A model generated the notes under the pieces. It was not told the origin of the DNA and searched no databases. It saw only the letters and a list, made by a program, of their open reading frames with translations. A stretch of 64,000 bases of DNA from the NCBI RefSeq assembly GCF_029784135.1, contig NC_073744.1, positions 100,561,303 through 100,625,302 on the forward strand, written 5' to 3'. This stretch comes from Toxorhynchites rutilus septentrionalis. Taxonomy: Eukaryota > Arthropoda > Insecta > Diptera > Culicidae. The translations under genes and the position numbers were made by a program. This document shows positions 1 through 64,000 of the stretch, piece by piece. The stretch's first letter is position 1, and each line of letters begins with the position of its first letter.

Positions 1-985
1 GAGTGGAGAAGTAGATGTACCAACGTTAGAGGGTACAGTCTACTGGAAGTGACGTTGCTGAACGAAGGTACCAGCACCTTCCGTAAAGCGAATCCATCAT
101 CGACGTTACTTTTTGCAGTCCGTCGCTGTTGGCGAGTACGGAGTTGAAAGTGTGCGAGTCGTATACGCACAGTGATCAGCAAGCGATCCGGTATAGAATC
201 GGTTAACAAAACCACGTGCGAGTTCAGAGTACAACAGGCTGTGAGCGGAAGTGAAAGACGAATGCTTTCGACAGGGACCTTTTCGTCGAAGCACTTCTTC
301 TAGATACCGAAGCTTCAGATTGGAACGCAGAAAAGTTGACAGATCTGATAGCATGCGACACAACCATGCCGAGGAAAGTTGTACCAAAAAATGGAAGACG
401 CCCAGCTTACTGGTGGAACGACTGTCTCCGCAACCTTCGCGCTAGCTGTCGTCGAGCCAGAAGACGTGTTCAGAGAACTCGAAACAGCGCTGATAGCGAA
501 GAACGTAATACGGTGTACCGAGCAGCTAGAGCTGCCTTATAACGTGAAATTACACTGTGCAAAGCGAACAAAGGAGGTGAATTTTCATCTGACACAGTTC
601 CTGTCTGGACATGGCTGCTTCAGGCAATATTTGCACCGGTTCGGGCACGCTGCGTCGCCACTCTGTCCGGAGAGTGAAGATGTGGAGGAAACACAGGAAT
701 ACGTCGTATTCGTGTGTCCCAGGTTGACCACAAGGCGCGAGAGGCTGCCTGTCATTCATACTGGTAACATCGTGGAGGAAATGTGTCGTGACGAAGGCAC
801 CTGGAACGCCGTGAACAGTACAATCGTATCGCTGTTGCAACGGAGAGTCGCTTTGACGGAGTGCGCGTTATATTGGAGGACACTGCCTAATCGGCGCTCC
901 GTTGGGAGTAGAAATCCTACGAGGGTGGCTGTGACGGGGCGCGCGTCAAGTTGGAGGGCGGTTCCTAATCGGTTCACTTCTCGAT
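1..985 (+). pseudogene. R1-clade LINE ORF2 remnant, internally deleted
   Basis: This is a decayed non-LTR retrotransposon ORF2. From about 60 to 240 the reading resembles the end of an APE-type endonuclease domain, including a YTHSDHQAI-like string around 160-190, with frameshifts. At 336-570 comes the region after the endonuclease (motif RRPAYWWND at about 391). Around 570-580 it jumps directly to the C-terminal zinc-finger region of the same protein family (HLTQFLSGHGCF at about 583, then a Cys/His cluster ending in FVCPRL at about 727). The whole reverse transcriptase is therefore missing. The HLTQ-LSGHGCF motif is characteristic of R1-clade LINEs. The left end runs off the window. It cannot be autonomous. 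Confidence 0.8.
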
Positions 986-1125
986 AGGTGAGAAACCTCG
1001 TCAGGGTGGCTGTGACGGGTTGCGCGTCAAGTTGGAGGGTAAATCCTAATCGGTACGCGTCTCGACGGGTAAGCACTTTCTAATCGGTACACGTCTCGAG
1101 GGTAAACACGCTAATCAGCGTTGAA
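862..1125 (+). repeat. Tandem repeats in the 3' region of the R1-like LINE
   Basis: The string AGGGTGGCTGTGACGGG occurs at about 922 and 1003, each followed by a GCGCGTCAAGTTGGAGGG block and a CCTAATCGGT block. This gives a unit of about 81 bp with two good copies and degenerate partial copies either side. It follows the ORF2 zinc-finger region and is probably the LINE 3' UTR. Confidence 0.6.
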
Positions 1126-1711
1126 TACTCGAGAAATGCATGAGCACAGCCGCCCCTGAAGTAGTCGCCTAGATGTGGTCCCAGGGGGATTGAGACAACG
1201 AGTAGAGGGCTCGGTTTTTGTATGTGAGATCCCCACTCGACGTCTGAGTTAACCCTTCCCAGATAAGATGTTACGATATCATTGCAGCATAAATTTGACA
1301 AAACTTGTTTGGCAAATTATTATTTATTTCAGGTTGAGAACAAATCCATGAGTAAAAATGTGCATTAGAGTGCCAATGAAAATGATCATCACAAATTTAT
1401 GTAAGGGACTTCCTGGAAAACGCTGATTCCCGCGAAAAAATATATAGCTGCCAAACAAATCAAACACAAATTTCTGCATTACCCGAGAATGTAATAAATG
1501 TTTCGATGGTGTGGAAAAGGAGAGGGGGTCCCATAAAAATAATGCACATATTCCAACCAAACATGACAATTGAAAATTTTTGGAAAACTCTGAAGGAAAA
1601 GGGACAATTTGAAAAATTCAATTCGCATGTGTTCTACAATTGTAAATTGACAAGCGTTGTTAATCCATTTGATGTTTGCGGTAACAAAATTGATCTTCGT
1701 AGAAATGGATT

Positions 1712-1939
1712 TTAACCCTTTCGTCGTCTATGGACGACACCGCGCGACGACCTGTGTGTACGAGTGTCGTCTATAGACAACATCCGCGCGATGAGCTGTG
1801 TGTACGAGCGTCGTCTTTAGACAACTCGAAAGTGATACTACATATCGATCACACCAGCGAGATGTGCATACTTTTCGGTACAGTGCTCCGTACAGCGGAA
1901 GCACTCCGGCGGAGCACGCTGCCGTATCGAAAGGGTTAA
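1712..1939. mobile_element. piggyBac-type MITE with TTAA duplication and internal tandem repeat
   Basis: A 220-bp element (1716-1935) has perfect 8-bp inverted ends CCCTTTCG/CGAAAGGG and is flanked on both sides by TTAA (1712-1715 and 1936-1939). TTAA duplications with CCC-starting ends are typical of piggyBac-derived non-autonomous elements. Inside, a unit of about 46 bp (core GTCGTCTATNGACNACA then a CTGTGTGTACGAG block) is repeated about 2.5 times. It has no coding capacity. Its GC content is visibly higher than that of the flanks. Confidence 0.75.
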
Positions 1940-1954
1940 TGTGATAGAACGCAC

Positions 1955-2060
1955 TCCTATATCGTCTTCTATCTATATAAATAAAAATGGATCGCCGAAT
2001 GTGTTAATAAGAGCAAAACTCGAGAAAGCTAGTTTAATGAATAAAATGACATATTTTTGC
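1955..2060 (+). mobile_element. Possible Helitron-like 5' end
   Basis: The string TCTATCTATATAAATAAAAA followed by TGGATCGCCGAATGTG resembles 5' ends of insect Helentron-type non-autonomous elements, as I remember them. No matching 3' end was identified nearby, and no replicase/helicase ORF is present. Low confidence. Confidence 0.25.
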
Positions 2061-2144
2061 TTTGTAACCACTGTAATCGTAATAAACGCTAATAGTGTCT
2101 CCATAAAAGTTATGTATTTTATGTTATCTGAGTCTTTGTGGAAC

Positions 2145-2189
2145 ATATTGAGTTGATAGAATATAAATTACATTATATCAACTCAATAT
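2145..2189. repeat. 14-bp perfect inverted repeat (hairpin)
   Basis: Arms ATATTGAGTTGATA (2145-2158) and TATCAACTCAATAT (2176-2189) are perfect complements around a 17-base loop. It may be an end structure of a small element. Function unknown. Confidence 0.5.
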
Positions 2190-2199
2190 AATTATAACT

Positions 2200-4634
2200 T
2201 AAGCAAACATAACAGGAAAAACAGTTATATCTCTAAAGGACTGATAGATAGATATTATACATCTTCATCAAAGTTTCATGAAATTTAAAGCTCTACAATG
2301 TTGCTGAATACATAACTCAACTATCTCGTAAGTAAAAAAGCAAGTTTTTTTTTAAATTTTCACTGTAACTTAGTAAGAGTTGAAATAAAACCGTCAAATT
2401 AACCGAATTTTTGACCGTCTTTTTTTCAGAACGGCCCCACTGTGCGCCGTTTTCAAAAGTTACACTTGAGTCAATGAATTCCCAAATGCTGTGGAAAACT
2501 CATATTTCCTCCAACCCAAATAGAGTACAAACTTTCGTTCGAATAAAAAATACAAGTTTCTAAAATCTGCATTCGATTCATTTGGAATGGCACATTCACA
2601 AATATATTTTATATTTCAATGAGAGCTTCGGAATGTCTTAGAAACACAATTTTCCATCACACCACCGACGCTTTACAAACAATCCTTAAAGTAACGGAGC
2701 GACTAAGAACCACATCTGCACTCGTTATCTTATCTCGCAAGACTCAATTATGGATTCTGATGTGATTTAGAACAAAAAGCTCTATTAATCTCCTTCTGAA
2801 TGCAGTCATTCTCGAGATATTTAAAAAATATTTTTAATTTATTGTCTTTTTTATAGTAAATAGGCTCTTTCAATATGTTTGTCGTGTTACTCCGCCATGT
2901 TCATGAAATTTCATGAATTAGCTTATAATTTTTAACAACTTTTACAAATACATCATTATGGTGAAACTATATTTGTAGGAGTTACGTTGAAAAACGTTGA
3001 GAAACGTTTCGTATTTACCCGCATGTCTTCAAATGTTTATACATGGTTTTTTTTAACTGTTGCTTTCAAATTTTTCGTCAATTTCATCATTGAAGCTCCT
3101 CCATGAGCCGATGCATAGTTCTTCGCTTTCAGAGTCTTTAATTGTGGATGCCAGTCGATTTCTGGACTTTGTTTTGTTGACATTGTAAAGCGAAAATATT
3201 CACTCAACATACGTTGCAGAATGTTATAAAAAAGGGCCTGACAAACGACCTTAGCAATAGATACAGGAAATTTTTCATCACGCTTTAAGACATCCAACAG
3301 CTGGAACCAAGTCATTCAATTTTTGCCCCATAAGATTCGTCTTGAGTAGCCTGAATTGGCTATACAAGCTTTGTCCGATCCAAAGCAATCCAAAGATATA
3401 TCGATACTACCAGTTGAAAAAAAAGGTTTCGAGAAAATTCGTACAGCAATATTATATCCCTTGAGGTGACTTCATACTTTTGGCTGTATTTCTCAACGAA
3501 ATCAAACATGGAAAAATCCTTTTAAGACAACGTTTCTGATGGCATAAGCTTCCCAAAAATGCCAAAAATAAAAATTCGATTTTTTCGATTCTCCAGACCG
3601 GGGTCTTAAACGATCCTATGACTAAACCGATTATGCTGTTTCTTCTTTCGCTCATCAATAACGTAAATTGCACTTTTCAATAGAATAATCTCAATTTTGC
3701 GAACTTTATAATGAGAGAAATATGTTATTGTTGATCATGTTGGGCAACTTATGTTTTGAGAGCTATGTGCAATGATTCTCTGATGTTGATCTTGATGTGA
3801 AAGATCTTGAAGACATTCTGAAGAAGTTTGAGGACGTTTACGTTGGTATAGAGAAGAAGAAGCTGGAATTGTATTGGATGCAGCTAGGAAGCTGACTTCC
3901 GAATCGATTTCTTGTGACTTCTATACTGAGCTCGCGAAACAGATTTGATTTGAGCGATCCGGTTATCAAAACGGAGGTCTCGATAAACTCTCAAATTTTC
4001 ATCAAGCCACCAAACCTTAGTCAACCAAACCGCCAATTTCATCAATTCGTTGAAACAGGTAATGTTAATATAATATAATGTTAACATCCGAAAAAAATCA
4101 TTCATTATTTTCCGACCTTTCAGGCAGGGGTCCCCCTATAAGTGAGTCGATATACGATTGGCGGATTGATTATGGTCATACTTAATTTGGAGCGAGAAGA
4201 ATACTCTAAGCTCTTCAAAACGTTCAAGATTTCGCTTAACAACTTCCTTCAACGAAAGCCATCTCGTTGCACTGTGTCAATTTTTTTTATAAATCAAGAT
4301 ATAATAGATTCAATATTTAAAGTTGAAATGAAATTGAATTGACATAACAACGGAACTTCTTCTGATATGGCCTCGGTATTTGTGTTTTTTGAAACTCATG
4401 AATCACACCAGCTGATATAATTAAATATAATTAAAGTCCCAAGTCTCGTACAATTTATTGTTGAATATATAACTAATATTTTGTTAATGGATGGCCTTTA
4501 TAATTTGTGGGTCGGCTTAGAATCACCCTACTCTCTCACCCTCACTTCCGTATTGATAGAGTATGTATGCATTATAATCTAATGCTTATTTTTATCATTC
4601 TGTATGTCTCCATATGAAAATATTTGCTACTCAC
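2200..4634. other. Non-coding AT-rich stretch, probably tomosyn intron
   Basis: I see no supportable gene here. ORFs of 60-92 codons occur by chance in AT-rich sequence and match nothing I recognise. A plus-strand stretch at about 3760-4110 has a weakly gag-like reading with several stops and is too degraded to name. If the exon at 4635-4751 is tomosyn, this lies in the intron downstream of it. Confidence 0.4.
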
Positions 4635-4751
4635 CACTCTTTTTAATGTAACTATCGGCAAATGCCAGGCATGTTACGGCCTCAGTGTTGACGTTTTCGA
4701 GGCTCGATAAAGAAGACGAACGTGATCGAGAAACTGAGTTATCTAGCTTAT
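4635..4751 (-). CDS. Tomosyn (syntaxin-binding protein 5) internal exon
   Basis: On the minus strand a pyrimidine-rich acceptor (TCTCTTTTATTCCAG) ends at 4752, and a strong donor (GTGAGT) begins at 4634. The 117-bp exon has one open phase: two bases, 38 codons, one base. It reads KLDNSVSRSRSSSLSSLEN and then a segment ending in FADSYIKKS. From family knowledge, tomosyn proteins have an SRSRSSS-S-- motif followed by a hydrophobic -CL-FADSY-KK segment between their two beta-propeller halves. Tomosyn is a soluble R-SNARE protein that binds syntaxin/SNAP-25 and restrains vesicle priming at nerve terminals. The incoming phase (needs one base) matches the outgoing phase of the exon at 30813-31029. 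Identification is from memory of the family. Confidence 0.7.
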
Positions 4752-5085
4752 CTGGAATAAAAGAGAAAAGTTTATGTATTATAATTCATATATAGTCTAC
4801 AAGCAATTTGAGTTAGTACCTCACAAATTGATCGATTGTCTCAAAGCACAATACTATTTTCGCACAGATTCATATTGTAAAATAAAACCTTGCGTGGCCC
4901 TCCATTTTCAAGGAAACATAAACAATAATACCGGGACCGTGATACTAGTCGCGGTCTCATAATCTTCCGGAAGTTTTTAAAGTTTTAACGTAAGATTACA
5001 TCTTTTAGGAACATATTGGAGGTACAAATTGAAAGACAAAAATCGAACACATCGTGAAAAATTCCAATGTCTCTGTATTTATTCC

Positions 5086-5555
5086 TTAACATATTTTCCT
5101 TCGATGGCAATACACTTGGTATAGCATACTACCTGTTGAAATCCGAAGTTTGTAATGAATCCACGTTTCATCCATTGTCACAAAACGTCGAAAGAAATCT
5201 ACTCGATAACGCTTCAACATCGCCAAACCGGCTGTTGAATCATCAAAGTGCCGCTGTTTATAATCGACAGTCAGCAAACGCGGCACTCATTGCGCGGATA
5301 GCTTCTTCATGACAAAAATGTCGTGCATAATGTACCCCCTCTCGTTCTTTTGAAATGCCTACGGCCGCAGCTACCTCGCGTAACTTTACTATACGATCGT
5401 TCAAAACGAGTCGCTGCACTGTTTACGATTTCTGGATTCGTAGCCTCTTTTCGCCATCCAGAGCGAGGTGCATCTGCGGTGCTTATACGGCCCATTTTAA
5501 ATTCACTTAACCACTGATAAACTCTTGTTCTCGAAGGAGTAGAAGTAGAATAACA
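5086..5555 (-). pseudogene. mariner transposase, truncated and frameshifted
   Basis: Minus-strand reading from about 5555 gives a VYQWLSEFKMGRIS helix-turn-helix segment (Met at 5495), then VKLREVAAAVGISK in another frame. MKKLSAQ follows, with a stop where the family has Trp, then VPRLLTVDYKQR and finally FVTMDETWIHY, which holds the first catalytic Asp of a mariner DD34D transposase. At about 5120 the similarity ends, so the second and third catalytic Asp are missing. There are at least two frame changes and one nonsense codon. No terminal inverted repeats were found. It is dead on sequence grounds. Confidence 0.85.
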
Positions 5556-5605
5556 TTTCTTTAATCACTGCATTGATTGTTCAGGAATTTTTTCCCATCA
5601 AAAAA

Positions 5606-6016
5606 CAGGAAGTGGGTTATATCTGTGGTATAACTGCAAGGGTGACGTAGGACTATCGTTGATTTAGTGATCATTTTTTTTAGTTGCTTCTGAATCAATT
5701 CTGAATAAATGAATAAATGAATATTTGGGGGACTTCGAAAACGAGAAAGTTACTTTGAAGGCACAATATTCAGCAAAAGAAGCAATCACACGAAAGTTGT
5801 ATAATACATAATACATTGCTTGTATTGTGATACGTTTTGTATTCCATTTCCAAATGACAAAATATCTGTTGCATCAAATCAGTCTACATAATTTTTGCGT
5901 TCCATCATCATCCTTATTCACAACACCCACTTCTCGTTTGAAAAATTGTTGAGTAAACATCGAGAAAAAGAGACTTTTAGAGGAAGCAAATTAATCTGTA
6001 TAAATCTCAGAAAAAA
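5606..6016 (+). mobile_element. Truncated member of the GACGTAG repeat superfamily (5' end E)
   Basis: It begins CAGGAAGTGGGTTATA after an A-run, then has the short palindrome-like GTTATATCTGTGGTATAAC and GGGTGACGTAGGACTATCG. The same start recurs at 31216, 47907, 48101, 57144 (reverse) and 60978. The later part (about 5910-5965) matches spacer sequence at about 58163-58212 and 63594-63643 in the H3 array (ACAACACCCA-TTCTCGTTT). No 3' end is present, because the next member starts immediately at about 6018. Confidence 0.6.
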
Positions 6017-6017
6017 A

Positions 6018-7668
6018 CTAGGAGGTTGTGTTCAAAACACGACCGCATTGTTGACGTAGAACTACGCTATAGTTTAATTCTAGTCGCTTGTTTGTAACTG
6101 CAGATATTATTTTGTAATGCTACGAAAATTTTGAAACAACCATTCTACCAGCTTAAGGAGAGGAACAAACGAAATCTGCAGGGAGGCCCTCGGCTGGAAT
6201 CCACAAGGATAGCGCAGACGAGGCTCGCGGCGGTATAGTCTTACCAATGACATCCAAACCGTTGATGCCAATCTTACCTGGCGGCAAGTGAAAGCCATGG
6301 CAGATGACCGTTGATAGTGGAGACTTCTGACATCGTCTCTTTGTTCTGCGCAACAGGCAAACACGGATCAATAAGTAAGTAAGTAAATTCTACCAGATTG
6401 GTAGCCCTGAAATATTTTTTTATTGTAGAATCGTTTGACGATAATTATTTGATGATTCATTCTTGTCCTTGCAGAACAATACATGCTTATTGAATAACTT
6501 GGTATTCCCCAAATATTTTTTTGGTGCACAACCTTAACATCTGCTTCACCATAGCGTCAGTTCAATGCATTGATGACAGAAAACAAACAATGTTAACTGC
6601 TTGGAAAAAGCCTGAATATTTGCCTCAGCAGAGATTCACTACCAATACCCTAGCGTAAATATTTCCCTCCCGTTATCTCCCCTCTTTGTTTATATTTATC
6701 ATTACAACTGCATAATTTGAACACCAAACAATCGTCAACCATAGCATGAAAAATTAGGCGAATGTTGCATCGTTACAGGGCCAATGCACACGGGAGCAGA
6801 TACAAATGGGGTTTCAGAGTAGCGAAGGTTATAAATCGCGCACGTACGCTTACAAATATGCATATACGATGGCTTGAAGCAACTAAATTTACACACACTT
6901 TTCTCCGTTTTGCGGTCTTCTCAACAGAAGTCCTTTCCGTTAATATTGCCAGTCTAGATTAGCTTAGCTGTCATCCTTTGTGGAGAGAGTTTTCCTACCG
7001 TAATACGAAACCAAATCACTGACAAAATTCCAGAACATTTAATTTCTTGGTGAGCTGACGATAACCTAGCTTGATGATTCCCCACACAATTGTGTAGCTC
7101 AAAACCTTAATGCAATGGCGTCAGTTTGATGCAATGATTGCAATGCCAGAAACATCAGCGAGTGAGTAATTTGGTCGCGTCCACAGCTCAATCCGAAACG
7201 AAGACATGTGATGACGCAAAACATAGAAGAACAAGCGATATTCATTGCTTTGAATACAGAACTATACTGAAAGTTTCGCTTCCTTCCTTGCTTGAGACTT
7301 TAAACTTCTTCAGCAATATACCCCTTCGTTCTTTTTCTTTTCCTTCGTTCACGGAGACTTTACGTCTTACGATTTCCCCTTCGTTGCTTGGAAAAAAAAG
7401 CCCTGTTCGGGAAAGTACACAAATGGACAGAACAAATATATGAGGAAATGGGAATGCTTCCAATTTTCATCAATTTGAACCATATACAGACTATGGGATT
7501 GTAATGTATAGCATATCAAGCAAATCTTAGGGTATTTCCCATTCGTTTGGTATGTAAATCGCTTAAATCCGTTCGCGGCAAAAATAGTTAATCACATTAA
7601 CTTTATTAATTAAAAACGTGACCTGTTTTCTGATTTGGCACCCTTAATGAAAGACGTAGTTCTACGTC
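6018..7668 (+). mobile_element. GACGTAG superfamily element, M type, copy 1
   Basis: The left end is AGGAGGTTGTGTTC followed about 30 bp later by TTGACGTAGAACTACGC. The right end is GACGTAGTTCTACGTC (7653-7668) followed by AAAAA. The same two ends bound 36716-37998 (+) and 33464-35476 (-). Interior sequence is shared among the copies, such as the block CATCCTTTGTGGAGAGAGTT, and no ORF spans the copies. A 5'-truncated LINE is nested at 6152-6386. Superfamily affiliation is unknown. Confidence 0.65.
6152..6386 (+). mobile_element. 5'-truncated LINE 3' end with 10-bp TSD
   Basis: The plus strand encodes a C-terminal piece reading NLTWRQVKAMADDR, then LCSAQQ, the usual end of a LINE reverse-transcriptase ORF downstream of the RT domain. 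It ends with a (TAAG)n tail at about 6371-6386. It is flanked by ATTCTACCAG at 6142-6151 and 6387-6396, a target-site duplication inside the M-type element. In-frame stops are present. From the tail and C-terminal motif the clade could be RTE- or CR1-like, and I cannot decide which. Confidence 0.75.
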
Positions 7669-8132
7669 AAAAAGCTGAAACTAATTAGCGGAGAGATTCA
7701 TTTTGTTTTCGCGTGTGTGTGGGTGTGTGTAGTTTCATTAAAATGGCGTTAGCCCTTCGCCCTCATGTTGTGACGTGTTTGCGAACCGCGGGTGTATAGT
7801 TGATATTAGTTGATGACATGGAATAAAGTTGGTTCACTAACTCCGAAAGGTTTTTTAAGTTCCATGATCCTGTGGTCATTTAGTTTTCGGGATCAGTATC
7901 CATCACAAATTGAAAGTTTTTTGCTGCAGTTGCCGCATTGGAGTGTTGAGCAGGAGGCTCAGGCAGCGATCAGAAGAAGATATGCGCGTCTGTGCTGTGC
8001 TTTTATTTATATTTTGAATTAGCGAAAAAGTGTGTACTCTGCCCTTGTGATCCCAAAGACAATGAATGTTTTTCAAATTCTTTAATTGAGTGAGATTTCT
8101 AAGGATGCCATTTTATACTTCATATGTGAATG
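7669..8132. other. No recognised feature
   Basis: AT-rich sequence with a short (GT)n tract at about 7712-7728 and no convincing ORF. Confidence 0.4.
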
Positions 8133-8484
8133 TTTTTTTTTCTTTCTTTATTAAAGAGATTTTCAGCCAAAGGCTGGTTCATCTCTAAATGAGAGAGTGG
8201 ATAGTCCTGAGGGGACTCTCCCAAATAGTGGGTAATTGTACCCCTTATTATGTTACACCCTAAACATCAGCCGGGTGCTATGATTGATGCTAGGATCGTT
8301 AGCAAAATCTCAAGCAGAACTGTCAGTGGGATACCCAATTCATAAGAAAACAAAGGGAAAATGTCAGTGGGATACCCGATATGTTGGCTCCTGTCAGTTC
8401 AATGGGGGTTCTCTAAAGACGTCACCCGGCTGCTAAACATGGAGCCCTGAGTGGGCTAGACCTATGAATTGGGGACATCAAACA

Positions 8485-11400
8485 TCATTGAATTCGGAAG
8501 CTGTCTCTGTTTCCGCCCATGTTGTAGGCAAAAGCGGCATGCCCGGTTCTGAGTCTGGAAATAACCTGCTGATCGCGGTGTACCCGGAGATCCTCCCATT
8601 TAGAGATTGTCGCTTTAATCTTGCGTAGAAAGAATTCCCGAGTTCCACGTCGACCAGCGTCGTACCATTCTTGAGCCCATCTGTGCTCAATTTGTTTGGA
8701 CACCCATGTTTTCACGTCATCTGCCGAAAATAGACTTGTGAAGTGTGCCCTTCGTCGACCCGATGCTACAAGACGATCCGCTTCTTCGTTCCCGGGTATT
8801 CCAGAGTGGCACGGTATCCACATAAATGTGGTATCTGGAGATGTGTCCATGAGGATTTGTTGATGCCACGGATGTGTCGGTCTTTCCGAGTCAATCGCTG
8901 ATATCACACTGGCCGAGTCGGACAGCACCAGGACGGGACAGTCCTATGGATGGGTTGCAACAATGTACACTGCGACCGCCTCTTCCGAAAAGACGTTGCA
9001 AGGGTCTGGAAGGCGATGACAGGTAGATATGTCTGGACCTGTCACTCCTATCCCGACTCTTTTTGAGACTTTGGAGCCATCCGAGTAGCGAACAGTGTGT
9101 TCCGCGTACCGGGTACTTAAAAGTTCCGCAATATGTTTCCGAACGGCTATGGGGTTAGAACCGGCCTTGTAGTGGTCCTTTATCCTTGTATCCATTTTTA
9201 ATTGTCTCATGTTCCAGCTTCTCGATCCATTCCATTGGATTCCGGATATCGGCGGAAGTTTCTGACCGGTTGTTTCCTGGAGGAGGCAGTTAACCTCGAC
9301 AAGGAGAAAACCTTCCCCGTTCGATCTTTCTGTCTTATTTATAAATCCGATCGCACGGTGACATAATGTTTTCCTAATATAGAACCAGAACGGGAGTATG
9401 CCACTCTCAGCGCAAGCTGCGTCTGCGGGGGTAGACGGGAGAAGACCGGAGGTAGCGAGGATGGCACGATTGTATGTGGGGTCGAATTTGTCCAGTAGGG
9501 TCTGGATACCTAATACCGTGAGTTCCAATCCATAGGATAGGCGGGAGTTTACTATAGCATTACAGACGTTCATCCTCGTCTTCCGATTAGAGTTCGTGTG
9601 TCGACCGGCAAGGCATCTAAGTAAGTTGATACGACTTTGGCAATCATTTTTGACTCTATCGCAGTGCTGGCTGAAAGACAATTTACGGTCTACGGTGACT
9701 CCAAGAATCTCGATTGTTTTTCGTCTTGGGATGGTTGTTCGTTGGATCCGGATCGGGGTGTTAACAATTCTGTGATTTGTATTACATATGTGGGTAAACT
9801 CGCTCTTAGAGGGAGATAGTTGGAAGCCCACTGAGGAGGCCCACTTCGCCACCCATGAAATGGCTTGGGCGAGCTTCCGTCTAAAAACTTGACTTCGGTG
9901 TATCTAAAAATATATTTAGGCTTAGACTTAGTAGGTAAAAATATCTGTACGATTTTGATATCGAAGATAATAAATAAATAAATAAACAAGCTTGATGGAG
10001 GCGCCCATTACCATTAGCATCACGTCGTCCGCGCATACGAAAACACGGTAGGTTCTCGAAAATGCTGTTCATTTTTACCAGGAAAAGTGTCACGGCTAAC
10101 ACGGACCCTATTACTCCGGTTTCTTCGGCGAATTCCCTCGATTTTTGATTTCCAACTATTACTCGGAAAGAACGATGGCTCAGGAAACCCTTCACGAAGT
10201 GAAGCATGTGACCTGCGATGCCCCATCTGTACAGCTGCTGCAGAACTGCCGGGGTCCAAGCTTGGTTATATGCTTTGGCAATGTCCAGTGCCGCTAGTTC
10301 AGTGTGCAGGTTTTCCGTCCTTGCCTCGTTCAGAGCATGGCTCAAGGTGGCCATATATGTGTTGGTCCCGCAGCCAGATCGGAACGCGTGTTGTCGGAAG
10401 TCTAGCAGATGGTTTTCGGATAGGTGTTGAGTCAGTCGTCGGTTCACCATTCTCTCCATAACCTTGGAGGCAGCATGTCCGTGATATGGAACGATAGTCC
10501 TCTGGCGAGTGTCCGGTTTTGTTTGGTTTTTTAATCGGGACGACCAAGCTGCTGGACCATTCTCGAGGGAAATCGCGCTCAGTCCAGATCCGGTTGAAAA
10601 CCTCCAGCAATTTCGACTTGCCTGTTGCGGTGAGTTTCTCAAGAAGTGGGTAACCAACATCGTCCGGTTCCGCTGATTTGCCCTTTCCGACGGCCAGCGC
10701 CAGGTTAAGTTCACGGATGTGGAATGGTTGGTTGAGATTCGTGTTTGGGTCTATTTGGTATTTTGTATCTCCGTATTGAGTCTGCCTTGACGTCGTTTCT
10801 TCTTTTGAAGTCTTCAGAGTAGCCATTCAACGCTGATATAGAATGGAAGTGGTTTCCCAGCGCGTTTGCGACTACGAGTGGATCAGTGGTAGTCTCGTTC
10901 ATCACGGACAGGGTGATGCCTTTGCATTTCCTTTTCCCTGAGAGGGCGTTTACTCGTCGCCAATAAGCGGGGAAGAAGATTTCGGCTAGAAAAGCTTAGG
11001 TCTATGGCTGTTTCGATAGGACCGTGTATGAAGGTAGGAGACCCGTCATTTAACACTACGATTTCCACCTCCTCCATGGCTTCTGTGATGGTAACTCCAC
11101 GCTGGTTGTAGTTGGGACTTCCCCACGTCTCGTGGTGTCCGTTAAAGTCTCCTAGGACGAGGGTTGAACCGGTGATATTGCGCAGTGTGTTAATGAGCTC
11201 ATTTCGTAGGTCGAGGATTCTCGGATTTGGTAAATATAGTGAAACGATAGTCACCGAAAATGGTTGGTGAACTTTCACTGCAACCGCTGGAAGCTCTGTG
11301 CATAGACTCACTTCGGTGAACTGAAACGGTTAACGAATTCCTATTGCGACGGAATGATAAAAATTGGAGTGCACGCCTAGGACCCATCTGTATCGGTCAC

Positions 11401-11809
11401 CTAGGGATCTGTTAAGTTTGATGTTATCGGCTTTGTGGACTTCCTGGATGGCTAACACAATTGGGCAGTACTTCTGAACCAGAAGTTCTATATCGCAGTA
11501 GTTGTTGAAGTAGCCGTTCATGTTCCATTGGATGGCTAGCGTTGAGCCTGTAAGGTGGCTGTTTCTGAGGTTCCGCTGTGGTACTGGGTCAGGTGACAGC
11601 AGTGAGCTTGGCGATTGGACGTTCGAGCTTGTTAGGCGAGTTGCGGACCCCGACAGAGCTTCACCGACAGAAGCAGTCTGATTGAACCCCGCTGTAGGCA
11701 GAGGTGAGGGAGCCGCGGAAAGAAGTGTTGATGGTTTTGAAGGTGTTGTGGAATTGCCGGTCTTTGCCTGTCGCGAGTTGTGTTTCCGTTTATCTACTGT
11801 AGCGGTCAT
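8485..11809 (-). pseudogene. I-clade LINE ORF2 (EN-RT-RNase H), frameshifted
   Basis: The endonuclease start reads LAIQWNMNGYFNNY with IQEVH (about 11550-11430), then VLGDFNGHHETWGS in the next frame (about 11170). The RT region runs from about 10826 to 9500. It includes SAEPDDVGYPLLEKL, AALDIAKAYN and a catalytic box that reads ADD at about 10024 after a frame change. An insertion of about 110 bp ending in (AATA)n-AAC (about 9885-9995) interrupts the sequence between the catalytic box and WASSVGFQLS. RNase H is recognisable: YSDGSK (about 9083), EEAVAV, SDSASVISA (about 8920) and GNEEADRL (about 8780), with acidic residues kept. At least five frame changes make it non-functional. Confidence 0.85.
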
Positions 11810-12254
11810 TCGCTCCGCAATCCTTGCGCCGGGGGGTGGTCCCTAGTTCCGGTTTGCCTATAACTTCCGCACTAGGGGGGCCTCGGCTACCCAGGACTGT
11901 GTTCTTCCTGATGTGTTTCCCGTCCGTCTCGCTTTCGATTTGTATATTCATGCTTCCCTCGCTGTCCTGCGAGGAATACGGGAGTAAAACCCGCTTGTCC
12001 GTCTCGCTTGTTTCCATTGGGTGTCGAGGGTTGTCTGTCAGTTCCGGTCCTCCAAAGACTTCCGCACTGGCAGGGCCTCGGCTACCCAAGGTTGTGTTGT
12101 CAGTGGTGAAATGGGAGTTCGTATCGTCGGTTTGGGTGTGTGCATTGTCCTCTCTGTGCTTTCGAGTGTGGCTTTTCGCTTTGTTACGTGTGAGGACAAT
12201 TGATGATTGCTCAATTGTGGTCTTTTGTCTGTCTATTGACTGGAGAGGACATTC

Positions 12255-13604
12255 CTACTGCAAGTTACGGCAAAATCTCCATATGTTCCCGTGTTTCATC
12301 GTCTTCTGGATCAGAAGAGACGTTGAAGTCCATGCCGAAATCTCTGACTGATTGAGAGTTTTCTGCCTCTTCGTCAGAGATTTGTATGGCCTGGTCGGCT
12401 GTAGGCGATGTGCATTTCTTGTACTTTTTGGGGGCAGGTTTGTTGAACGATGAATTGTTTTGTGTGGTACCATTATTGCAAGAAGCGAGCTCTGGAGGTC
12501 CGACGTCCTTCCTTGCCACGCTTCTGCGAGTTTGATCGTTGAGAAGATCGGGATCGTGATCTGCGGTTGGATGTTATCAGGTTACTAGTGATGTTGCTGG
12601 TCGAGGTTTTTTCAATTGAAACAAATTTCTTTTTGGATTCTTTCGTCGTTGGTGTACTCTGGTTTTTCGAGGCAGTTATGGTTTTAGGGGGTTTAGGGGC
12701 GTTTAGGAGGGCCTCCAACTCAGCAATCCGCGCATCCTTCTCGGCGATTTGTTTGAATTTTGCTTTCATTGCCGTTATGAGGGCATCCATTTTCTTATCA
12801 CGTTTCGTAGCTTCCTGTTGGAGGAGTTTAATTTGTTGGTCCTTCTTCGTAGTTTCGGAAAGTAATCGTTCAAATTTAGTGTTGAGTTCTGCAAAGCGAG
12901 CATCGTTGTTTCGGTGACTACGGCAGCAGTGGTCTTAGTTCGGTGGGACGAGTCGTACATTCTTCTAGCGGCTGGGTAGCCGATACCCTGGCCTACCATG
13001 AGGTGCTGAATTTCGAACTCTTTCATGTAAACTGGACATTTCCTGCTACTTACCGCGTGTGAGTTGCTTGAGCAGTGTTTACAGTAGGGATTAGCTTTGC
13101 CTGGGGTCTCTGGAGTAATTGGGTGATTACCACAGCATATGCCACATACTGGGATTTCGGTAGGACAACGCTTCCGAGGGTGACCGTAATCATAGCAACC
13201 GTAGCACAACATTGGTGTTGGATAGTATGGCCGGGTTAGAACTCTGATACAACCAAAATTGATGGTTTGCGGTACCACGGTTCTACTAATAGTCAGGATC
13301 AAAGTGGGTGTAGGTACTACCATGTCGCCTACTTTTTTGGTGATTCTTCGGACGTCTCAAAGATCAAAGAGTTAAGATCTTGTAGCTCTTTTTTTATCTC
13401 TTCCGTCTTATAGCTAGTGGTTTCCGGACAGTAGACGACACACCTACATTGGTTCAGTGTGGGGTGGTCATTTATTTTTATTTCCGTTCCATCAATAAGT
13501 TTGGTCATTATTTTGATGGTATCGATAAGCTTTTGATTCCGCATTTTTATGATGTAGGAAGCCCCTCTATTTTCGGGCCTCGCGTCAACAATTTTGGTGC
13601 GCAA
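12255..13604 (-). pseudogene. I-clade LINE ORF1 (gag-like, zinc knuckles)
   Basis: The minus-strand reading from about 13604 gives a gag-like N-terminal half and then, in the 13323-12775 frame, three Cys-rich knuckles: CYGCYDYGHPRKRC, CGICCGNHPI and CKHCSSNSHAVSSRKC. A Lys/Ser-rich low-complexity tail follows (12790-12255). At 12089-11790 a segment is repeated in tandem (GSRGPASAEVFGGPEL then GSRGPPSAEVIGKPEL). Frameshifts separate the blocks. ORF1 proteins of this clade bind element RNA. Confidence 0.8.
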
Positions 13605-13870
13605 GAATGTCTATACTGATTTGCGTATCTCGAAAGGTCTTTTAGGGAGTGCTTTTGACACACCCTCCAGTCGCAGTATTTGCAATTCACCGTAATCGCC
13701 ATTGGAATCACCATATTCGGGAAAGGTACGTTCCGTATATGACCCTTCAATTTTGTTTGTTGGGCCGGGATCCCCAGGATCCTCATGAGGAGTGAGGGGG
13801 GGGGGACTACTGTTGGGTTTTGTTTTTCTGCCGACACTCGATATAAAAGAGTAAAATACTCGCGAAACAA

Positions 13871-14916
13871 AGTCCGATTACAACTCGAAAGACTTCACTT
13901 TTTATTCACTTAATTCTTTCGCAGTTCTAAATTCAAATTTATATCAGTTAGTTGAACTGATGGAAACGCACCTTAAAGGCGCGTGTCAACTGAAGTGGTA
14001 ACACGGGTTTGGATCAGATGTATGAATAGTAAATATAAACAAGAGTTATGGCATATGTTCACTGTGTTTTCTTTCACTTACCGACAATATATTCGGGATA
14101 AAATCACTATCCCCCGCGCGTGATAACAGTTTATTTACCGGTTAGGAGATGTAGTTCCAATCCGGTAATACCTTCCCGGTAAGTTTTTAACGAAATAACA
14201 CGGAAGCACCTAATATTAACCGGAGTAAATCGCACCGATAGAGAACGCGTATTGTCGCAACGAATGCATCCAAGACGAGTGATATGTGAATGTGAAAACT
14301 CTATCGTCTTGTTCCGCTCGTTTGTGTTAGTGTGCTCTCTGTCCGATACACATCCATTTTAAGGTAATATTACATTATCAGGCACGTTTCATGCAAGACA
14401 AATATTGTTGCGTGTGTTTCAAATGTGTATTCGTACATATAGCGGAACGGCTCCGGGCATACACAGCACAGTTTCAGACAAATGCATGAAGGAATTCTCG
14501 AAAAGAATTTTTGCAGGTGCCGGGCACGAACTACACGAGCGAGTAGCACCTCAAACGTCGAAGTTCGTGGTATGGGTGTGTTCGTCGCTCTTCGGTACGA
14601 CATCGGTTTAATCACCAGTAGCATTTCTCCGCTCCGTCTGCGCTGCCGGTCCGTACAGAGAAGTTGCTATGCCTGATGATATGAATACATCATGTATTTG
14701 TTTGCCGGTGTCGGTACGTGCCGTTTACGCTACGTGCTGGATAATATAAAACGGCCTTTAGTCGTAGTGTCACAACATCGACATGGGCTGAGCGTGCAGT
14801 AGTGTCAGATAAGTTTGATTTATTTCATGCGCACATTATTTAAATTATTTGATTGTTTAGTTTTTATTTCTTCAAAACTTTAATTCTTCAATTCTCTCTT
14901 TTTTTTTTGTTTTTTT
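13871..14916. other. Unassigned sequence between two elements
   Basis: No gene is recognised. A TATA-like GGATAATATAAAACGGCC occurs at about 14740 in GC-richer sequence. It may be a promoter of another element whose body is not visible here. ORFs of 60-84 codons in this stretch overlap one another on both strands and show no family motif. Confidence 0.35.
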
Positions 14917-15434
14917 GACGTAGGACTACGTCTAACCGGAAGATATAGGGGGTGAAATGGAAATCTAGGCACTGAACAAGTAGGAAAAAATGCAAGATTT
15001 GGAACGCTTATAACTCGAGCATTTCTCAATAGATCGCAAAGGTTTTTGCATCAATTGATAGGAAATATATCTACGCATCTATCATAACGAATAACATTTC
15101 ATTTTTCTTGAGATAAATAATTGAATAATTGTGAAATATCAAGCATTGTCAAAATGCACTATGTGTCCATTTTTGATTGGTCCATTTTGTGCTCCTCAAA
15201 TCGAACCGACCAAAACGGGCAACCAGAGCAGCAGCGAAATAGAATGAACCACGATTGGAAAGGAAAAAGAAAAAAATGAACGAAACATTGGTCGCAGTCT
15301 CACACATGCGTAATTCTCGAGCCAGCCAGTCAGCTTAAAAATCCCCGCTCCGCTGCCGTAACGATCATTCTCGTTCAAACCGTACACCACATCGGTTCGC
15401 ATCACAACACATCAACAAACCAACCCAAGCAGCC

Positions 15435-15745
15435 ATGTCTGGACATGGTAAAGGGGGAAAAGTGAAGGGAAAGGCAAAATCCCGCTCAAACCGTGTTGAT
15501 CTGGAGTTCCCCGCAAGGGTAGCTAGGTCGAGCGCGTTAGTACCAGTGCACCAGTCCACCTAGCCGGCGATATAAAGTTTCGGCCGCCGAAGTGATCGAG
15601 TTAGCAAAGCTGCTCGTGACGATAAGAAAACCCGCATTCGGAACAGAACACATTCGGTTCGGTGGACATCAAGACAACAGGCAGTTGCAGCGAGTGGCGG
15701 GTGGCAAACGCAATCGCATAACGGCATCAAGTAGCAGAAGAAAAA
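15435..15745 (+). pseudogene. Histone H2A pseudogene 1
   Basis: It starts with ATG at 15435 and reads MSGHGKGGKVKGKAKSRSNR, the canonical insect H2A N-terminus with one Arg-to-His change. After EFP the frame breaks: the GRIH-type helix 1 block is deleted, and the region matching RKGNYAERVGAGAPVYLA is readable only across frames (about 15511-15565). Stops are present, followed by a VLELA-like and RDDKKTRI-like block near 15590-15635. The C-terminal third cannot be aligned. H2A packages DNA as a dimer with H2B. A histone-type stem-loop lies downstream at 15837. There is no introduced poly(A), so this is not an obvious mRNA retrocopy. Confidence 0.85.
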
Positions 15746-15836
15746 AGTTTGTTCTTTATACAAACTTATCGAAATGGTTTTTTTTTCAAAACCACGAGTA
15801 CTAAGTTTTCTAAATTGGAATCATTCCATAAAACAA

Positions 15837-15852
15837 GGCGCTTTTCAGGGCC
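15837..15852 (+). terminator. Histone 3'-end stem-loop, near-canonical
   Basis: GGCGCTTTTCAGGGCC matches the replication-dependent histone mRNA stem-loop (six-base stem, TTTC loop) with one mismatched pair. It lies about 90-100 bp after H2A pseudogene 1, on the same strand. Confidence 0.65.
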
Positions 15853-16269
15853 ATTAAACCTTCCAAAAAAGAGTTTAAGAAATACAGTTCAATGCTTTCT
15901 AAAACAATATCCAAAATAATAATAAAACACAAATTGATTTTTTCATAATTTGTTTGCCAGGATATGATGAGTATGTGAATTTGGCAGTTGTTCTGAGCTT
16001 ATTGATTTTCACCAATTCTTAAATTGCTTCTAGATTGAAAGTACATTAATTTACAATTATCTCGACATTTAGCTAATTGGACTGACCTGTAATGCGACAT
16101 ATTTAGTTGGACATTTTTGTAAACATAGAGTTCGGGGTCCAAATTATGACCCCACATTGAAAGTCGACATTGTACCACTGTCATCGCGCAAATGTTCAAT
16201 TACAGGTTAAAATTACCTCCAATCCGATACTGAGTGGTGGTAATGCGACGTGCCATTGAATGTAATTTA

Positions 16270-16445
16270 CTGTAAAATATGTCACAAGCTGGATGGGAAG
16301 AAATTTTCCAACTGTGAAAGCTGTGGCGAGTGGCAAATGCAATCGCTAAACAGAAAGGTTTAGCCGAACAAGATGGGGATATTGAGTGATAACAAAACAA
16401 TAAACTCTTTAGATTGAAGATAATTTTGTGAACCTGAAAAGGACC
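16270..16445 (+). repeat. Duplicate of the tail block that follows the H2A copies
   Basis: The block TCACAAGCTGGATGGGAAGA...ACTGTGAAAGCTGTGGCGAG and what follows recurs at about 17027-17130 after H2A pseudogene 2. It marks another, otherwise lost, copy of the H2A unit or an internal duplication. A degenerate stem-loop-like string occurs at about 16430-16455. Confidence 0.6.
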
Positions 16446-16605
16446 CTTTTTAGCCTGCATGTGAATCCAACGAGCGAACAAATCGTAATGAATGTATTTT
16501 TTTGCCATCGCTCCCTTTTAACGCTCATTCGTTCGTCTCGTTGGACTCGCCCCTCTGGCTGAGTCTGCTGATTTGTCTCTATCCTGTGAGTGTGTACCGC
16601 TAGAG

Positions 16606-16612
16606 TATAAAA
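16606..16612 (+). promoter_or_regulatory. TATA box of H2A pseudogene 2
   Basis: TATAAAA sits about 75 bp before the position of the lost ATG of the H2A copy, with a short leader between. Retention of the promoter argues for copying at the DNA level, not from mRNA. Confidence 0.55.
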
Positions 16613-16682
16613 CACGCGGACCCCAAAAAAATATCTTATTTTCTTTCGAACCGTAAACCCGTGTGGTTGTACGGCATCGGCA

Positions 16683-16960
16683 TCGTGGACGTAACAAAGG
16701 AGGACAAGTTAAGGGAAAGGCAAAGTCTCACTCGAACCGTGCAGGTCTCCAGTTCCCTGTTGGTCGCATTCACTGATTGCTCCGCAAGGGTAACTAGGCC
16801 GAACGGATTGGTGCCGGAGCACCAATATACCTAACAGCGATTATAGAGTTTCGGCCGTCGGAGTGCTCGAGTTGGCTTGCAAAGCTGCTCACGACAATCA
16901 GAAAACCCGCATCAAGAACAGAGCAGCTTTGGCTCGGCGCTCATCAAGGCAACAATTAGT
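16683..16960 (+). pseudogene. Histone H2A pseudogene 2
   Basis: The start codon is degraded (ATCGTGGACGTAACAAAGGAGG in place of ATG TCT GGA CGT GGC...). The rest reads [20 protein letters not shown] then GRIH and a stop. RKGN-AERIGAGAPIYLTAI-EF follows near 16782-16855, with in-frame stops and one frameshift, then ARDNQKTRIK-like sequence near 16890. The C-terminal part is not alignable with confidence. It is a better-preserved copy than pseudogene 1 in the histone-fold region but clearly dead. The string CTCATCAAGGCAACAATT near 16940 resembles an H2A.Z C-terminal motif (LIKATI), though the N-terminus is of canonical H2A type. Confidence 0.85.
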
Positions 16961-17152
16961 TTCAGTGAGTGGCAAAGTGTTTCTCCGGCACGTCGCATTA
17001 AATATATCTTACTGAACAACATGTCACAAGCTGGATGGGAAGAGATTTTCCAACTGTGAAAGCTGTGGCGAGTGGCAAACGCAATAGCAAAACAAGAAGG
17101 TTTAACCGAACAAGATGGGAATATCGAGTGATAACAAAAACACAACACCAAA

Positions 17153-17168
17153 GGTTCTTTTCAGAACC
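17153..17168 (+). terminator. Histone 3'-end stem-loop, perfect stem
   Basis: GGTTCTTTTCAGAACC has a perfect six-base stem and TTTC loop, matching the histone mRNA 3'-processing signal. It is in the same orientation as H2A pseudogene 2. Confidence 0.8.
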
Positions 17169-17410
17169 ATCAACATATTCATATAGAGTAAACAGTAAAC
17201 TGATCCATTTTTCAGGTAGATTTTCAGGTTCACGTAGGAGAAGAAAATAAAACAACATATTTAAAATATATCTTTAACAAAAGCTGTCCCCTTTGTATAG
17301 TACTACGTCACTCCGGTTATGTCCCCGACATTACCCACCCGTCTTTTTTATTTTTATTTCTTTCAATTCTTTGATTACTCATTTTTTAAATTCTTTCATT
17401 ATCTTCATAT

Positions 17411-18170
17411 TATATATAAAAGAAGGACTTTCCCACGTACGTGTAAAATATCATCACGGAAGAACGGATGATCAGATCTGCGTCATCCATATATTTTGTG
17501 AGTTTATCTTCACCCAAATTACAATGACAGATTACTTTGGGAAATATTTGAGATGATTAGAAAAATTCGAAAAAAATTGACTATGCATATCTTTACACAT
17601 AAAAGAAGGATTTTCCCACGTACGTGTAAAATATCATCACAGGAAAACGGCTGATCAGATCTGCGTCATCCATATATTTTGTGAGTTTATCTTTACCCAA
17701 ATTACAATGATAGATTACTTTGGGAAACATTTGAGATGATTAGAAAAATTCGAAAAAATTGACTATGCATATCTATATATATAAAAGGAGGATTTTACCA
17801 CGTACGTGTAAAATATCATCACGGAAGAACGGCTGATCACATCTGTGTCATCCATATATTTTGTGAGTTTGTCTTCACCCAAATTAGAACAATAGACTAC
17901 TTTGAAAAATATTTAAGATGATTAGAAAAAAATGACTATGCATTTCTTTATATATAAAAGAAAGATATTTAAAATAGAAAGTGAAAATTCGGAAATAAGA
18001 GGTACGCATATGTATGTTTCGCAGTGGAAATCATCATTTGGATCAATTTTACAGATCTGAACGATTACATACAAACTTGAAATCTATTCGTTATTTTTTG
18101 CTAACCAAAAATATTCTCCAGAAATAAATTATATGGCAGAACAACGTTTGCCGGGTCAGCTAGTTTAATT
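17411..18170 (+). mobile_element. Helitron-like non-autonomous element with internal minisatellite
   Basis: Three tandem units of about 175-185 bp start at about 17411, 17591 and 17771, each beginning ATATAAAAGRAGGA and containing CCACGTACGTGTAAAATATC. A partial fourth starts at 17946, followed by unique sequence ending GTTTGCCGGGTCAGCTAGTT. Internal minisatellites with a CTAG-type 3' end are known from Helentron-associated (HINE-type) elements of insects. I infer the class from this structure only. No replicase gene is present. Confidence 0.45.
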
Positions 18171-18236
18171 TAATTCGTTACCGTCGTCGGGATTGTAGTT
18201 CGAGAAAGTGTAGCAGGATGGATCACCTGTCAAATA

Positions 18237-19128
18237 AAGGGTGTGTCACATCAAATTGCATCACGGAAAAAACGCTGTAGAAATTCGCCCAGTAGACCGA
18301 TCCTTTTGAAAATTTTAGACAGTAAAATAAAAACTATTAAACAACTTTGGGCATTTTCTTTTTATTCATACTTCGAGCCCAAGCCCGTATGCTCGCACCT
18401 TCCTCTTTACCCCGTCCATAAGGTTCTGTACAACGTCAGGTTGTAGTTTTTTTTGAACAGAAATCCATTTTCTCTTGAAGTCCGCCTCCGATTTGACAAC
18501 TTTTGGGTTCTTCCGGAGGGCCTGCTTCATAATCGCCCAATATAAGTCCGCTTTGACGTAGGTTTCGTCGTCCATTACCAGGCAATGCGGCTTCGTCAGC
18601 ATTTCGGTGTACAGCTTCCGGGCTCGCGTTTTCCCCACCATGTTTTGCCTTTCGTCGCGGTTAGGAGCCTTCTGAACCTTGTATGTACGCAGGCCCTCCC
18701 GCTGCTTGGTCCGCTGGACGAATGAACTTGACAAATTCAGCTTATTGGCGACATCCCGGACCGAACTTCTCGGATCACGTCTAAACTGCTTAACTACGCG
18801 CTTGTGATCTTTTTCACTGACGGAGCATCCATTTTTGCCGTTCTTCACCTTCCGGTCGATGGTTAGGTTCTCGAAGTATCGTTTTAGTACTCTGCTGACC
18901 GTGGATTGGACGATTCCCAGCATCTTACCGATGTCCCGATGTGACAACTCCGGATTCTCGAAATGAGTGCACAGGATTAATTCACGACGCTCTTTTTTGA
19001 CAGTGAAGCATGGCCAACGTGATCTATACACTCTTATCTGATTATAAGCGAAAGCTGAAGATATAATTCCTAAAAATTAAATTTCTACAGCGTTTTTTCC
19101 GTGATGCAATTTGATGTGACACACCCTT
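18237..19128 (-). mobile_element. ITmD37E-type transposon, internally deleted, copy 1
   Basis: An 892-bp element has perfect 49-bp terminal inverted repeats (18237-18285 and 19080-19128, starting AAGGGTGTGTCACATC) and is flanked by TA on both sides. It encodes a minus-strand transposase remnant (18366-19031). Perfect TIRs with a deleted core indicate a non-autonomous element recently mobilised by a full-length relative. Confidence 0.9.
18366..19031 (-). pseudogene. ITmD37E transposase with core deletion, copy 1
   Basis: The minus-strand frame of 221 codons has no ATG in place; the first codon usable here is GTG at 19031. It contains two helix-turn-helix regions (LSHRDIGKMLGIVQSTVSRV; VRDVANKLNLSSSFVQR) and then CLVMDDETYVKADL with the first catalytic Asp. 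After that it jumps to YWAIMKQALRK, which in the family lies just after the third catalytic residue. The stretch with the second Asp and the Glu is missing, so the protein might bind DNA but could not cut it. Confidence 0.85.
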
Positions 19129-19982
19129 TAATTTTAGAAGTTTTTTTTGGTTACCTTGTCAGGTTTTCAAGATAAATTTCCTGACGTTGTGATTAGAGTT
19201 TGATAAAGACTAGGCACGATAAATAACGAAATATATCACCGGTCCGGTTAATTTTAAAGGAATTTTCTCGATTACCTCAGGTTTCCCAAGAATAATTTTC
19301 CGTCGTCGGAATTTTAGTTCGAAAAAGAGTAGGCAGATTTTCAGGCAGTAGAAGGATTTTCCCACGTACGTGTAAAATATCATCACAGGAAAACGGCTGA
19401 TCAGATCTGCGTCATCCATATATTTTGTGAGTTTATCTTTACCCAAATTACAATGATAGATTACTTTGGGAAACATTTGAGATGATTAGAAAAATTCGAA
19501 AAAATTGACTATGCATATCTATATATATAAAAGGAGGATTTTACCACGTACGTGTAAAATATCATCACGGAAGAACGGCTGATCACATCTGTGTCATCCA
19601 TATATTTTGTGAGTTTGTCTTCACCCAAATTAGAACAATAGACTACTTTGAAAAATATTTAAGATGATTAGAAAAAAATGACTATGCATTTCTTTATATA
19701 TAAAAGAAAGATATTTAAAATAGAAAGTGAAAATTCGGAAATAAGAGGTACGCATATGTATGTTTCGCAGTGGAAATCATCATTTGGATCAATTTTACAG
19801 ATCTGAACGATTACATACAAACTTGAAATCTATTCGTTATTTTTTGCTAACCAAAAATATTCTCCAGAAATAAATTATATGGCAGAACAACGTTTGCCGG
19901 GTCAGCTAGTTTAATTTAATTCGTTACCGTCGTCGGGATTGTAGTTCGAGAAAGTGTAGCAGGATGGATCACCTGTCAGATA

Positions 19983-20874
19983 AAGGGTGTGTCACATCAA
20001 ATTGCATCACGGAAAAAACGCTGTAGAAATTCGCCCAGTAGACCGATCCTTTTGAAAATTTTAGACAGTAAAATAAAAACTATTAAACAACTTTGGGCAT
20101 TTTCTTTTTATTCATACTTCGAGCCCAAGCCCGTATGCTCGCACCTTCCTCTTTACCCCGTCCATAAGGTTCTGTACAACGTCAGGTTGTAGTTTTTTTT
20201 GAACAGAAATCCATTTTCTCTTGAAGTCCGCCTCCGATTTGACAACTTTTGGGTTCTTCCGGAGGGCCTGCTTCATAATCGCCCAATATAAGTCCGCTTT
20301 GACGTAGGTTTCGTCGTCCATTACCAGGCAATGCGGCTTCGTCAGCATTTCGGTGTACAGCTTCCGGGCTCGCGTTTTCCCCACCATGTTTTGCCTTTCG
20401 TCGCGGTTAGGAGCCTTCTGAACCTTGTATGTACGCAGGCCCTCCCGCTGCTTGGTCCGCTGGACGAATGAACTTGACAAATTCAGCTTATTGGCGACAT
20501 CCCGGACCGAACTTCTCGGATCACGTATAAACTGCTTAACTACGCGCTTGTGATCTTTTTCACTGACGGAGCATCCATTTTTGCCGTTCTTCACCTTCCG
20601 GTCGATGGTTAGGTTCTCGAAGTATCGTTTTAGTACTCTGCTGACCGTGGATTGGACGATTCCCAGCATCTTACCGATGTCCCGATGTGACAACTCCGGA
20701 TTCTCGAAATGAGTGCACAGGATTAATTCACGACGCTCTTTTTTGACAGTGAAGCATGGCCAACGTGATCTATACACTCTTATCTGATTATAAGCGAAAG
20801 CTGAAGATATAATTCCTAAAAATTAAATTTCTACAGCGTTTTTTCCGTGATGCAATTTGATGTGACACACCCTT
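19983..20874 (-). mobile_element. ITmD37E-type transposon, copy 2 (in tandem unit 2)
   Basis: Identical in layout to copy 1, offset by 1746 bp, with the same TA flanks and 49-bp TIRs. The transposase remnant (20112-20777) differs by one residue near the middle (Ile in place of Arg, in KQFIRDP). Confidence 0.9.
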
Positions 20875-21728
20875 TAATTTTAGAAGTTTTTTTTGGTTAC
20901 CTTGTCAGGTTTTCAAGATAAATTTCCTGACGTTGTGATTAGAGTTTGATAAAGACTAGGCACGATAAATAACGAAATATATCACCGGTCCGGTTAATTT
21001 TAAAGGAATTTTCTCGATTACCTCAGGTTTCCCAAGAATAATTTTCCGTCGTCGGAATTTTAGTTCGAAAAAGAGTAGGTAGATTTTCAGGCAGTAGAAG
21101 GATTTTCCCACGTACGTGTAAAATATCATCACAGGAAAACGGCTGATCAGATCTGCGTCATCCATATATTTTGTGAGTTTATCTTTACCCAAATTACAAT
21201 GATAGATTACTTTGGGAAACATTTGAGATGACTAGAAAAATTCGAAAAAATTGACTATGCATATCTATATATATAAAAGGAGGATTTTACCACGTACGTG
21301 TAAAATATCATCACGGAAGAACGGCTGATCACATCTGTGTCATCCATATATTTTGTGAGTTTGTCTTCACCCAAATTAGAACAATAGACTACTTTGAAAA
21401 ATATTTAAGATGATTAGAAAAAAATGACTATGCATTTCTTTATATATAAAAGAAAGATATTTAAAATAGAAAGTGAAAATTCGGAAATAAGAGGTACGCA
21501 TATGTATGTTTCGCAGTGGAAATCATCATTTGGATCAATTTTACAGATCTGAACGATTACATACAAACTTGAAATCTATTCGTTATTTTTTGCTAACCAA
21601 AAATATTCTCCAGAAATAAATTATATGGCAGAACAACGTTTGCCGGGTCAGCTAGTTTAATTTAATTCGTTACCGTCGTCGGGATTGTAGTTCGAGAAAG
21701 TGTAGCAGGATGGATCACCTGTCAGATA

Positions 21729-22620
21729 AAGGGTGTGTCACATCAAATTGCATCACGGAAAAAACGCTGTAGAAATTCGCCCAGTAGACCGATCCTTTTG
21801 AAAATTTTAGACAGTAAAATAAAAACTATTAAACAACTTTGGGCATTTTCTTTTTATTCATACTTCGAGCCCAAGCCCGTATGCTCGCACCTTCCTCTTT
21901 ACCCCGTCCATAAGGTTCTGTACAACGTCAGGTTGTAGTTTTTTTTGAACAGAAATCCATTTTCTCTTGAAGTCCGCCTCCGATTTGACAACTTTTGGGT
22001 TCTTCCGGAGGGCCTGCTTCATAATCGCCCAATATAAGTCCGCTTTGACGTAGGTTTCGTCGTCCATTACCAGGCAATGCGGCTTCGTCAGCATTTCGGT
22101 GTACAGCTTCCGGGCTCGCGTCTTCCCCACCATGTTTTGCCTTTCGTCGCGGTTAGGAGCCTTCTGAACCTTGTATGTACGCAGGCCCTCCCGCTGCTTG
22201 GTCCGCTGGACGAATGAACTTGACAAATTCAGCTTATTGGCGACATCCCGGACCGAACTTCTCGGATCACGTCTAAACTACTTAACTACGCGCTTGTGAT
22301 CTTTTTCACTGACGGAGCATCCATTTTTGCCGTTCTTCACCTTCCGGTCGATGGTTAGGTTCTCGAAGTATCGTTTTAGTACTCTGCTGACCGTGGATTG
22401 GACAATTCCCAGCATCTTACCGATGTCCCGATGTGACAACTCCGGATTCTCGAAATGAGTGCACAGGATTAATTCACGACGCTCTTTTTTGACAGTGAAG
22501 CATGGCCAACGTGATCTATACACTCTTATCTGATTATAAGCGAAAGCTGAAGATATAATTCCTAAAAATTAAATTTCTACAGCGTTTTTTCCGTGATGCA
22601 ATTTGATGTGACACACCCTT
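21729..22620 (-). mobile_element. ITmD37E-type transposon, copy 3 (in tandem unit 3)
   Basis: Same element and TIRs. Its transposase remnant has an extra nonsense codon at about 22277-22279 (CTACTT on the plus strand in place of CTGCTT), dividing it into 22278-22523 and 21858-22226. It differs from copies 1 and 2 at only a few other sites. Confidence 0.9.
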
Positions 22621-22699
22621 TAATTTTAGAAGTTTTTTTTGGTTACCTTGTCAGGTTTTCAAGATAAATTTCCTGACGTTGTGATTAGAATTTGATAAA

Positions 22700-23215
22700 G
22701 ACTAGGCACGATAAATAACGAATTATATCACCGGTCCGGTTAATTTTAAAGGAATTTTCTCGATTACCTCAGGTTTCCCAAGAATAATTTTCCGTCGTCG
22801 GAATTTTAGTTCGAAAAAGAGTAGGCACGATGAATAACAAAGTACAATTTGATTTTTCAATATGGCAACAAATAGTTTAAACATAGGTTGAATCAAGAAT
22901 GAAGAATATCAACGGGCCGATTTATTTTAAAGGAATTTTGGTTATATTGTTTCCCAAAAATAATTTTCTGTCTTTGCGTTTTGAGTTAGATAAAGAGTAG
23001 ACATTGTAAATAACGAAACACAACACAGGTCCGATTAATTGAAAAGAAATTTTCTCGGTTACCTTGTTAGGTTTCCCAAAAACAATTTTCCGCATTCGGG
23101 ACTGAAGTTCAATAATGAGTAGACACGAAAAACAACGAAATACATCACAGGTCTGGTTAATGTTAGACGAATTTCCTCTGTTACTTTGTCAAGTTCACTA
23201 ATAATGTTTGATGAA
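22700..23215. repeat. Degenerate minisatellite, unit about 115-125 bp
   Basis: Blocks beginning GGTCCGGTTAATTTTAAAGG-like recur near 22733, 22914, 23028 and 23151. Each is followed by TTCTCGGTTACCTTG-type and TTTCCCAARAAYAATTTTCC-type strings and a GAGTAGRCACGA string. The array continues to the left through the sites into which the ITmD37E element inserted, and it is copied again at 24920-25434. Confidence 0.6.
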
Positions 23216-23274
23216 TGTAATGAATATAAGATTTTCGGGATTTCGTTTAGACGAGTGGTCGACAGTTCTAGAGA

Positions 23275-23690
23275 CGTGGGTTAATCGTTCGATTAATTCA
23301 AATAATCGAATATCTGAAATTGTAATCGATTAATTTTGTATCGAATAATTTGAAATCAAAATATGAATACATCGAATAATTGTCACTGTAATCGCGATTA
23401 ATTAAAAAAGGAATCTTTCTCAGGTTTAATGCATTTTTCTGCTAAGAATAAGGCTATATAATTTTTTTATCCAACATTTTTCATCCAACCATTTAACATC
23501 GACAACCCGATAGTTCACGCGACCAGAATGACAACGTGATACGTGATTATTTCAAGAAAAAAATATTCGTTCGATTAATCGAATATTGAAAGACAATTAT
23601 TCGAATGAATCGAATATTGAAAAATGTCCCAACGATTAATCGATAATCGAATAAATGAAAAATTTAGACATCACTAGACAGTTCGCGTTA
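23275..23690. repeat. ATTAATCG-rich repeat (also at 25494-25909)
   Basis: Dense copies of CGATTAATCG, TTCGATTAATC and related strings at both ends of a stretch of about 400 bp look like subterminal repeats of a hAT-type element. No clean terminal repeats or target duplication were found, so this is not called as an element. Confidence 0.35.
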
Positions 23691-23697
23691 ACATAGG

Positions 23698-24040
23698 ACT
23701 CTATTCCAGAAAACGGCTTCAGTCACTGTCGAGACGAGCAAAATATCCTATTCCAATACACGAGTTTCATTGAAATGTTTTATTTGGTAGACTGGAGAGA
23801 CTTCTGTCACTTTTTCTCGGTAGGATCAGTGATGTCAGATGTGAGAACATGTTTTTATTTTTAAGGTGAGCAAACATACCAAACAAACTAGACGACTCTA
23901 CTGATTCATCGGCGAGCGCGACCGAACGGTCACCGTGCCATATGAGCTATTCGTCTGTTTTAAGTCGAGCTCGGCTTCTGGAATGTGGAAACAAACGAGA
24001 CGAGCGCTCGTCTGCTCGTCTCGTCTTCTGGAATAGGGCT
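23698..24040. mobile_element. MITE-like element with CTATTCCAGAA ends (also at 25917-26259)
   Basis: CTATTCCAGAA at 23701-23711 is repeated inverted at 24026-24036 (TTCTGGAATAG). Near the right end lie palindromic GACGAGCGCTCGTC strings. No target duplication was resolved and no ORF is present. The second copy is part of the 2.2-kb duplication. Confidence 0.45.
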
Positions 24041-24685
24041 TATAATCACATCACTTACCTGAGATAGTCCCAAGCGTCATTCTATGCGTTCTTTGGGCAA
24101 TTTGGTTGCTTCAGGTCAATCACGGAGAGCAACTACGAATTGTACAGTCTATCCAAGCTGAAGCTCAAGTTCTCCATACCAATGTTCAGGTAGTGACACT
24201 TTCAACGTTTAGCCGCGATTTTTTGTTGCTGCGCTCTTCATTCAGACCCCATTAAGAGCGTTTGCACAATATAATTGTCGGCTCCCAAAGATACTTATTG
24301 TATGAATATAATTTGACTAGAAATATTTTGTAAAACATTTGAAAACGAAGCGTGTATATTTTTATTTTTTTTATTTTGTAACTGTCAGTCCCAGTCAGAC
24401 AGCGCTTTCCTACGAAACAGTTCCACATCGGCTCCTAGGGACCGACGCTAGCTCAATGTGTTCAACAACTGTAGTTTGTGAGCAAATAAACGAAATGTAA
24501 TGAAACTTTACACATAAACTGGTGAAAGATGAACCTCTCGAAATGAATCTCGATCATCTTTCAGTGGGGCCATCTGTTAAAAAATCCCGGGACTTGTCAG
24601 CCCATGTAGTATTGTGAAAAATCATTGTTTCCCATTTATTTCTCTGATTACTGTTTAGCGTACCGACAGTCCATTTGGATCCCAC

Positions 24686-24838
24686 ATTAATTCACGACGC
24701 TCTTTTTTGACAGTGAAGCATGGCCAACGTGATCTATACACTCTTATCTGATTATAAGCGAAAGCTGAAGATATAATTCCTAAAAATTGAATTTCTACAG
24801 CGTTTTTTCCGTGATGCAAATTGATGTGACACACCCTT
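24686..24838 (-). mobile_element. ITmD37E-type transposon, right-end fragment
   Basis: It begins inside the transposase 5' region and runs to the right TIR and its TA. It is the product of the 2.2-kb duplication, not an independent insertion. Confidence 0.85.
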
Positions 24839-27503
24839 TAATTTTAGAAGTTTTTTTTTGGTTACCTTGTCAGGTTTTCAAGATAAATTTCCTGACGTTG
24901 TGATTAGAGTTTGATAAAGACTAGGCACGATAAATAACGAAATATATCACCGGTCCGGTTAATTTTAAAGGAATTTTCTCGATTACCTCAGGTTTCCCAA
25001 GAATAATTTTCCGTCGTCGGAATTTTAGTTCGAAAAAGAGTAGGCACGATGAATAACAAAGTACAATTTGATTTTTCAATATGGCAACAAATAGTTTAAA
25101 CATAGGTTGAATCAAGAATGAAGAATATCAACGGGCCGATTTATTTTAAAGGAATTTTGGTTATATTGTTTCCCAAAAATAATTTTCTGTCTTTGCGTTT
25201 TGAGTTAGATAAAGAGTAGACATTGTAAATAACGAAACACAACACAGGTCCGATTAATTGAAAAGAAATTTTCTCGGTTACCTTGTTAAGTTTCCCAAAA
25301 ACAATGCTCCGCATTCGGGACTGAAGTTCAATAATGAGTAGACACGAAAAACAACGAAATACATCACAGGTCTGGTTAATGTTAGACGAATTTCCTCTGT
25401 TACTTTGTCAAGTTCACTAATAATGTTTGATGAATGTAATGAATATAAGATTTTCGGGATTTCGTTTAGACGAGTGGTCGACAGTTCTAGAGACGTCGGT
25501 TAATCGTTCGATTAATTCAAATAATCGAATATCTGAAATTGTAATCGATTAATTTTGTATCGAATAATTTGAAATCAAAATATGAATACATCGAATAATT
25601 GTCACTGTAATCGCGATTAATTAAAAAAGGAATCTTTCTCAGGTTTAATGCATTTTTCTGCTAAGAATAAGGCTATATAATTTTTTTATCCAACATTTTT
25701 CATCCAACCATTTAACATCGACAACCCGATAGTTCACGCGACCAGAATGACAACGTGATACGTGATTATTTCAAGAAAAAAATATTCGTTCGATTAATCG
25801 AATATTGAAAGACAATTATTCGAATGAATCGAATATTGAAAAATGTCCCAACGATTAATCGATAATCGAATAAATGAAAAATTTAGACATCACTAGACAG
25901 TTCGCGTTAACATAGGACTCTATTCCAGAAAACGGCTTCAGTCACTGTCGAGACGAGCAAAATATCCTATTCCAATACACGAGTTTCATTGAAATGTTTT
26001 ATTTGGTAGACTGGAGAGACTTCTGTCACTTTTTCTCGGTAGGATCAGTGATGTCAGATGTGAGAACATGTTTTTATTTTTAAGGTGAACAAACATACCA
26101 AACAAACTAGACGACTCTACTGATTCATCGGCGAGCGCGACCGAACGGTCACCGTGCCATATGAGCTATTCGTCTGTTTTAAGTCGAGCTCGGCTTCTGG
26201 AATGTGGAAACAAACGAGACGAGCGCTCGTCTGCTCGTCTCGTCTTCTGGAATAGGGCTTATAATCACATCACTTACCTGAGATAGTCCCAAGCGTCATT
26301 CTATGCGTTCTTTGGGCAATTTGGTTGCTTCAGGTCAATCACGGAGAGCAACTACGAATTGTACAGTCTATCCAAGCTGAAGCTCAAGTTCTCCATACCA
26401 ATGTTCAGGTAGTGACACTTTCAACGTTTAGCCGCGATTTTTTGTTGCTGCGCTCTTCATTCAGACCCCATTAAGAGCGTTTGCACAATATAATTGTCGG
26501 CTCCCAAAGATACTTATTGTATGAATATAATTTGACTAGAAATATTTTGTAAAACATTTGAAAACGAAGCGTGTATATTTTTATTTTTTTTATTTTGTAA
26601 CTGTCAGTCCCAGTCAGACAGCGCTTTCCTACGAAACAGTTCCACATCGGCTCCTAGGGACCGACGCTAGCTCAATGTGTTCAACAACTGTAGTTTGTGA
26701 GCAAATAAACGAAATGTAATGAAACTTTACACATAAACTGGTGAAAGATGAACCTCTCGAAATGAATCTCGATCATCTTTCAGTGGGGCCATCTGTTAAA
26801 AAATCCCGGGACTTGTCAGCCCATGTAGTATTGTGAAAAATCATTGTTTCCCATTTATTTCTCTGATTACTGTTTAGCGTACCGACAGTCCATTTGGATC
26901 CCACAAGAAGCACAATCGAATTGCGCTGGGCGACGAACGTATTGTTATTCACGCCCATCGAAGCCTGTCATACCGCGAATGAGTCATCACTGGATTGCCG
27001 AGCATTGCTTACATCAGCGCAAAGCCAAAATATGAAGTAAAAACTTCAGATCGTGAAAGAATATTGATTTTTTTTCAGTTGTTGCATTTGAAAATGCTAC
27101 AATTTTGAAAGATAATTTTTAGCAATTGAGTTTTCCTAACAGCCTGATCAACCTACAAATTTTAACCATTGTTCGATCATTCGATTTTTTTTCATTCTCC
27201 GAAAAATGGAAGATTGGAAAAAATAAAAAAAAAACTCAAAACTAAACTAAAAAAAATAACCATAAAACATAATTTCTCTTAAAAATTGACATTCAAATAT
27301 ATCTGTTTCTATTTTGTTGTTTTGTTTATGCACTCGTTGAAATCTACGACAATGCAGCTTGTGTGGTTTTATCAAGCTCAGATTTATGAATCTAACTCTG
27401 ATACGAGGCAATGTGACGTTAGACTTTCTGAGCGATCTAGCTGTCGTGAAACATACTTGCCAATACACAAAATGGCAGCTTGGACAGTTTTTCAGCAGTT
27501 TTC

Positions 27504-27960
27504 TTACAAGCAAGAAAGCTCGAGGAAGTAATTGGAGGAAGTTGAACAGCAGGTACTGAATGCACGGGTTAGTAATCCCCGAATTTCTTCAGTGTTATCG
27601 AATCGTTGACCGCCGAGCGCCTGTTTCATCACCGGGAATAAGTGATAGTCGCTAGGGGCGAGATCTGGGGAGTAAGAAGGATGCTCCAACACAGTCCATT
27701 TGAATTTTTCAATTGCTCTTGAGTTACGCGAGCAGAATGGGGCCGCGCATTATCGTGGAAGAAGAACACTCCTTTCGTCAATAAACCTGGCCTATCCATA
27801 CCTCTCACGCAGAGATCACGAGTTCAATTCTCACTCCCGACATTCTTCCAAAAATGGAAGTAAAAGTGACGAACCAGCCGAAATGTGTTGAAAGTCACTA
27901 TAATAGAAAAAAAAATAAACCTGGCCTTTTGTTCTTAATCGGTTCAAAACTCCACAACAG
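27504..27960 (-). pseudogene. mariner transposase C-terminal part with nested SINE
   Basis: The minus-strand reading gives FEPIKNKRPGL, then the SINE (27794-27913), then LTKGVFFFHDNARPHSA with the second catalytic Asp (HDN). After a 1-bp frame loss it reads VLEHPSYSPDLAPSDYHLF with the third Asp, and GGQRFDNTEEI follows. This is the C-terminal half of a mariner-family DD34D transposase. The N-terminal half is absent. It is non-functional. Confidence 0.85.
27780..27927 (+). mobile_element. tRNA-type SINE fragment with 14-bp TSD
   Basis: The insertion 27794-27913 is flanked by AATAAACCTGGCCT at 27780-27793 and 27914-27927. A B-box-like GAGTTCAATTCTC (about 27820-27832) suggests tRNA descent, and the 3' end is an A-run. 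No A box is seen, so it is 5' truncated. The TSD sequence is part of the mariner coding region, which fixes the insertion site. Confidence 0.75.
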
Positions 27961-28069
27961 TACGGTGACGAAACAGGCGTTCGGCGGTCAACGATTCGAT
28001 AACACTGAAGAAATTCGTGACGCAGTTACGAACATAAAAAAGTTCGACGCTACGCACTTCGCGCTCTGA
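27961..28069 (+). pseudogene. Inverted short copy of the mariner transposase C-terminus
   Basis: The plus strand reads VTKQAFGGQRFDNTEEIRD, ending with a stop at 28067-28069. This repeats the segment that lies on the minus strand at about 27570-27630. The two copies face each other around the SINE-bearing segment, so an inversion or template-switch event is likely. Confidence 0.75.
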
Positions 28070-30812
28070 ATAGAAAAACTTACTTGTGTATCATTCAATA
28101 TTGATAGATATCCAAACACTGGGAACAATATTTCAACCATGAAACATAATGCTTTGGATCGTGCAGCCTTGGAGCTTGGAGTATCCCACTTCGTGCTTAA
28201 AGTGGTCGCACATTGTTTGTACGGAGGTCAAATATTTGATACTTTTTGACGGATGAAATTTGGTTTAATATTTGTACAAACACTATTTTGTTTGACACTC
28301 TTTAATTTTCAGCAATGGCAAACAATGTCAAACATCGAACATGGAAAATATTCGACTGAAATTTCTGAGGTAACCTAACCTCGTACCGACAGAATGGACG
28401 ATTATTTTATAGCGATTTCATTTTTGTTCAGTTTCAACTCCAGTACCACACTAACTGCTGTCAAAACGTTTTTTTATTCACTCAGTTTCGACCTAGAGTC
28501 GCACTAGGTTCGCCCGGAAAGCTGTTAGTTTCGCACTGAGATGTTTCACAGGTTGGCACTCGGGTTCACCAATACAACTATTTTTGGAAAATCTGAAAAT
28601 AAAGACTACGAAAATGGAAAACCTACTGCTTTTGTATTATTTGAATCGTAATCCAATTCGGATTCTGATTTTGAAGAATATATCCGCGCAGACGGCATTA
28701 AGCTTCGCGTGCTTCCATTGGGAGGCGAAAATAATGATGGATATTCAGGTGGAATAAACATGCTTTCAAAATCAAAATTATGAATGAAAATTTACTTTAA
28801 CGTATCGAATATTAATTTTCTGTGATGAAATAAGAGGTTATCGATATCGCAGAAACATATTGAACGACAACTGTGTTTATTGATGATTTTATATTATAAT
28901 AGTAATTATTTGTGGAACAAACAGGAAATGCATCGACAAACGGTTAAGTGAGTATCAAGACTACATGTGTTAGGTAATCAAACAATATGAAGTAAAAATT
29001 TTCATTCAAACTTTTATATTTTTACACTGCACTTGGCCCTTCTGAATTGATAGAGAATAATTTACCTCCCAAGCACTGATATCGCCACCAGACGTCGACA
29101 CTGTACATTTGTCGTCGCAAATATAAACAAATCAGACAAGAGTGGAAAGATTTACGGGTGTTGGTTGTGTCGAACTTTGATTTTGTTAGTAGTCAGGAAG
29201 ATAGGAAGTTCACATACCAGGCATACCAGTCTGTTACTCAAATGGTACAAAATTGAATGGGCCAACGAATAACGTTGAAAGAGGATATACAAAAGCTAAT
29301 TACATATTTTCAAATCACATTTTTCGAATCATGAAAAAAAAACAGAACATTGTTCCGTTTGTTGGGAACTGTGGGGTGGACTGTATATGTATGGTTGCTC
29401 CACTTATGGAGACAACCGGTGCGTGGAAGGAACACTTGTGTTCCTCACGCCTTAATCTTCTTGGTGGGAGTCCCTGTGGCTCCGCTCCATGCTCTGAAAA
29501 GAGCAAGTAAACTCTTTACTCTTTAAGGATGTGTTTTAGGAAATCCTTCTGTTGGATCTGGGTCAAAGTAATGCAAGGTGGGCGCATGATGTTTGAGAAC
29601 TTTACGCTATATACATTTTATTCTTCTTAAATTCACTCCTTTCAATATGTACACTTGGTTGTATTAGTTTCATTGCTGCACATGCGAATGTGCCACTATT
29701 CTGCTACTGGAGTACTGCACCCCCACTCATGTGGTTGAATTGTTTTCATACTGCTACTGATGTTGAGGTTATGCTACTGCTGTTGCTTCTCTTGCAACGT
29801 TTGGTGTCTTCTTCTTCACTAGGCTAATGATGGTCCCTCCGCGCGGTCGGGTGGCTGCTGTTATGCTCGGCTGTTGCGTCACGAAAAAAAGGGGGTGGGA
29901 TTTACGATCTGATTCGTTCCCCTTTTTAGTGCGCTTCTCGGACTTAACAAACATATCACGAACTAAAATATTTAATTTTTTCTTTGATTTCAGAAATAGT
30001 ATTCTAAACTTCAGTTGTCTCAAACTAAGACGCAAGCGGAAAACTTTTCGTCTCAATCTAAGTCATACGGAATCAATCAAATTTATTTTTCAAGTTCATT
30101 TTACATGTTTATCCGTCATAGGAACAAAAGATTTTGTGACTCTGACTTTGTTCGTTTACGTTTTTGGTCGACGTAACGAGAAGTAAAATTGAAATGAAAT
30201 TAAGTTTAGAACACTTTAAAAATACTGAAATTTCAGTTTCTGTTAAAATGTCTGGCACTTATGATTTTAAACGCTAGCATTGATTTAGGAAAAAAATGGT
30301 TCGTTCATTTAATTTGTTTATTTTTACTTTTAATAACTATTATAAAATAGTAACATACACAAACAAAATCTGTGACGTCACAGATTTAAAAAATCTTCCT
30401 TTCATTTTCCATCTCGATATAACGCATACCAACAAACCACCGCATTCGTGAAACTGAATTTTTTTTATCACAGAGTCTGTTCGGCACTAACTCAGTTTAA
30501 AAAACGAATTCGCTAAAAGTGTACTGAAGTGAATGTACACAGAGAACCGGACTAGTTGAATACACATTTCGCGTATCATCAACACCCCAATCACAGCAAT
30601 AGTTATAAATTCTAATTTATATAGTAACAAATTGCAATTTTTCCCTGATTGGTAAATGAATTTCTTGATTTTCCCTGACTGATTAAATTTCCTGATATTC
30701 AATGGTTTTATAACAATAACACAAATCCCTTCAAATAGTGAAATAAACTAATAAAATCAACAAATTATATATGGTAGTTATAGATATATTTTTTAACATT
30801 CAAATATCGTAC
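28070..30812. other. Unassigned AT-rich sequence, probably intronic
   Basis: No gene or named repeat is recognised. At 29376-29540 there is a GC-richer stretch with a strong inverted pair (GGAACACTTGTGTTCC), and at 29700-29900 a CTGCTACTG-rich stretch. Both could be parts of unknown elements. The 119-codon plus-strand ORF at 29827-30186 has no recognisable domain and is probably a chance ORF. Confidence 0.35.
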
Positions 30813-31029
30813 CTTGAGATCTGGATTTCCGAACGGTATCCGACATACAAGTTGAAGGATTAACGGTTGTTGTCTTTTTGCTGGGGCTTCCCACACTTGT
30901 TATGCTCATTCCTCTTTCATGTAATGAGAAAGGAATTGTCGTGTTAGAGGAATTTGGAGTAGTAGCACAACTCGTATTTCCATTACTGTTAGCGCTAGCA
31001 ATTGCACTAGAACTGCATAAACCGTTTAT
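30813..31029 (-). CDS. Ser/Thr/Asn-rich exon, probably tomosyn linker
   Basis: The minus strand has an acceptor TTTTTGCTTATTACGCAG ending at 31030 and a donor CAAG/GTACG at 30813/30812. The 217-bp exon is open in the frame INGLCSSSAIASANSNGN and ends VRKSRSQ plus one base. That base with AT from the exon at 4751 makes an Asp codon and continues the tomosyn frame into SRSRSSS. Tomosyns have a poorly conserved, alternatively spliced linker before that motif, which fits low complexity here. Other exons may lie between. Splice sites and phase are seen; the gene name is inferred. Confidence 0.6.
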
Positions 31030-31215
31030 CTGCGTAATAAGCAAAAAGTTAGTTTAATCACATAAAGAAAGCAGTGCGTCGTTAAGCATGAAATTCTGAA
31101 CAACATACAAAGGAAGCCTAAAGCCACAGATCTCGATAATTATCAAATCCAACGGATCTTTTTGAACACTAAACATAATCTATTATATGGAAACATATCG
31201 AGTACTTAAAAAAAA

Positions 31216-32795
31216 CAGGAGGTAGGTTATACCTATGGTATAACCGCAAGGGTGACGTAGGACTATCGTTGATTTAGAGATCATTTGTTTGAAGTTGAAT
31301 CTGAATTCATTCTGAATGAATGAATATTTGGGGGACTTCGATAACGAGAGCGTTACGTTTTATGCATCCAATATTGGATACGGAAATATCCTACTGATGG
31401 GGAAGAATAATCTTCAGAAGCTATCCTGTTAATTGCGATTGAAATCAAAAAAACCAAATGTATTTGGTCACAGTGTTACATGGATAGAAAACATTCAAAT
31501 AAACTCTTTCACATGAATGTATTTTTAAATTCCCAGAGTAACTGGCAGATTTTTTTCCAGATCTTTCTCGATGTTGAATGGCATCCAAACGGAAAGAATT
31601 CGTGCGTGTATGTGTATGTGTAGCGGCTGCTTTGATGGTCACCTTCTCTTCTCCTGAAGGATCGGCTTCTCTGTGCTCCCTCACAGGTTTAAACAAACTG
31701 CTTGAGTTTCAGGGCAGATCTCGATCCTTCGCCGTCCAGCACCCTCAGCAACGATGTTGTCTTGACGATGTCCTCACGAAAAATGAATGCATCTCACCAC
31801 CAGAATATCGCTTAAGTATGCTTTTTGTGCGTGATTGAATCGAGAGAAGGCGTGATTTACGATGGCAATTTGGAAGGCAAACTAGAGGGGAATGAACTCT
31901 TTGAGTTCGGAACTTTCAGCGACTGAGCAATAATCGATTGCGGGCGCATACAATATTGGATACGGAAATATCCTACTGATTGGGAAGAATAATCTTCAGA
32001 AGCTATTCTGTTAATTGCGATTGATTGAAAAATCACAAAACCAAATGTATTTGGTCACAGTGTTACATGGATAGAAAACATTCAAATAAACTCTTTCACA
32101 TGAATGTATTTTTAAATTCCCAGAGGAATTGGCAGATTATTTTCAGTAACGATTGGATATTTCCACATTTTCCTCGATACTGGAAGCCCACCAGTGGTTA
32201 ATGCTAACTCGATAACCATCTGTTAATAGCACTTGATTGAAACATATTTGGTCACAGTGTTACATGGATAGAAAACATTCAAATAAACTCTGTCACATGA
32301 ATGCATTTTTAAATTCCCAGAGGAACTGGCAGCTTATTTTCCGGATCTTTCTCGATGCTGAATGGCATCCAAACGGAAAGAATTCCGCGCGTGTGTGTGT
32401 GTAGCGCCTGCCTCGAGATCTTCCCGGGGAACCGTTTGTGGCATCACTCTCCTCCTGATGGATTCCCTTCTGGCCTAAGGTGCACAAACAGGCTCTTGGT
32501 GACACCGTTCATTCGCGCTTTCATGATAAACGAAGAGCTTCACCACAACAGCGACAAAATGCTCCAATCGCTGTTCAATCAGAACTGAGTGGATTTCCGA
32601 GCGGCGCTCGCTTATATACCGATTGGTGATTTCAATAGCCTGTTTTGAAAGCAATTTTAAGACTATTGAAACAAGTTTTTGGATCATAAAGTAACAAGTA
32701 TAGAACGCGTAGACATTTTATCTTTCGAATGAAGTGTTTATCATACCATTTCGTTCAGTTGTTTAGGAGCTATTAACGCTCAAAAATTATCTTCC
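31216..32795 (+). mobile_element. GACGTAG superfamily member, E start, lacking its 3' end
   Basis: It starts with CAGGAGGTAGGTTATACC and GGGTGACGTAGGACTATCG. Internal blocks shared with the 47.9-64 kb array are the CCAATATTGG palindrome, GAAGAATAATCTTCAGAAG, the (GT)n-rich GTGTATGTGTATGTGTAGCG block and CTCACGAAAAATGAATG. Near 32605 is CGCTTATATACCGATTGG, a TATA-like promoter block facing the minus strand. The block GGAGCTATTAACGCTCAAAA at about 32765-32785 stops short of the usual 3' end seen at 59114-59129. Part of the interior appears twice (about 31365-31560 and 31945-32135). Confidence 0.6.
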
Positions 32796-32799
32796 GAAG

Positions 32800-33148
32800 A
32801 GCAACATCGCGAACATCAAACAAGAAGAAGCACCATCGAAGACATCTTAATTACAAAATATTTATCAGCTCTCCGATAATAGAGCAAATATTAAAAGTGA
32901 GCGACAATAAAGCGAGAAGAAAGGAAAAAACAAAAAAACGCAAGTGTACAAGAGTGTGAAGTCAAAAAGTGAAGTAGCAGGCAACAAATCGCTTAGTGTC
33001 GGTATCAGCGAAAAAAAAGGAACTTTGTGGACTCTTTGTGTTTCGAAAACCGGAAAAAAATATTATATTTCAGTGAGTGAAAAAAAAGCAACAGGACCCG
33101 AGGAATGTTCCCGTGGAGAATGAGGATGTTTCAAATGTTATTGATAAG
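32800..33148 (+). other. Candidate first exon of a plus-strand gene
   Basis: A purine- and A-rich leader without transposon similarity is followed by ATG at 33105 and a short open reading MFPWRMRMFQMLLI. A donor of strong consensus follows, GATAAG/GTGAGT, at 33148/33149. The acceptor was not identified. The coiled-coil ORF downstream has an in-frame stop just before its first ATG, so a direct coding join to that ATG is not supported. It could be a 5' UTR exon. Confidence 0.35.
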
Positions 33149-33463
33149 GTGAGTTTTTTTTTTAATTTTTGAATTACAAATACTTCGGCTTAATCGAGAA
33201 TAATTTCCACGTGGCCAAATAACGCTTGAATGCATATGCATTACATTCAGAGATGCCAGGGTTGAAGACATGTCTTCATTTTGAAAACATTTGATTTTGT
33301 GTATGTGGTATAGTGTATGTGGATTTTTGGGAGATATTATTCCAATAAAACTCCTAATATTTGCAGAAAATATCATCAAAAAAAGTAAGGCTTTTAACTT
33401 AGAGTCATTCGTTCACTCTTGTTAGCAGTGTTAGTTGTTGTCTCGGTGTTATTCATTGGTTTT

Positions 33464-35476
33464 GGCGTAGAACTACGTCTTTCATTAAGGGTGTCAAATC
33501 AGAAAACAGGTCACGTTTTTATGAAATAAAGTTAACGTTAATAACTATTTTTGCCGCGAACGGATTTTGGCAATTTACATACTAAACGAATTCCGTAAGA
33601 TTTGTTTAATATGCTATACACTAGAATCCCCTGGTTTGTAAATGGTTAACATTCATGAAAACTTTAAGTGTTTCTATTTCCCCATACATTTGTTCTGTCC
33701 ATTTGAGTGCTTTCCCGAACAGAGATATCAATAACGAGCAACTTATCGACGACCAACGGAGGGGAAATCGTAGGATTTAAAGTCTCCGTGAACAAAGGAA
33801 CAGAAGAAGAATGAAGGGGAATACTTGCCTAGAGTATAAACAGTGGATCTCGCTGAGGCAAACTTTCATTCGGCATCGGACTGTTGAGTAATCCAGTTCA
33901 CTTTGCTTTCGCTGCGCTTCGATCTAAGATTGGACCCCACCAGTGGTAATCCAACTTGGAAATCGTCGTTTGATTTTTCTGTTCGTTTTTCGCGTTATTC
34001 GTATCGTGTGTTCTTCTTCCTGCGTCATAAATTGGACGCTTCGCGTAGTGTGCGATGAGCAAGAAGAAGAGGAAGGCAGGCTCGAGCCCTGCAAAAAAAA
34101 ACGAACGCATTGCCAGGGGCAATAAAATTTCGAGGTAAGCGTCATCTAATGATGCACGAGGTGTTGGTGCAGTGAAAAGCGCTCGCACTGAACCGAACCT
34201 TCGCAAATGTGACACCGCACCGAACAACAGCGAAGTAGGCGATTTCGGCGCGTCGGTCGAAAATGTAAACGCCCAGGCAGCAACCAACATCAAGCTCCCC
34301 CCGCTGGTGATGAACGCGGTCGCTCTTGACAAACTCATCAGCGAATTCGCATCGATGGGTGTTACAGCAGAGTACAAGCTGTGTGGCATAATTCAGTCTT
34401 TTTCCAAGCAGGTTAACATTGTTTATTTTCCGTCTTCATAAGGGCTTCGTTGGTGCCTTTGAGAATGCATCAATGCATTAAACCGACGTTATGGCGAAGC
34501 AGACGTTAAGGTTGTGCACCAAAAAATTATTTGGGAATACCAAGCATCTTGAATGTCTTACTGGAATGTTATAAGTTACTTGGGTTCGCGTGCCAGTCGC
34601 AAAACTGCCTTCAACTAGGATTGCATTTGCGCTAATATTGATCATAATGAAGCATTGCTACTGTTTTCGAGGTTGTTATTAACAAAAAGAGTTTATTTCT
34701 CTTGTTTAGTCATCAAGAAAGTAAATGTTCTGGAATTTTGTATGTGATTAGGTTTTGCTTGCCAGTAGCAAAACTTCCTCCACTAAGGGTGACAGCTGCG
34801 CTTCTCTTGAGTATGAGAAAGTAATGCAACTCTTTTCGAGGCCAGTAATATTAACAGAAGCGTTTCTTTTGAGAATAGCGCAAAATGATGAGAAATGTTT
34901 ATATTGCTAGTAGTTTCAAGCCACCAATGTATGGCTCTGTATGCATGCAATGGTTAACGCTTGTTTGGCGCTTGGTTTACGCTTAGTTTGTACGAACGAT
35001 ATCTAGAGGTGCGATTCCTTTGAGGCATTACTGAATAACATGTAGCATGATATTTGATACTTGCAAGTGTTGTCATTGTTGTTGTTTACATTCGGTGCCA
35101 AAGATATATTGATGTTGTTATGAGATATGGAATAATGGTGCTGGTGCAACATGTATATAATCGACTGTAGCCGAGTCTATGTCAATTTCGAAAAAGGCCA
35201 CCGGAATAGCCTTCGAGGTAAATTTTCAATGCATTGACATGAAATAAATTGCGACATACGATTGTTTTGCGAGGGCAAGAATGAATCATCAATCAATTAT
35301 CGTCAACTGATTCTACAATGAAAAAATCAATTCAGAGATTATTCTACTAAGCAGTTGTTTCTAAAATTTCACAGCATTATAGAATAATATCCGAAGGTAT
35401 AAACAAACGACGATATAAAATAACAGCGTAGTTCTACGTCAACAATGCGGTCGTATCTTGGACACAACCTCCTATA
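33464..35476 (-). mobile_element. GACGTAG superfamily element, M type, copy 2
   Basis: It has the same ends as copies 1 and 3 in reverse orientation: GGCGTAGAACTACGTC at about 33464, and TAGTTCTACGTCAACAATGCGG then CACAACCTCCTATA near 35476. It contains the 5' piece of a LINE (about 33870-34440) and interior blocks shared with copy 1 (for example TTGGTGCACAACCTTAAC-type). Confidence 0.65.
34055..34441 (+). pseudogene. 5' fragment of a Jockey-like LINE ORF1
   Basis: ATG at 34055 opens MSKKKRKAGSSPAKKNERIA, with a stop at the 28th codon, then the same frame continues to 34441. It includes NIKLPPLVMNAVALDKLISE and GVTAEYKLCG, which resemble the start of the conserved gag region in Jockey-clade ORF1 (PPLV/I ... 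YKL). The frame then leaves the family at about 34395. It lies inside the M-type element in the opposite orientation. This is a fragment only. Confidence 0.5.
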
Positions 35477-36715
35477 ATTTTTTTCTATAATTTGAAACGA
35501 GAGAGTATTGCTGTTTTACGGGGGTACGCTAAGAGAAACGGGAAGAATATTTTGTTTTGAGCTAATGAGTGAAGAAGAGGAAAAAAATTGATTAAAAAAT
35601 AAAGTCATCCATTCTATTTTTTTTCCTCTCGGCATTTCAAACTTTGTAAAGAACACCCTGACAAATACTTTTCACAGTTCCGTTTTTGTGGAAGAATTGG
35701 GGCGGTAGTCGTTCAATGAATGGTTTTTCAAGTCAATTATAATTTCTAAACTCATAAAATTTAGTTCGCTGTTGCACAATATATTCTTTCTTTATGTTTA
35801 TTGAAATAAACTTCAAAGAGTGTGAGTTTAAGTGGGTGAATGTTTGAAAAAGCAAACGTCGGTCAAATTATTGTAATATTATTATACAAAAATAATGAGA
35901 TCGCGATGGATTTCATATCATCGTATAATCGGTTCACACGAGAAGTGAAAGAACGATTTATTTACTTCAAAAAGAATATTTCTAAAGATGTTGCCGAATG
36001 GAAAGGTAAATTTGCTCCAACAGTACAAGCTGATGATAAATTACAGAAACTTATAGGTACGATCGAAATTTGCAACGAAATTAATAATAGGAGAGAATCT
36101 AAATTCCTCGCATTTGAACGAAGAATTATAGAACTAGAAAATGAAAAACGCCAGATGAAGGTGGATATAAAAAACCTTCAACATGAAAAATGCCAGTTAT
36201 TAAACAAACGGAATAATTTTGATGAAATAGAACAATCAAACAAGAAATTGGAGAAAATTTTGGACCGGGAAATTAGCGAAAAAACTGGCTTAAAATTAAT
36301 AGTTGAAGAAAGGCTTCAAGATATCAGTCGGCTAGAGAAACGACTCAAAAATGAGAAAAATTCGCACTCAGTTATTCAAAGCACAAAAATCTCGCTAGAG
36401 AAAAAAATCGAGCGCCTGCAGATGCAGCACTCCGAATCGAAAAAAGCAGACGAAGTAAATACTGCCAATTGGATAATCAGGCTTAAAGAAAGCGAAACGA
36501 AGCTTCAAAATGAAAGATACAAAAATACACAGCTAACGGAGAAACATTTGCTATTGGAAGAATACAAGTGGAAAACGTCTGGAGAAGTCGAGGAGCTGCG
36601 CACGTTGCTGCAAGAAAATAAGTCCGCTCTAGAACAAGAAAAAAGGAAAAACAATGAAGCAAAAACGCAGCTAAAAGCACTGATAAAAAGGAATCATGAA
36701 CTCGAAGAAAAAAAT

Positions 36716-37998
36716 TATAGGAAGTTGTGTCCAAGACACGACCGCATTGTTGACGTACATTTATGCTGTAGTTTAATTTAAGTCGCTTGTTTACAACTGC
36801 GAATATTAATGCTACGAAATTTTAATCCTTAGTGCAGAAAGTTTTGCTACTGACAAGCGAAACCAAATCACATACAAAATTCCAGAACGACATTTACTTT
36901 CTTGGTAACTAAATAAACGAAATAAACTCTTTCTGTTAATCTCAACAACCTCTAAAAGAGTAGCACTGCTTCATTATGATCAATATTAGCGCAAATGCAA
37001 TCCTAGTTGAAGGGAGTTTTGCAACTGGCACGCGAACCCAAATAAATCAATAACTTATTATAACTTATTGAATCACTTGGTATTCCCGAATAATTTTTTG
37101 GTGCACAACCTTAACACCTGCTTCACCATAGCGTCAGTTCAATGCATTGAATGCATAGCGTCAGATATCGATGGTTTGAAGCAATTAAATATGCACACAC
37201 TTATCTCCGTTTTGCGCTCTTCTCAACAGAAGCCCGTTCTGTTAATATTGCCGGTCTAGACCAGCTTAGCTGTCATCCTTTGTGGAGAGAGTTTTGCTAC
37301 CGTCGAGCGAAACCAATTCACAGACAAAATTCCAGAACATTTATTTTCTTGGTGAGCTGACGATAGCCTAGCTTAATGATTCCCCACACAATTGTGCAGC
37401 TCAGAACCTTAATGCAATGGCGTCAGTTTGATGCAATTATTGCAATACTAGAGACATCAGTAATTTGATCGCGTCCACAGCTCAATCCAAAACTAGTTCA
37501 TTCGTCTCTAACCTTCAAAAAGGCCCTTGGCCTCGTATTACTCCTCACCGTCCGGCTCGCCCAGCAACGATGTTCTTCAGTCGGTATTCTCACGAAGAAT
37601 GAAAGATTGCCTCAGCGAGATCCACTGTTTATACTCTAGACAAATATTCCCCTCCGTTCTTCTTCTTTTCCTTTGTTCCAGAGACGATTTCCCCTTCGTT
37701 GCTCGTCCATAAGTTGCTCGTTATTGACAGCTCTGTTCGGGAAAGCATACAAATGAACAGAACAAATGTATGGGACAATGGAAACTCTTATAGTTTTCAT
37801 GAATTTTAACCATTTACACACCATGGGGTTGTAATGTATAGCAAATCAAACAAATTTTGGGAAATTTTCGATTCGTTTGGTATGTAAATCGCCAAAATTC
37901 GTTCGCGGCAAAAATTGTTATTAACGTTAACTTTATTTCATAAAAACGTGACCAGTTTTCTGATTTGGCACCCTTAATGAAAGACGTAGTTCTACGTC
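36716..37998 (+). mobile_element. GACGTAG superfamily element, M type, copy 3, TSD AAAAAT
   Basis: It begins TATAGGAAGTTGTGTCC and ends GACGTAGTTCTACGTC. AAAAAT flanks it at 36710-36715 and 37999-38004, and taking out one copy with the element keeps the coiled-coil frame open. A block near 37536-37640 (TCCGGCTCGCCCAGCAACGATGTT...CTCACGAA) is homologous to a block in the H3-array family (CTCGTTCAGTAACGATGTT...CTCACGAA). It links the M type to that family. A TATA-like GAGTATAAACAGTGG faces the minus strand at about 37624-37638. Confidence 0.75.
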
Positions 37999-38098
37999 AA
38001 AAATAAAACGACAGAGAATCAATTGGAACTGTGCGCTAGTAATAACGCCGAGTTAAATAATAAAAATGAGCTTTTGGACAATCAATGTCGATCATTAA

Positions 38099-39166
38099 GG
38101 TGAAGGTGGAAGTTAGCCATTGTAGTAGTATAGGTAAACCCTCGTGTAAAAATGGGGTAATAGTGTTTGTGAGAGAAGAGCAAAGCACACGTAAATAGAT
38201 CAATTCACTTATCAGACTGTGTGGCGCTTCATTGACACGAGTCTTTGAATACATTTGAAAAAAAAAACAAATAACAATTCTTAGTATTGAATTGTTATTT
38301 GTTTTGTATGTATGAATGTATGAACGATATGTTCCGATGAACAATTGCAAATATAAATATATATAGAAGGTGCATTTGCATATGATTCTGATTATACGCG
38401 AGCGTAACATGAGCAAATTTATAACACATGCGAATTGGGGCTCTTTTGGTATTAACAAGTTCTTCCGCATAGTAACTCGATGTTGATAATTCCTTAATAT
38501 TTTCCTTCGTTGATCGTATTGTTTTCACATGTTCACGTTGGAAAGCCTTAACCCTTCTCTTCGTTGGCCGAGGCATTTAGATTGAATTTAATACTTTTCC
38601 GTTTACTGTTTTTGAAAGCATAGGCAGCCGTGGCAGTGTTCCGAGCTCTGCAATACAATTTTCTTACCCAATGTTAAAGTTGCTAAAACTTACATTATAG
38701 ACCCATTAAACGTAAACATAATAATTGTATTGATATCAACACAATTTTATTCTATTGATTTTCATGACATGGGACGCTATGACTCCGGAATAACATTTTA
38801 TTGAGTGGTTTTTATAGCTGTTTCAATGATGTTGTTTGGCATCAGTGTCGAAAAAATAACGATGCTTCCACCAATACAAACAAAACCATTGCTGAAGATT
38901 GAAAAACGAAAATTTAACTTTCAGAGCATTTGCTCGAGTTTTCCGACGTTCTTCACCATACGGTGCGAAAGCAGATGAAAATTTAATATCTTGTGAGTAA
39001 TCGATTAAAGTTTGGTTGATATTACTTGATGGGAAGTGTGCAAAAACAATCATTTTTTTCACACTGTTTCGCAAAATTATTGATTTTCTGGCGAGGGGTG
39101 AGGGAGGGAGATGAAAGAAATGAGCGCCATTGTAGCAGCCATTTGTGACTAGCTTCCACCTTCACC
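38099..39166. mobile_element. TTAA-flanked DNA transposon, 1068 bp
   Basis: Ends are GGTGAAGGTGGAAG (38099-38112) and its exact complement (39153-39166), with TTAA on both sides (38095-38098 and 39167-39170). A TTAA target fits the piggyBac superfamily, but the GGTG ends are not the usual CCC type. It carries minus-strand ORFs of 93 codons (38295-38576, starting MPRPTKRRVKAFQREH, Lys/Arg-rich) and 83 codons (38823-39074). I recognise neither. A precise excision would restore the host frame. Confidence 0.8.
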
Positions 39167-39502
39167 TTAAAGAACGAATTGACAACTAAGGAACAAGAAA
39201 AACTATGTTTGATTGACAAGAACAATTGCTCGACGGACGAAATAATGGGATTGAAAAACTCGATTGAGGCACTGGAAAAGAAATTGAAAAATTACAATGA
39301 AACCAAAATGGAAAGCCATCGTCTGAACACATTGGTAGAATTGAACACTTTGGAAAAAGAAAAAACGGAGCTTATCGTTGCTGCTAAAAAGAAAGAAATG
39401 GAAGATTGGAAGAACAACGATATGGAAACAAAGAAGAATAATGAGCTAAAGAAATCAAATATGAACAGCAGACAGGAGTCATTTATAAAAATAAGATGGT
39501 AA

Positions 39503-40796
39503 TACCAAACAAGCTATCAAACTAAATATCCCCAATATATATTTTTAAAAGGGGCAATGTGGGAAAATTTTCTAATTGATGTGGCTTTATTATATATTTT
39601 TTTCTCTTCTCGAAACATAAAGTGGAATCAAAGAGGGAACAACTATTATTAACAGTATTGCATCAATTCTGTAAAAAAATGCCTATTTCGTTTGAAAAAA
39701 CATATCTATCTCCCATACTTCAATAGTATGATCAGGGAAATATGGGGAAATGCACTTATCGAATTTTAAATGTGTGATTTTGAGTTTTAAACAAACACAC
39801 TTTGGAAGTGGGATTTTTTATAAAATGCAAAATTTGCAGTAAAAATTTATGAGTAATTATAAATGTGGGTCAAAATTATTATCAAACATATAAAAGAAAT
39901 AAAATAGCGCGACAAATGCGAAGAAAATTAATGGAAGAGGAATACACACCTTTCAAATATATGAAAAAAGAAATAAAAGAGTAAACAAGGGGATGTTAAT
40001 AAACATATTATACAAAGAATTATTTTTCATGTAGCTGTTAAAACTCAACAAGGTTGGTCGATAAGACGTTTTGGGAAATTTTATGGAGAAATTATAATTT
40101 TATTTTTTTTCATTCAGAATTGCTAAATTACAGAATTGAAGGAATTAATTTTGATTCTATGAAAATTGCGAGAGTTGTATCATATTTGCCTACAACCAAT
40201 TTATAACAAGAATGAGTCCATCAATCGCAATAATAGCTTTTGAATGTACCGAAGGGCTGGAAGTCAGGATACATCTCCTGTAAGATCATATATGACTCAA
40301 TATTCACGCTTTTATTTCTAAATAACTACGAAGGTGGAATTATACAAAGTTATCTCACGAATTAACGATAATTAAATGCAAGGGAACTAAATTTGAAGGG
40401 AGAGGAATTATTACCCTCTAAATACATAAAACAAAGAAATTTATGGAAAAATGTGCACAAAGAACTTTAAACGAAGCTATGGTCTATAAGGGTACCATTA
40501 CGGGGGACATTTAGAATTGGAGAGAAATTAACATCCTCCGAATATAAATAATTATTATGAATCAGTATCAAACATAAATGAAAACTAATGAATATCAAAA
40601 GTAAAAAGAGGTGTGAGTGAGATAAATGGAAATATATCAGAAGCATAGAAGCTATTGAAAAAAAAAATAAGATGAAATTAGAAGATATTTTGTAGAAAAC
40701 ATATACGATTTTTTCTCTTTCTTTTAGTGTAATTTCATTTTTATATACACACATATCAAATAAAGTTCTAAGTATTTTCACAGATCCCATCTAGGA
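39503..40796. other. AT-rich sequence without a recognised feature
   Basis: Very AT-rich sequence downstream of the coiled-coil gene. No polyadenylation site can be chosen with confidence. ORFs are short and low-complexity. Confidence 0.4.
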
Positions 40797-42850
40797 CCTA
40801 CAAAAAGAGGTGGGAGAGTCCGCATCCACGGTTTATTTTCAGAATCGGAATCGGAGTAACGTCCCACATTCGTCAAGAAGAGGGATGGTAAGAAGGAACG
40901 GTAAAAAAATAAAAGTGAGAAGAATGGTGAGAAGGAACGGTAAGAATGGAAGGAATGGATGGTAAAGAAAACAAAAATATAATAAATAAATAAACAAAAA
41001 CAACCATTTAAAAAAAAAGAAGAAGCAAAGCATCATGAAAACGCAAACTTTGGCGTGAAAAATAGAGAAAAAGGCATGTATAACACATTGCTCTTGTGTT
41101 GATATTTCTACCTGGAAAAAAATATTTTTTTTAAAAAAAAGGAACGTTATACAAAAAGAGAATATGTATGTAAACTGCATGAAAATGTAATCGAAATATA
41201 TGTAAGGTGTTGTATATAGAATGAATAAATACCACACGATGGTCGCTCTGATGGTGCGACGATGGACTTCCAACTAGATGCGAGACGTGGCCAGGAAAGG
41301 CAAGAACAAAACTCAGCATACCGCTGATGGGAAGAGGAACGACCCAGCCGGTTGGCCACAAGAAAAGGACGACGAGTCATGCGGAAGGTCGATGGTCAAT
41401 GGTGTTGGGTGCTGTGAGACGAAGGAGCGAAAACAGGAAGCAATTCGAGAGTCGATGAAACTGGATTCCATAATTGGGGTAGAACCATTCTACGTTGACG
41501 AAAGAAAAAAAAATTACAGCAATCTCAAAACTGATTATATATGGCCGGAGATTGATGATGATAAAGGAAATAACTCTGATACTGTTTAAGATGAACAGGA
41601 GGCACAAGATATCAAAATATTGATCAAAGATGAACGAAAAGCCATTAAATGAATGGAAAACTTAGATTGTTGAAGTTGCAAACATTACAATTGAAGATGC
41701 AAATGAAATTCTAAAAACTGATAAATAAAATCAATTTCAATCCAACGATGGTAGGAGTTGTGGAATTATGGACCGTTTTAAAAGGTTGTTCTAGAATGGG
41801 GCCCAGGAACATGCATAAGTGAAGAAAGGTGGATGAACGAGAACAACACGACGTGAAGAGGAGGCAAGCGGCTGCCCACACGTAGTATCAGAGACCAACC
41901 AATTGACGAATCACAGCGGAAGATAAGCATCCAGTCGACGGATATACAGAGCGGAAGATGAGCAGCCAGTAAGCGAATGGACATTAAGAATGAAGATTTG
42001 AAAAAAAAGAATATATAGAATTTATATATGAGTTCACGCGAATGTATACAAAAATATATTAATAATAATTAAATAAATAATATTGTTTACTAAATAATGA
42101 ATAATTATATTTTCAGTTAATAACAAAAACAAATTTACAAGAAGATCCACAAGTAACTAGGTAATTACAAAAGTAGACAAAATTTTAAAAAAAGAGAAAT
42201 AATAATAATAACATATACACGAAAACTGTACATAAAGTATACAGATATTATGACACGATTATACACATTTATATAATATTGAAAAAAAAAGATATCAAAA
42301 CTTTTAGTACACTTACAGAAAACAAGCCTTACAATCAATTTTAGGAGAAACTCTTCTAGTTTCCCCTAAAACTCACTGAGTAGGGGGAGATGCAGCGACC
42401 CCATAATAACAGACGGGTTTATTTACCCAAGTTTACGATAGGGCTAGACCGCTAGGCAACGCGTCTCAGATGTGTAAAAAAAATTTTAAAATTATTTTTT
42501 AGTATTTTTTATGTCATTTTTTTATGTTACATAACAAGTTATTAGTGAACATTAACAATAAATAAATTATTTTACTTTAAAATATTTTGTTCATTTATGT
42601 ATTTTTTTGAAAATGAAAGCGGAAAACTTGTCATGTGTTTTTTTATTCCGCGCTGTATACAGTTTCTGATTTCATTTCACTGTATTTAATCGAATCCTGT
42701 ACATAATTGAATTTATTGTTTTTATTGGTTTTTTTTTCTTGCATGTATTTTTTCGTTTTTTGAATATAAAAGAGGAATCTGATTTTTGATTCATCCCCTA
42801 AAAATCAGAAAGCAGCTTTCTCGGATGAAAGAAATTAATTTATCCAGATT
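40797..42850 (+). mobile_element. Possible decayed LTR retrotransposon 3' part
   Basis: A purine tract GTAGGGGGAGA (about 42380-42390) is followed by TGCAGCGACC, the pattern of a polypurine tract and LTR start. A TATA box (AATATAAAAGAGG) lies about 370 bp into this putative LTR, at about 42763. Upstream, an open frame at 41278-41589 and broken continuations are rich in Lys/Asp but show no gag or pol motif. No second LTR was found. Low confidence. Confidence 0.3.
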
Positions 42851-42973
42851 CTCTCAGGTGATAGATGATCATATTTGATGATAAAAATCCTACGCATATG
42901 TTCGAATTCCAACAATGACAGAGTTATAGAACTTTTTTTTTGTTTCGGACTCTGTTGCCTCAAACTGGTTCTA

Positions 42974-44557
42974 CATAGGGTAGATAGGGGCAATATGATC
43001 CCCCTAAGAACGAAACGTCCTAAATCATGTAGGAACATTCTTTCTTTCTTTCGTTGTTTTTAAGAGGCTTTAAACTTTGAAGTTCATTCGCCTCTATAAA
43101 AGGAACATCTATAAATTATGCTACATATTAAAATCTCACGATATGAAACCTTATTGATCAATGTGGATTGTCTGAATACGGTTTAAAAATATATATGGAA
43201 GATATGTGGAAAAATTACACTTTTAAAAATGTGTTCCATTTCCATCGATAGAAAACACTACGGGGCAAAATGGGCCACCATGCGGGACAATATGTTTATT
43301 GATTCGAGAATTTAAGCATATTTTCGTAGGGGAACAATGTAATGAGTTCATAACACGAAAGCTTTTTCTATTTTGCAACTTTTACTTGTATTTCATTGGA
43401 TTCCATTCAGTTTGCATGTACAAAAAATAACAATGTGATCAAAGTGATTGGACTACAATTTTACGTTGCTCAAATCAGTAACAGAGAATATATGTGCATC
43501 GATAGAATCGGTTCCGTTTATCGACACCCGTAGAGGAGTTGAAGTGTGTCCCACAGTAGCAACATAAGGTGTCCTGTGGAATATTCTATAATGGTTATAA
43601 AGATCATAATTTTTAGTTTACTTGCTGTTCCTACGGAAACAAAGATAGTTACTGGAATCACTGATGTTTTATCGACGTTGAATTGCCTTTCTGTCAGAGT
43701 GTTGTATTTCTGTTGTACGTCCTCCAGTAAATCGTAGGATGCCCTGAGCGCAACGCGATTGAATCATTTAGTCCTAGCGGCGGACGTTGCTTCTGGTGTC
43801 CGAAGTGAGATTTGTGGGTGACACTTTCGAAAACCAGGCAGCCAATCTATTCCGGCTAATTGCTTTTGACTATTGAAAGAGTGAGAAATATGGAGCAGCA
43901 AATGGTCTGCACAACGTAGATAACGTTTAAGTGTTTCTCGCGGGACACAATGCACTAATGATGCTTGTCACACTGTCGTACTCCTCTTCGCTGCCTCGAT
44001 GGCCGCGTTCAAGGTCTGTGACCACTTTTTACAATCGGATGTTCTGATATAATTCCGCACCATGATTCCACGTCTAACTATTTCCAACTATGTTTACAAA
44101 TTTTGACAGCTGTTTTTACAGGTTATGTTTAAAAAATACATGGTCATAATGCCCCAAACAGGTATGCCCATTCCGCCCCGTACATTTACACTCAATAAAA
44201 TTGAACCGTTTTTTTTACATGAAACGGCAAAGCAGCGCAATAAATCAGTGAAAATGTTCAGAAATAATACCAATACGATTTGATATAAAGAGCAGAGTCA
44301 TAAATTTCAGCATGGAGCGTACAGAGCTTATTTTGTTGACTTTTTTTATATTTTTTTCTTGATAATCAGTCAGTGTGATATTTATCTCAATATTTTTATA
44401 CAACAATTGAATTTGAATACGGTTTTCACGGAGACACTTAAAAAGAGTATTTCTAACACAATTGTTGGCAAATAAGTGTTATTGGTTCAACATCAAGCCC
44501 AAACGAACGGTGGCCCATTTCGCCCCGCCTGGTCATATTGCCCTTATCTACCCTACC
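42974..44557 (-). mobile_element. pogo-type DNA transposon with TA target duplication
   Basis: The ends share TAGGGTAGATA-GGGCAATATGA (42976 onward, and inverted up to 44555) and are flanked by TA (42972-42973 and 44558-44559). Subterminal copies of a GGGGCAAAATGGGCCACC-like string occur near 43261 and inverted near 44505-44525. The element encodes the transposase remnant listed separately. Confidence 0.75.
43580..44070 (-). pseudogene. pogo/Tigger-type transposase, N-terminal part
   Basis: The minus strand reads WSQTLNAAIEAAKRSTTV, a stop, then [11 protein letters not shown] (psq-type helix-turn-helix). After a gap come [19 protein letters not shown] and [11 protein letters not shown] (CENP-B-type DNA-binding domain), then, past another stop, FNVDKTSV, the position of the first catalytic Asp (usually NVDET). 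Similarity ends soon after. The rest of the DDE domain is missing, so it is inactive. Confidence 0.85.
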
Positions 44558-44938
44558 TACAAGTACGCTACAGAAGACGATTCTGTTGCTTTTATTTGAA
44601 AGATGAGAAAATTTGGTACAGAATATAGTAGTGGAACATCTAAATCAATGGATTTTAACAACGTTTTGGAAGTGAAAAACTTAAAATTTAATATTTTTTA
44701 ATGTGCTATTATTAATTTCATCGTAGAAATTTATATTAAACTAGATTGTTTCTATAAATTAAAATGAAGCTTTTTAACCGCTCTACAATTTGTTCTTTGA
44801 CACCCAAGTTCTATCTTTCCTAATTTGGCTGATATAGCAGATATAAACAATTCCTGGTGAAAATTCAAGTAAAATTATCAAAAATAGCGATTTTTACCCC
44901 ACTGTGCATGTAATAGCCACTTAAATTACACTTTAACG

Positions 44939-46075
44939 TTATAAGGTTACATTTCTTCTTAAAACAAGTAATATTTGAAATATAAAAAAAAATCCCAAAC
45001 TGTATATAATCGAGTCCAAAATTATATATAATCGAATCACATATAATCGAGTCCGACCTGTACTTATATAAATTTTCACATATTCATACATAGAATCTAG
45101 AACAGCTACTCTTCTATTTAGTTCGCTTTTATATACTGTAAGAACACAATTTTCTGATTTACATAACAGCGTTGAAAAACGAGGCATGTTATCATCCGTT
45201 TGGTAAGCTGATTTGGATAGTTCCCTTTTGTTTCCCCTGATGGTTCCAACGAGATCTTTTTTTTTTGTCAATAATTTTGTCGCGAGTGACCTGCTAGGGA
45301 AAATTGGGCATGATATTACTTGAACATCTTGTAAATAGCTTGACAAGTTAGAGAACAACATGTTCACTGAGAAGCATTGATGATATTTCCCCAAATAAGA
45401 TAAACCATTCAAAATATTCATTCCAAGTGTATGCCGAGCTTATTTAGTTTATTAGACATATACTGTGAAAATCTGCATCTGGTTTTTGTCGAAAATAGTT
45501 GCTCGTCAACTGTAATATTTTGCCCTGGTTCATAACAAGCTTGACTATTCTCAATATTCTCCAAGCTCCACAAGCATATAAAATCCCAATAAATGCGCAA
45601 ATTTCAGATAATTCTGTTGTTCAATCATTCCTCAAAATACAGCTCAAAATTCTCGCGGGACACAATGTCTCAAAAATGCAAAATTCCTCAAAATACATTT
45701 GTGCGTTTTTTATATGCTTGATAATATTGTTATATATTATCAACGAGATAAGACCATCTGCCATATTGCTCGTTTTTGCGTTACTTGTTGGCCCTTTCAC
45801 ACTCTTGAAAATACAAGTAGATGGTAACCTTCCAGGAACACCAGTTTCGTCAAATTTGACCGCACAGTACCATCGACAACTGTTCCGGTCTCCTGGAAAG
45901 TATTTCTTTGTTCTTACATCAGAGTCTGCACTGCTTAGCACCGTACATCTTTTCCCGTGATCGACTCCTCATCGGTATCTTCAGTGTCAGATGTTTTACT
46001 TTGAATACAATCTGCCTCATTACCACATGATAATTCAGAATTTGTTGCATCTGATTCTACAGTACATTGAAGCAC
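44939..46075 (-). pseudogene. piggyBac-family transposase, frameshifted
   Basis: Three minus-strand blocks follow in order. The first (45941-45621) ends in KSVKGPTSNAKTSN and an IYNNIIKHIKNAQ-type segment. The second (45600-45418) has ITVDEQLFSTKTRCRFSQYM and NKLNKLGI, a core piggyBac motif containing a catalytic Asp. The third (45421-44939) has INILNGLSYLGKYHQ and LATKLLTKKKDLVGTIRGNK. The Asp of the usual CDN-F-S motif is not readable in the third block. The end of the gene (44990-45062) is replaced by three repeats of an ATATAATCGA string. Inactive. Terminal repeats were not found. Confidence 0.85.
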
Positions 46076-46696
46076 TCTTCACTTATGTTCGTTTACTTTT
46101 CCAATAACTCATTTTCATTCGACATTTATTTCCTGCATTTAGACCTCAGAAGAAACAACTTGTTACAACAAGTATTACTGCATAAAGATTCGAATAATAA
46201 TTACTACTTTTGTTTACTTTTTGTTTTTAATAATTACGATTTTTGAGAAACTGCAACTTATCAAATATACGCCCAAAGTGACAATTTATCATGTACTTGT
46301 ATGTTATCATGCGACGGTAATCGAAAAAAATGAAAACTGCCTTCCAATAGAATGCCACCACGAGGCAAAAGCAAGAACTAATAGCAACCGCCAAAATAAA
46401 CGATTTTCTCAATGTATGTAATTTTCCTATTCGGGACATCGAAACTGAGTTTGTTGACAGCCAGTTCATTTGAAACAAAAATAAACAAAACGCAAAGCAA
46501 TGGATTTTAACAAGTAGTTTCACAAAAGTAATGAATTTAATTTTGAAACAGCCAACCAAACAGTCAAATTGGTCAAGAACAAGGATACCATATTTCGAAA
46601 GAACATGTTGTAATTGAAAAGCAATTTTTATTAGTTCACTTATTTCTATCGCGGAGCCGCGGTGCCTATAACTCCCCATCACGTTTGTTTTGATAT

Positions 46697-46800
46697 AGTT
46701 TTTTTTACGCGGTTTTTTTGCGCGGTTTTTTTACGAGTTTTTCCAATTAACGCTGTTTTTTACGCGGATTTTCCAATTAACGCGGTTTTTTTACGAGGTG
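46697..46800. repeat. ACGCGGTTTTTTT low-order tandem repeat
   Basis: Five or so units of (T)n-ACGCGG and CCAATTAACGCGG alternate. The style resembles ends of pogo-type elements, but no partner end was identified. Confidence 0.4.
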
Positions 46801-47439
46801 CGTATCCCCCGCGTTAAATACCTGGGTGTATATGTATATGTAGAAAAAAATATTAAAAAATATTGCGCCCTCTAGCTATAGCCGAGAAAACTATGAAAAA
46901 CTAACAAATTAATAATTACATAAACGAAAATCCAAATTTTTCGCAAATGTAACATTGGCTTCAATTTGATATGTCGATCATCTAAATCGGCTCAGTGATT
47001 CAAAAAGTATGAATTTAAAAAAAACATTTTTGGGAAAAGTAGAAGAAAGATTTTTCGGAGCACCCTGAAATGGAAATGGTCACCCTAAGGAAAAAAAATT
47101 AAAAATACGGGTCTAATATTTGACGATAATGAACAAAACTACCATGAAAATCTGAGTACCAACATATCGGTTTGGCATGGAATGCCTGTATACACTCTGT
47201 TCAACTTCTATGAGACCCGGTGATGATCTTGCTGATTTGTATCATTGTAAACAAACAATGCTTCAATTTGTATTCTAATGTGTCGGTATTGGTGACTACC
47301 ATACACTACATGATTTTCATATGTGTGTGTGCAAGCGCTGAACGTAAACGAATGTTTCTATATTTTTCAAGTGTTAAGTTTCTATATGACCAGTTACATT
47401 TTCAGTTGTTTTAGTTGTTTTGATCGATAGATCTGGAAA

Positions 47440-47868
47440 ATGGGAAAAGGAAGTGAACGGAGAGAGAAGAAAGACAAATCGATGCATTTCATCAAGAACA
47501 TGTTGGTATCATAGGAATTGGAAGGGAGTACTACTAATGACACAAGTAATACCTACATTGAGAAGGAAAAAGTTTCACTGGGAACGTTAGTGTCACCCAA
47601 AAAGAAGAATCAAGTAATGTTCAATTATTTAGCGAATCCTCAAAGATACGGTAAGGAGAGAGCTCCACGTAAATCGAAGCTCCCTGGCCGGGATGAGCTA
47701 GAACAGCTTCGAATACCTCAAAATCGTAAAATCGTTCCTAATCTTACACCATCTCACATCGAAAGACTTGGGGCGTGGTATGTTATGACAAAGAATGTTT
47801 CCAAAAGAATACATTTTGCTATATACCATAACGAAGAGTTCTTCAACGTAAAGGTTATGGTTAAGTAA
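47440..47868 (+). pseudogene. Tc1-family transposase, N-terminal part
   Basis: ATG at 47440 begins MGKGSERREKK. A frame change gives RQIDAFHQEHVGIIGIGRE, and a further change gives VMFNYLANPQRYGKERAPRK and GRDE. This is the paired-like helix-turn-helix region of Tc1-type transposases (usual pattern: V-NFL-NP--YG-----GRP). It runs into a stop at 47866-47868 without any catalytic residue. No inverted repeats were identified. Confidence 0.8.
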
Positions 47869-47906
47869 AGGTTAAGGAAACCAAGCAATGGATTAAGCAC
47901 CAAAAA

Positions 47907-48290
47907 CAGGAAGTGGGTTATATCTATGGTATAACCGCAAGGGTGACGTAGGACTATCGTTGATTTAGAGATCATTTGTTTGAAGTTGAATCTAAATCCA
48001 TCCTGAATGAATGAATAAATAAATATTTGGGTGGCTTAAAAAACGAGAGTGTTACGTTGGAGACTCAAGGTTTTATGCATCCAATATTGGATACAAAAAA
48101 CAGGAAGTGGGTTATATCTATGGTATAACCGCAAGGGTGACGTAGGACTATCGTTGATTTAGAGATCATATATTTGAAGTTGAATCTAAATCCATCCTGA
48201 ATGAATGAATAAATAAATATTTGGGTGACTTCAAAAACGAGAGTGTTACTTTGAAGACCAATGATATCCAATATTGGATACAAAAAACCT
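47907..48290 (+). mobile_element. Two tandem E starts of the GACGTAG superfamily
   Basis: CAGGAAGTGGGTTATATC begins at 47907 and again at 48101. The two copies (about 190 bp each) each end with a CCAATATTGG-containing string and an A-run, then the second passes into the CTTGTTCTGAAGAATAATC block. The doubling may come from insertion of one element at the same site or from slippage. Confidence 0.65.
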
Positions 48291-48752
48291 TGTTCTGAAG
48301 AATAATCTTCAGAAGCTTTCCTGTTAACTGCACTTGATTGACAAATCACAAAACCAAATGTATGTGGTCGCAGTATTATATGGATAGAAAACATTAAAAT
48401 AAACTCGCTTGAATGTAATTTTCAATTCCAAGGGGAACTGGCAGATTATTTTTCAGCAACGATCATTTCTTTCCAGGTTTCCTCTCGATAACCAGCAAAC
48501 GAAAAGAGTTGCGCGCGTGTATGTGTGTGTGTGTGTGGCGGCTGCTTCTATGTCTTCCCGAGGAACCGTATTTCGATGCTGATACTCTCTTGGTCACCTT
48601 CTCTTCTCCTTCTGATCGATCGGCTTTTCTGCGCTCCCTCACAGTTAAAACAAACTGATTGCATTTCAGGTCAGGTCAAGCCAGGTAATGAATACCTCGA
48701 TCCCTCGCCGTTCAGCTCGTTCAGTAACGATGTTGTCTTGTCGATGTCCTCA

Positions 48753-48902
48753 GGCGTCGTGCATAAATTACGTAACGCAAAAATCCGGATTTTGAACCTC
48801 CCCCCCCTTTCGTAACGCAATTTCCTATCTCTAATAAACAGAAAGTAACGCAACATCTAACCCCTCCCCCCTTATCGCGTTACGTAATTCGTGCACGACG
48901 CC
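48753..48902. mobile_element. 150-bp MITE with TCA duplication (copy 1)
   Basis: It has inverted ends GGCGTCGTGCA...TTACGTAACGC over about 26 bp with two mismatches, and is flanked by TCA (48750-48752 and 48903-48905). The uninterrupted site GATGTCCTCACGAAAAATGA exists at about 31767 and, inverted, near 56360, proving the insertion. The second copy is at 61635-61784. Confidence 0.9.
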
Positions 48903-49425
48903 TCACGAAAAATGAATGGGTTTCACCACCAGAATATCATTTCAGTATGCTTTTCGTGCGTGATTGAATCGAGAGAAGGTGTGGTTTACGATGGCAATTT
49001 GGAAGGCAAACTAGAGGAGAATGAACTCTCTGAGTATGAAAATTTCGGCGACTGAGCAATAATCGATTGAAAATTATATAATTTTGGCGATACGAAACAT
49101 TTTCCGTTTTTCATGTTATGCATCCATTATTGGATACGAAAATATCCTACCGATGGGAAAGAATAATCTTCAGAAGCTTTCCAGCTAATTACACTTGATT
49201 GAAAAATTACGAAATCAAATGTATTTCGCCATATAATTAGAAAACATTAAAATAAACTCTTTCGCATGGATGTATTCTTCAATTCCCAGGGAACTGGCAG
49301 TTTATTTTTCAGCAACGATTAGATCTTTCCGGAATTTTCTCGATGCTGTATGGCATCCAAACGAAACTTCTCGTTTCAGTTTGGCCTGCAAAAAACTTTT
49401 CTGAACTCTAATCCATCAAATTTGG

Positions 49426-49441
49426 AGCCCTGAAAAGGGCC
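49426..49441 (-). terminator. Histone 3' stem-loop of H3 pseudogene 1
   Basis: The minus strand reads GGCCCTTTTCAGGGCT, the histone mRNA processing hairpin with a G-T closing pair. It lies about 20 bp after the H3 stop region. Confidence 0.85.
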
Positions 49442-49461
49442 GTTGATTATATGCTAAGCTA

Positions 49462-49828
49462 ATATAGCACCCTCTCCTTGGATTCGACGGGCCAGCTGGA
49501 TGTCCTTGGGCATGATGTGACGCGTTTTACGTGGATAGCACACAAATTTGTATCTTCGAATAAGCCTCCTGCAGCGTCATAACCGCGGAACTTTGGAAGC
49601 GCAAGTCGGTTTTGAAGTCCTGAGCAATTCCACGATCCAAAAGCTGCAAAGGTAGCTTGCGGATCAGCAATTCGGTCGACTTCCGATAGCGATGAATTTC
49701 ACGCAAAGTTCCCGGTCGATAGCGATGTGGCTTCTTCACCTATCCTGCGGCTGGTGCGCTTATCCGAGCTGCTTTCGTGTGCCTTACCACTGAAAGACTA
49801 ACCTGCTATCTGCTTGGTCCCAAACAAA
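49462..49828 (-). pseudogene. Histone H3 pseudogene 1
   Basis: The minus strand keeps TKQ-A, then [34 protein letters not shown] and [17 protein letters not shown], and after a frameshift the [12 protein letters not shown] end. H3 is the core histone whose tail carries most regulatory marks. The N-terminal tail has a stop and small deletions. The codons for about nine residues after LQEA (EASEAYLVG in functional H3) are missing, as in all copies here. The ATG is lost. Confidence 0.9.
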
Positions 49829-50314
49829 CGAGTCGTCACGGTGCGAGAGTAGAGTAAGAAATGAACGAAAGCAAAGGAAGCGTCATTTAATAACCTGTTT
49901 TCGAAGCTATCATTAAGCTATTGAAACAATTTTCCGACTCAATAAATAGCAATCATATAACTCTTGGACATTTTATCTTTTGTATGAAATGATTATCACT
50001 GTTCCGTTGATCCGAAGCAGAATGAATCACGCTTAAAGAAGGAATGGATTTTTTCTTGGAATTTACTCAGCAAAAATAATGCCCTTTCCCAACACTTAAA
50101 AACGACAAACGGTAAACAGTTTCATCAAAGTGATTTCTTCGATATGGGGATATATTCACTACATCATGTCATGTATTTCATATTCTTCATTATGAAATCC
50201 ATATCCATGGCACCTATCGGTATCGAATTATCATCGACACCACGATTTTCGCTAAATGCTCCTTTCAGTTCGGCCTGTAAAAAACTTTTCTGAACTCTAA
50301 TCCATCAAATTTGG

Positions 50315-50330
50315 AGCCCTGAAAAGGGCT
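50315..50330 (-). terminator. Histone 3' stem-loop of H3 pseudogene 2
   Basis: AGCCCTTTTCAGGGCT on the minus strand has a perfect six-base stem. Relative to the other copies the first G is changed to A, which restores a Watson-Crick closing pair. Confidence 0.85.
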
Positions 50331-50354
50331 GTTGATTATATGCTAAGCTAATAT

Positions 50355-50730
50355 AGCACGCTTTCCTCGGATACTATGGGCCAGCTGGATGTCCTTGGGC
50401 ATGATGTGACGCGTTTTGCATGGATAGCACACAAATTGGTATCTTCGAATAAGCCTCCTGCAGCGTCATAACCGCGGAATTTTGGAAGCGCAAGTCGGTT
50501 TTGAAGTCCTGAGCAATTCCACGAACCAAATGCTGCAAAGGTAGCTTGCGGATCACCAATTCTCGGTCGACTTCTGATAGCGACGAATTTCATGCGAAGT
50601 TCCCGGTCGATAGCGATGTGGCTTCTTCACGCTTCCTGCGGCTGGTGCGCTTATCCGAGCTGCTCTCGTGGTGCCTTACCACCGAAGGACTAACGAGCTG
50701 TCTGCTTAGTCCCGATGAAACGAGTCCTCA
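50355..50730 (-). pseudogene. Histone H3 pseudogene 2
   Basis: The minus strand keeps TKQTAR, a stop, GGKAPR, then the [19 protein letters not shown] across frames. [17 protein letters not shown] follows, and in the other frame [20 protein letters not shown]. It shares the deletion after LQEA with the other copies. An upstream promoter block with ATTTTATAAAA (about 50777-50787) lies in the expected place for a minus-strand TATA box. It forms a head-to-head pair with the promoter remnant at 50850-50921. Confidence 0.9.
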
Positions 50731-50772
50731 CGGTGCGAGAGTAGAGTAAGAAATGAACGAAAGCAAGGGAAG

Positions 50773-50921
50773 TGTCATTTTATAAAACATAAAAGAATCG
50801 AATGTAAACCCCACCCTCTTTATTATATAAGCTTACTGTATACTCACGAATATAATAAGGGTGGGATTTAGATTCTATACTTTTATGGTTTATAAAATGA
50901 CGCTTCCTTTGCTTTCGTTCA
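50773..50921. promoter_or_regulatory. Head-to-head H3 promoter pair (inverted repeat)
   Basis: The two halves are imperfect complements (arms of about 60 bp meeting near 50840). Each contains a TTTATAAAATGACRC TATA block followed by CTTTGCTTTCGTTCAT leader sequence. The left half serves H3 pseudogene 2. The right half is the promoter of H3 pseudogene 3, now separated from it by the hAT insertion. Confidence 0.65.
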
Positions 50922-51140
50922 TAGTGATCCCCGATTTTTGAAATTAATCGTTCATCAACTAATCGAATACTTTTCAGCAGTTTGTTATTCGATACGATTA
51001 ATCGCCCCAAATAATCGATTAATCGATTAATCGTCATACTGAAAGCAATAATAAGTTAGACTAATATTTCAAATTTGTTAGAAAGCCATCTGGAATCAAA
51101 AACGTATTCATTCCGCCTGAAAAACAATTATTATCTTTTA

Positions 51141-51216
51141 CGCTCCCCTAAACTCGTAAAGGAAGGTCAATTCGCGTTGACGGCATTGAGCTTCGTTTAC
51201 GAGTTAAGGGGAGCGC
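51141..51216. repeat. Inverted repeat in the hAT left part
   Basis: CGCTCCCCTAAACTCGTAAA is repeated as its complement with one mismatch about 36 bp later (TTTACGAGTTAAGGGGAGCG), so it can form a hairpin with 20-bp arms. Confidence 0.6.
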
Positions 51217-51689
51217 CGTCATTGGTTGATTTTCAGGATAAAACTGCAGTGGCCGTACTTTTTTTGACGTAGGACTACGTCTTTCATTTCTATACCGGGG
51301 TGTAAAATCAAAGTTTCGAAAACGAAAGCGTTACGCCGGAGACCGAGATTTTGAGGGTTAATAGCTCCTAAACAACTGAACGAAATGGTATGATAAACAC
51401 TTCATTCGAAAGATAAAATGTCTACGCGTTCTATACTTGTTACTTTTTGATCCAAAAACTTGTTTCAATAGTCTTAAAATTGCATTCAAAACAGGCTATT
51501 GAAATCACCAATCGGTATATAAGCGAGCGCCACTCGGAAATCCACTCAGGATTCATTCTACTGTACACACGTAAAGGGCAGACGTGTTTCCACAGTGCTC
51601 TGATTCTTTTCAAAACAATTAGTACAGTTGAAAGTCTTATTTCTCTGATCGGTTTTTAACGTCGTGTCGCGTTGTTCGTCTCCCCTGCG

Positions 51690-52868
51690 ATGGGAAAGTC
51701 AGGCCTCGGCAAAGGCCACTCTGGTAAACGACCTCTGCCCCCCGGTGGGGAGGGTGACAGTGCTGATGGTGAGTCATCAAGCAGCAAAAAATTGTTGAGT
51801 CATAATCCGTATGCATTGCTCCCGGAAGAGGGAATAGAAAAAAAGGAGAAATTGCCACCCTTTTACACAAAGGGTTTCCCGGAAAATTTTCAAAAGGATA
51901 TCAACCTACTGGTTTCAAGAGGTCTGAAGGCTACGATTCGTCTTTGCACAGACGGTTACAAAATCATCGTCACATCGACACCCAACTATAAAGCAGTGGA
52001 GGAGTATTTGAAGCGGAAAAAAGTGCAGTATTTTACACATGATTTAGTGGCCGATAAACCGTTTAAAGTGATCCTACGTGGTTTACCCGATCTTGATACA
52101 AATGATCTAATTATATCTCTGAAAGAATCTAACCTCAAACCGATAAACATCTACAAAATTAAAAGACATAACACGGAGCATAAATATCGCGACCAATTAT
52201 ACCTCGTCCACTTCCAACGGGGAACAACGTTTCAAGAACTGTCTGGAATAAAAGCTATTTTCAACTTCGCCATTAACTGGGACAAATACAAGCCAAAACA
52301 TCGAGATGTTACACAGTGTTCTAACTGTCTCAATTTTGGGCATGGAGGAAGGAATTGCCACATTAACGCGCGATGTGCCTCTTGCGGTGGAAATCACCCT
52401 ACTAGAGACTGCCTCACACCTGAAGCCAAAAATCCTTGTGTAAATTGTGGAGAAGCCCATTTTTCAATGAATAGAGAGTGTCCAAAACGGGCCGACTATA
52501 TCCGTTTCAGACAGCAAGTTGCCGCTCGTAACCGCCCAACAACGAAAATTAGAAAAGAGCCCAGCTTTGATATAAATTCTTTTCCGGCACTAATAGCTGA
52601 CCAACGCAAATCTAATTCGGTCCAATCACACCACAATAATGCAACAACAAATGCGTCGAACAAGGATTCCCAACCTCCAGGTTATAAAACATTTGCACAA
52701 GTTTGCGGTGCGCCCGCTCCAAATGAACTTTATACGATGGAACAACTGGCAAGTCTGTTTATAGAACTTGATCGTCGTACGAGAGCTTGTGCAACCAACA
52801 ATGAGCAAGTCGCAGTTATGATGACTTTTTACTATCACCATGGTCGAATTCTCGCTGAAAATCCTTAA
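51690..52868 (+). CDS. Jockey-clade LINE ORF1 protein (nucleic-acid binding)
   Basis: The protein has 392 residues from ATG 51690. The N-terminus is Gly/Ser-rich. Residues 60-190 form the conserved gag-like region (DKPFKVILRGLPDLDTNDL at about 125-145). Three zinc knuckles follow at about 210-265: CSNCLNFGHGGRNC, CASCGGNHPTRDC and CVNCGEAHFSMNREC. The tail is Asn/Gln-rich. It should coat element RNA and assist reverse transcription. ORF2 starts 29 bases before its stop, in another frame, so ORF2 is probably made by reinitiation or a similar route. Confidence 0.9.
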   Translation: MGKSGLGKGHSGKRPLPPGGEGDSADGESSSSKKLLSHNPYALLPEEGIEKKEKLPPFYTKGFPENFQKDINLLVSRGLKATIRLCTDGYKIIVTSTPNYKAVEEYLKRKKVQYFTHDLVADKPFKVILRGLPDLDTNDLIISLKESNLKPINIYKIKRHNTEHKYRDQLYLVHFQRGTTFQELSGIKAIFNFAINWDKYKPKHRDVTQCSNCLNFGHGGRNCHINARCASCGGNHPTRDCLTPEAKNPCVNCGEAHFSMNRECPKRADYIRFRQQVAARNRPTTKIRKEPSFDINSFPALIADQRKSNSVQSHHNNATTNASNKDSQPPGYKTFAQVCGAPAPNELYTMEQLASLFIELDRRTRACATNNEQVAVMMTFYYHHGRILAENP

Positions 52869-55491
52869 CTGGAACGCTTGCTCTATAGCAGGTAAGAAAC
52901 TAGAAACCGCTGAATTTCTACTGGAGAATGAAATTGATGTAGTATCCATCACCGAAACACATCTGAAGCCCAATGTTAGTTTCTCCTTACCACAATACAA
53001 TATCGTCCGCCTCGATCGCATTACTGCCACAAAAGGAGGCGTCGCACTTGCGATCAGAAAAGGCATTAAGTTCCAGAGTTTACCATCATTCCAAACCCGC
53101 ATTATTGAAGCTGTTGGAATTGAACTGCTCCTCGACAGTTCCCCAATCACAATCATCTCAGCGTACTGTCCTAAACAAACCAGCTCTACCAATGGACTGT
53201 CTTTGCACTTCAAGAATGATCTTCACAAGCTGACTCGCCGTTCCGGCAAGTTCCTCGTAACTGGTGATTTAAACGCCCGATACACGTTATGGGGAAACAT
53301 CACCAACAATAACAACGGTCGTTTATTAGCAGACGATGCTTCACACGGAGAATATGTAGTGCTCCACCCAGATTCACCAACTTACTTCTCCCATGCTGGA
53401 ATTGGTTCAACGCTTGATATTTTCCTGACAAACATCGCGGAAAGCATGTCGATGCCTAAGACAATCTCCGCACTTTCATCAGATCATCTTCCTGTGGTTG
53501 CAGAAATAAATTTAGCAGTGTATCACCATCGTATGCTAAGAAAAAATTATCATCGAGTAGATTGGATGCAGTTCCAGCGATATATAGAACAACGTATCAA
53601 CGAAAACGCAACGGTGGAAACAACTGAACATATTGAGTTAGCACTTGATTCCTTTACGCGACTCATCGAAGAAGCCGAGGAGCGCTTTATTCCTCTGATA
53701 CCTGTAACATGTAAGTTCATCAATATTGATATTACCACGAAACGACTAATTAGCATCCGAAACACAGTGAGAAGACAGTATCAGCGCACGAATTGTACAA
53801 ACAGTAAATATGTTTACAAAAATCTCACCAGAATCATCCAATCGAGACTAAATAGTTTGAAAAACACGTATTTCAATGAAGAAATGAAAAACTTGGGGAA
53901 CTATTCTCAGCCCTTCTGGCGAGTAACGAAAATTCTCAAAAACAGGCGTAAACCGATTCCTCCGCTGAATAGTACAAATGGTATTATTATCACTCCACTT
54001 GAAAAGGCAAACATGTTCGCGAACAATTTCAGCTCAGCTCATGCATTGGGTAACAATATTGCTAGCCCGTTTGAGGCAGATGTATTAGCAACCATCCAGC
54101 AATTAGAGAATACTCCGAATGATTTTTCCCTCGATCATAGAGTCACGACCGAAGAAATAAAAACCAACATCAAATGCTCCAGAAACATGAAAGCTCCTGG
54201 ATTTGATGCAATATTCAACTTAGTGCTGAAAAAATTGGGTCCTAAAGCATTAGTCCTCCTTGAAAAAATCTTCAATGGTTGTTTCTTCATTGGCTATTTT
54301 CCGACCCAATGGAAATTGGCCAAGGTGATTCCAGTATTGAAGCCTGGGAAGGACCCCACTTGTCCAAAAAGTTATAGGCCGATAAGCTTGTTATCTTCAC
54401 TAAGTAAAATTTTAGAGAAATCAATTCAAAGTCGTGTGCTTAGTTACTCCGAACAGAACAATATCATACTTCCAGAACAATTTGGTTTTCGTCGAGGACA
54501 CTCCACAACTCATCAGCTGTTGAGATTGAAAAACATCATCACAAGGAACAAAGAAATTTCAAAAACGACGGTTATGGCGCTTTTAGACGTCGAGAAAGCA
54601 TTCGACAATGTGTGGCACAAAGGTCTCGTTTTCAAACTAGTGCGGTACAATTTTCCGACATATCTAACAAAAATGATTCGCAGTTATCTGGAACATCGCA
54701 CTTCCAAGGTGTTCACGAATGGCATGTTATCACTTGCATACGACGTTGTTGCCGGAGTTCCACAAGGAAGTATAATGGGACCACTTCTATACAACTTATA
54801 TACCTCTGACATACCGCCTCTTCCAAACAATGGACAGATTTCGTTGTTTGCTGATGACTCTGCCATTATTTATAATGGTAGATGCATAAATCATCTGACT
54901 AACAACTTGCAGAATGGACTCAACGCTTACGTAAACTACTTGCGATCGTGGAAGGTCTGCGTGAATATTTCGAAAACGAAAGCTATTTTGTTTCCGCATA
55001 GAAACAGAAAAATACTCCTGAACCCACCTGAGGAATTAACTGTGTTTGGACAAAATATTCCGTGGTCCACCGAAGTGCGCTATCTTGGTGTAGTGCTGGA
55101 TAGGAAGCTGACATTTAAACATCACATCGAAGCTACTGTGGATAAGTGTTTAATTTTACTGAAGAAGCTGTACCCGCTAATAAACCGAAAGTCGAAACTC
55201 TCCAAGATAAATAAATTAGCAATATACAGACAAATAGTACAACCCGTGCTGCTGTATGGATGTCCAATATGGATGAAATGTGCAAATAGTCATTTGAAAA
55301 AGGTTCAAATAATTCAAAATAGATTTCTGAAAATTATATTAAATCTTTACACAAGAACACCCACTAATTTTGTACACAGACTAGCTGAAATTAAGCAAAT
55401 TACAGAAATAATCTCCGAGAAACTTAACAAACTTAGAACAAGCTCAAGTATGTCTGAATTCCACCTTATAAGAGGTCTATTTCCAAATTAG
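52840..55491 (+). CDS. Jockey-clade LINE ORF2 (endonuclease and reverse transcriptase)
   Basis: The protein has 883 residues from ATG 52840. An APE-type endonuclease occupies about 5-225, with NWNACS, ITETHL (catalytic Glu), GDLNAR and SSDHLPV (catalytic Asp-His). The reverse transcriptase spans about 470-750, with YRPISLLSSLSKILEK, ALLDVEKAFD (first Asp), GVPQGS and FADDSA (Asp pair at about 672). The C-terminal region ends LRTSSSMSEFHLIRG, without RNase H. All key residues I can check are present. It nicks target DNA and primes cDNA synthesis from element RNA. Confidence 0.93.
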   Translation: MVEFSLKILNWNACSIAGKKLETAEFLLENEIDVVSITETHLKPNVSFSLPQYNIVRLDRITATKGGVALAIRKGIKFQSLPSFQTRIIEAVGIELLLDSSPITIISAYCPKQTSSTNGLSLHFKNDLHKLTRRSGKFLVTGDLNARYTLWGNITNNNNGRLLADDASHGEYVVLHPDSPTYFSHAGIGSTLDIFLTNIAESMSMPKTISALSSDHLPVVAEINLAVYHHRMLRKNYHRVDWMQFQRYIEQRINENATVETTEHIELALDSFTRLIEEAEERFIPLIPVTCKFINIDITTKRLISIRNTVRRQYQRTNCTNSKYVYKNLTRIIQSRLNSLKNTYFNEEMKNLGNYSQPFWRVTKILKNRRKPIPPLNSTNGIIITPLEKANMFANNFSSAHALGNNIASPFEADVLATIQQLENTPNDFSLDHRVTTEEIKTNIKCSRNMKAPGFDAIFNLVLKKLGPKALVLLEKIFNGCFFIGYFPTQWKLAKVIPVLKPGKDPTCPKSYRPISLLSSLSKILEKSIQSRVLSYSEQNNIILPEQFGFRRGHSTTHQLLRLKNIITRNKEISKTTVMALLDVEKAFDNVWHKGLVFKLVRYNFPTYLTKMIRSYLEHRTSKVFTNGMLSLAYDVVAGVPQGSIMGPLLYNLYTSDIPPLPNNGQISLFADDSAIIYNGRCINHLTNNLQNGLNAYVNYLRSWKVCVNISKTKAILFPHRNRKILLNPPEELTVFGQNIPWSTEVRYLGVVLDRKLTFKHHIEATVDKCLILLKKLYPLINRKSKLSKINKLAIYRQIVQPVLLYGCPIWMKCANSHLKKVQIIQNRFLKIILNLYTRTPTNFVHRLAEIKQITEIISEKLNKLRTSSSMSEFHLIRGLFPN

Positions 55492-55741
55492 TTTTTTTTT
55501 TTTAGTTTAAGTAGGGTAATAAATTAAAATAAACAAATTGAATAGCAATGTAAATCACATATAGCAAAAACTAGTTATGGCAAAGAAAAACTATTGAAAA
55601 ATTAATTAACAAAACCAAAGATGAAAAACATAACACATGTTGTATCACTTGAACTGTAACACTAATTAATGTAAAACCACCATTTACTGTATAGAAATAA
55701 ATAAAATTGATTGATTGATTGATTGATGGAAATCCACTCAG

Positions 55742-57144
55742 TTCTAATTGAACAGCGATTGGAGCATGTTGTCGCTGTTGTGGTGAAACTCTTCGTTTAT
55801 CATGAAAGCGCGGATGAACGGTGTCACCAAGAGCCTGTTTGTGCACCCTAGGCCAGAAGGGAATCCATCAGGAGGAGAGTGATGCCACAAACGGTTCCCC
55901 GGGAAGACATCGGTACACACACATACACGCGCAGAATTCTTTCCATTTGGATGCCATTCAGCATCGAGAAAGTTCCAGAAAGATCTAATCATTTCTGGAA
56001 AATAATCTGCCAGTTCCTCTGGGAATTTAAAAATACATTCATGTGAAAGAGTTTATTTTAATGTTTTCTAACCATCTAACACAGCGATCAAATACATTTG
56101 ATTTTGTAATTTTTCAACCAAGTGTAATTCGCAGGAAAGCTTCTGAAGATTATTCTTCCCCATCAGTAGGATATTTCCGTATCCAGTATTGTATGCGTAC
56201 GCAATCGATTATTGCTCAGTCGCCGAAAGTTTCGAGCTCAGAGAGTTCATTCCCCTCTAGTTTGCCTTCCAAATTGCCATCGTAAACCACGCCTTCTCTC
56301 GATTCAATCACGCACAAAAAGCATACTTAAGCGATATTCTGGTGGTGAGACGCATTCATTTTTCGTGAGGACATCGACAAGACAACATTGTTGCTGAGGG
56401 TGCTGGACGGCGAAGGATCGAGATCTGCCCTGAAACGCAAGCAGTTTGTTTGAAACTGTGAGGGAGCACAGAGAAGCCGATCCTTCAGGAGAAGAGAAGA
56501 TGACCATCGAAGCAGCCGCTACACACACACATACACGCACGGAATTCTTTCCGTTTGGATGCTATTCAGCATCGAGAAAGATCCGGAAAATAATCGATCA
56601 GTTCCTCTGGGAATTTAAAAATACATTCATGTGAAAGGGTTTATTTGAATGTTTTCTATCCATGTAACACTGTGACCAAATATGTTTCAACCAAGTGCTA
56701 TTTACAGGTGGTTATCGAATTAGCATTAACCACTGGTGGGCTTCCAGTATCGAGGAAAATTTGGGAATATCTAATCGTTGCTGGAAAATAATCTGCCAGT
56801 TCCCCTTGGAATTGAAAATTACATTCAAGCGAAAGAGTTTATTTTAATGTTTTCTATCCATAAAATATCCATATAATACATTTGGGTTTGTGATTTGTTA
56901 ATCAAGTACAGTTAGCAGGAAAGCTGGTAAAGATTATTCTTCAGAACAAGGTTTTTCGTATCCTATATTGGATGCATAACACCTTGTGCCTCCAACGTAA
57001 CGCTCTCGTTTTCTCGTCCCCCAAATATTCATTTATTGATTCATTCAGAATGGATTTAGATTCAACTTCAAACAAATGATCTCTAAATCAACTATAGTCC
57101 AACGTCACCCTTGCGGTTATACCATAGATATAACCCACTTCCTG
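55742..57144 (-). other. Right part of the LINE-split GACGTAG element
   Basis: It continues the promoter-like block interrupted by the LINE. The minus-strand (CA)n-rich string ACACACACATACACGC occurs twice (about 55915 and 56520), showing an internal duplication, and GTGAGGACATCGACAAG at about 56365 is an unoccupied MITE site. The stretch contains no gene. Open frames of 60-80 codons here are remnants shared between copies and I cannot assign them. Confidence 0.5.
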
Positions 57145-57339
57145 TTTTTTGCTCTGGGCTTGGATCGATTAATCGACGTAAACTATTCGTTCGCTTCGAT
57201 TATTGGTTGTTCAGTATTCGTTCGATTAATAATCGATTTCTGTATGAAGTATTCGATTAATCGATTAATCGAACGATTATCGGAGATCACTATTCGTTCA
57301 TTTCTTACTCTACTCTCGCACCGTGAGGACTCGAGCTCG

Positions 57340-57706
57340 TTAGTCTTTCGCAGACAGCTCGTTAGTCATTCGGTGGTAAGGCACACGAAGTCAGCTCGGA
57401 TAAGCGCACCAGTAGCAGGATAGGTGGAGAAGCCACATCGCTATCGACCGGGAACTTTGCGTGAAATTCATCGCTATCAGAAGTCGACCGAATTGCGGAT
57501 CCACAGCTACCTTTGCAGCATTTGGATCGTGGAATTGCTCAGGACTTCAAAACCGACTTGCGCTTCCAAAGTTCCGCGGCTATGACGCTGCAGGAGGCTT
57601 ATTCGAAGATACCAATTTGTGTGCTATCCATGCAAAACGCGTCACATCATGCCCAAGGACATCCAGCTGGCCCATCGTATCCGAGGAGAGCGTGCTATAT
57701 TAGCTT
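57340..57706 (+). pseudogene. Histone H3 pseudogene 3
   Basis: The plus strand keeps CGCAGACAGCTCG (QTAR region), GGTGGTAAGGCA and AGAAGCCACATCGCTATCGACC (KPHRYRP). Next is [17 protein letters not shown] in one frame, and [19 protein letters not shown] then VSEESVLY in another. It shares the deletion after LQEA. Its promoter half lies at 50850-50921, separated by the hAT insertion. The downstream flank (GAACTGAAAGGAGCATTTAGCG) is the same as in copy 6. Confidence 0.9.
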
Positions 57707-57720
57707 AGCATATAATCAAC

Positions 57721-57736
57721 GGCCCTTTTCAGGGCT
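57721..57736 (+). terminator. Histone 3' stem-loop of H3 pseudogene 3
   Basis: GGCCCTTTTCAGGGCT, same as copies 1, 4, 5 and 6. Confidence 0.85.
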
Positions 57737-57779
57737 CCAAATTTGATGGATTAGAGTACAGAAAAGTTTTTTACAGGCC

Positions 57780-59113
57780 GAACTGAAAGGAGCATTTAGC
57801 GAAAATCGTGGTTTCGATAATAATTCGTTACCGATAGGTGCCATGGATATGGATTTCTTAATGAAGAATATGAAATACATGACATGATGTAGTGAATATA
57901 TCCGAAGAAATCACTTTGGTGAAACTGCATTATGAAATTATTTGTGTACGAATGCCGCAATCGATAGTCGACTCTAATTTGCGTTGGGTAATTTCCTCTG
58001 AGGACTCGATTCCTCCTTTGAACATTAATAATCTCTTTCTGGCAAAACGATGTGGTATGAATCACATTATTTGAATGATAGAATGAAGAAGTTTTCTGCC
58101 AATTTCCTTCAACCTCCAAACGTATCATTCTCCCGGTTGTCGTTTTCGCGTTCGCTAATCCTTTCTCACAACACCCATTTCTCGTTTGAGAAATTGTTGA
58201 GTAAACATTGTTTGCCAGTGCGCGTAGAGCGGGAATTCCTAAAGATTCATTGCACCTCTAATAAATTGCCGAAAGACGTGGTCTTACGTTGATCGCACTT
58301 GATTGAAAAAAATCCAAAACGAAATGTATTTGGTCGCAGCATTATATGAGTAGAAAGCAAATAATCGCTCGAAAATGACTTGATTTTCGCGATGTGAAAC
58401 ATTTTCCGTTTTTCATGTTATGCATCCAATAATGGATACGAAAATTTCCACTGATGGGGAAAAAAATATTCAGAAGCTTTCCTGTTAATTACGATTGATT
58501 GAAAAATAACAAAACCAAATGTATTTGGTTGCAGTGTTATATGGATAGAAAACATTAAAATAAACTCTTTCGCATGAATGTATTTTTCAATTCCCAGGGG
58601 AACTGGCAGATTATTTTTCAGCAACGATGATAGCAACGAGAATTCCGCGCGTGTATGTGTGTGTGTGGCGGCTGCTCCGATGTTTCAAGCGGAACCGTGG
58701 CATCACTCTCCTCCTGATGGATTCCCTTTTGGCCTTAGGTGCTCAAACAAGCTCTTGGTGACACCGTTCATCAGCGTTTTCATGATAAACGAAATTAGCT
58801 TCACAACAACAGCGACAACATGCTCCAATCGCTGTTCAATCATAACTGAGTGGGTTTACGAGCGGCGCTCGCTTATATACCGATTGGTGATTTCAATAGC
58901 CTGTTTTGAAAGCAATTTTAAGACTATTGAAACAAGTTTTTGGATGAAAAAGTAACAAGTATATGACGCGTAGACATTTTATCTTTCAAATGAAGTGTTT
59001 ATCATACCATTTCGTTCAGTTGTTTAGGAGCTATTAACGCTCAAAATCTCGGTCTCCAGCGTAACGCTTTTGTTCTCGAAACTTTGGTTTTACACCCCGG
59101 TATAGAAATGAAA
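57780..59113. other. Spacer of the H3 array, no gene recognised
   Basis: Open frames on both strands (up to 125 codons at 58578-58955) are shared with the duplicate at 63.2-64 kb and have no known motif. The stretch 58640-59050 contains the CGCTTATATACCGATTGG promoter-like block and the GGAGCTATTAACGCTCAAAA block seen at 32.6-32.8 kb. It ends with an ACCCCGGTATAGAAATGAAA string before the element end. Confidence 0.5.
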
Positions 59114-59129
59114 GACGTAGTCCTACGTC
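59114..59129 (+). repeat. Terminal motif GACGTAG-TC-CTACGTC of a GACGTAG element
   Basis: Perfect 7-bp arms around TC, followed by AAAA. Same context as the end at 51266-51281 (inverted), including the CCGGTATAGAAATGAAA string just before it. Confidence 0.7.
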
Positions 59130-60075
59130 AAAACCTTGTTCTGAAGAATAATCTTCAGAAGCTTTCCTGCTAACTGCACTTGATTGACAAATCACAAAAC
59201 CAAATGTATGTGGTCGCAGTATTATATGGATAGAAAACATTAAAATAAACTCGCTTGAATGTAATTTTCAATTCCAAGGGGAACTGGCAGATTATTTTTC
59301 AGCAACGATCATTTCTTTCCAGGTTTCCTCTCGATAACCAGCAAATGAAAAGAGTTGCGCGCGTGTATGTGTGTGGGTGTGGCGGCTGCTTCTATGTCTT
59401 CCCGAGAAACCGTATTTCGATGCTGATACTCTCTTGGTCACGAGAGTATCAGCATCGGCTTTTCTGCGCTCCCTCACAGTTAAAACAAACTGATTGCATT
59501 TCAGGTCAGGTCAGGCCAGGTAATGAATCCCTCGATCCCTCGCCGTTCAGCTCGTTCAGTAACGATGTTGAATATCATTTCAGTATGCTTTTCGTGCGTG
59601 ATTGAATCGAGAGAAGGTGTGGTTTACGATGGCAATTTGGAAGGCAAACTAGAGGAGAATGAACTCTCTGAGTATGAAAATTTCGGCGACTGAGCAATAA
59701 TCGATTGAAAATTATATAATTTTCGCGATACGAAACATTTTCCGTTTTTCATGTTATGCATCCAATATTGGATACGAAAATATCCTACTGATGGGAAAGA
59801 ATAATCTTCAGAAGCTTTCCAGCTAATTACACTTGATTGAAAAATTACGAAATCAAATGTATTTGGTCGCTGTGTTCGCCATATAATTTGAAAACATTAA
59901 AATAAACTCTTTCGCATGGATGTATTCTTCAATTCCCAGGGAACTGGCAGATTATTTTTCAGCAACGATTAGATCTTTCCGGAATTTTCTCGATGCTGTA
60001 TGGCATCCAAACGAAAATTCTCGTTTTAGTTTGGCCTGTAAAAAACTTTTCTAAACTCTAATCCATCAAATTTGG

Positions 60076-60091
60076 AGCCCTGAAAAGGGCC
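60076..60091 (-). terminator. Histone 3' stem-loop of H3 pseudogene 4
   Basis: GGCCCTTTTCAGGGCT on the minus strand, about 20 bp past the H3 end. Confidence 0.85.
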
Positions 60092-60111
60092 GTTGATTAT
60101 ATGCTAAGCTA

Positions 60112-60475
60112 ATATAGCACCCTTTCCTTGGATTCGATGGGCCAGCTGAATGTCCTTGGGCATGATGTGACGCGTTTTGCGTGGATAGCACATAAATTGG
60201 TATCTTCGAATAAGCCTCCTGCAGCGTCATAACCGCGGAACTTTGGAAGCGCAAGTCTGTTTTGAAGTCCTGAGCAATTCCACGATCCAAAAGCTGCAAA
60301 GGTAGCTTGCGGATCAGCAATTCGGTCGACTTCCGATAGCGATGAATTTCACGCAAAGTTCCCGGTCGATAGCGATGTGGCTTCTTCACCTATCCTGCGG
60401 CTGGTGCGCTTATCCGAGCTGCTTTCATGTGCCTTACCACTGAAAGACTAACTAGCTATCTGCTTGGTCCCAAAC
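60112..60475 (-). pseudogene. Histone H3 pseudogene 4
   Basis: The minus strand reads [40 protein letters not shown] and [13 protein letters not shown], then the shared deletion and [10 protein letters not shown] in the shifted frame. The N-terminal tail is degraded. Its promoter is retained: a TATA block complement to TTTTATAAACC lies at 60536-60546, about 65 bp upstream of the lost ATG. Confidence 0.9.
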
Positions 60476-60622
60476 AAACGAGTCGTCACGGTGCGAGAGT
60501 AGAGTAAGAAATGAACGAAAGCAAAGGAAGCGTCATTTTATAAACCATAAAAGTATAGAATCTAAACCCCACCCTTCGTTGCTTACCCTGAGAGAGAAAC
60601 GAATAACATCGAAGTAAGTATA

Positions 60623-60847
60623 CAGTAATGTATTTGAATCCGGACACTTTGCGTTACATATAATACCATACCGCAGCCACAACATTTTCTGCATGTTGAA
60701 TTAATGCGATTGATTAGTAACTATCAAGAAACTATCAGTAACTATATTAGCAACTATTAATCGCATAAATTCAACATGAAAAAAATGTTATGGCTGTGGT
60801 ATGATATTGAATGTAATGCAAAGTGTCCGGATTCAAAACCATTACTG
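60623..60847. mobile_element. 225-bp palindromic MITE with TA duplication
   Basis: CAGTAATG and TTTGAATCCGGACACTTTGC on the left are mirrored by the right end up to 60847 over roughly 40 bp with few mismatches. TA flanks both ends (60621-60622 and 60848-60849). The inner part also folds (GTTGAATTAATGCGAT versus ATCGCATAAATTCAAC). Tc1/mariner-type MITE by target and CAGT-like ends. Confidence 0.8.
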
Positions 60848-60977
60848 TAAAAAAGAGTTAACTCGACTGAATTTTTTTCGGTTCGGCCTGCAAAAACGAA
60901 ATTAAGAGCCCTCGCCGACTGCAGACTGACTTGTCGACCGATAGTTCGGTCGGCTTCTTAATCAGTACGGAAAAAAA

Positions 60978-61170
60978 CAGGAAGTGGGTTATATCTATGG
61001 TATAACCGCAAGGGTGACGTAGGACTATCGTTGATTTAGAGATCATTTGTTTGAAGTTGAATCTAAATCCATCCTGAATGAATGAATAAATAAATATTTG
61101 GGTGACTTCAAAAACGAGAGTGTTACTTTGAAGACTCAAGGTTTTATGCATCCAATATTGGATACAAAAA
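60978..61170 (+). mobile_element. E start of a GACGTAG superfamily member
   Basis: CAGGAAGTGGGTTATATC, the GGTTATA/TATAACC palindrome, GGGTGACGTAGGACTATCG and the CCAATATTGG string in the usual order, continuing into the block that holds H3 pseudogene 5. Confidence 0.65.
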
Positions 61171-61634
61171 ATCTTGTTCTGAAGAATAATCTTCAGAAGC
61201 TTTCCTGTTAACTGCACTTGATTGACAAATCACAAAACCAAATGTATGTGGTCGCAGTATTATATGGATAGAAAACATTAAAATAAACTCGCTTGAATGT
61301 AATTTTCAATTCCAAGGGGAACTGGCAGATTATTTTTCAGCAACGATCATTTCTTTCCAGGTTTCCTCTTGATAACCAGCAAACGAAAAGAGTTGCGCGC
61401 GTGTATGTGTGTGTGTGTGGCGGCTGCTTCTATGTCTTCCCGAGTAACCATATTTCGATGCTGATACTCTCTTGGTCACCTTCTCTTCTCCTTCTGATCG
61501 ATCGGCTTTTCTGCGCTCCCTCACAGTTAATACAAACTGATTGCATTTCAGGTCAGGTCAAGCCAGGTAATGAATACCTCGATCCCTCGCCGTTCAGCTC
61601 GTTCAGTAACGATGTTGTCTTGTCGATGTCCTCA

Positions 61635-61784
61635 GGCGTCGTGCACAAATTACGTAACGCAAAAATCCGAATTTTGAACCTCCCCCCCCTTTCGTAACGC
61701 AATTTCCTATCTCTAATAAACAGAAAGTAACGCAACATCTAACCCCTCCCCCCTTATCACGTTACGTAATTTGTGCACGACGCC
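61635..61784. mobile_element. 150-bp MITE with TCA duplication (copy 2)
   Basis: Same element and same position within the array block as 48753-48902, flanked by TCA. It was therefore present before the two blocks were duplicated. A few substitutions distinguish them. Confidence 0.9.
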
Positions 61785-62319
61785 TCACGAAAAATGAATG
61801 GGTTTCACCACCAGAATATCATTTCAGTATGCTTTTCGTGCGTGATTGAATCGAGAGAAGGTGTGGTTTACGATGGCAATTTGGAAGGCAAACTAGAGGA
61901 GAATGAACTCTCTGAGTATGAAAATTTCGGCGACTGAGCAATAATCGATTGAAAATTATATAATTTTGGCGATACGAAACATTTTCCGTTTTTCATGTTA
62001 TGCATCCATTATTGGATACGAAAATATCCTACTGATGGGAAAGAATAATCTTCAGAAGCTTTCCAGCTAATTACACATGATTGAAAAATTACGAAATCAA
62101 ATGTATTTGGTCGCTGTGTTCGCCATATAATTAGAAAACATTAAAATAAACTCTTTCGCATGAATGTATTCTTCAATTCCCAGGGAACTGGCAGATTATT
62201 TTTCAGCAACGATTAGATCTTTCCGGAATTTTCTCGATGCTGTATGGCATCCAAACGAAAATTCTCGTTTCAGTTTGGCCTGCAAAAAACTTTTCTGAAC
62301 TCTAATCCATCAAATTTGG

Positions 62320-62335
62320 AGCCCTGAAAAGGGCC
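62320..62335 (-). terminator. Histone 3' stem-loop of H3 pseudogene 5
   Basis: GGCCCTTTTCAGGGCT on the minus strand. Confidence 0.85.
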
Positions 62336-62355
62336 GTTGATTATATGCTAAGCTA

Positions 62356-62675
62356 ATATAGCACACTCTCCTTGGATTCGACGGGCCAGTTGAATGTCCT
62401 TGGGCATGAAGTGACGCGTTTTGCATGGATAGCACACAAATTTGTATCTTCGAAAAAGCCTCCTGCAGCGTCATAACCGCGGAACTTTGGAAGCGCAAGT
62501 CGGTTTTGAAGTCCTGAGCAATTCCACGATCCAAAAGCTGCAAAGGTAGCTTGCGGATCAGCAATTCGGTCGACTTCTGATAGCGATGAATTTCACGCAA
62601 AATTCCCGGTCGATAGCGATGTGGCTTCTTCACCTATCCTGCGGCTGGTGCGCTTATCCGAGCTGCTTTCGTGTG
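62356..62675 (-). pseudogene. Histone H3 pseudogene 5, tail truncated
   Basis: The minus strand reads [20 protein letters not shown] and then as in copy 4, with the shared deletion after LQEA. At about 62675 the N-terminal tail is cut and joined directly to GATTTAGATTCTATAC, the promoter of the divergent copy 6. So a head-to-head pair has lost the promoter and start of one partner. Confidence 0.9.
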
Positions 62676-62770
62676 ATTTAGATTCTATACTTTTATGGTT
62701 TATAAAATGACGCTTCCTTTGCTTTCGTTCATTTCTTACTCTACTCTCGCACCGTGAGGACTCGAGCTCG
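62676..62770 (+). promoter_or_regulatory. H3 promoter, uninterrupted form
   Basis: It holds GATTTAGATTCTATAC, TTTATAAAATGACGC (TATA box, about 62699-62707), CTTTGCTTTCGTTCATTTC and a leader to the H3 tail. It is the empty form of the hAT insertion site. It is similar to mosquito core histone promoters in layout, inferred only from the TATA position. Confidence 0.65.
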
Positions 62771-63137
62771 TTAGTCTTTCGCAGACAGCTCGTTAGTCAT
62801 TCGGTGGTAAGGCACACGAAGTCAGCTCGGATAAGCGCACCAGTAGCAGGATAGGTAGAGAAGCCACATCGCTATCGACCGGGAACTTTGCGTGAAATTC
62901 ATCGCTATCAGAAGTCGACCGAATTGCTGATCCGCAGCTACCTTTGCAGCATTTGGATCGTGGAATTGCTCAGGACTTCAAAACCGACTTGCGCTTCCAA
63001 AGTTCCGCGGCTATGACGCTGCAGGAGGCTTATTCGAAGATACCAATTTGTGTGCTATCCAGGCAAAACGCGTCACATCATGCCCAAGGACATCCAGCTG
63101 GCCCATCGTATCCGAGGAGAGCGTGCTATATTAGCTT
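62771..63137 (+). pseudogene. Histone H3 pseudogene 6
   Basis: It is nearly identical to copy 3 (offset 5431), including [36 protein letters not shown], the shared deletion and the GERA-region end. One difference turns CCATGCAAAACG into CCAGGCAAAACG. Its promoter is intact at 62676-62770. Confidence 0.9.
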
Positions 63138-63151
63138 AGCATATAATCAAC

Positions 63152-63167
63152 GGCCCTTTTCAGGGCT
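63152..63167 (+). terminator. Histone 3' stem-loop of H3 pseudogene 6
   Basis: GGCCCTTTTCAGGGCT, in the same place as in copy 3. Confidence 0.85.
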
Positions 63168-63199
63168 CCAAATTTGATGGATTAGAGTACAGAAAAGTT

Positions 63200-64000
63200 T
63201 TTTACAGGCCGAACTGAAAGGAGCATTTAGCGAAAATCGTGGTTTCGATAATAATTCGTTACCGATAGGTGCCATGGATATGGATTTCTTAATGAAGAAT
63301 ATGAAATACATGACATGATGTAGTGAATATATCCGAAGAAATCACTTTGGTGAAACTGCATTATGAAATTATTTGTGTACGAATGCCGCAATCGATAGTC
63401 GACTCTAATTTGCGCTGGGTAATTTCCTCGGAGGACTCGATTCCTCCTTTGAACATTAATAATCTCTTTCTGGCAAAACGATGTGGTATGAATCACATTA
63501 TTTGAATGATAGAATGAAGAAGTTTTCTGCCAATTTCCTTCAACCTCCAAACGTATCTTTCCCCCGTTTGTCGTTTTCGCGTTCGCTAATCCTTTCTCAC
63601 AACACCCATTTCTCGTTTAAGAAATTGTTGAGTAAACATTGTTTGCCAGTGCGCGTAGAGCGGGAATTCCTAAAGATTCATTGCACCTCTAATAAATTGC
63701 CGAAAGACGTGGTCTTACGTTGATCGCACTTGATTGAAAAAATCCAAAACGAAATGTATTTGGTCGCAGCATTATATGAGTAGAAAGCAAATAATCGCTC
63801 GAAAATGACTTGATTTTCGCGATGTGAAACATTTTCCGTTTTTCATGTTATGCATCCAATATTGGATACGAAAATTTCCACTGATGGGGAAAAAAAATAT
63901 TCAGAAGCTTTCCTGTTAATTGCGATTGATTGAAAAATAACAAAACCAAATGTATTTGGTTGCAGTGTTATATGGATAGAAAACATTAAAATAAACTCTT
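63200..64000. other. Array spacer, duplicate of 57769-58569
   Basis: It matches the spacer after H3 pseudogene 3 almost base for base. It holds no recognisable gene and is cut by the window end. Confidence 0.6.

What the first reader, a model, noticed from the sequence alone, without database searches (positions are those of the whole stretch)
14917..64000. A repeat superfamily that appears to carry replication-dependent histone genes
Members share an end motif GACGTAG-NN-CTACGTC followed by an A-run and, near the other end, GTGACGTAG-NN-CTA preceded by ATAACC. One member (14917-17340) holds two H2A pseudogenes. The H3-bearing blocks at 47.9-64 kb are joined to the same kind of start (E). The M-type copies share a homologous block (near 37.54-37.64 kb) with the H3-array family. 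Histone copies keep TATA boxes and 3' stem-loops, so the copying was from DNA. Histone-gene capture by a mobile repeat would be unusual, and I know of no description of it. The alternative is an exploded orphan histone cluster into which repeats inserted.
Basis: partly seen in the sequence, partly recalled or inferred. Interest (0 to 1): 0.9.

Follow-up and report, generated by a model that had tools for sequence, protein, structure and literature searches.

The report
Histone pseudogenes carried by Helentron-like transposons
In a mosquito-like genome segment, elements that look like rolling-circle jumping genes carry and multiply dead copies of H2A and H3 histone genes, a further example of something reported before in Culex mosquitoes.

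Summary
GACGTAGNNCTACGTC is far above chance. It marks a family of mobile elements of which I mapped six 5' ends and ten 3' ends in the window. One element with both ends (14910-17349) encloses two dead H2A copies and a histone 3' stem-loop. Six dead H3 copies at 49.5-63.1 kb lie in related copies and share disabling lesions, so an already dead H3 was multiplied; this argues against an exploded histone cluster. Homology stops at the T-runs. No complete H3-bearing element lies in the window: its two ends are seen on different copies. Verdict: new member of a known kind. Genome-wide copy number, the transposase source and the functional histone cluster are untested, because the genome search did not complete in ten requests.

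The parts
14910..17349 (+). HINE-like element A (2,440 bp), both ends, carrying two H2A pseudogenes
   Evidence: 5' T-run plus GACGTAGGACTACGTC at 14917; 3' subTIR, hairpin 17315-17335 and T-run ending 17349. Its boundaries rest on the end motifs alone: no second copy of A to compare
15435..15638 (+). H2A pseudogene 1 (frameshifts, stop at codon 39)
   Evidence: tblastn; frameshift-aware alignment
15832..15877 (+). Degenerate histone 3' stem-loop after H2A copy 1
   Evidence: Rfam RF00032, 24.0 bits, below the gathering score of 34
16687..16973 (+). H2A pseudogene 2 (stops at codons 32 and 39, frameshift at codon 57)
17148..17192 (+). Histone 3' UTR stem-loop
   Evidence: Rfam RF00032, 39.7 bits, above the gathering score
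6011..7673 (-). HINE-like element B (M-type), both ends, no histone found
33460..35484 (+). HINE-like element C (M-type), both ends, no histone found
36708..38003 (-). HINE-like element D (M-type), both ends, no histone found
51259..57150 (+). HINE-like element F (E-type), both ends, no histone found, interrupted by a LINE
51550..55727 (+). Non-LTR retrotransposon inserted in element F, flanked by a 14-bp duplication at 51536-51549 and 55728-55741
   Evidence: Pfam RVT_1 and Exo_endo_phos; duplication
5600..5766 (-). 3'-end fragment N of an E-type element
31208..32785 (-). E-type copy K, 3' end present, 5' end not found, no histone found
47902..50817 (-). H3-bearing E-type copy I (3' end in tandem at 47902 and 48095; 5' end not found)
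49466..49778 (-). H3 pseudogene I1
50355..50710 (-). H3 pseudogene I2
57293..59133 (-). H3-bearing E-type copy G: 5' end at 59133, 3' end not found; H3 runs antisense to the element
57351..57696 (+). H3 pseudogene G
59134..60575 (-). H3-bearing fragment J with no end of its own seen; copy G's 5' end sits in J's internal T-run
60116..60425 (-). H3 pseudogene J
60971..64000 (-). H3-bearing E-type copy H: 3' end at 60971, runs off the window
62360..62672 (-). H3 pseudogene H1
62782..63127 (+). H3 pseudogene H2

Best explanation
These are most likely non-autonomous Helentrons (HINEs, the DINE-1 class of rolling-circle transposons), and several of them carry captured pieces of replication-dependent histone genes. 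Element orientation is: T-run, palindromic 5' subTIR GACGTAGNNCTACGTC, cargo, inverted 3' subTIR, a 21-nt hairpin, 6-9 nt, T-run. Shown: this anatomy, sharp boundaries of the E- and M-type copies, the histone cargo, and the lesions shared by the H3 copies. Inferred: a rolling-circle transposase (Rep/helicase/endonuclease) encoded elsewhere in the genome copied an element past its 3' hairpin into adjacent histone DNA, or joined two neighbouring elements. The histone piece decayed, was duplicated inside the element and was then spread with it. The histone pieces are passengers and are unlikely to encode protein.
For: Six 5' ends and ten 3' ends align. Among six E-type and three M-type 3' ends, all 18 within-type pairs score 101-200 over the 100 bp inside and 11-20 over the 100 bp outside, against a shuffled median of 15 and maximum of 23; in 4 of 4 within-type pairs of 5' ends the scores are 158-179 inside and 12-19 outside. 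In the 3' hairpin, 7 distinct sequences, 87.3% of cells pair (3 of 500 shuffles as high) and 8 cells have changes on both sides (0 of 500), covariation score 0 of 500; slid controls pair 25-37%. The layout matches the published HINE description (PMC4067079). H3 lesions shared by 6 of 6: loss of two codons at 47-48, about 22 bp near codons 95-102 and 1 bp near codon 120; by 5 of 5 copies covering the region: a stop at K10 and a frame-breaking deletion near codons 17-23 (16 nt in I2, 17 in the other four) (re-checks with patterns written from the alignment). Both H2A copies share a stop at codon 39 and a frameshift at codon 57. Copy G's 5' end sits in a T-run that is uninterrupted in three sister copies.
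Against: No complete H3-bearing element is in the window; its ends are on different copies. The H2A element A is single, so inside/outside comparison could not test its ends. The exact inverted match between the two ends of one element is 16, 12, 8, 8 and 6 bp in B, C, D, A and F; three fall short of the 11 bp that Thomas et al. use for a family, presumably through decay. Two hairpin measures are weak: pairs with a change on both sides (4; 34 of 500 shuffles reach it) and further pair types (5 against 6.7; 499 of 500). No Rep/helicase domain was found in 20 of the 134 ORFs, and the partner was not found genome-wide because the search did not complete. A duplication made only of T's cannot be excluded, and copy G's insertion shows one junction only. 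Some H3-bearing copies lie close together and are rearranged, so local duplication also contributed.
Confidence: 0.85

Rival explanations
1. An orphan histone cluster broke up, and unrelated repeats inserted into and around its decaying genes.
For: Several H3 copies lie within 15 kb in mixed orientation.
Against: The H3 copies share lesions, so they descend from one dead copy rather than decaying separately. The homologous block ends at the terminal T-run with unrelated flanks. No H4, H2B or H1 was found. The functional cluster itself could not be examined.
Confidence: 0.05
2. Local segmental duplication, not transposition, multiplied the H3 block after one capture event.
For: Blocks of 97-99% identity lie close together: 48095-49781 with 60972-62675, and 57293-58569 with 62724-64000. 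Tandem 194-bp 3' ends at 47902 and 48095.
Against: Copies at 47902 and 60971 are alike up to the T-run and unrelated outside. A 5' end sits in a T-run that is intact in three sister copies. Mixed modes remain possible.
Confidence: 0.2
3. Cut-and-paste MITEs or SINE/LINE-type retroelements carry the histone pieces.
For: Short inverted repeats near both ends and T-runs (A-runs on the other strand) at the ends.
Against: The inverted repeats are subterminal and the ends asymmetric; by eye no non-T target duplication in the five elements with both ends. Histone pieces keep 3' stem-loops, some keep TATA, and two run antisense to the element.
Confidence: 0.05

Closest known systems
Helentron-Cq-32A, Culex quinquefasciatus (Thomas, Vadnagara, Pritham 2014, Mob DNA 5:18, PMC4067079; abstract, passages and sections 6, 8 and 12 seen)
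   Same: Helentron with palindromic subTIRs, 3' stem-loop and T-runs, carrying broken fragments of two histone genes in eight copies
   Different: The paper names the fragments H4 superfamily (smart00428) and H15. The parent it cites spans 408 bp, which fits 136 codons, the length of H3, and I recall (from no call) that smart00428 is the H3 model, so one fragment may be H3 as here; H2A is not mentioned in the section on gene capture. Its subTIR letters were not available to compare.
HINE-Mo families and DINE-1/INE-1 (same paper)
   Same: Non-autonomous; subTIR positions; palindrome near the 3' end; insertion in T-rich sequence without other duplication
   Different: The paper found no protein-coding gene fragment in the mite families
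Helitrons with captured genes, e.g. Helraiser/Helibat (PMC4778049; abstract and passages seen)
   Same: 3' hairpin acts as a terminator; bypass leads to capture of flanking DNA
   Different: Helitrons have 5'-TC and CTRR-3' ends and insert between A and T; those ends are not seen here

Membership tests
Helentron/HINE | Palindromic 5' subTIR close to the 5' terminus, at a T-run | tested here: met
   6 of 6 5' ends: T-run of 4-7 then G(A/G)CGTAGNNCTACGTC
Helentron/HINE | Inverted subTIR copy tens of bases inside the 3' end (about 38-60 bp in the mite families) | tested here: met
   All 10 3' ends keep the core (9 TACGTCA, F57 AACGTCA), 34-38 bp before the T-run, 40-46 bp with T's, at the lower edge
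Helentron/HINE | At least 11 bp identical subTIRs (the paper's rule for a family) | tested here: inconclusive
   Exact inverted match within one element: B 16, C 12, D 8, A 8, F 6 bp
Helentron/HINE | Palindrome 8-35 bp from the 3' terminus | tested here: met
   Hairpin ends 6-9 bp before a T-run of 5-8 in 10 of 10; covariation
Helentron/HINE | T-rich target, no other target duplication | tested here: inconclusive
   All 16 ends lie at T-runs; by eye no non-T duplication in the 5 elements with both ends; one internal site compared, one junction only
Helentron/HINE | Autonomous partner with Rep/helicase/endonuclease | not tested
   The genome search, ten requests, never answered; none among 20 of 134 window ORFs scanned
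Canonical Helitron | 5'-TC and CTRR-3' termini, insertion between A and T | tested here: not met
   Ends lie at T-runs without TC/CTRR
Cut-and-paste transposon/MITE | Terminal inverted repeats plus fixed target duplication | tested here: not met
   Inverted repeats are subterminal; no non-T duplication seen by eye
Replication-dependent histone gene (source of the cargo) | 3' stem-loop | tested here: met
   RF00032 at 17148 above the cut-off; six H3-associated loops and one at 15832 below it
Processed retrocopy of a histone mRNA | Promoter absent from the copy | tested here: not met
   TATAAA upstream of H3 in three of six aligned copies and at 16606 for one H2A

The most novel reading that the evidence does not exclude
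Mosquito Helentrons take up replication-dependent histone genes again and again (H2A and H3 here in separate elements; two histone fragments in a Culex Helentron), more than chance would give. Either they insert readily in tandem histone arrays or their replication is tied to S phase. The copied promoters and 3' stem-loops may still make histone-like transcripts.
Probability: 0.25. Interest if true: 0.65.

Novelty: new member of a known kind. Interest (0 to 1): 0.38.

Why it matters
It adds H2A, and H3 unless the Culex fragment is itself H3, to the histone types found in Helentron-like elements, so the 2014 Culex case is probably not a single oddity. It gives element ends by which histone-bearing copies can be searched for, and it warns annotators that histone-like sequences in such genomes may be transposon cargo.

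Tried and rejected
Viral contigs: the bare palindrome matched 23 stretches; none shared more with the window at E<=1e-3 (one search confirmed that all 23 were in the file), so these are taken as chance. Longer end patterns found nothing in viral contigs, and one of them nothing in genome contigs. A protein search with the frameshifted H3 tail had no candidate, and one with an ORF inside the element had 13 candidates and none at E<=0.001. Two literature searches returned no paper; the 2014 paper was reached through a reference seen. 'M-type and H3-type share a block' shrank to 50 bp at 74% for H3-bearing copies. That the tandem 194-bp 3' ends at 47902/48095 prove nested insertion was considered and dropped: a tandem duplication between T-runs fits as well.
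Full report
Observation. The palindrome GACGTAGNNCTACGTC occurs 8 times with up to 2 mismatches in the 64-kb window, against 0.07 expected in shuffles; six of the 8 are 5' ends and two are palindromic 3' repeats of M-type copies. One histone 3' stem-loop passes Rfam's threshold (17148-17192). Seven more, one at 15832 and one beside each H3 copy, lie below it.

Anatomy. Ten 3' ends and six 5' ends were cut out and aligned. In element orientation the 5' end is a T-run of 4-7 followed by G(A/G)CGTAGNNCTACGTC. The 3' end has the inverted core (TACGTCA in nine, AACGTCA in F57), 5-8 nt, a 21-nt hairpin, 6-9 nt and a T-run of 5-8. Five elements have both ends: A 14910-17349(+), B 6011-7673(-), C 33460-35484(+), D 36708-38003(-) and F 51259-57150(+). 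The exact inverted match between the two ends of one element is 8, 16, 12, 8 and 6 bp in that order. F is split by a LINE with a 14-bp duplication. K, I, G, H, J and N are partial copies.

Hairpin. In seven distinct sequences of the 3' hairpin (ten rows), 87.3% of cells pair (3 of 500 shuffles as high). Eight cells have a change on both sides and the covariation score is 0.354; 0 of 500 shuffles reach either. Slid controls pair 25-37% of cells. Two measures are weak: pairs with a change on both sides (4; 34 of 500 shuffles) and further pair types (5 against a mean of 6.7; 499 of 500).

Boundaries. Among six E-type and three M-type 3' ends, all 18 within-type pairs score 101-200 over the 100 bp inside and 11-20 outside, against a shuffled median of 15 and maximum of 23. 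The 5' ends behave the same way in 4 of 4 within-type pairs. Thus homology, including that of H3-bearing copies I (47902) and H (60971), stops at the T-run. Element A had no within-type partner and is not covered by this test. Copy G's 5' end lies in the T-run after CTTCAGAACAAG(G/A); the same T-run is uninterrupted in three sister copies, at 48284, 56939 and 61168, but G's other junction is not seen.

Cargo. A frameshift-aware alignment lists the lesions. All six H3 copies lack two codons at 47-48, about 22 bp near codons 95-102 and 1 bp near codon 120. Five of five copies that cover the N-terminal part have a stop at K10 and a frame-breaking deletion near codons 17-23 (16 nt in I2, 17 in the other four). 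A stop at G35 is in five of six, not in I2. Patterns written from the alignment matched 29 of 30 times, the miss being H1, which lacks that region (not an independent test). So one dead H3 was most likely multiplied. The two H2A copies of element A share a stop at codon 39 and a frameshift at codon 57, and each also has lesions of its own. TATAAA in three of six H3 copies and before one H2A, with the stem-loops, points to copying from DNA.

What is and is not enclosed. Element A encloses H2A between both ends. For H3, copy G joins the 5' end to an H3 block that is 98.9% identical to part of H, and H joins the 3' end to H3, but H runs off the window and G's 3' end was not found. A complete H3-bearing element is therefore inferred, not seen. 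Local duplication also added copies.

Comparison. Thomas et al. 2014 (PMC4067079; abstract, passages and sections 6, 8 and 12 seen) describe Helentrons and HINEs with palindromic subTIRs, a 3' palindrome, T-rich targets and no other duplication. [quoted passage not shown] The cited parent of the first spans 408 bp, the length of 136 codons, which fits H3 rather than H4; that smart00428 is the H3 model is my recollection, and a paper search for it with 'histone H3' found only that paper. So the Culex precedent may include H3 itself. Helraiser work (PMC4778049, abstract and passages) supports the inferred capture step: the 3' hairpin is a terminator that can be bypassed. The ten searches of the held library showed no other report in the titles and abstract starts that they listed. 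I opened three papers in all (PMC4344730, passages only is the third); long listings were cut (15 of 17, 10 of 19, 8 of 10), and most subscription papers are not held.

Host. Among 50 listed relatives of a LINE in the window (7,994 best candidates scored, E<=1e-50), five carry a name: Malaya (2), Mythimna, a moth, Toxorhynchites and Anopheles. Four of the five are mosquitoes, so a mosquito is likely; the genus is not shown.

Limits. The own-genome search was requested ten times and never answered. Copy number, dispersion, the autonomous partner, empty sites in the genome and the functional histone cluster are therefore untested. No Rep/helicase domain was found in 20 of the 134 window ORFs of at least 80 aa, which is not a full six-frame search.

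Noticed in passing
17411-17930: Tandem array of 2.8 copies of a 182-bp unit shortly after element A.
   Followed up: no
17604-22827: Three near-identical (99.6-99.7%) copies of a 1.75-kb block with an ORF. One copy's ORF has helix-turn-helix matches above cut-off and a Tc3-type transposase match below its cut-off.
   Followed up: partly
22468-26905: A 2.2-kb block repeated in tandem at 99.6% identity.
   Followed up: no
8485-13900, minus strand: Probable remains of a non-LTR retrotransposon; one ORF (9881-10750) matches reverse transcriptase.
   Followed up: partly
60646-60823: Foldback sequence beside H3 copy J; miRNA-family matches far below their cut-offs.
   Followed up: no
50920-51070 and 57152-57293: By eye, ATTAATCG-rich sequence next to two H3-bearing copies, with the H3 upstream region cut at a similar point in both.
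   Followed up: no
48750-48910: C-run-bearing sequence (GTAACGCAA...CGTGCACGACGCC) inside copy I, not assigned.
   Followed up: no
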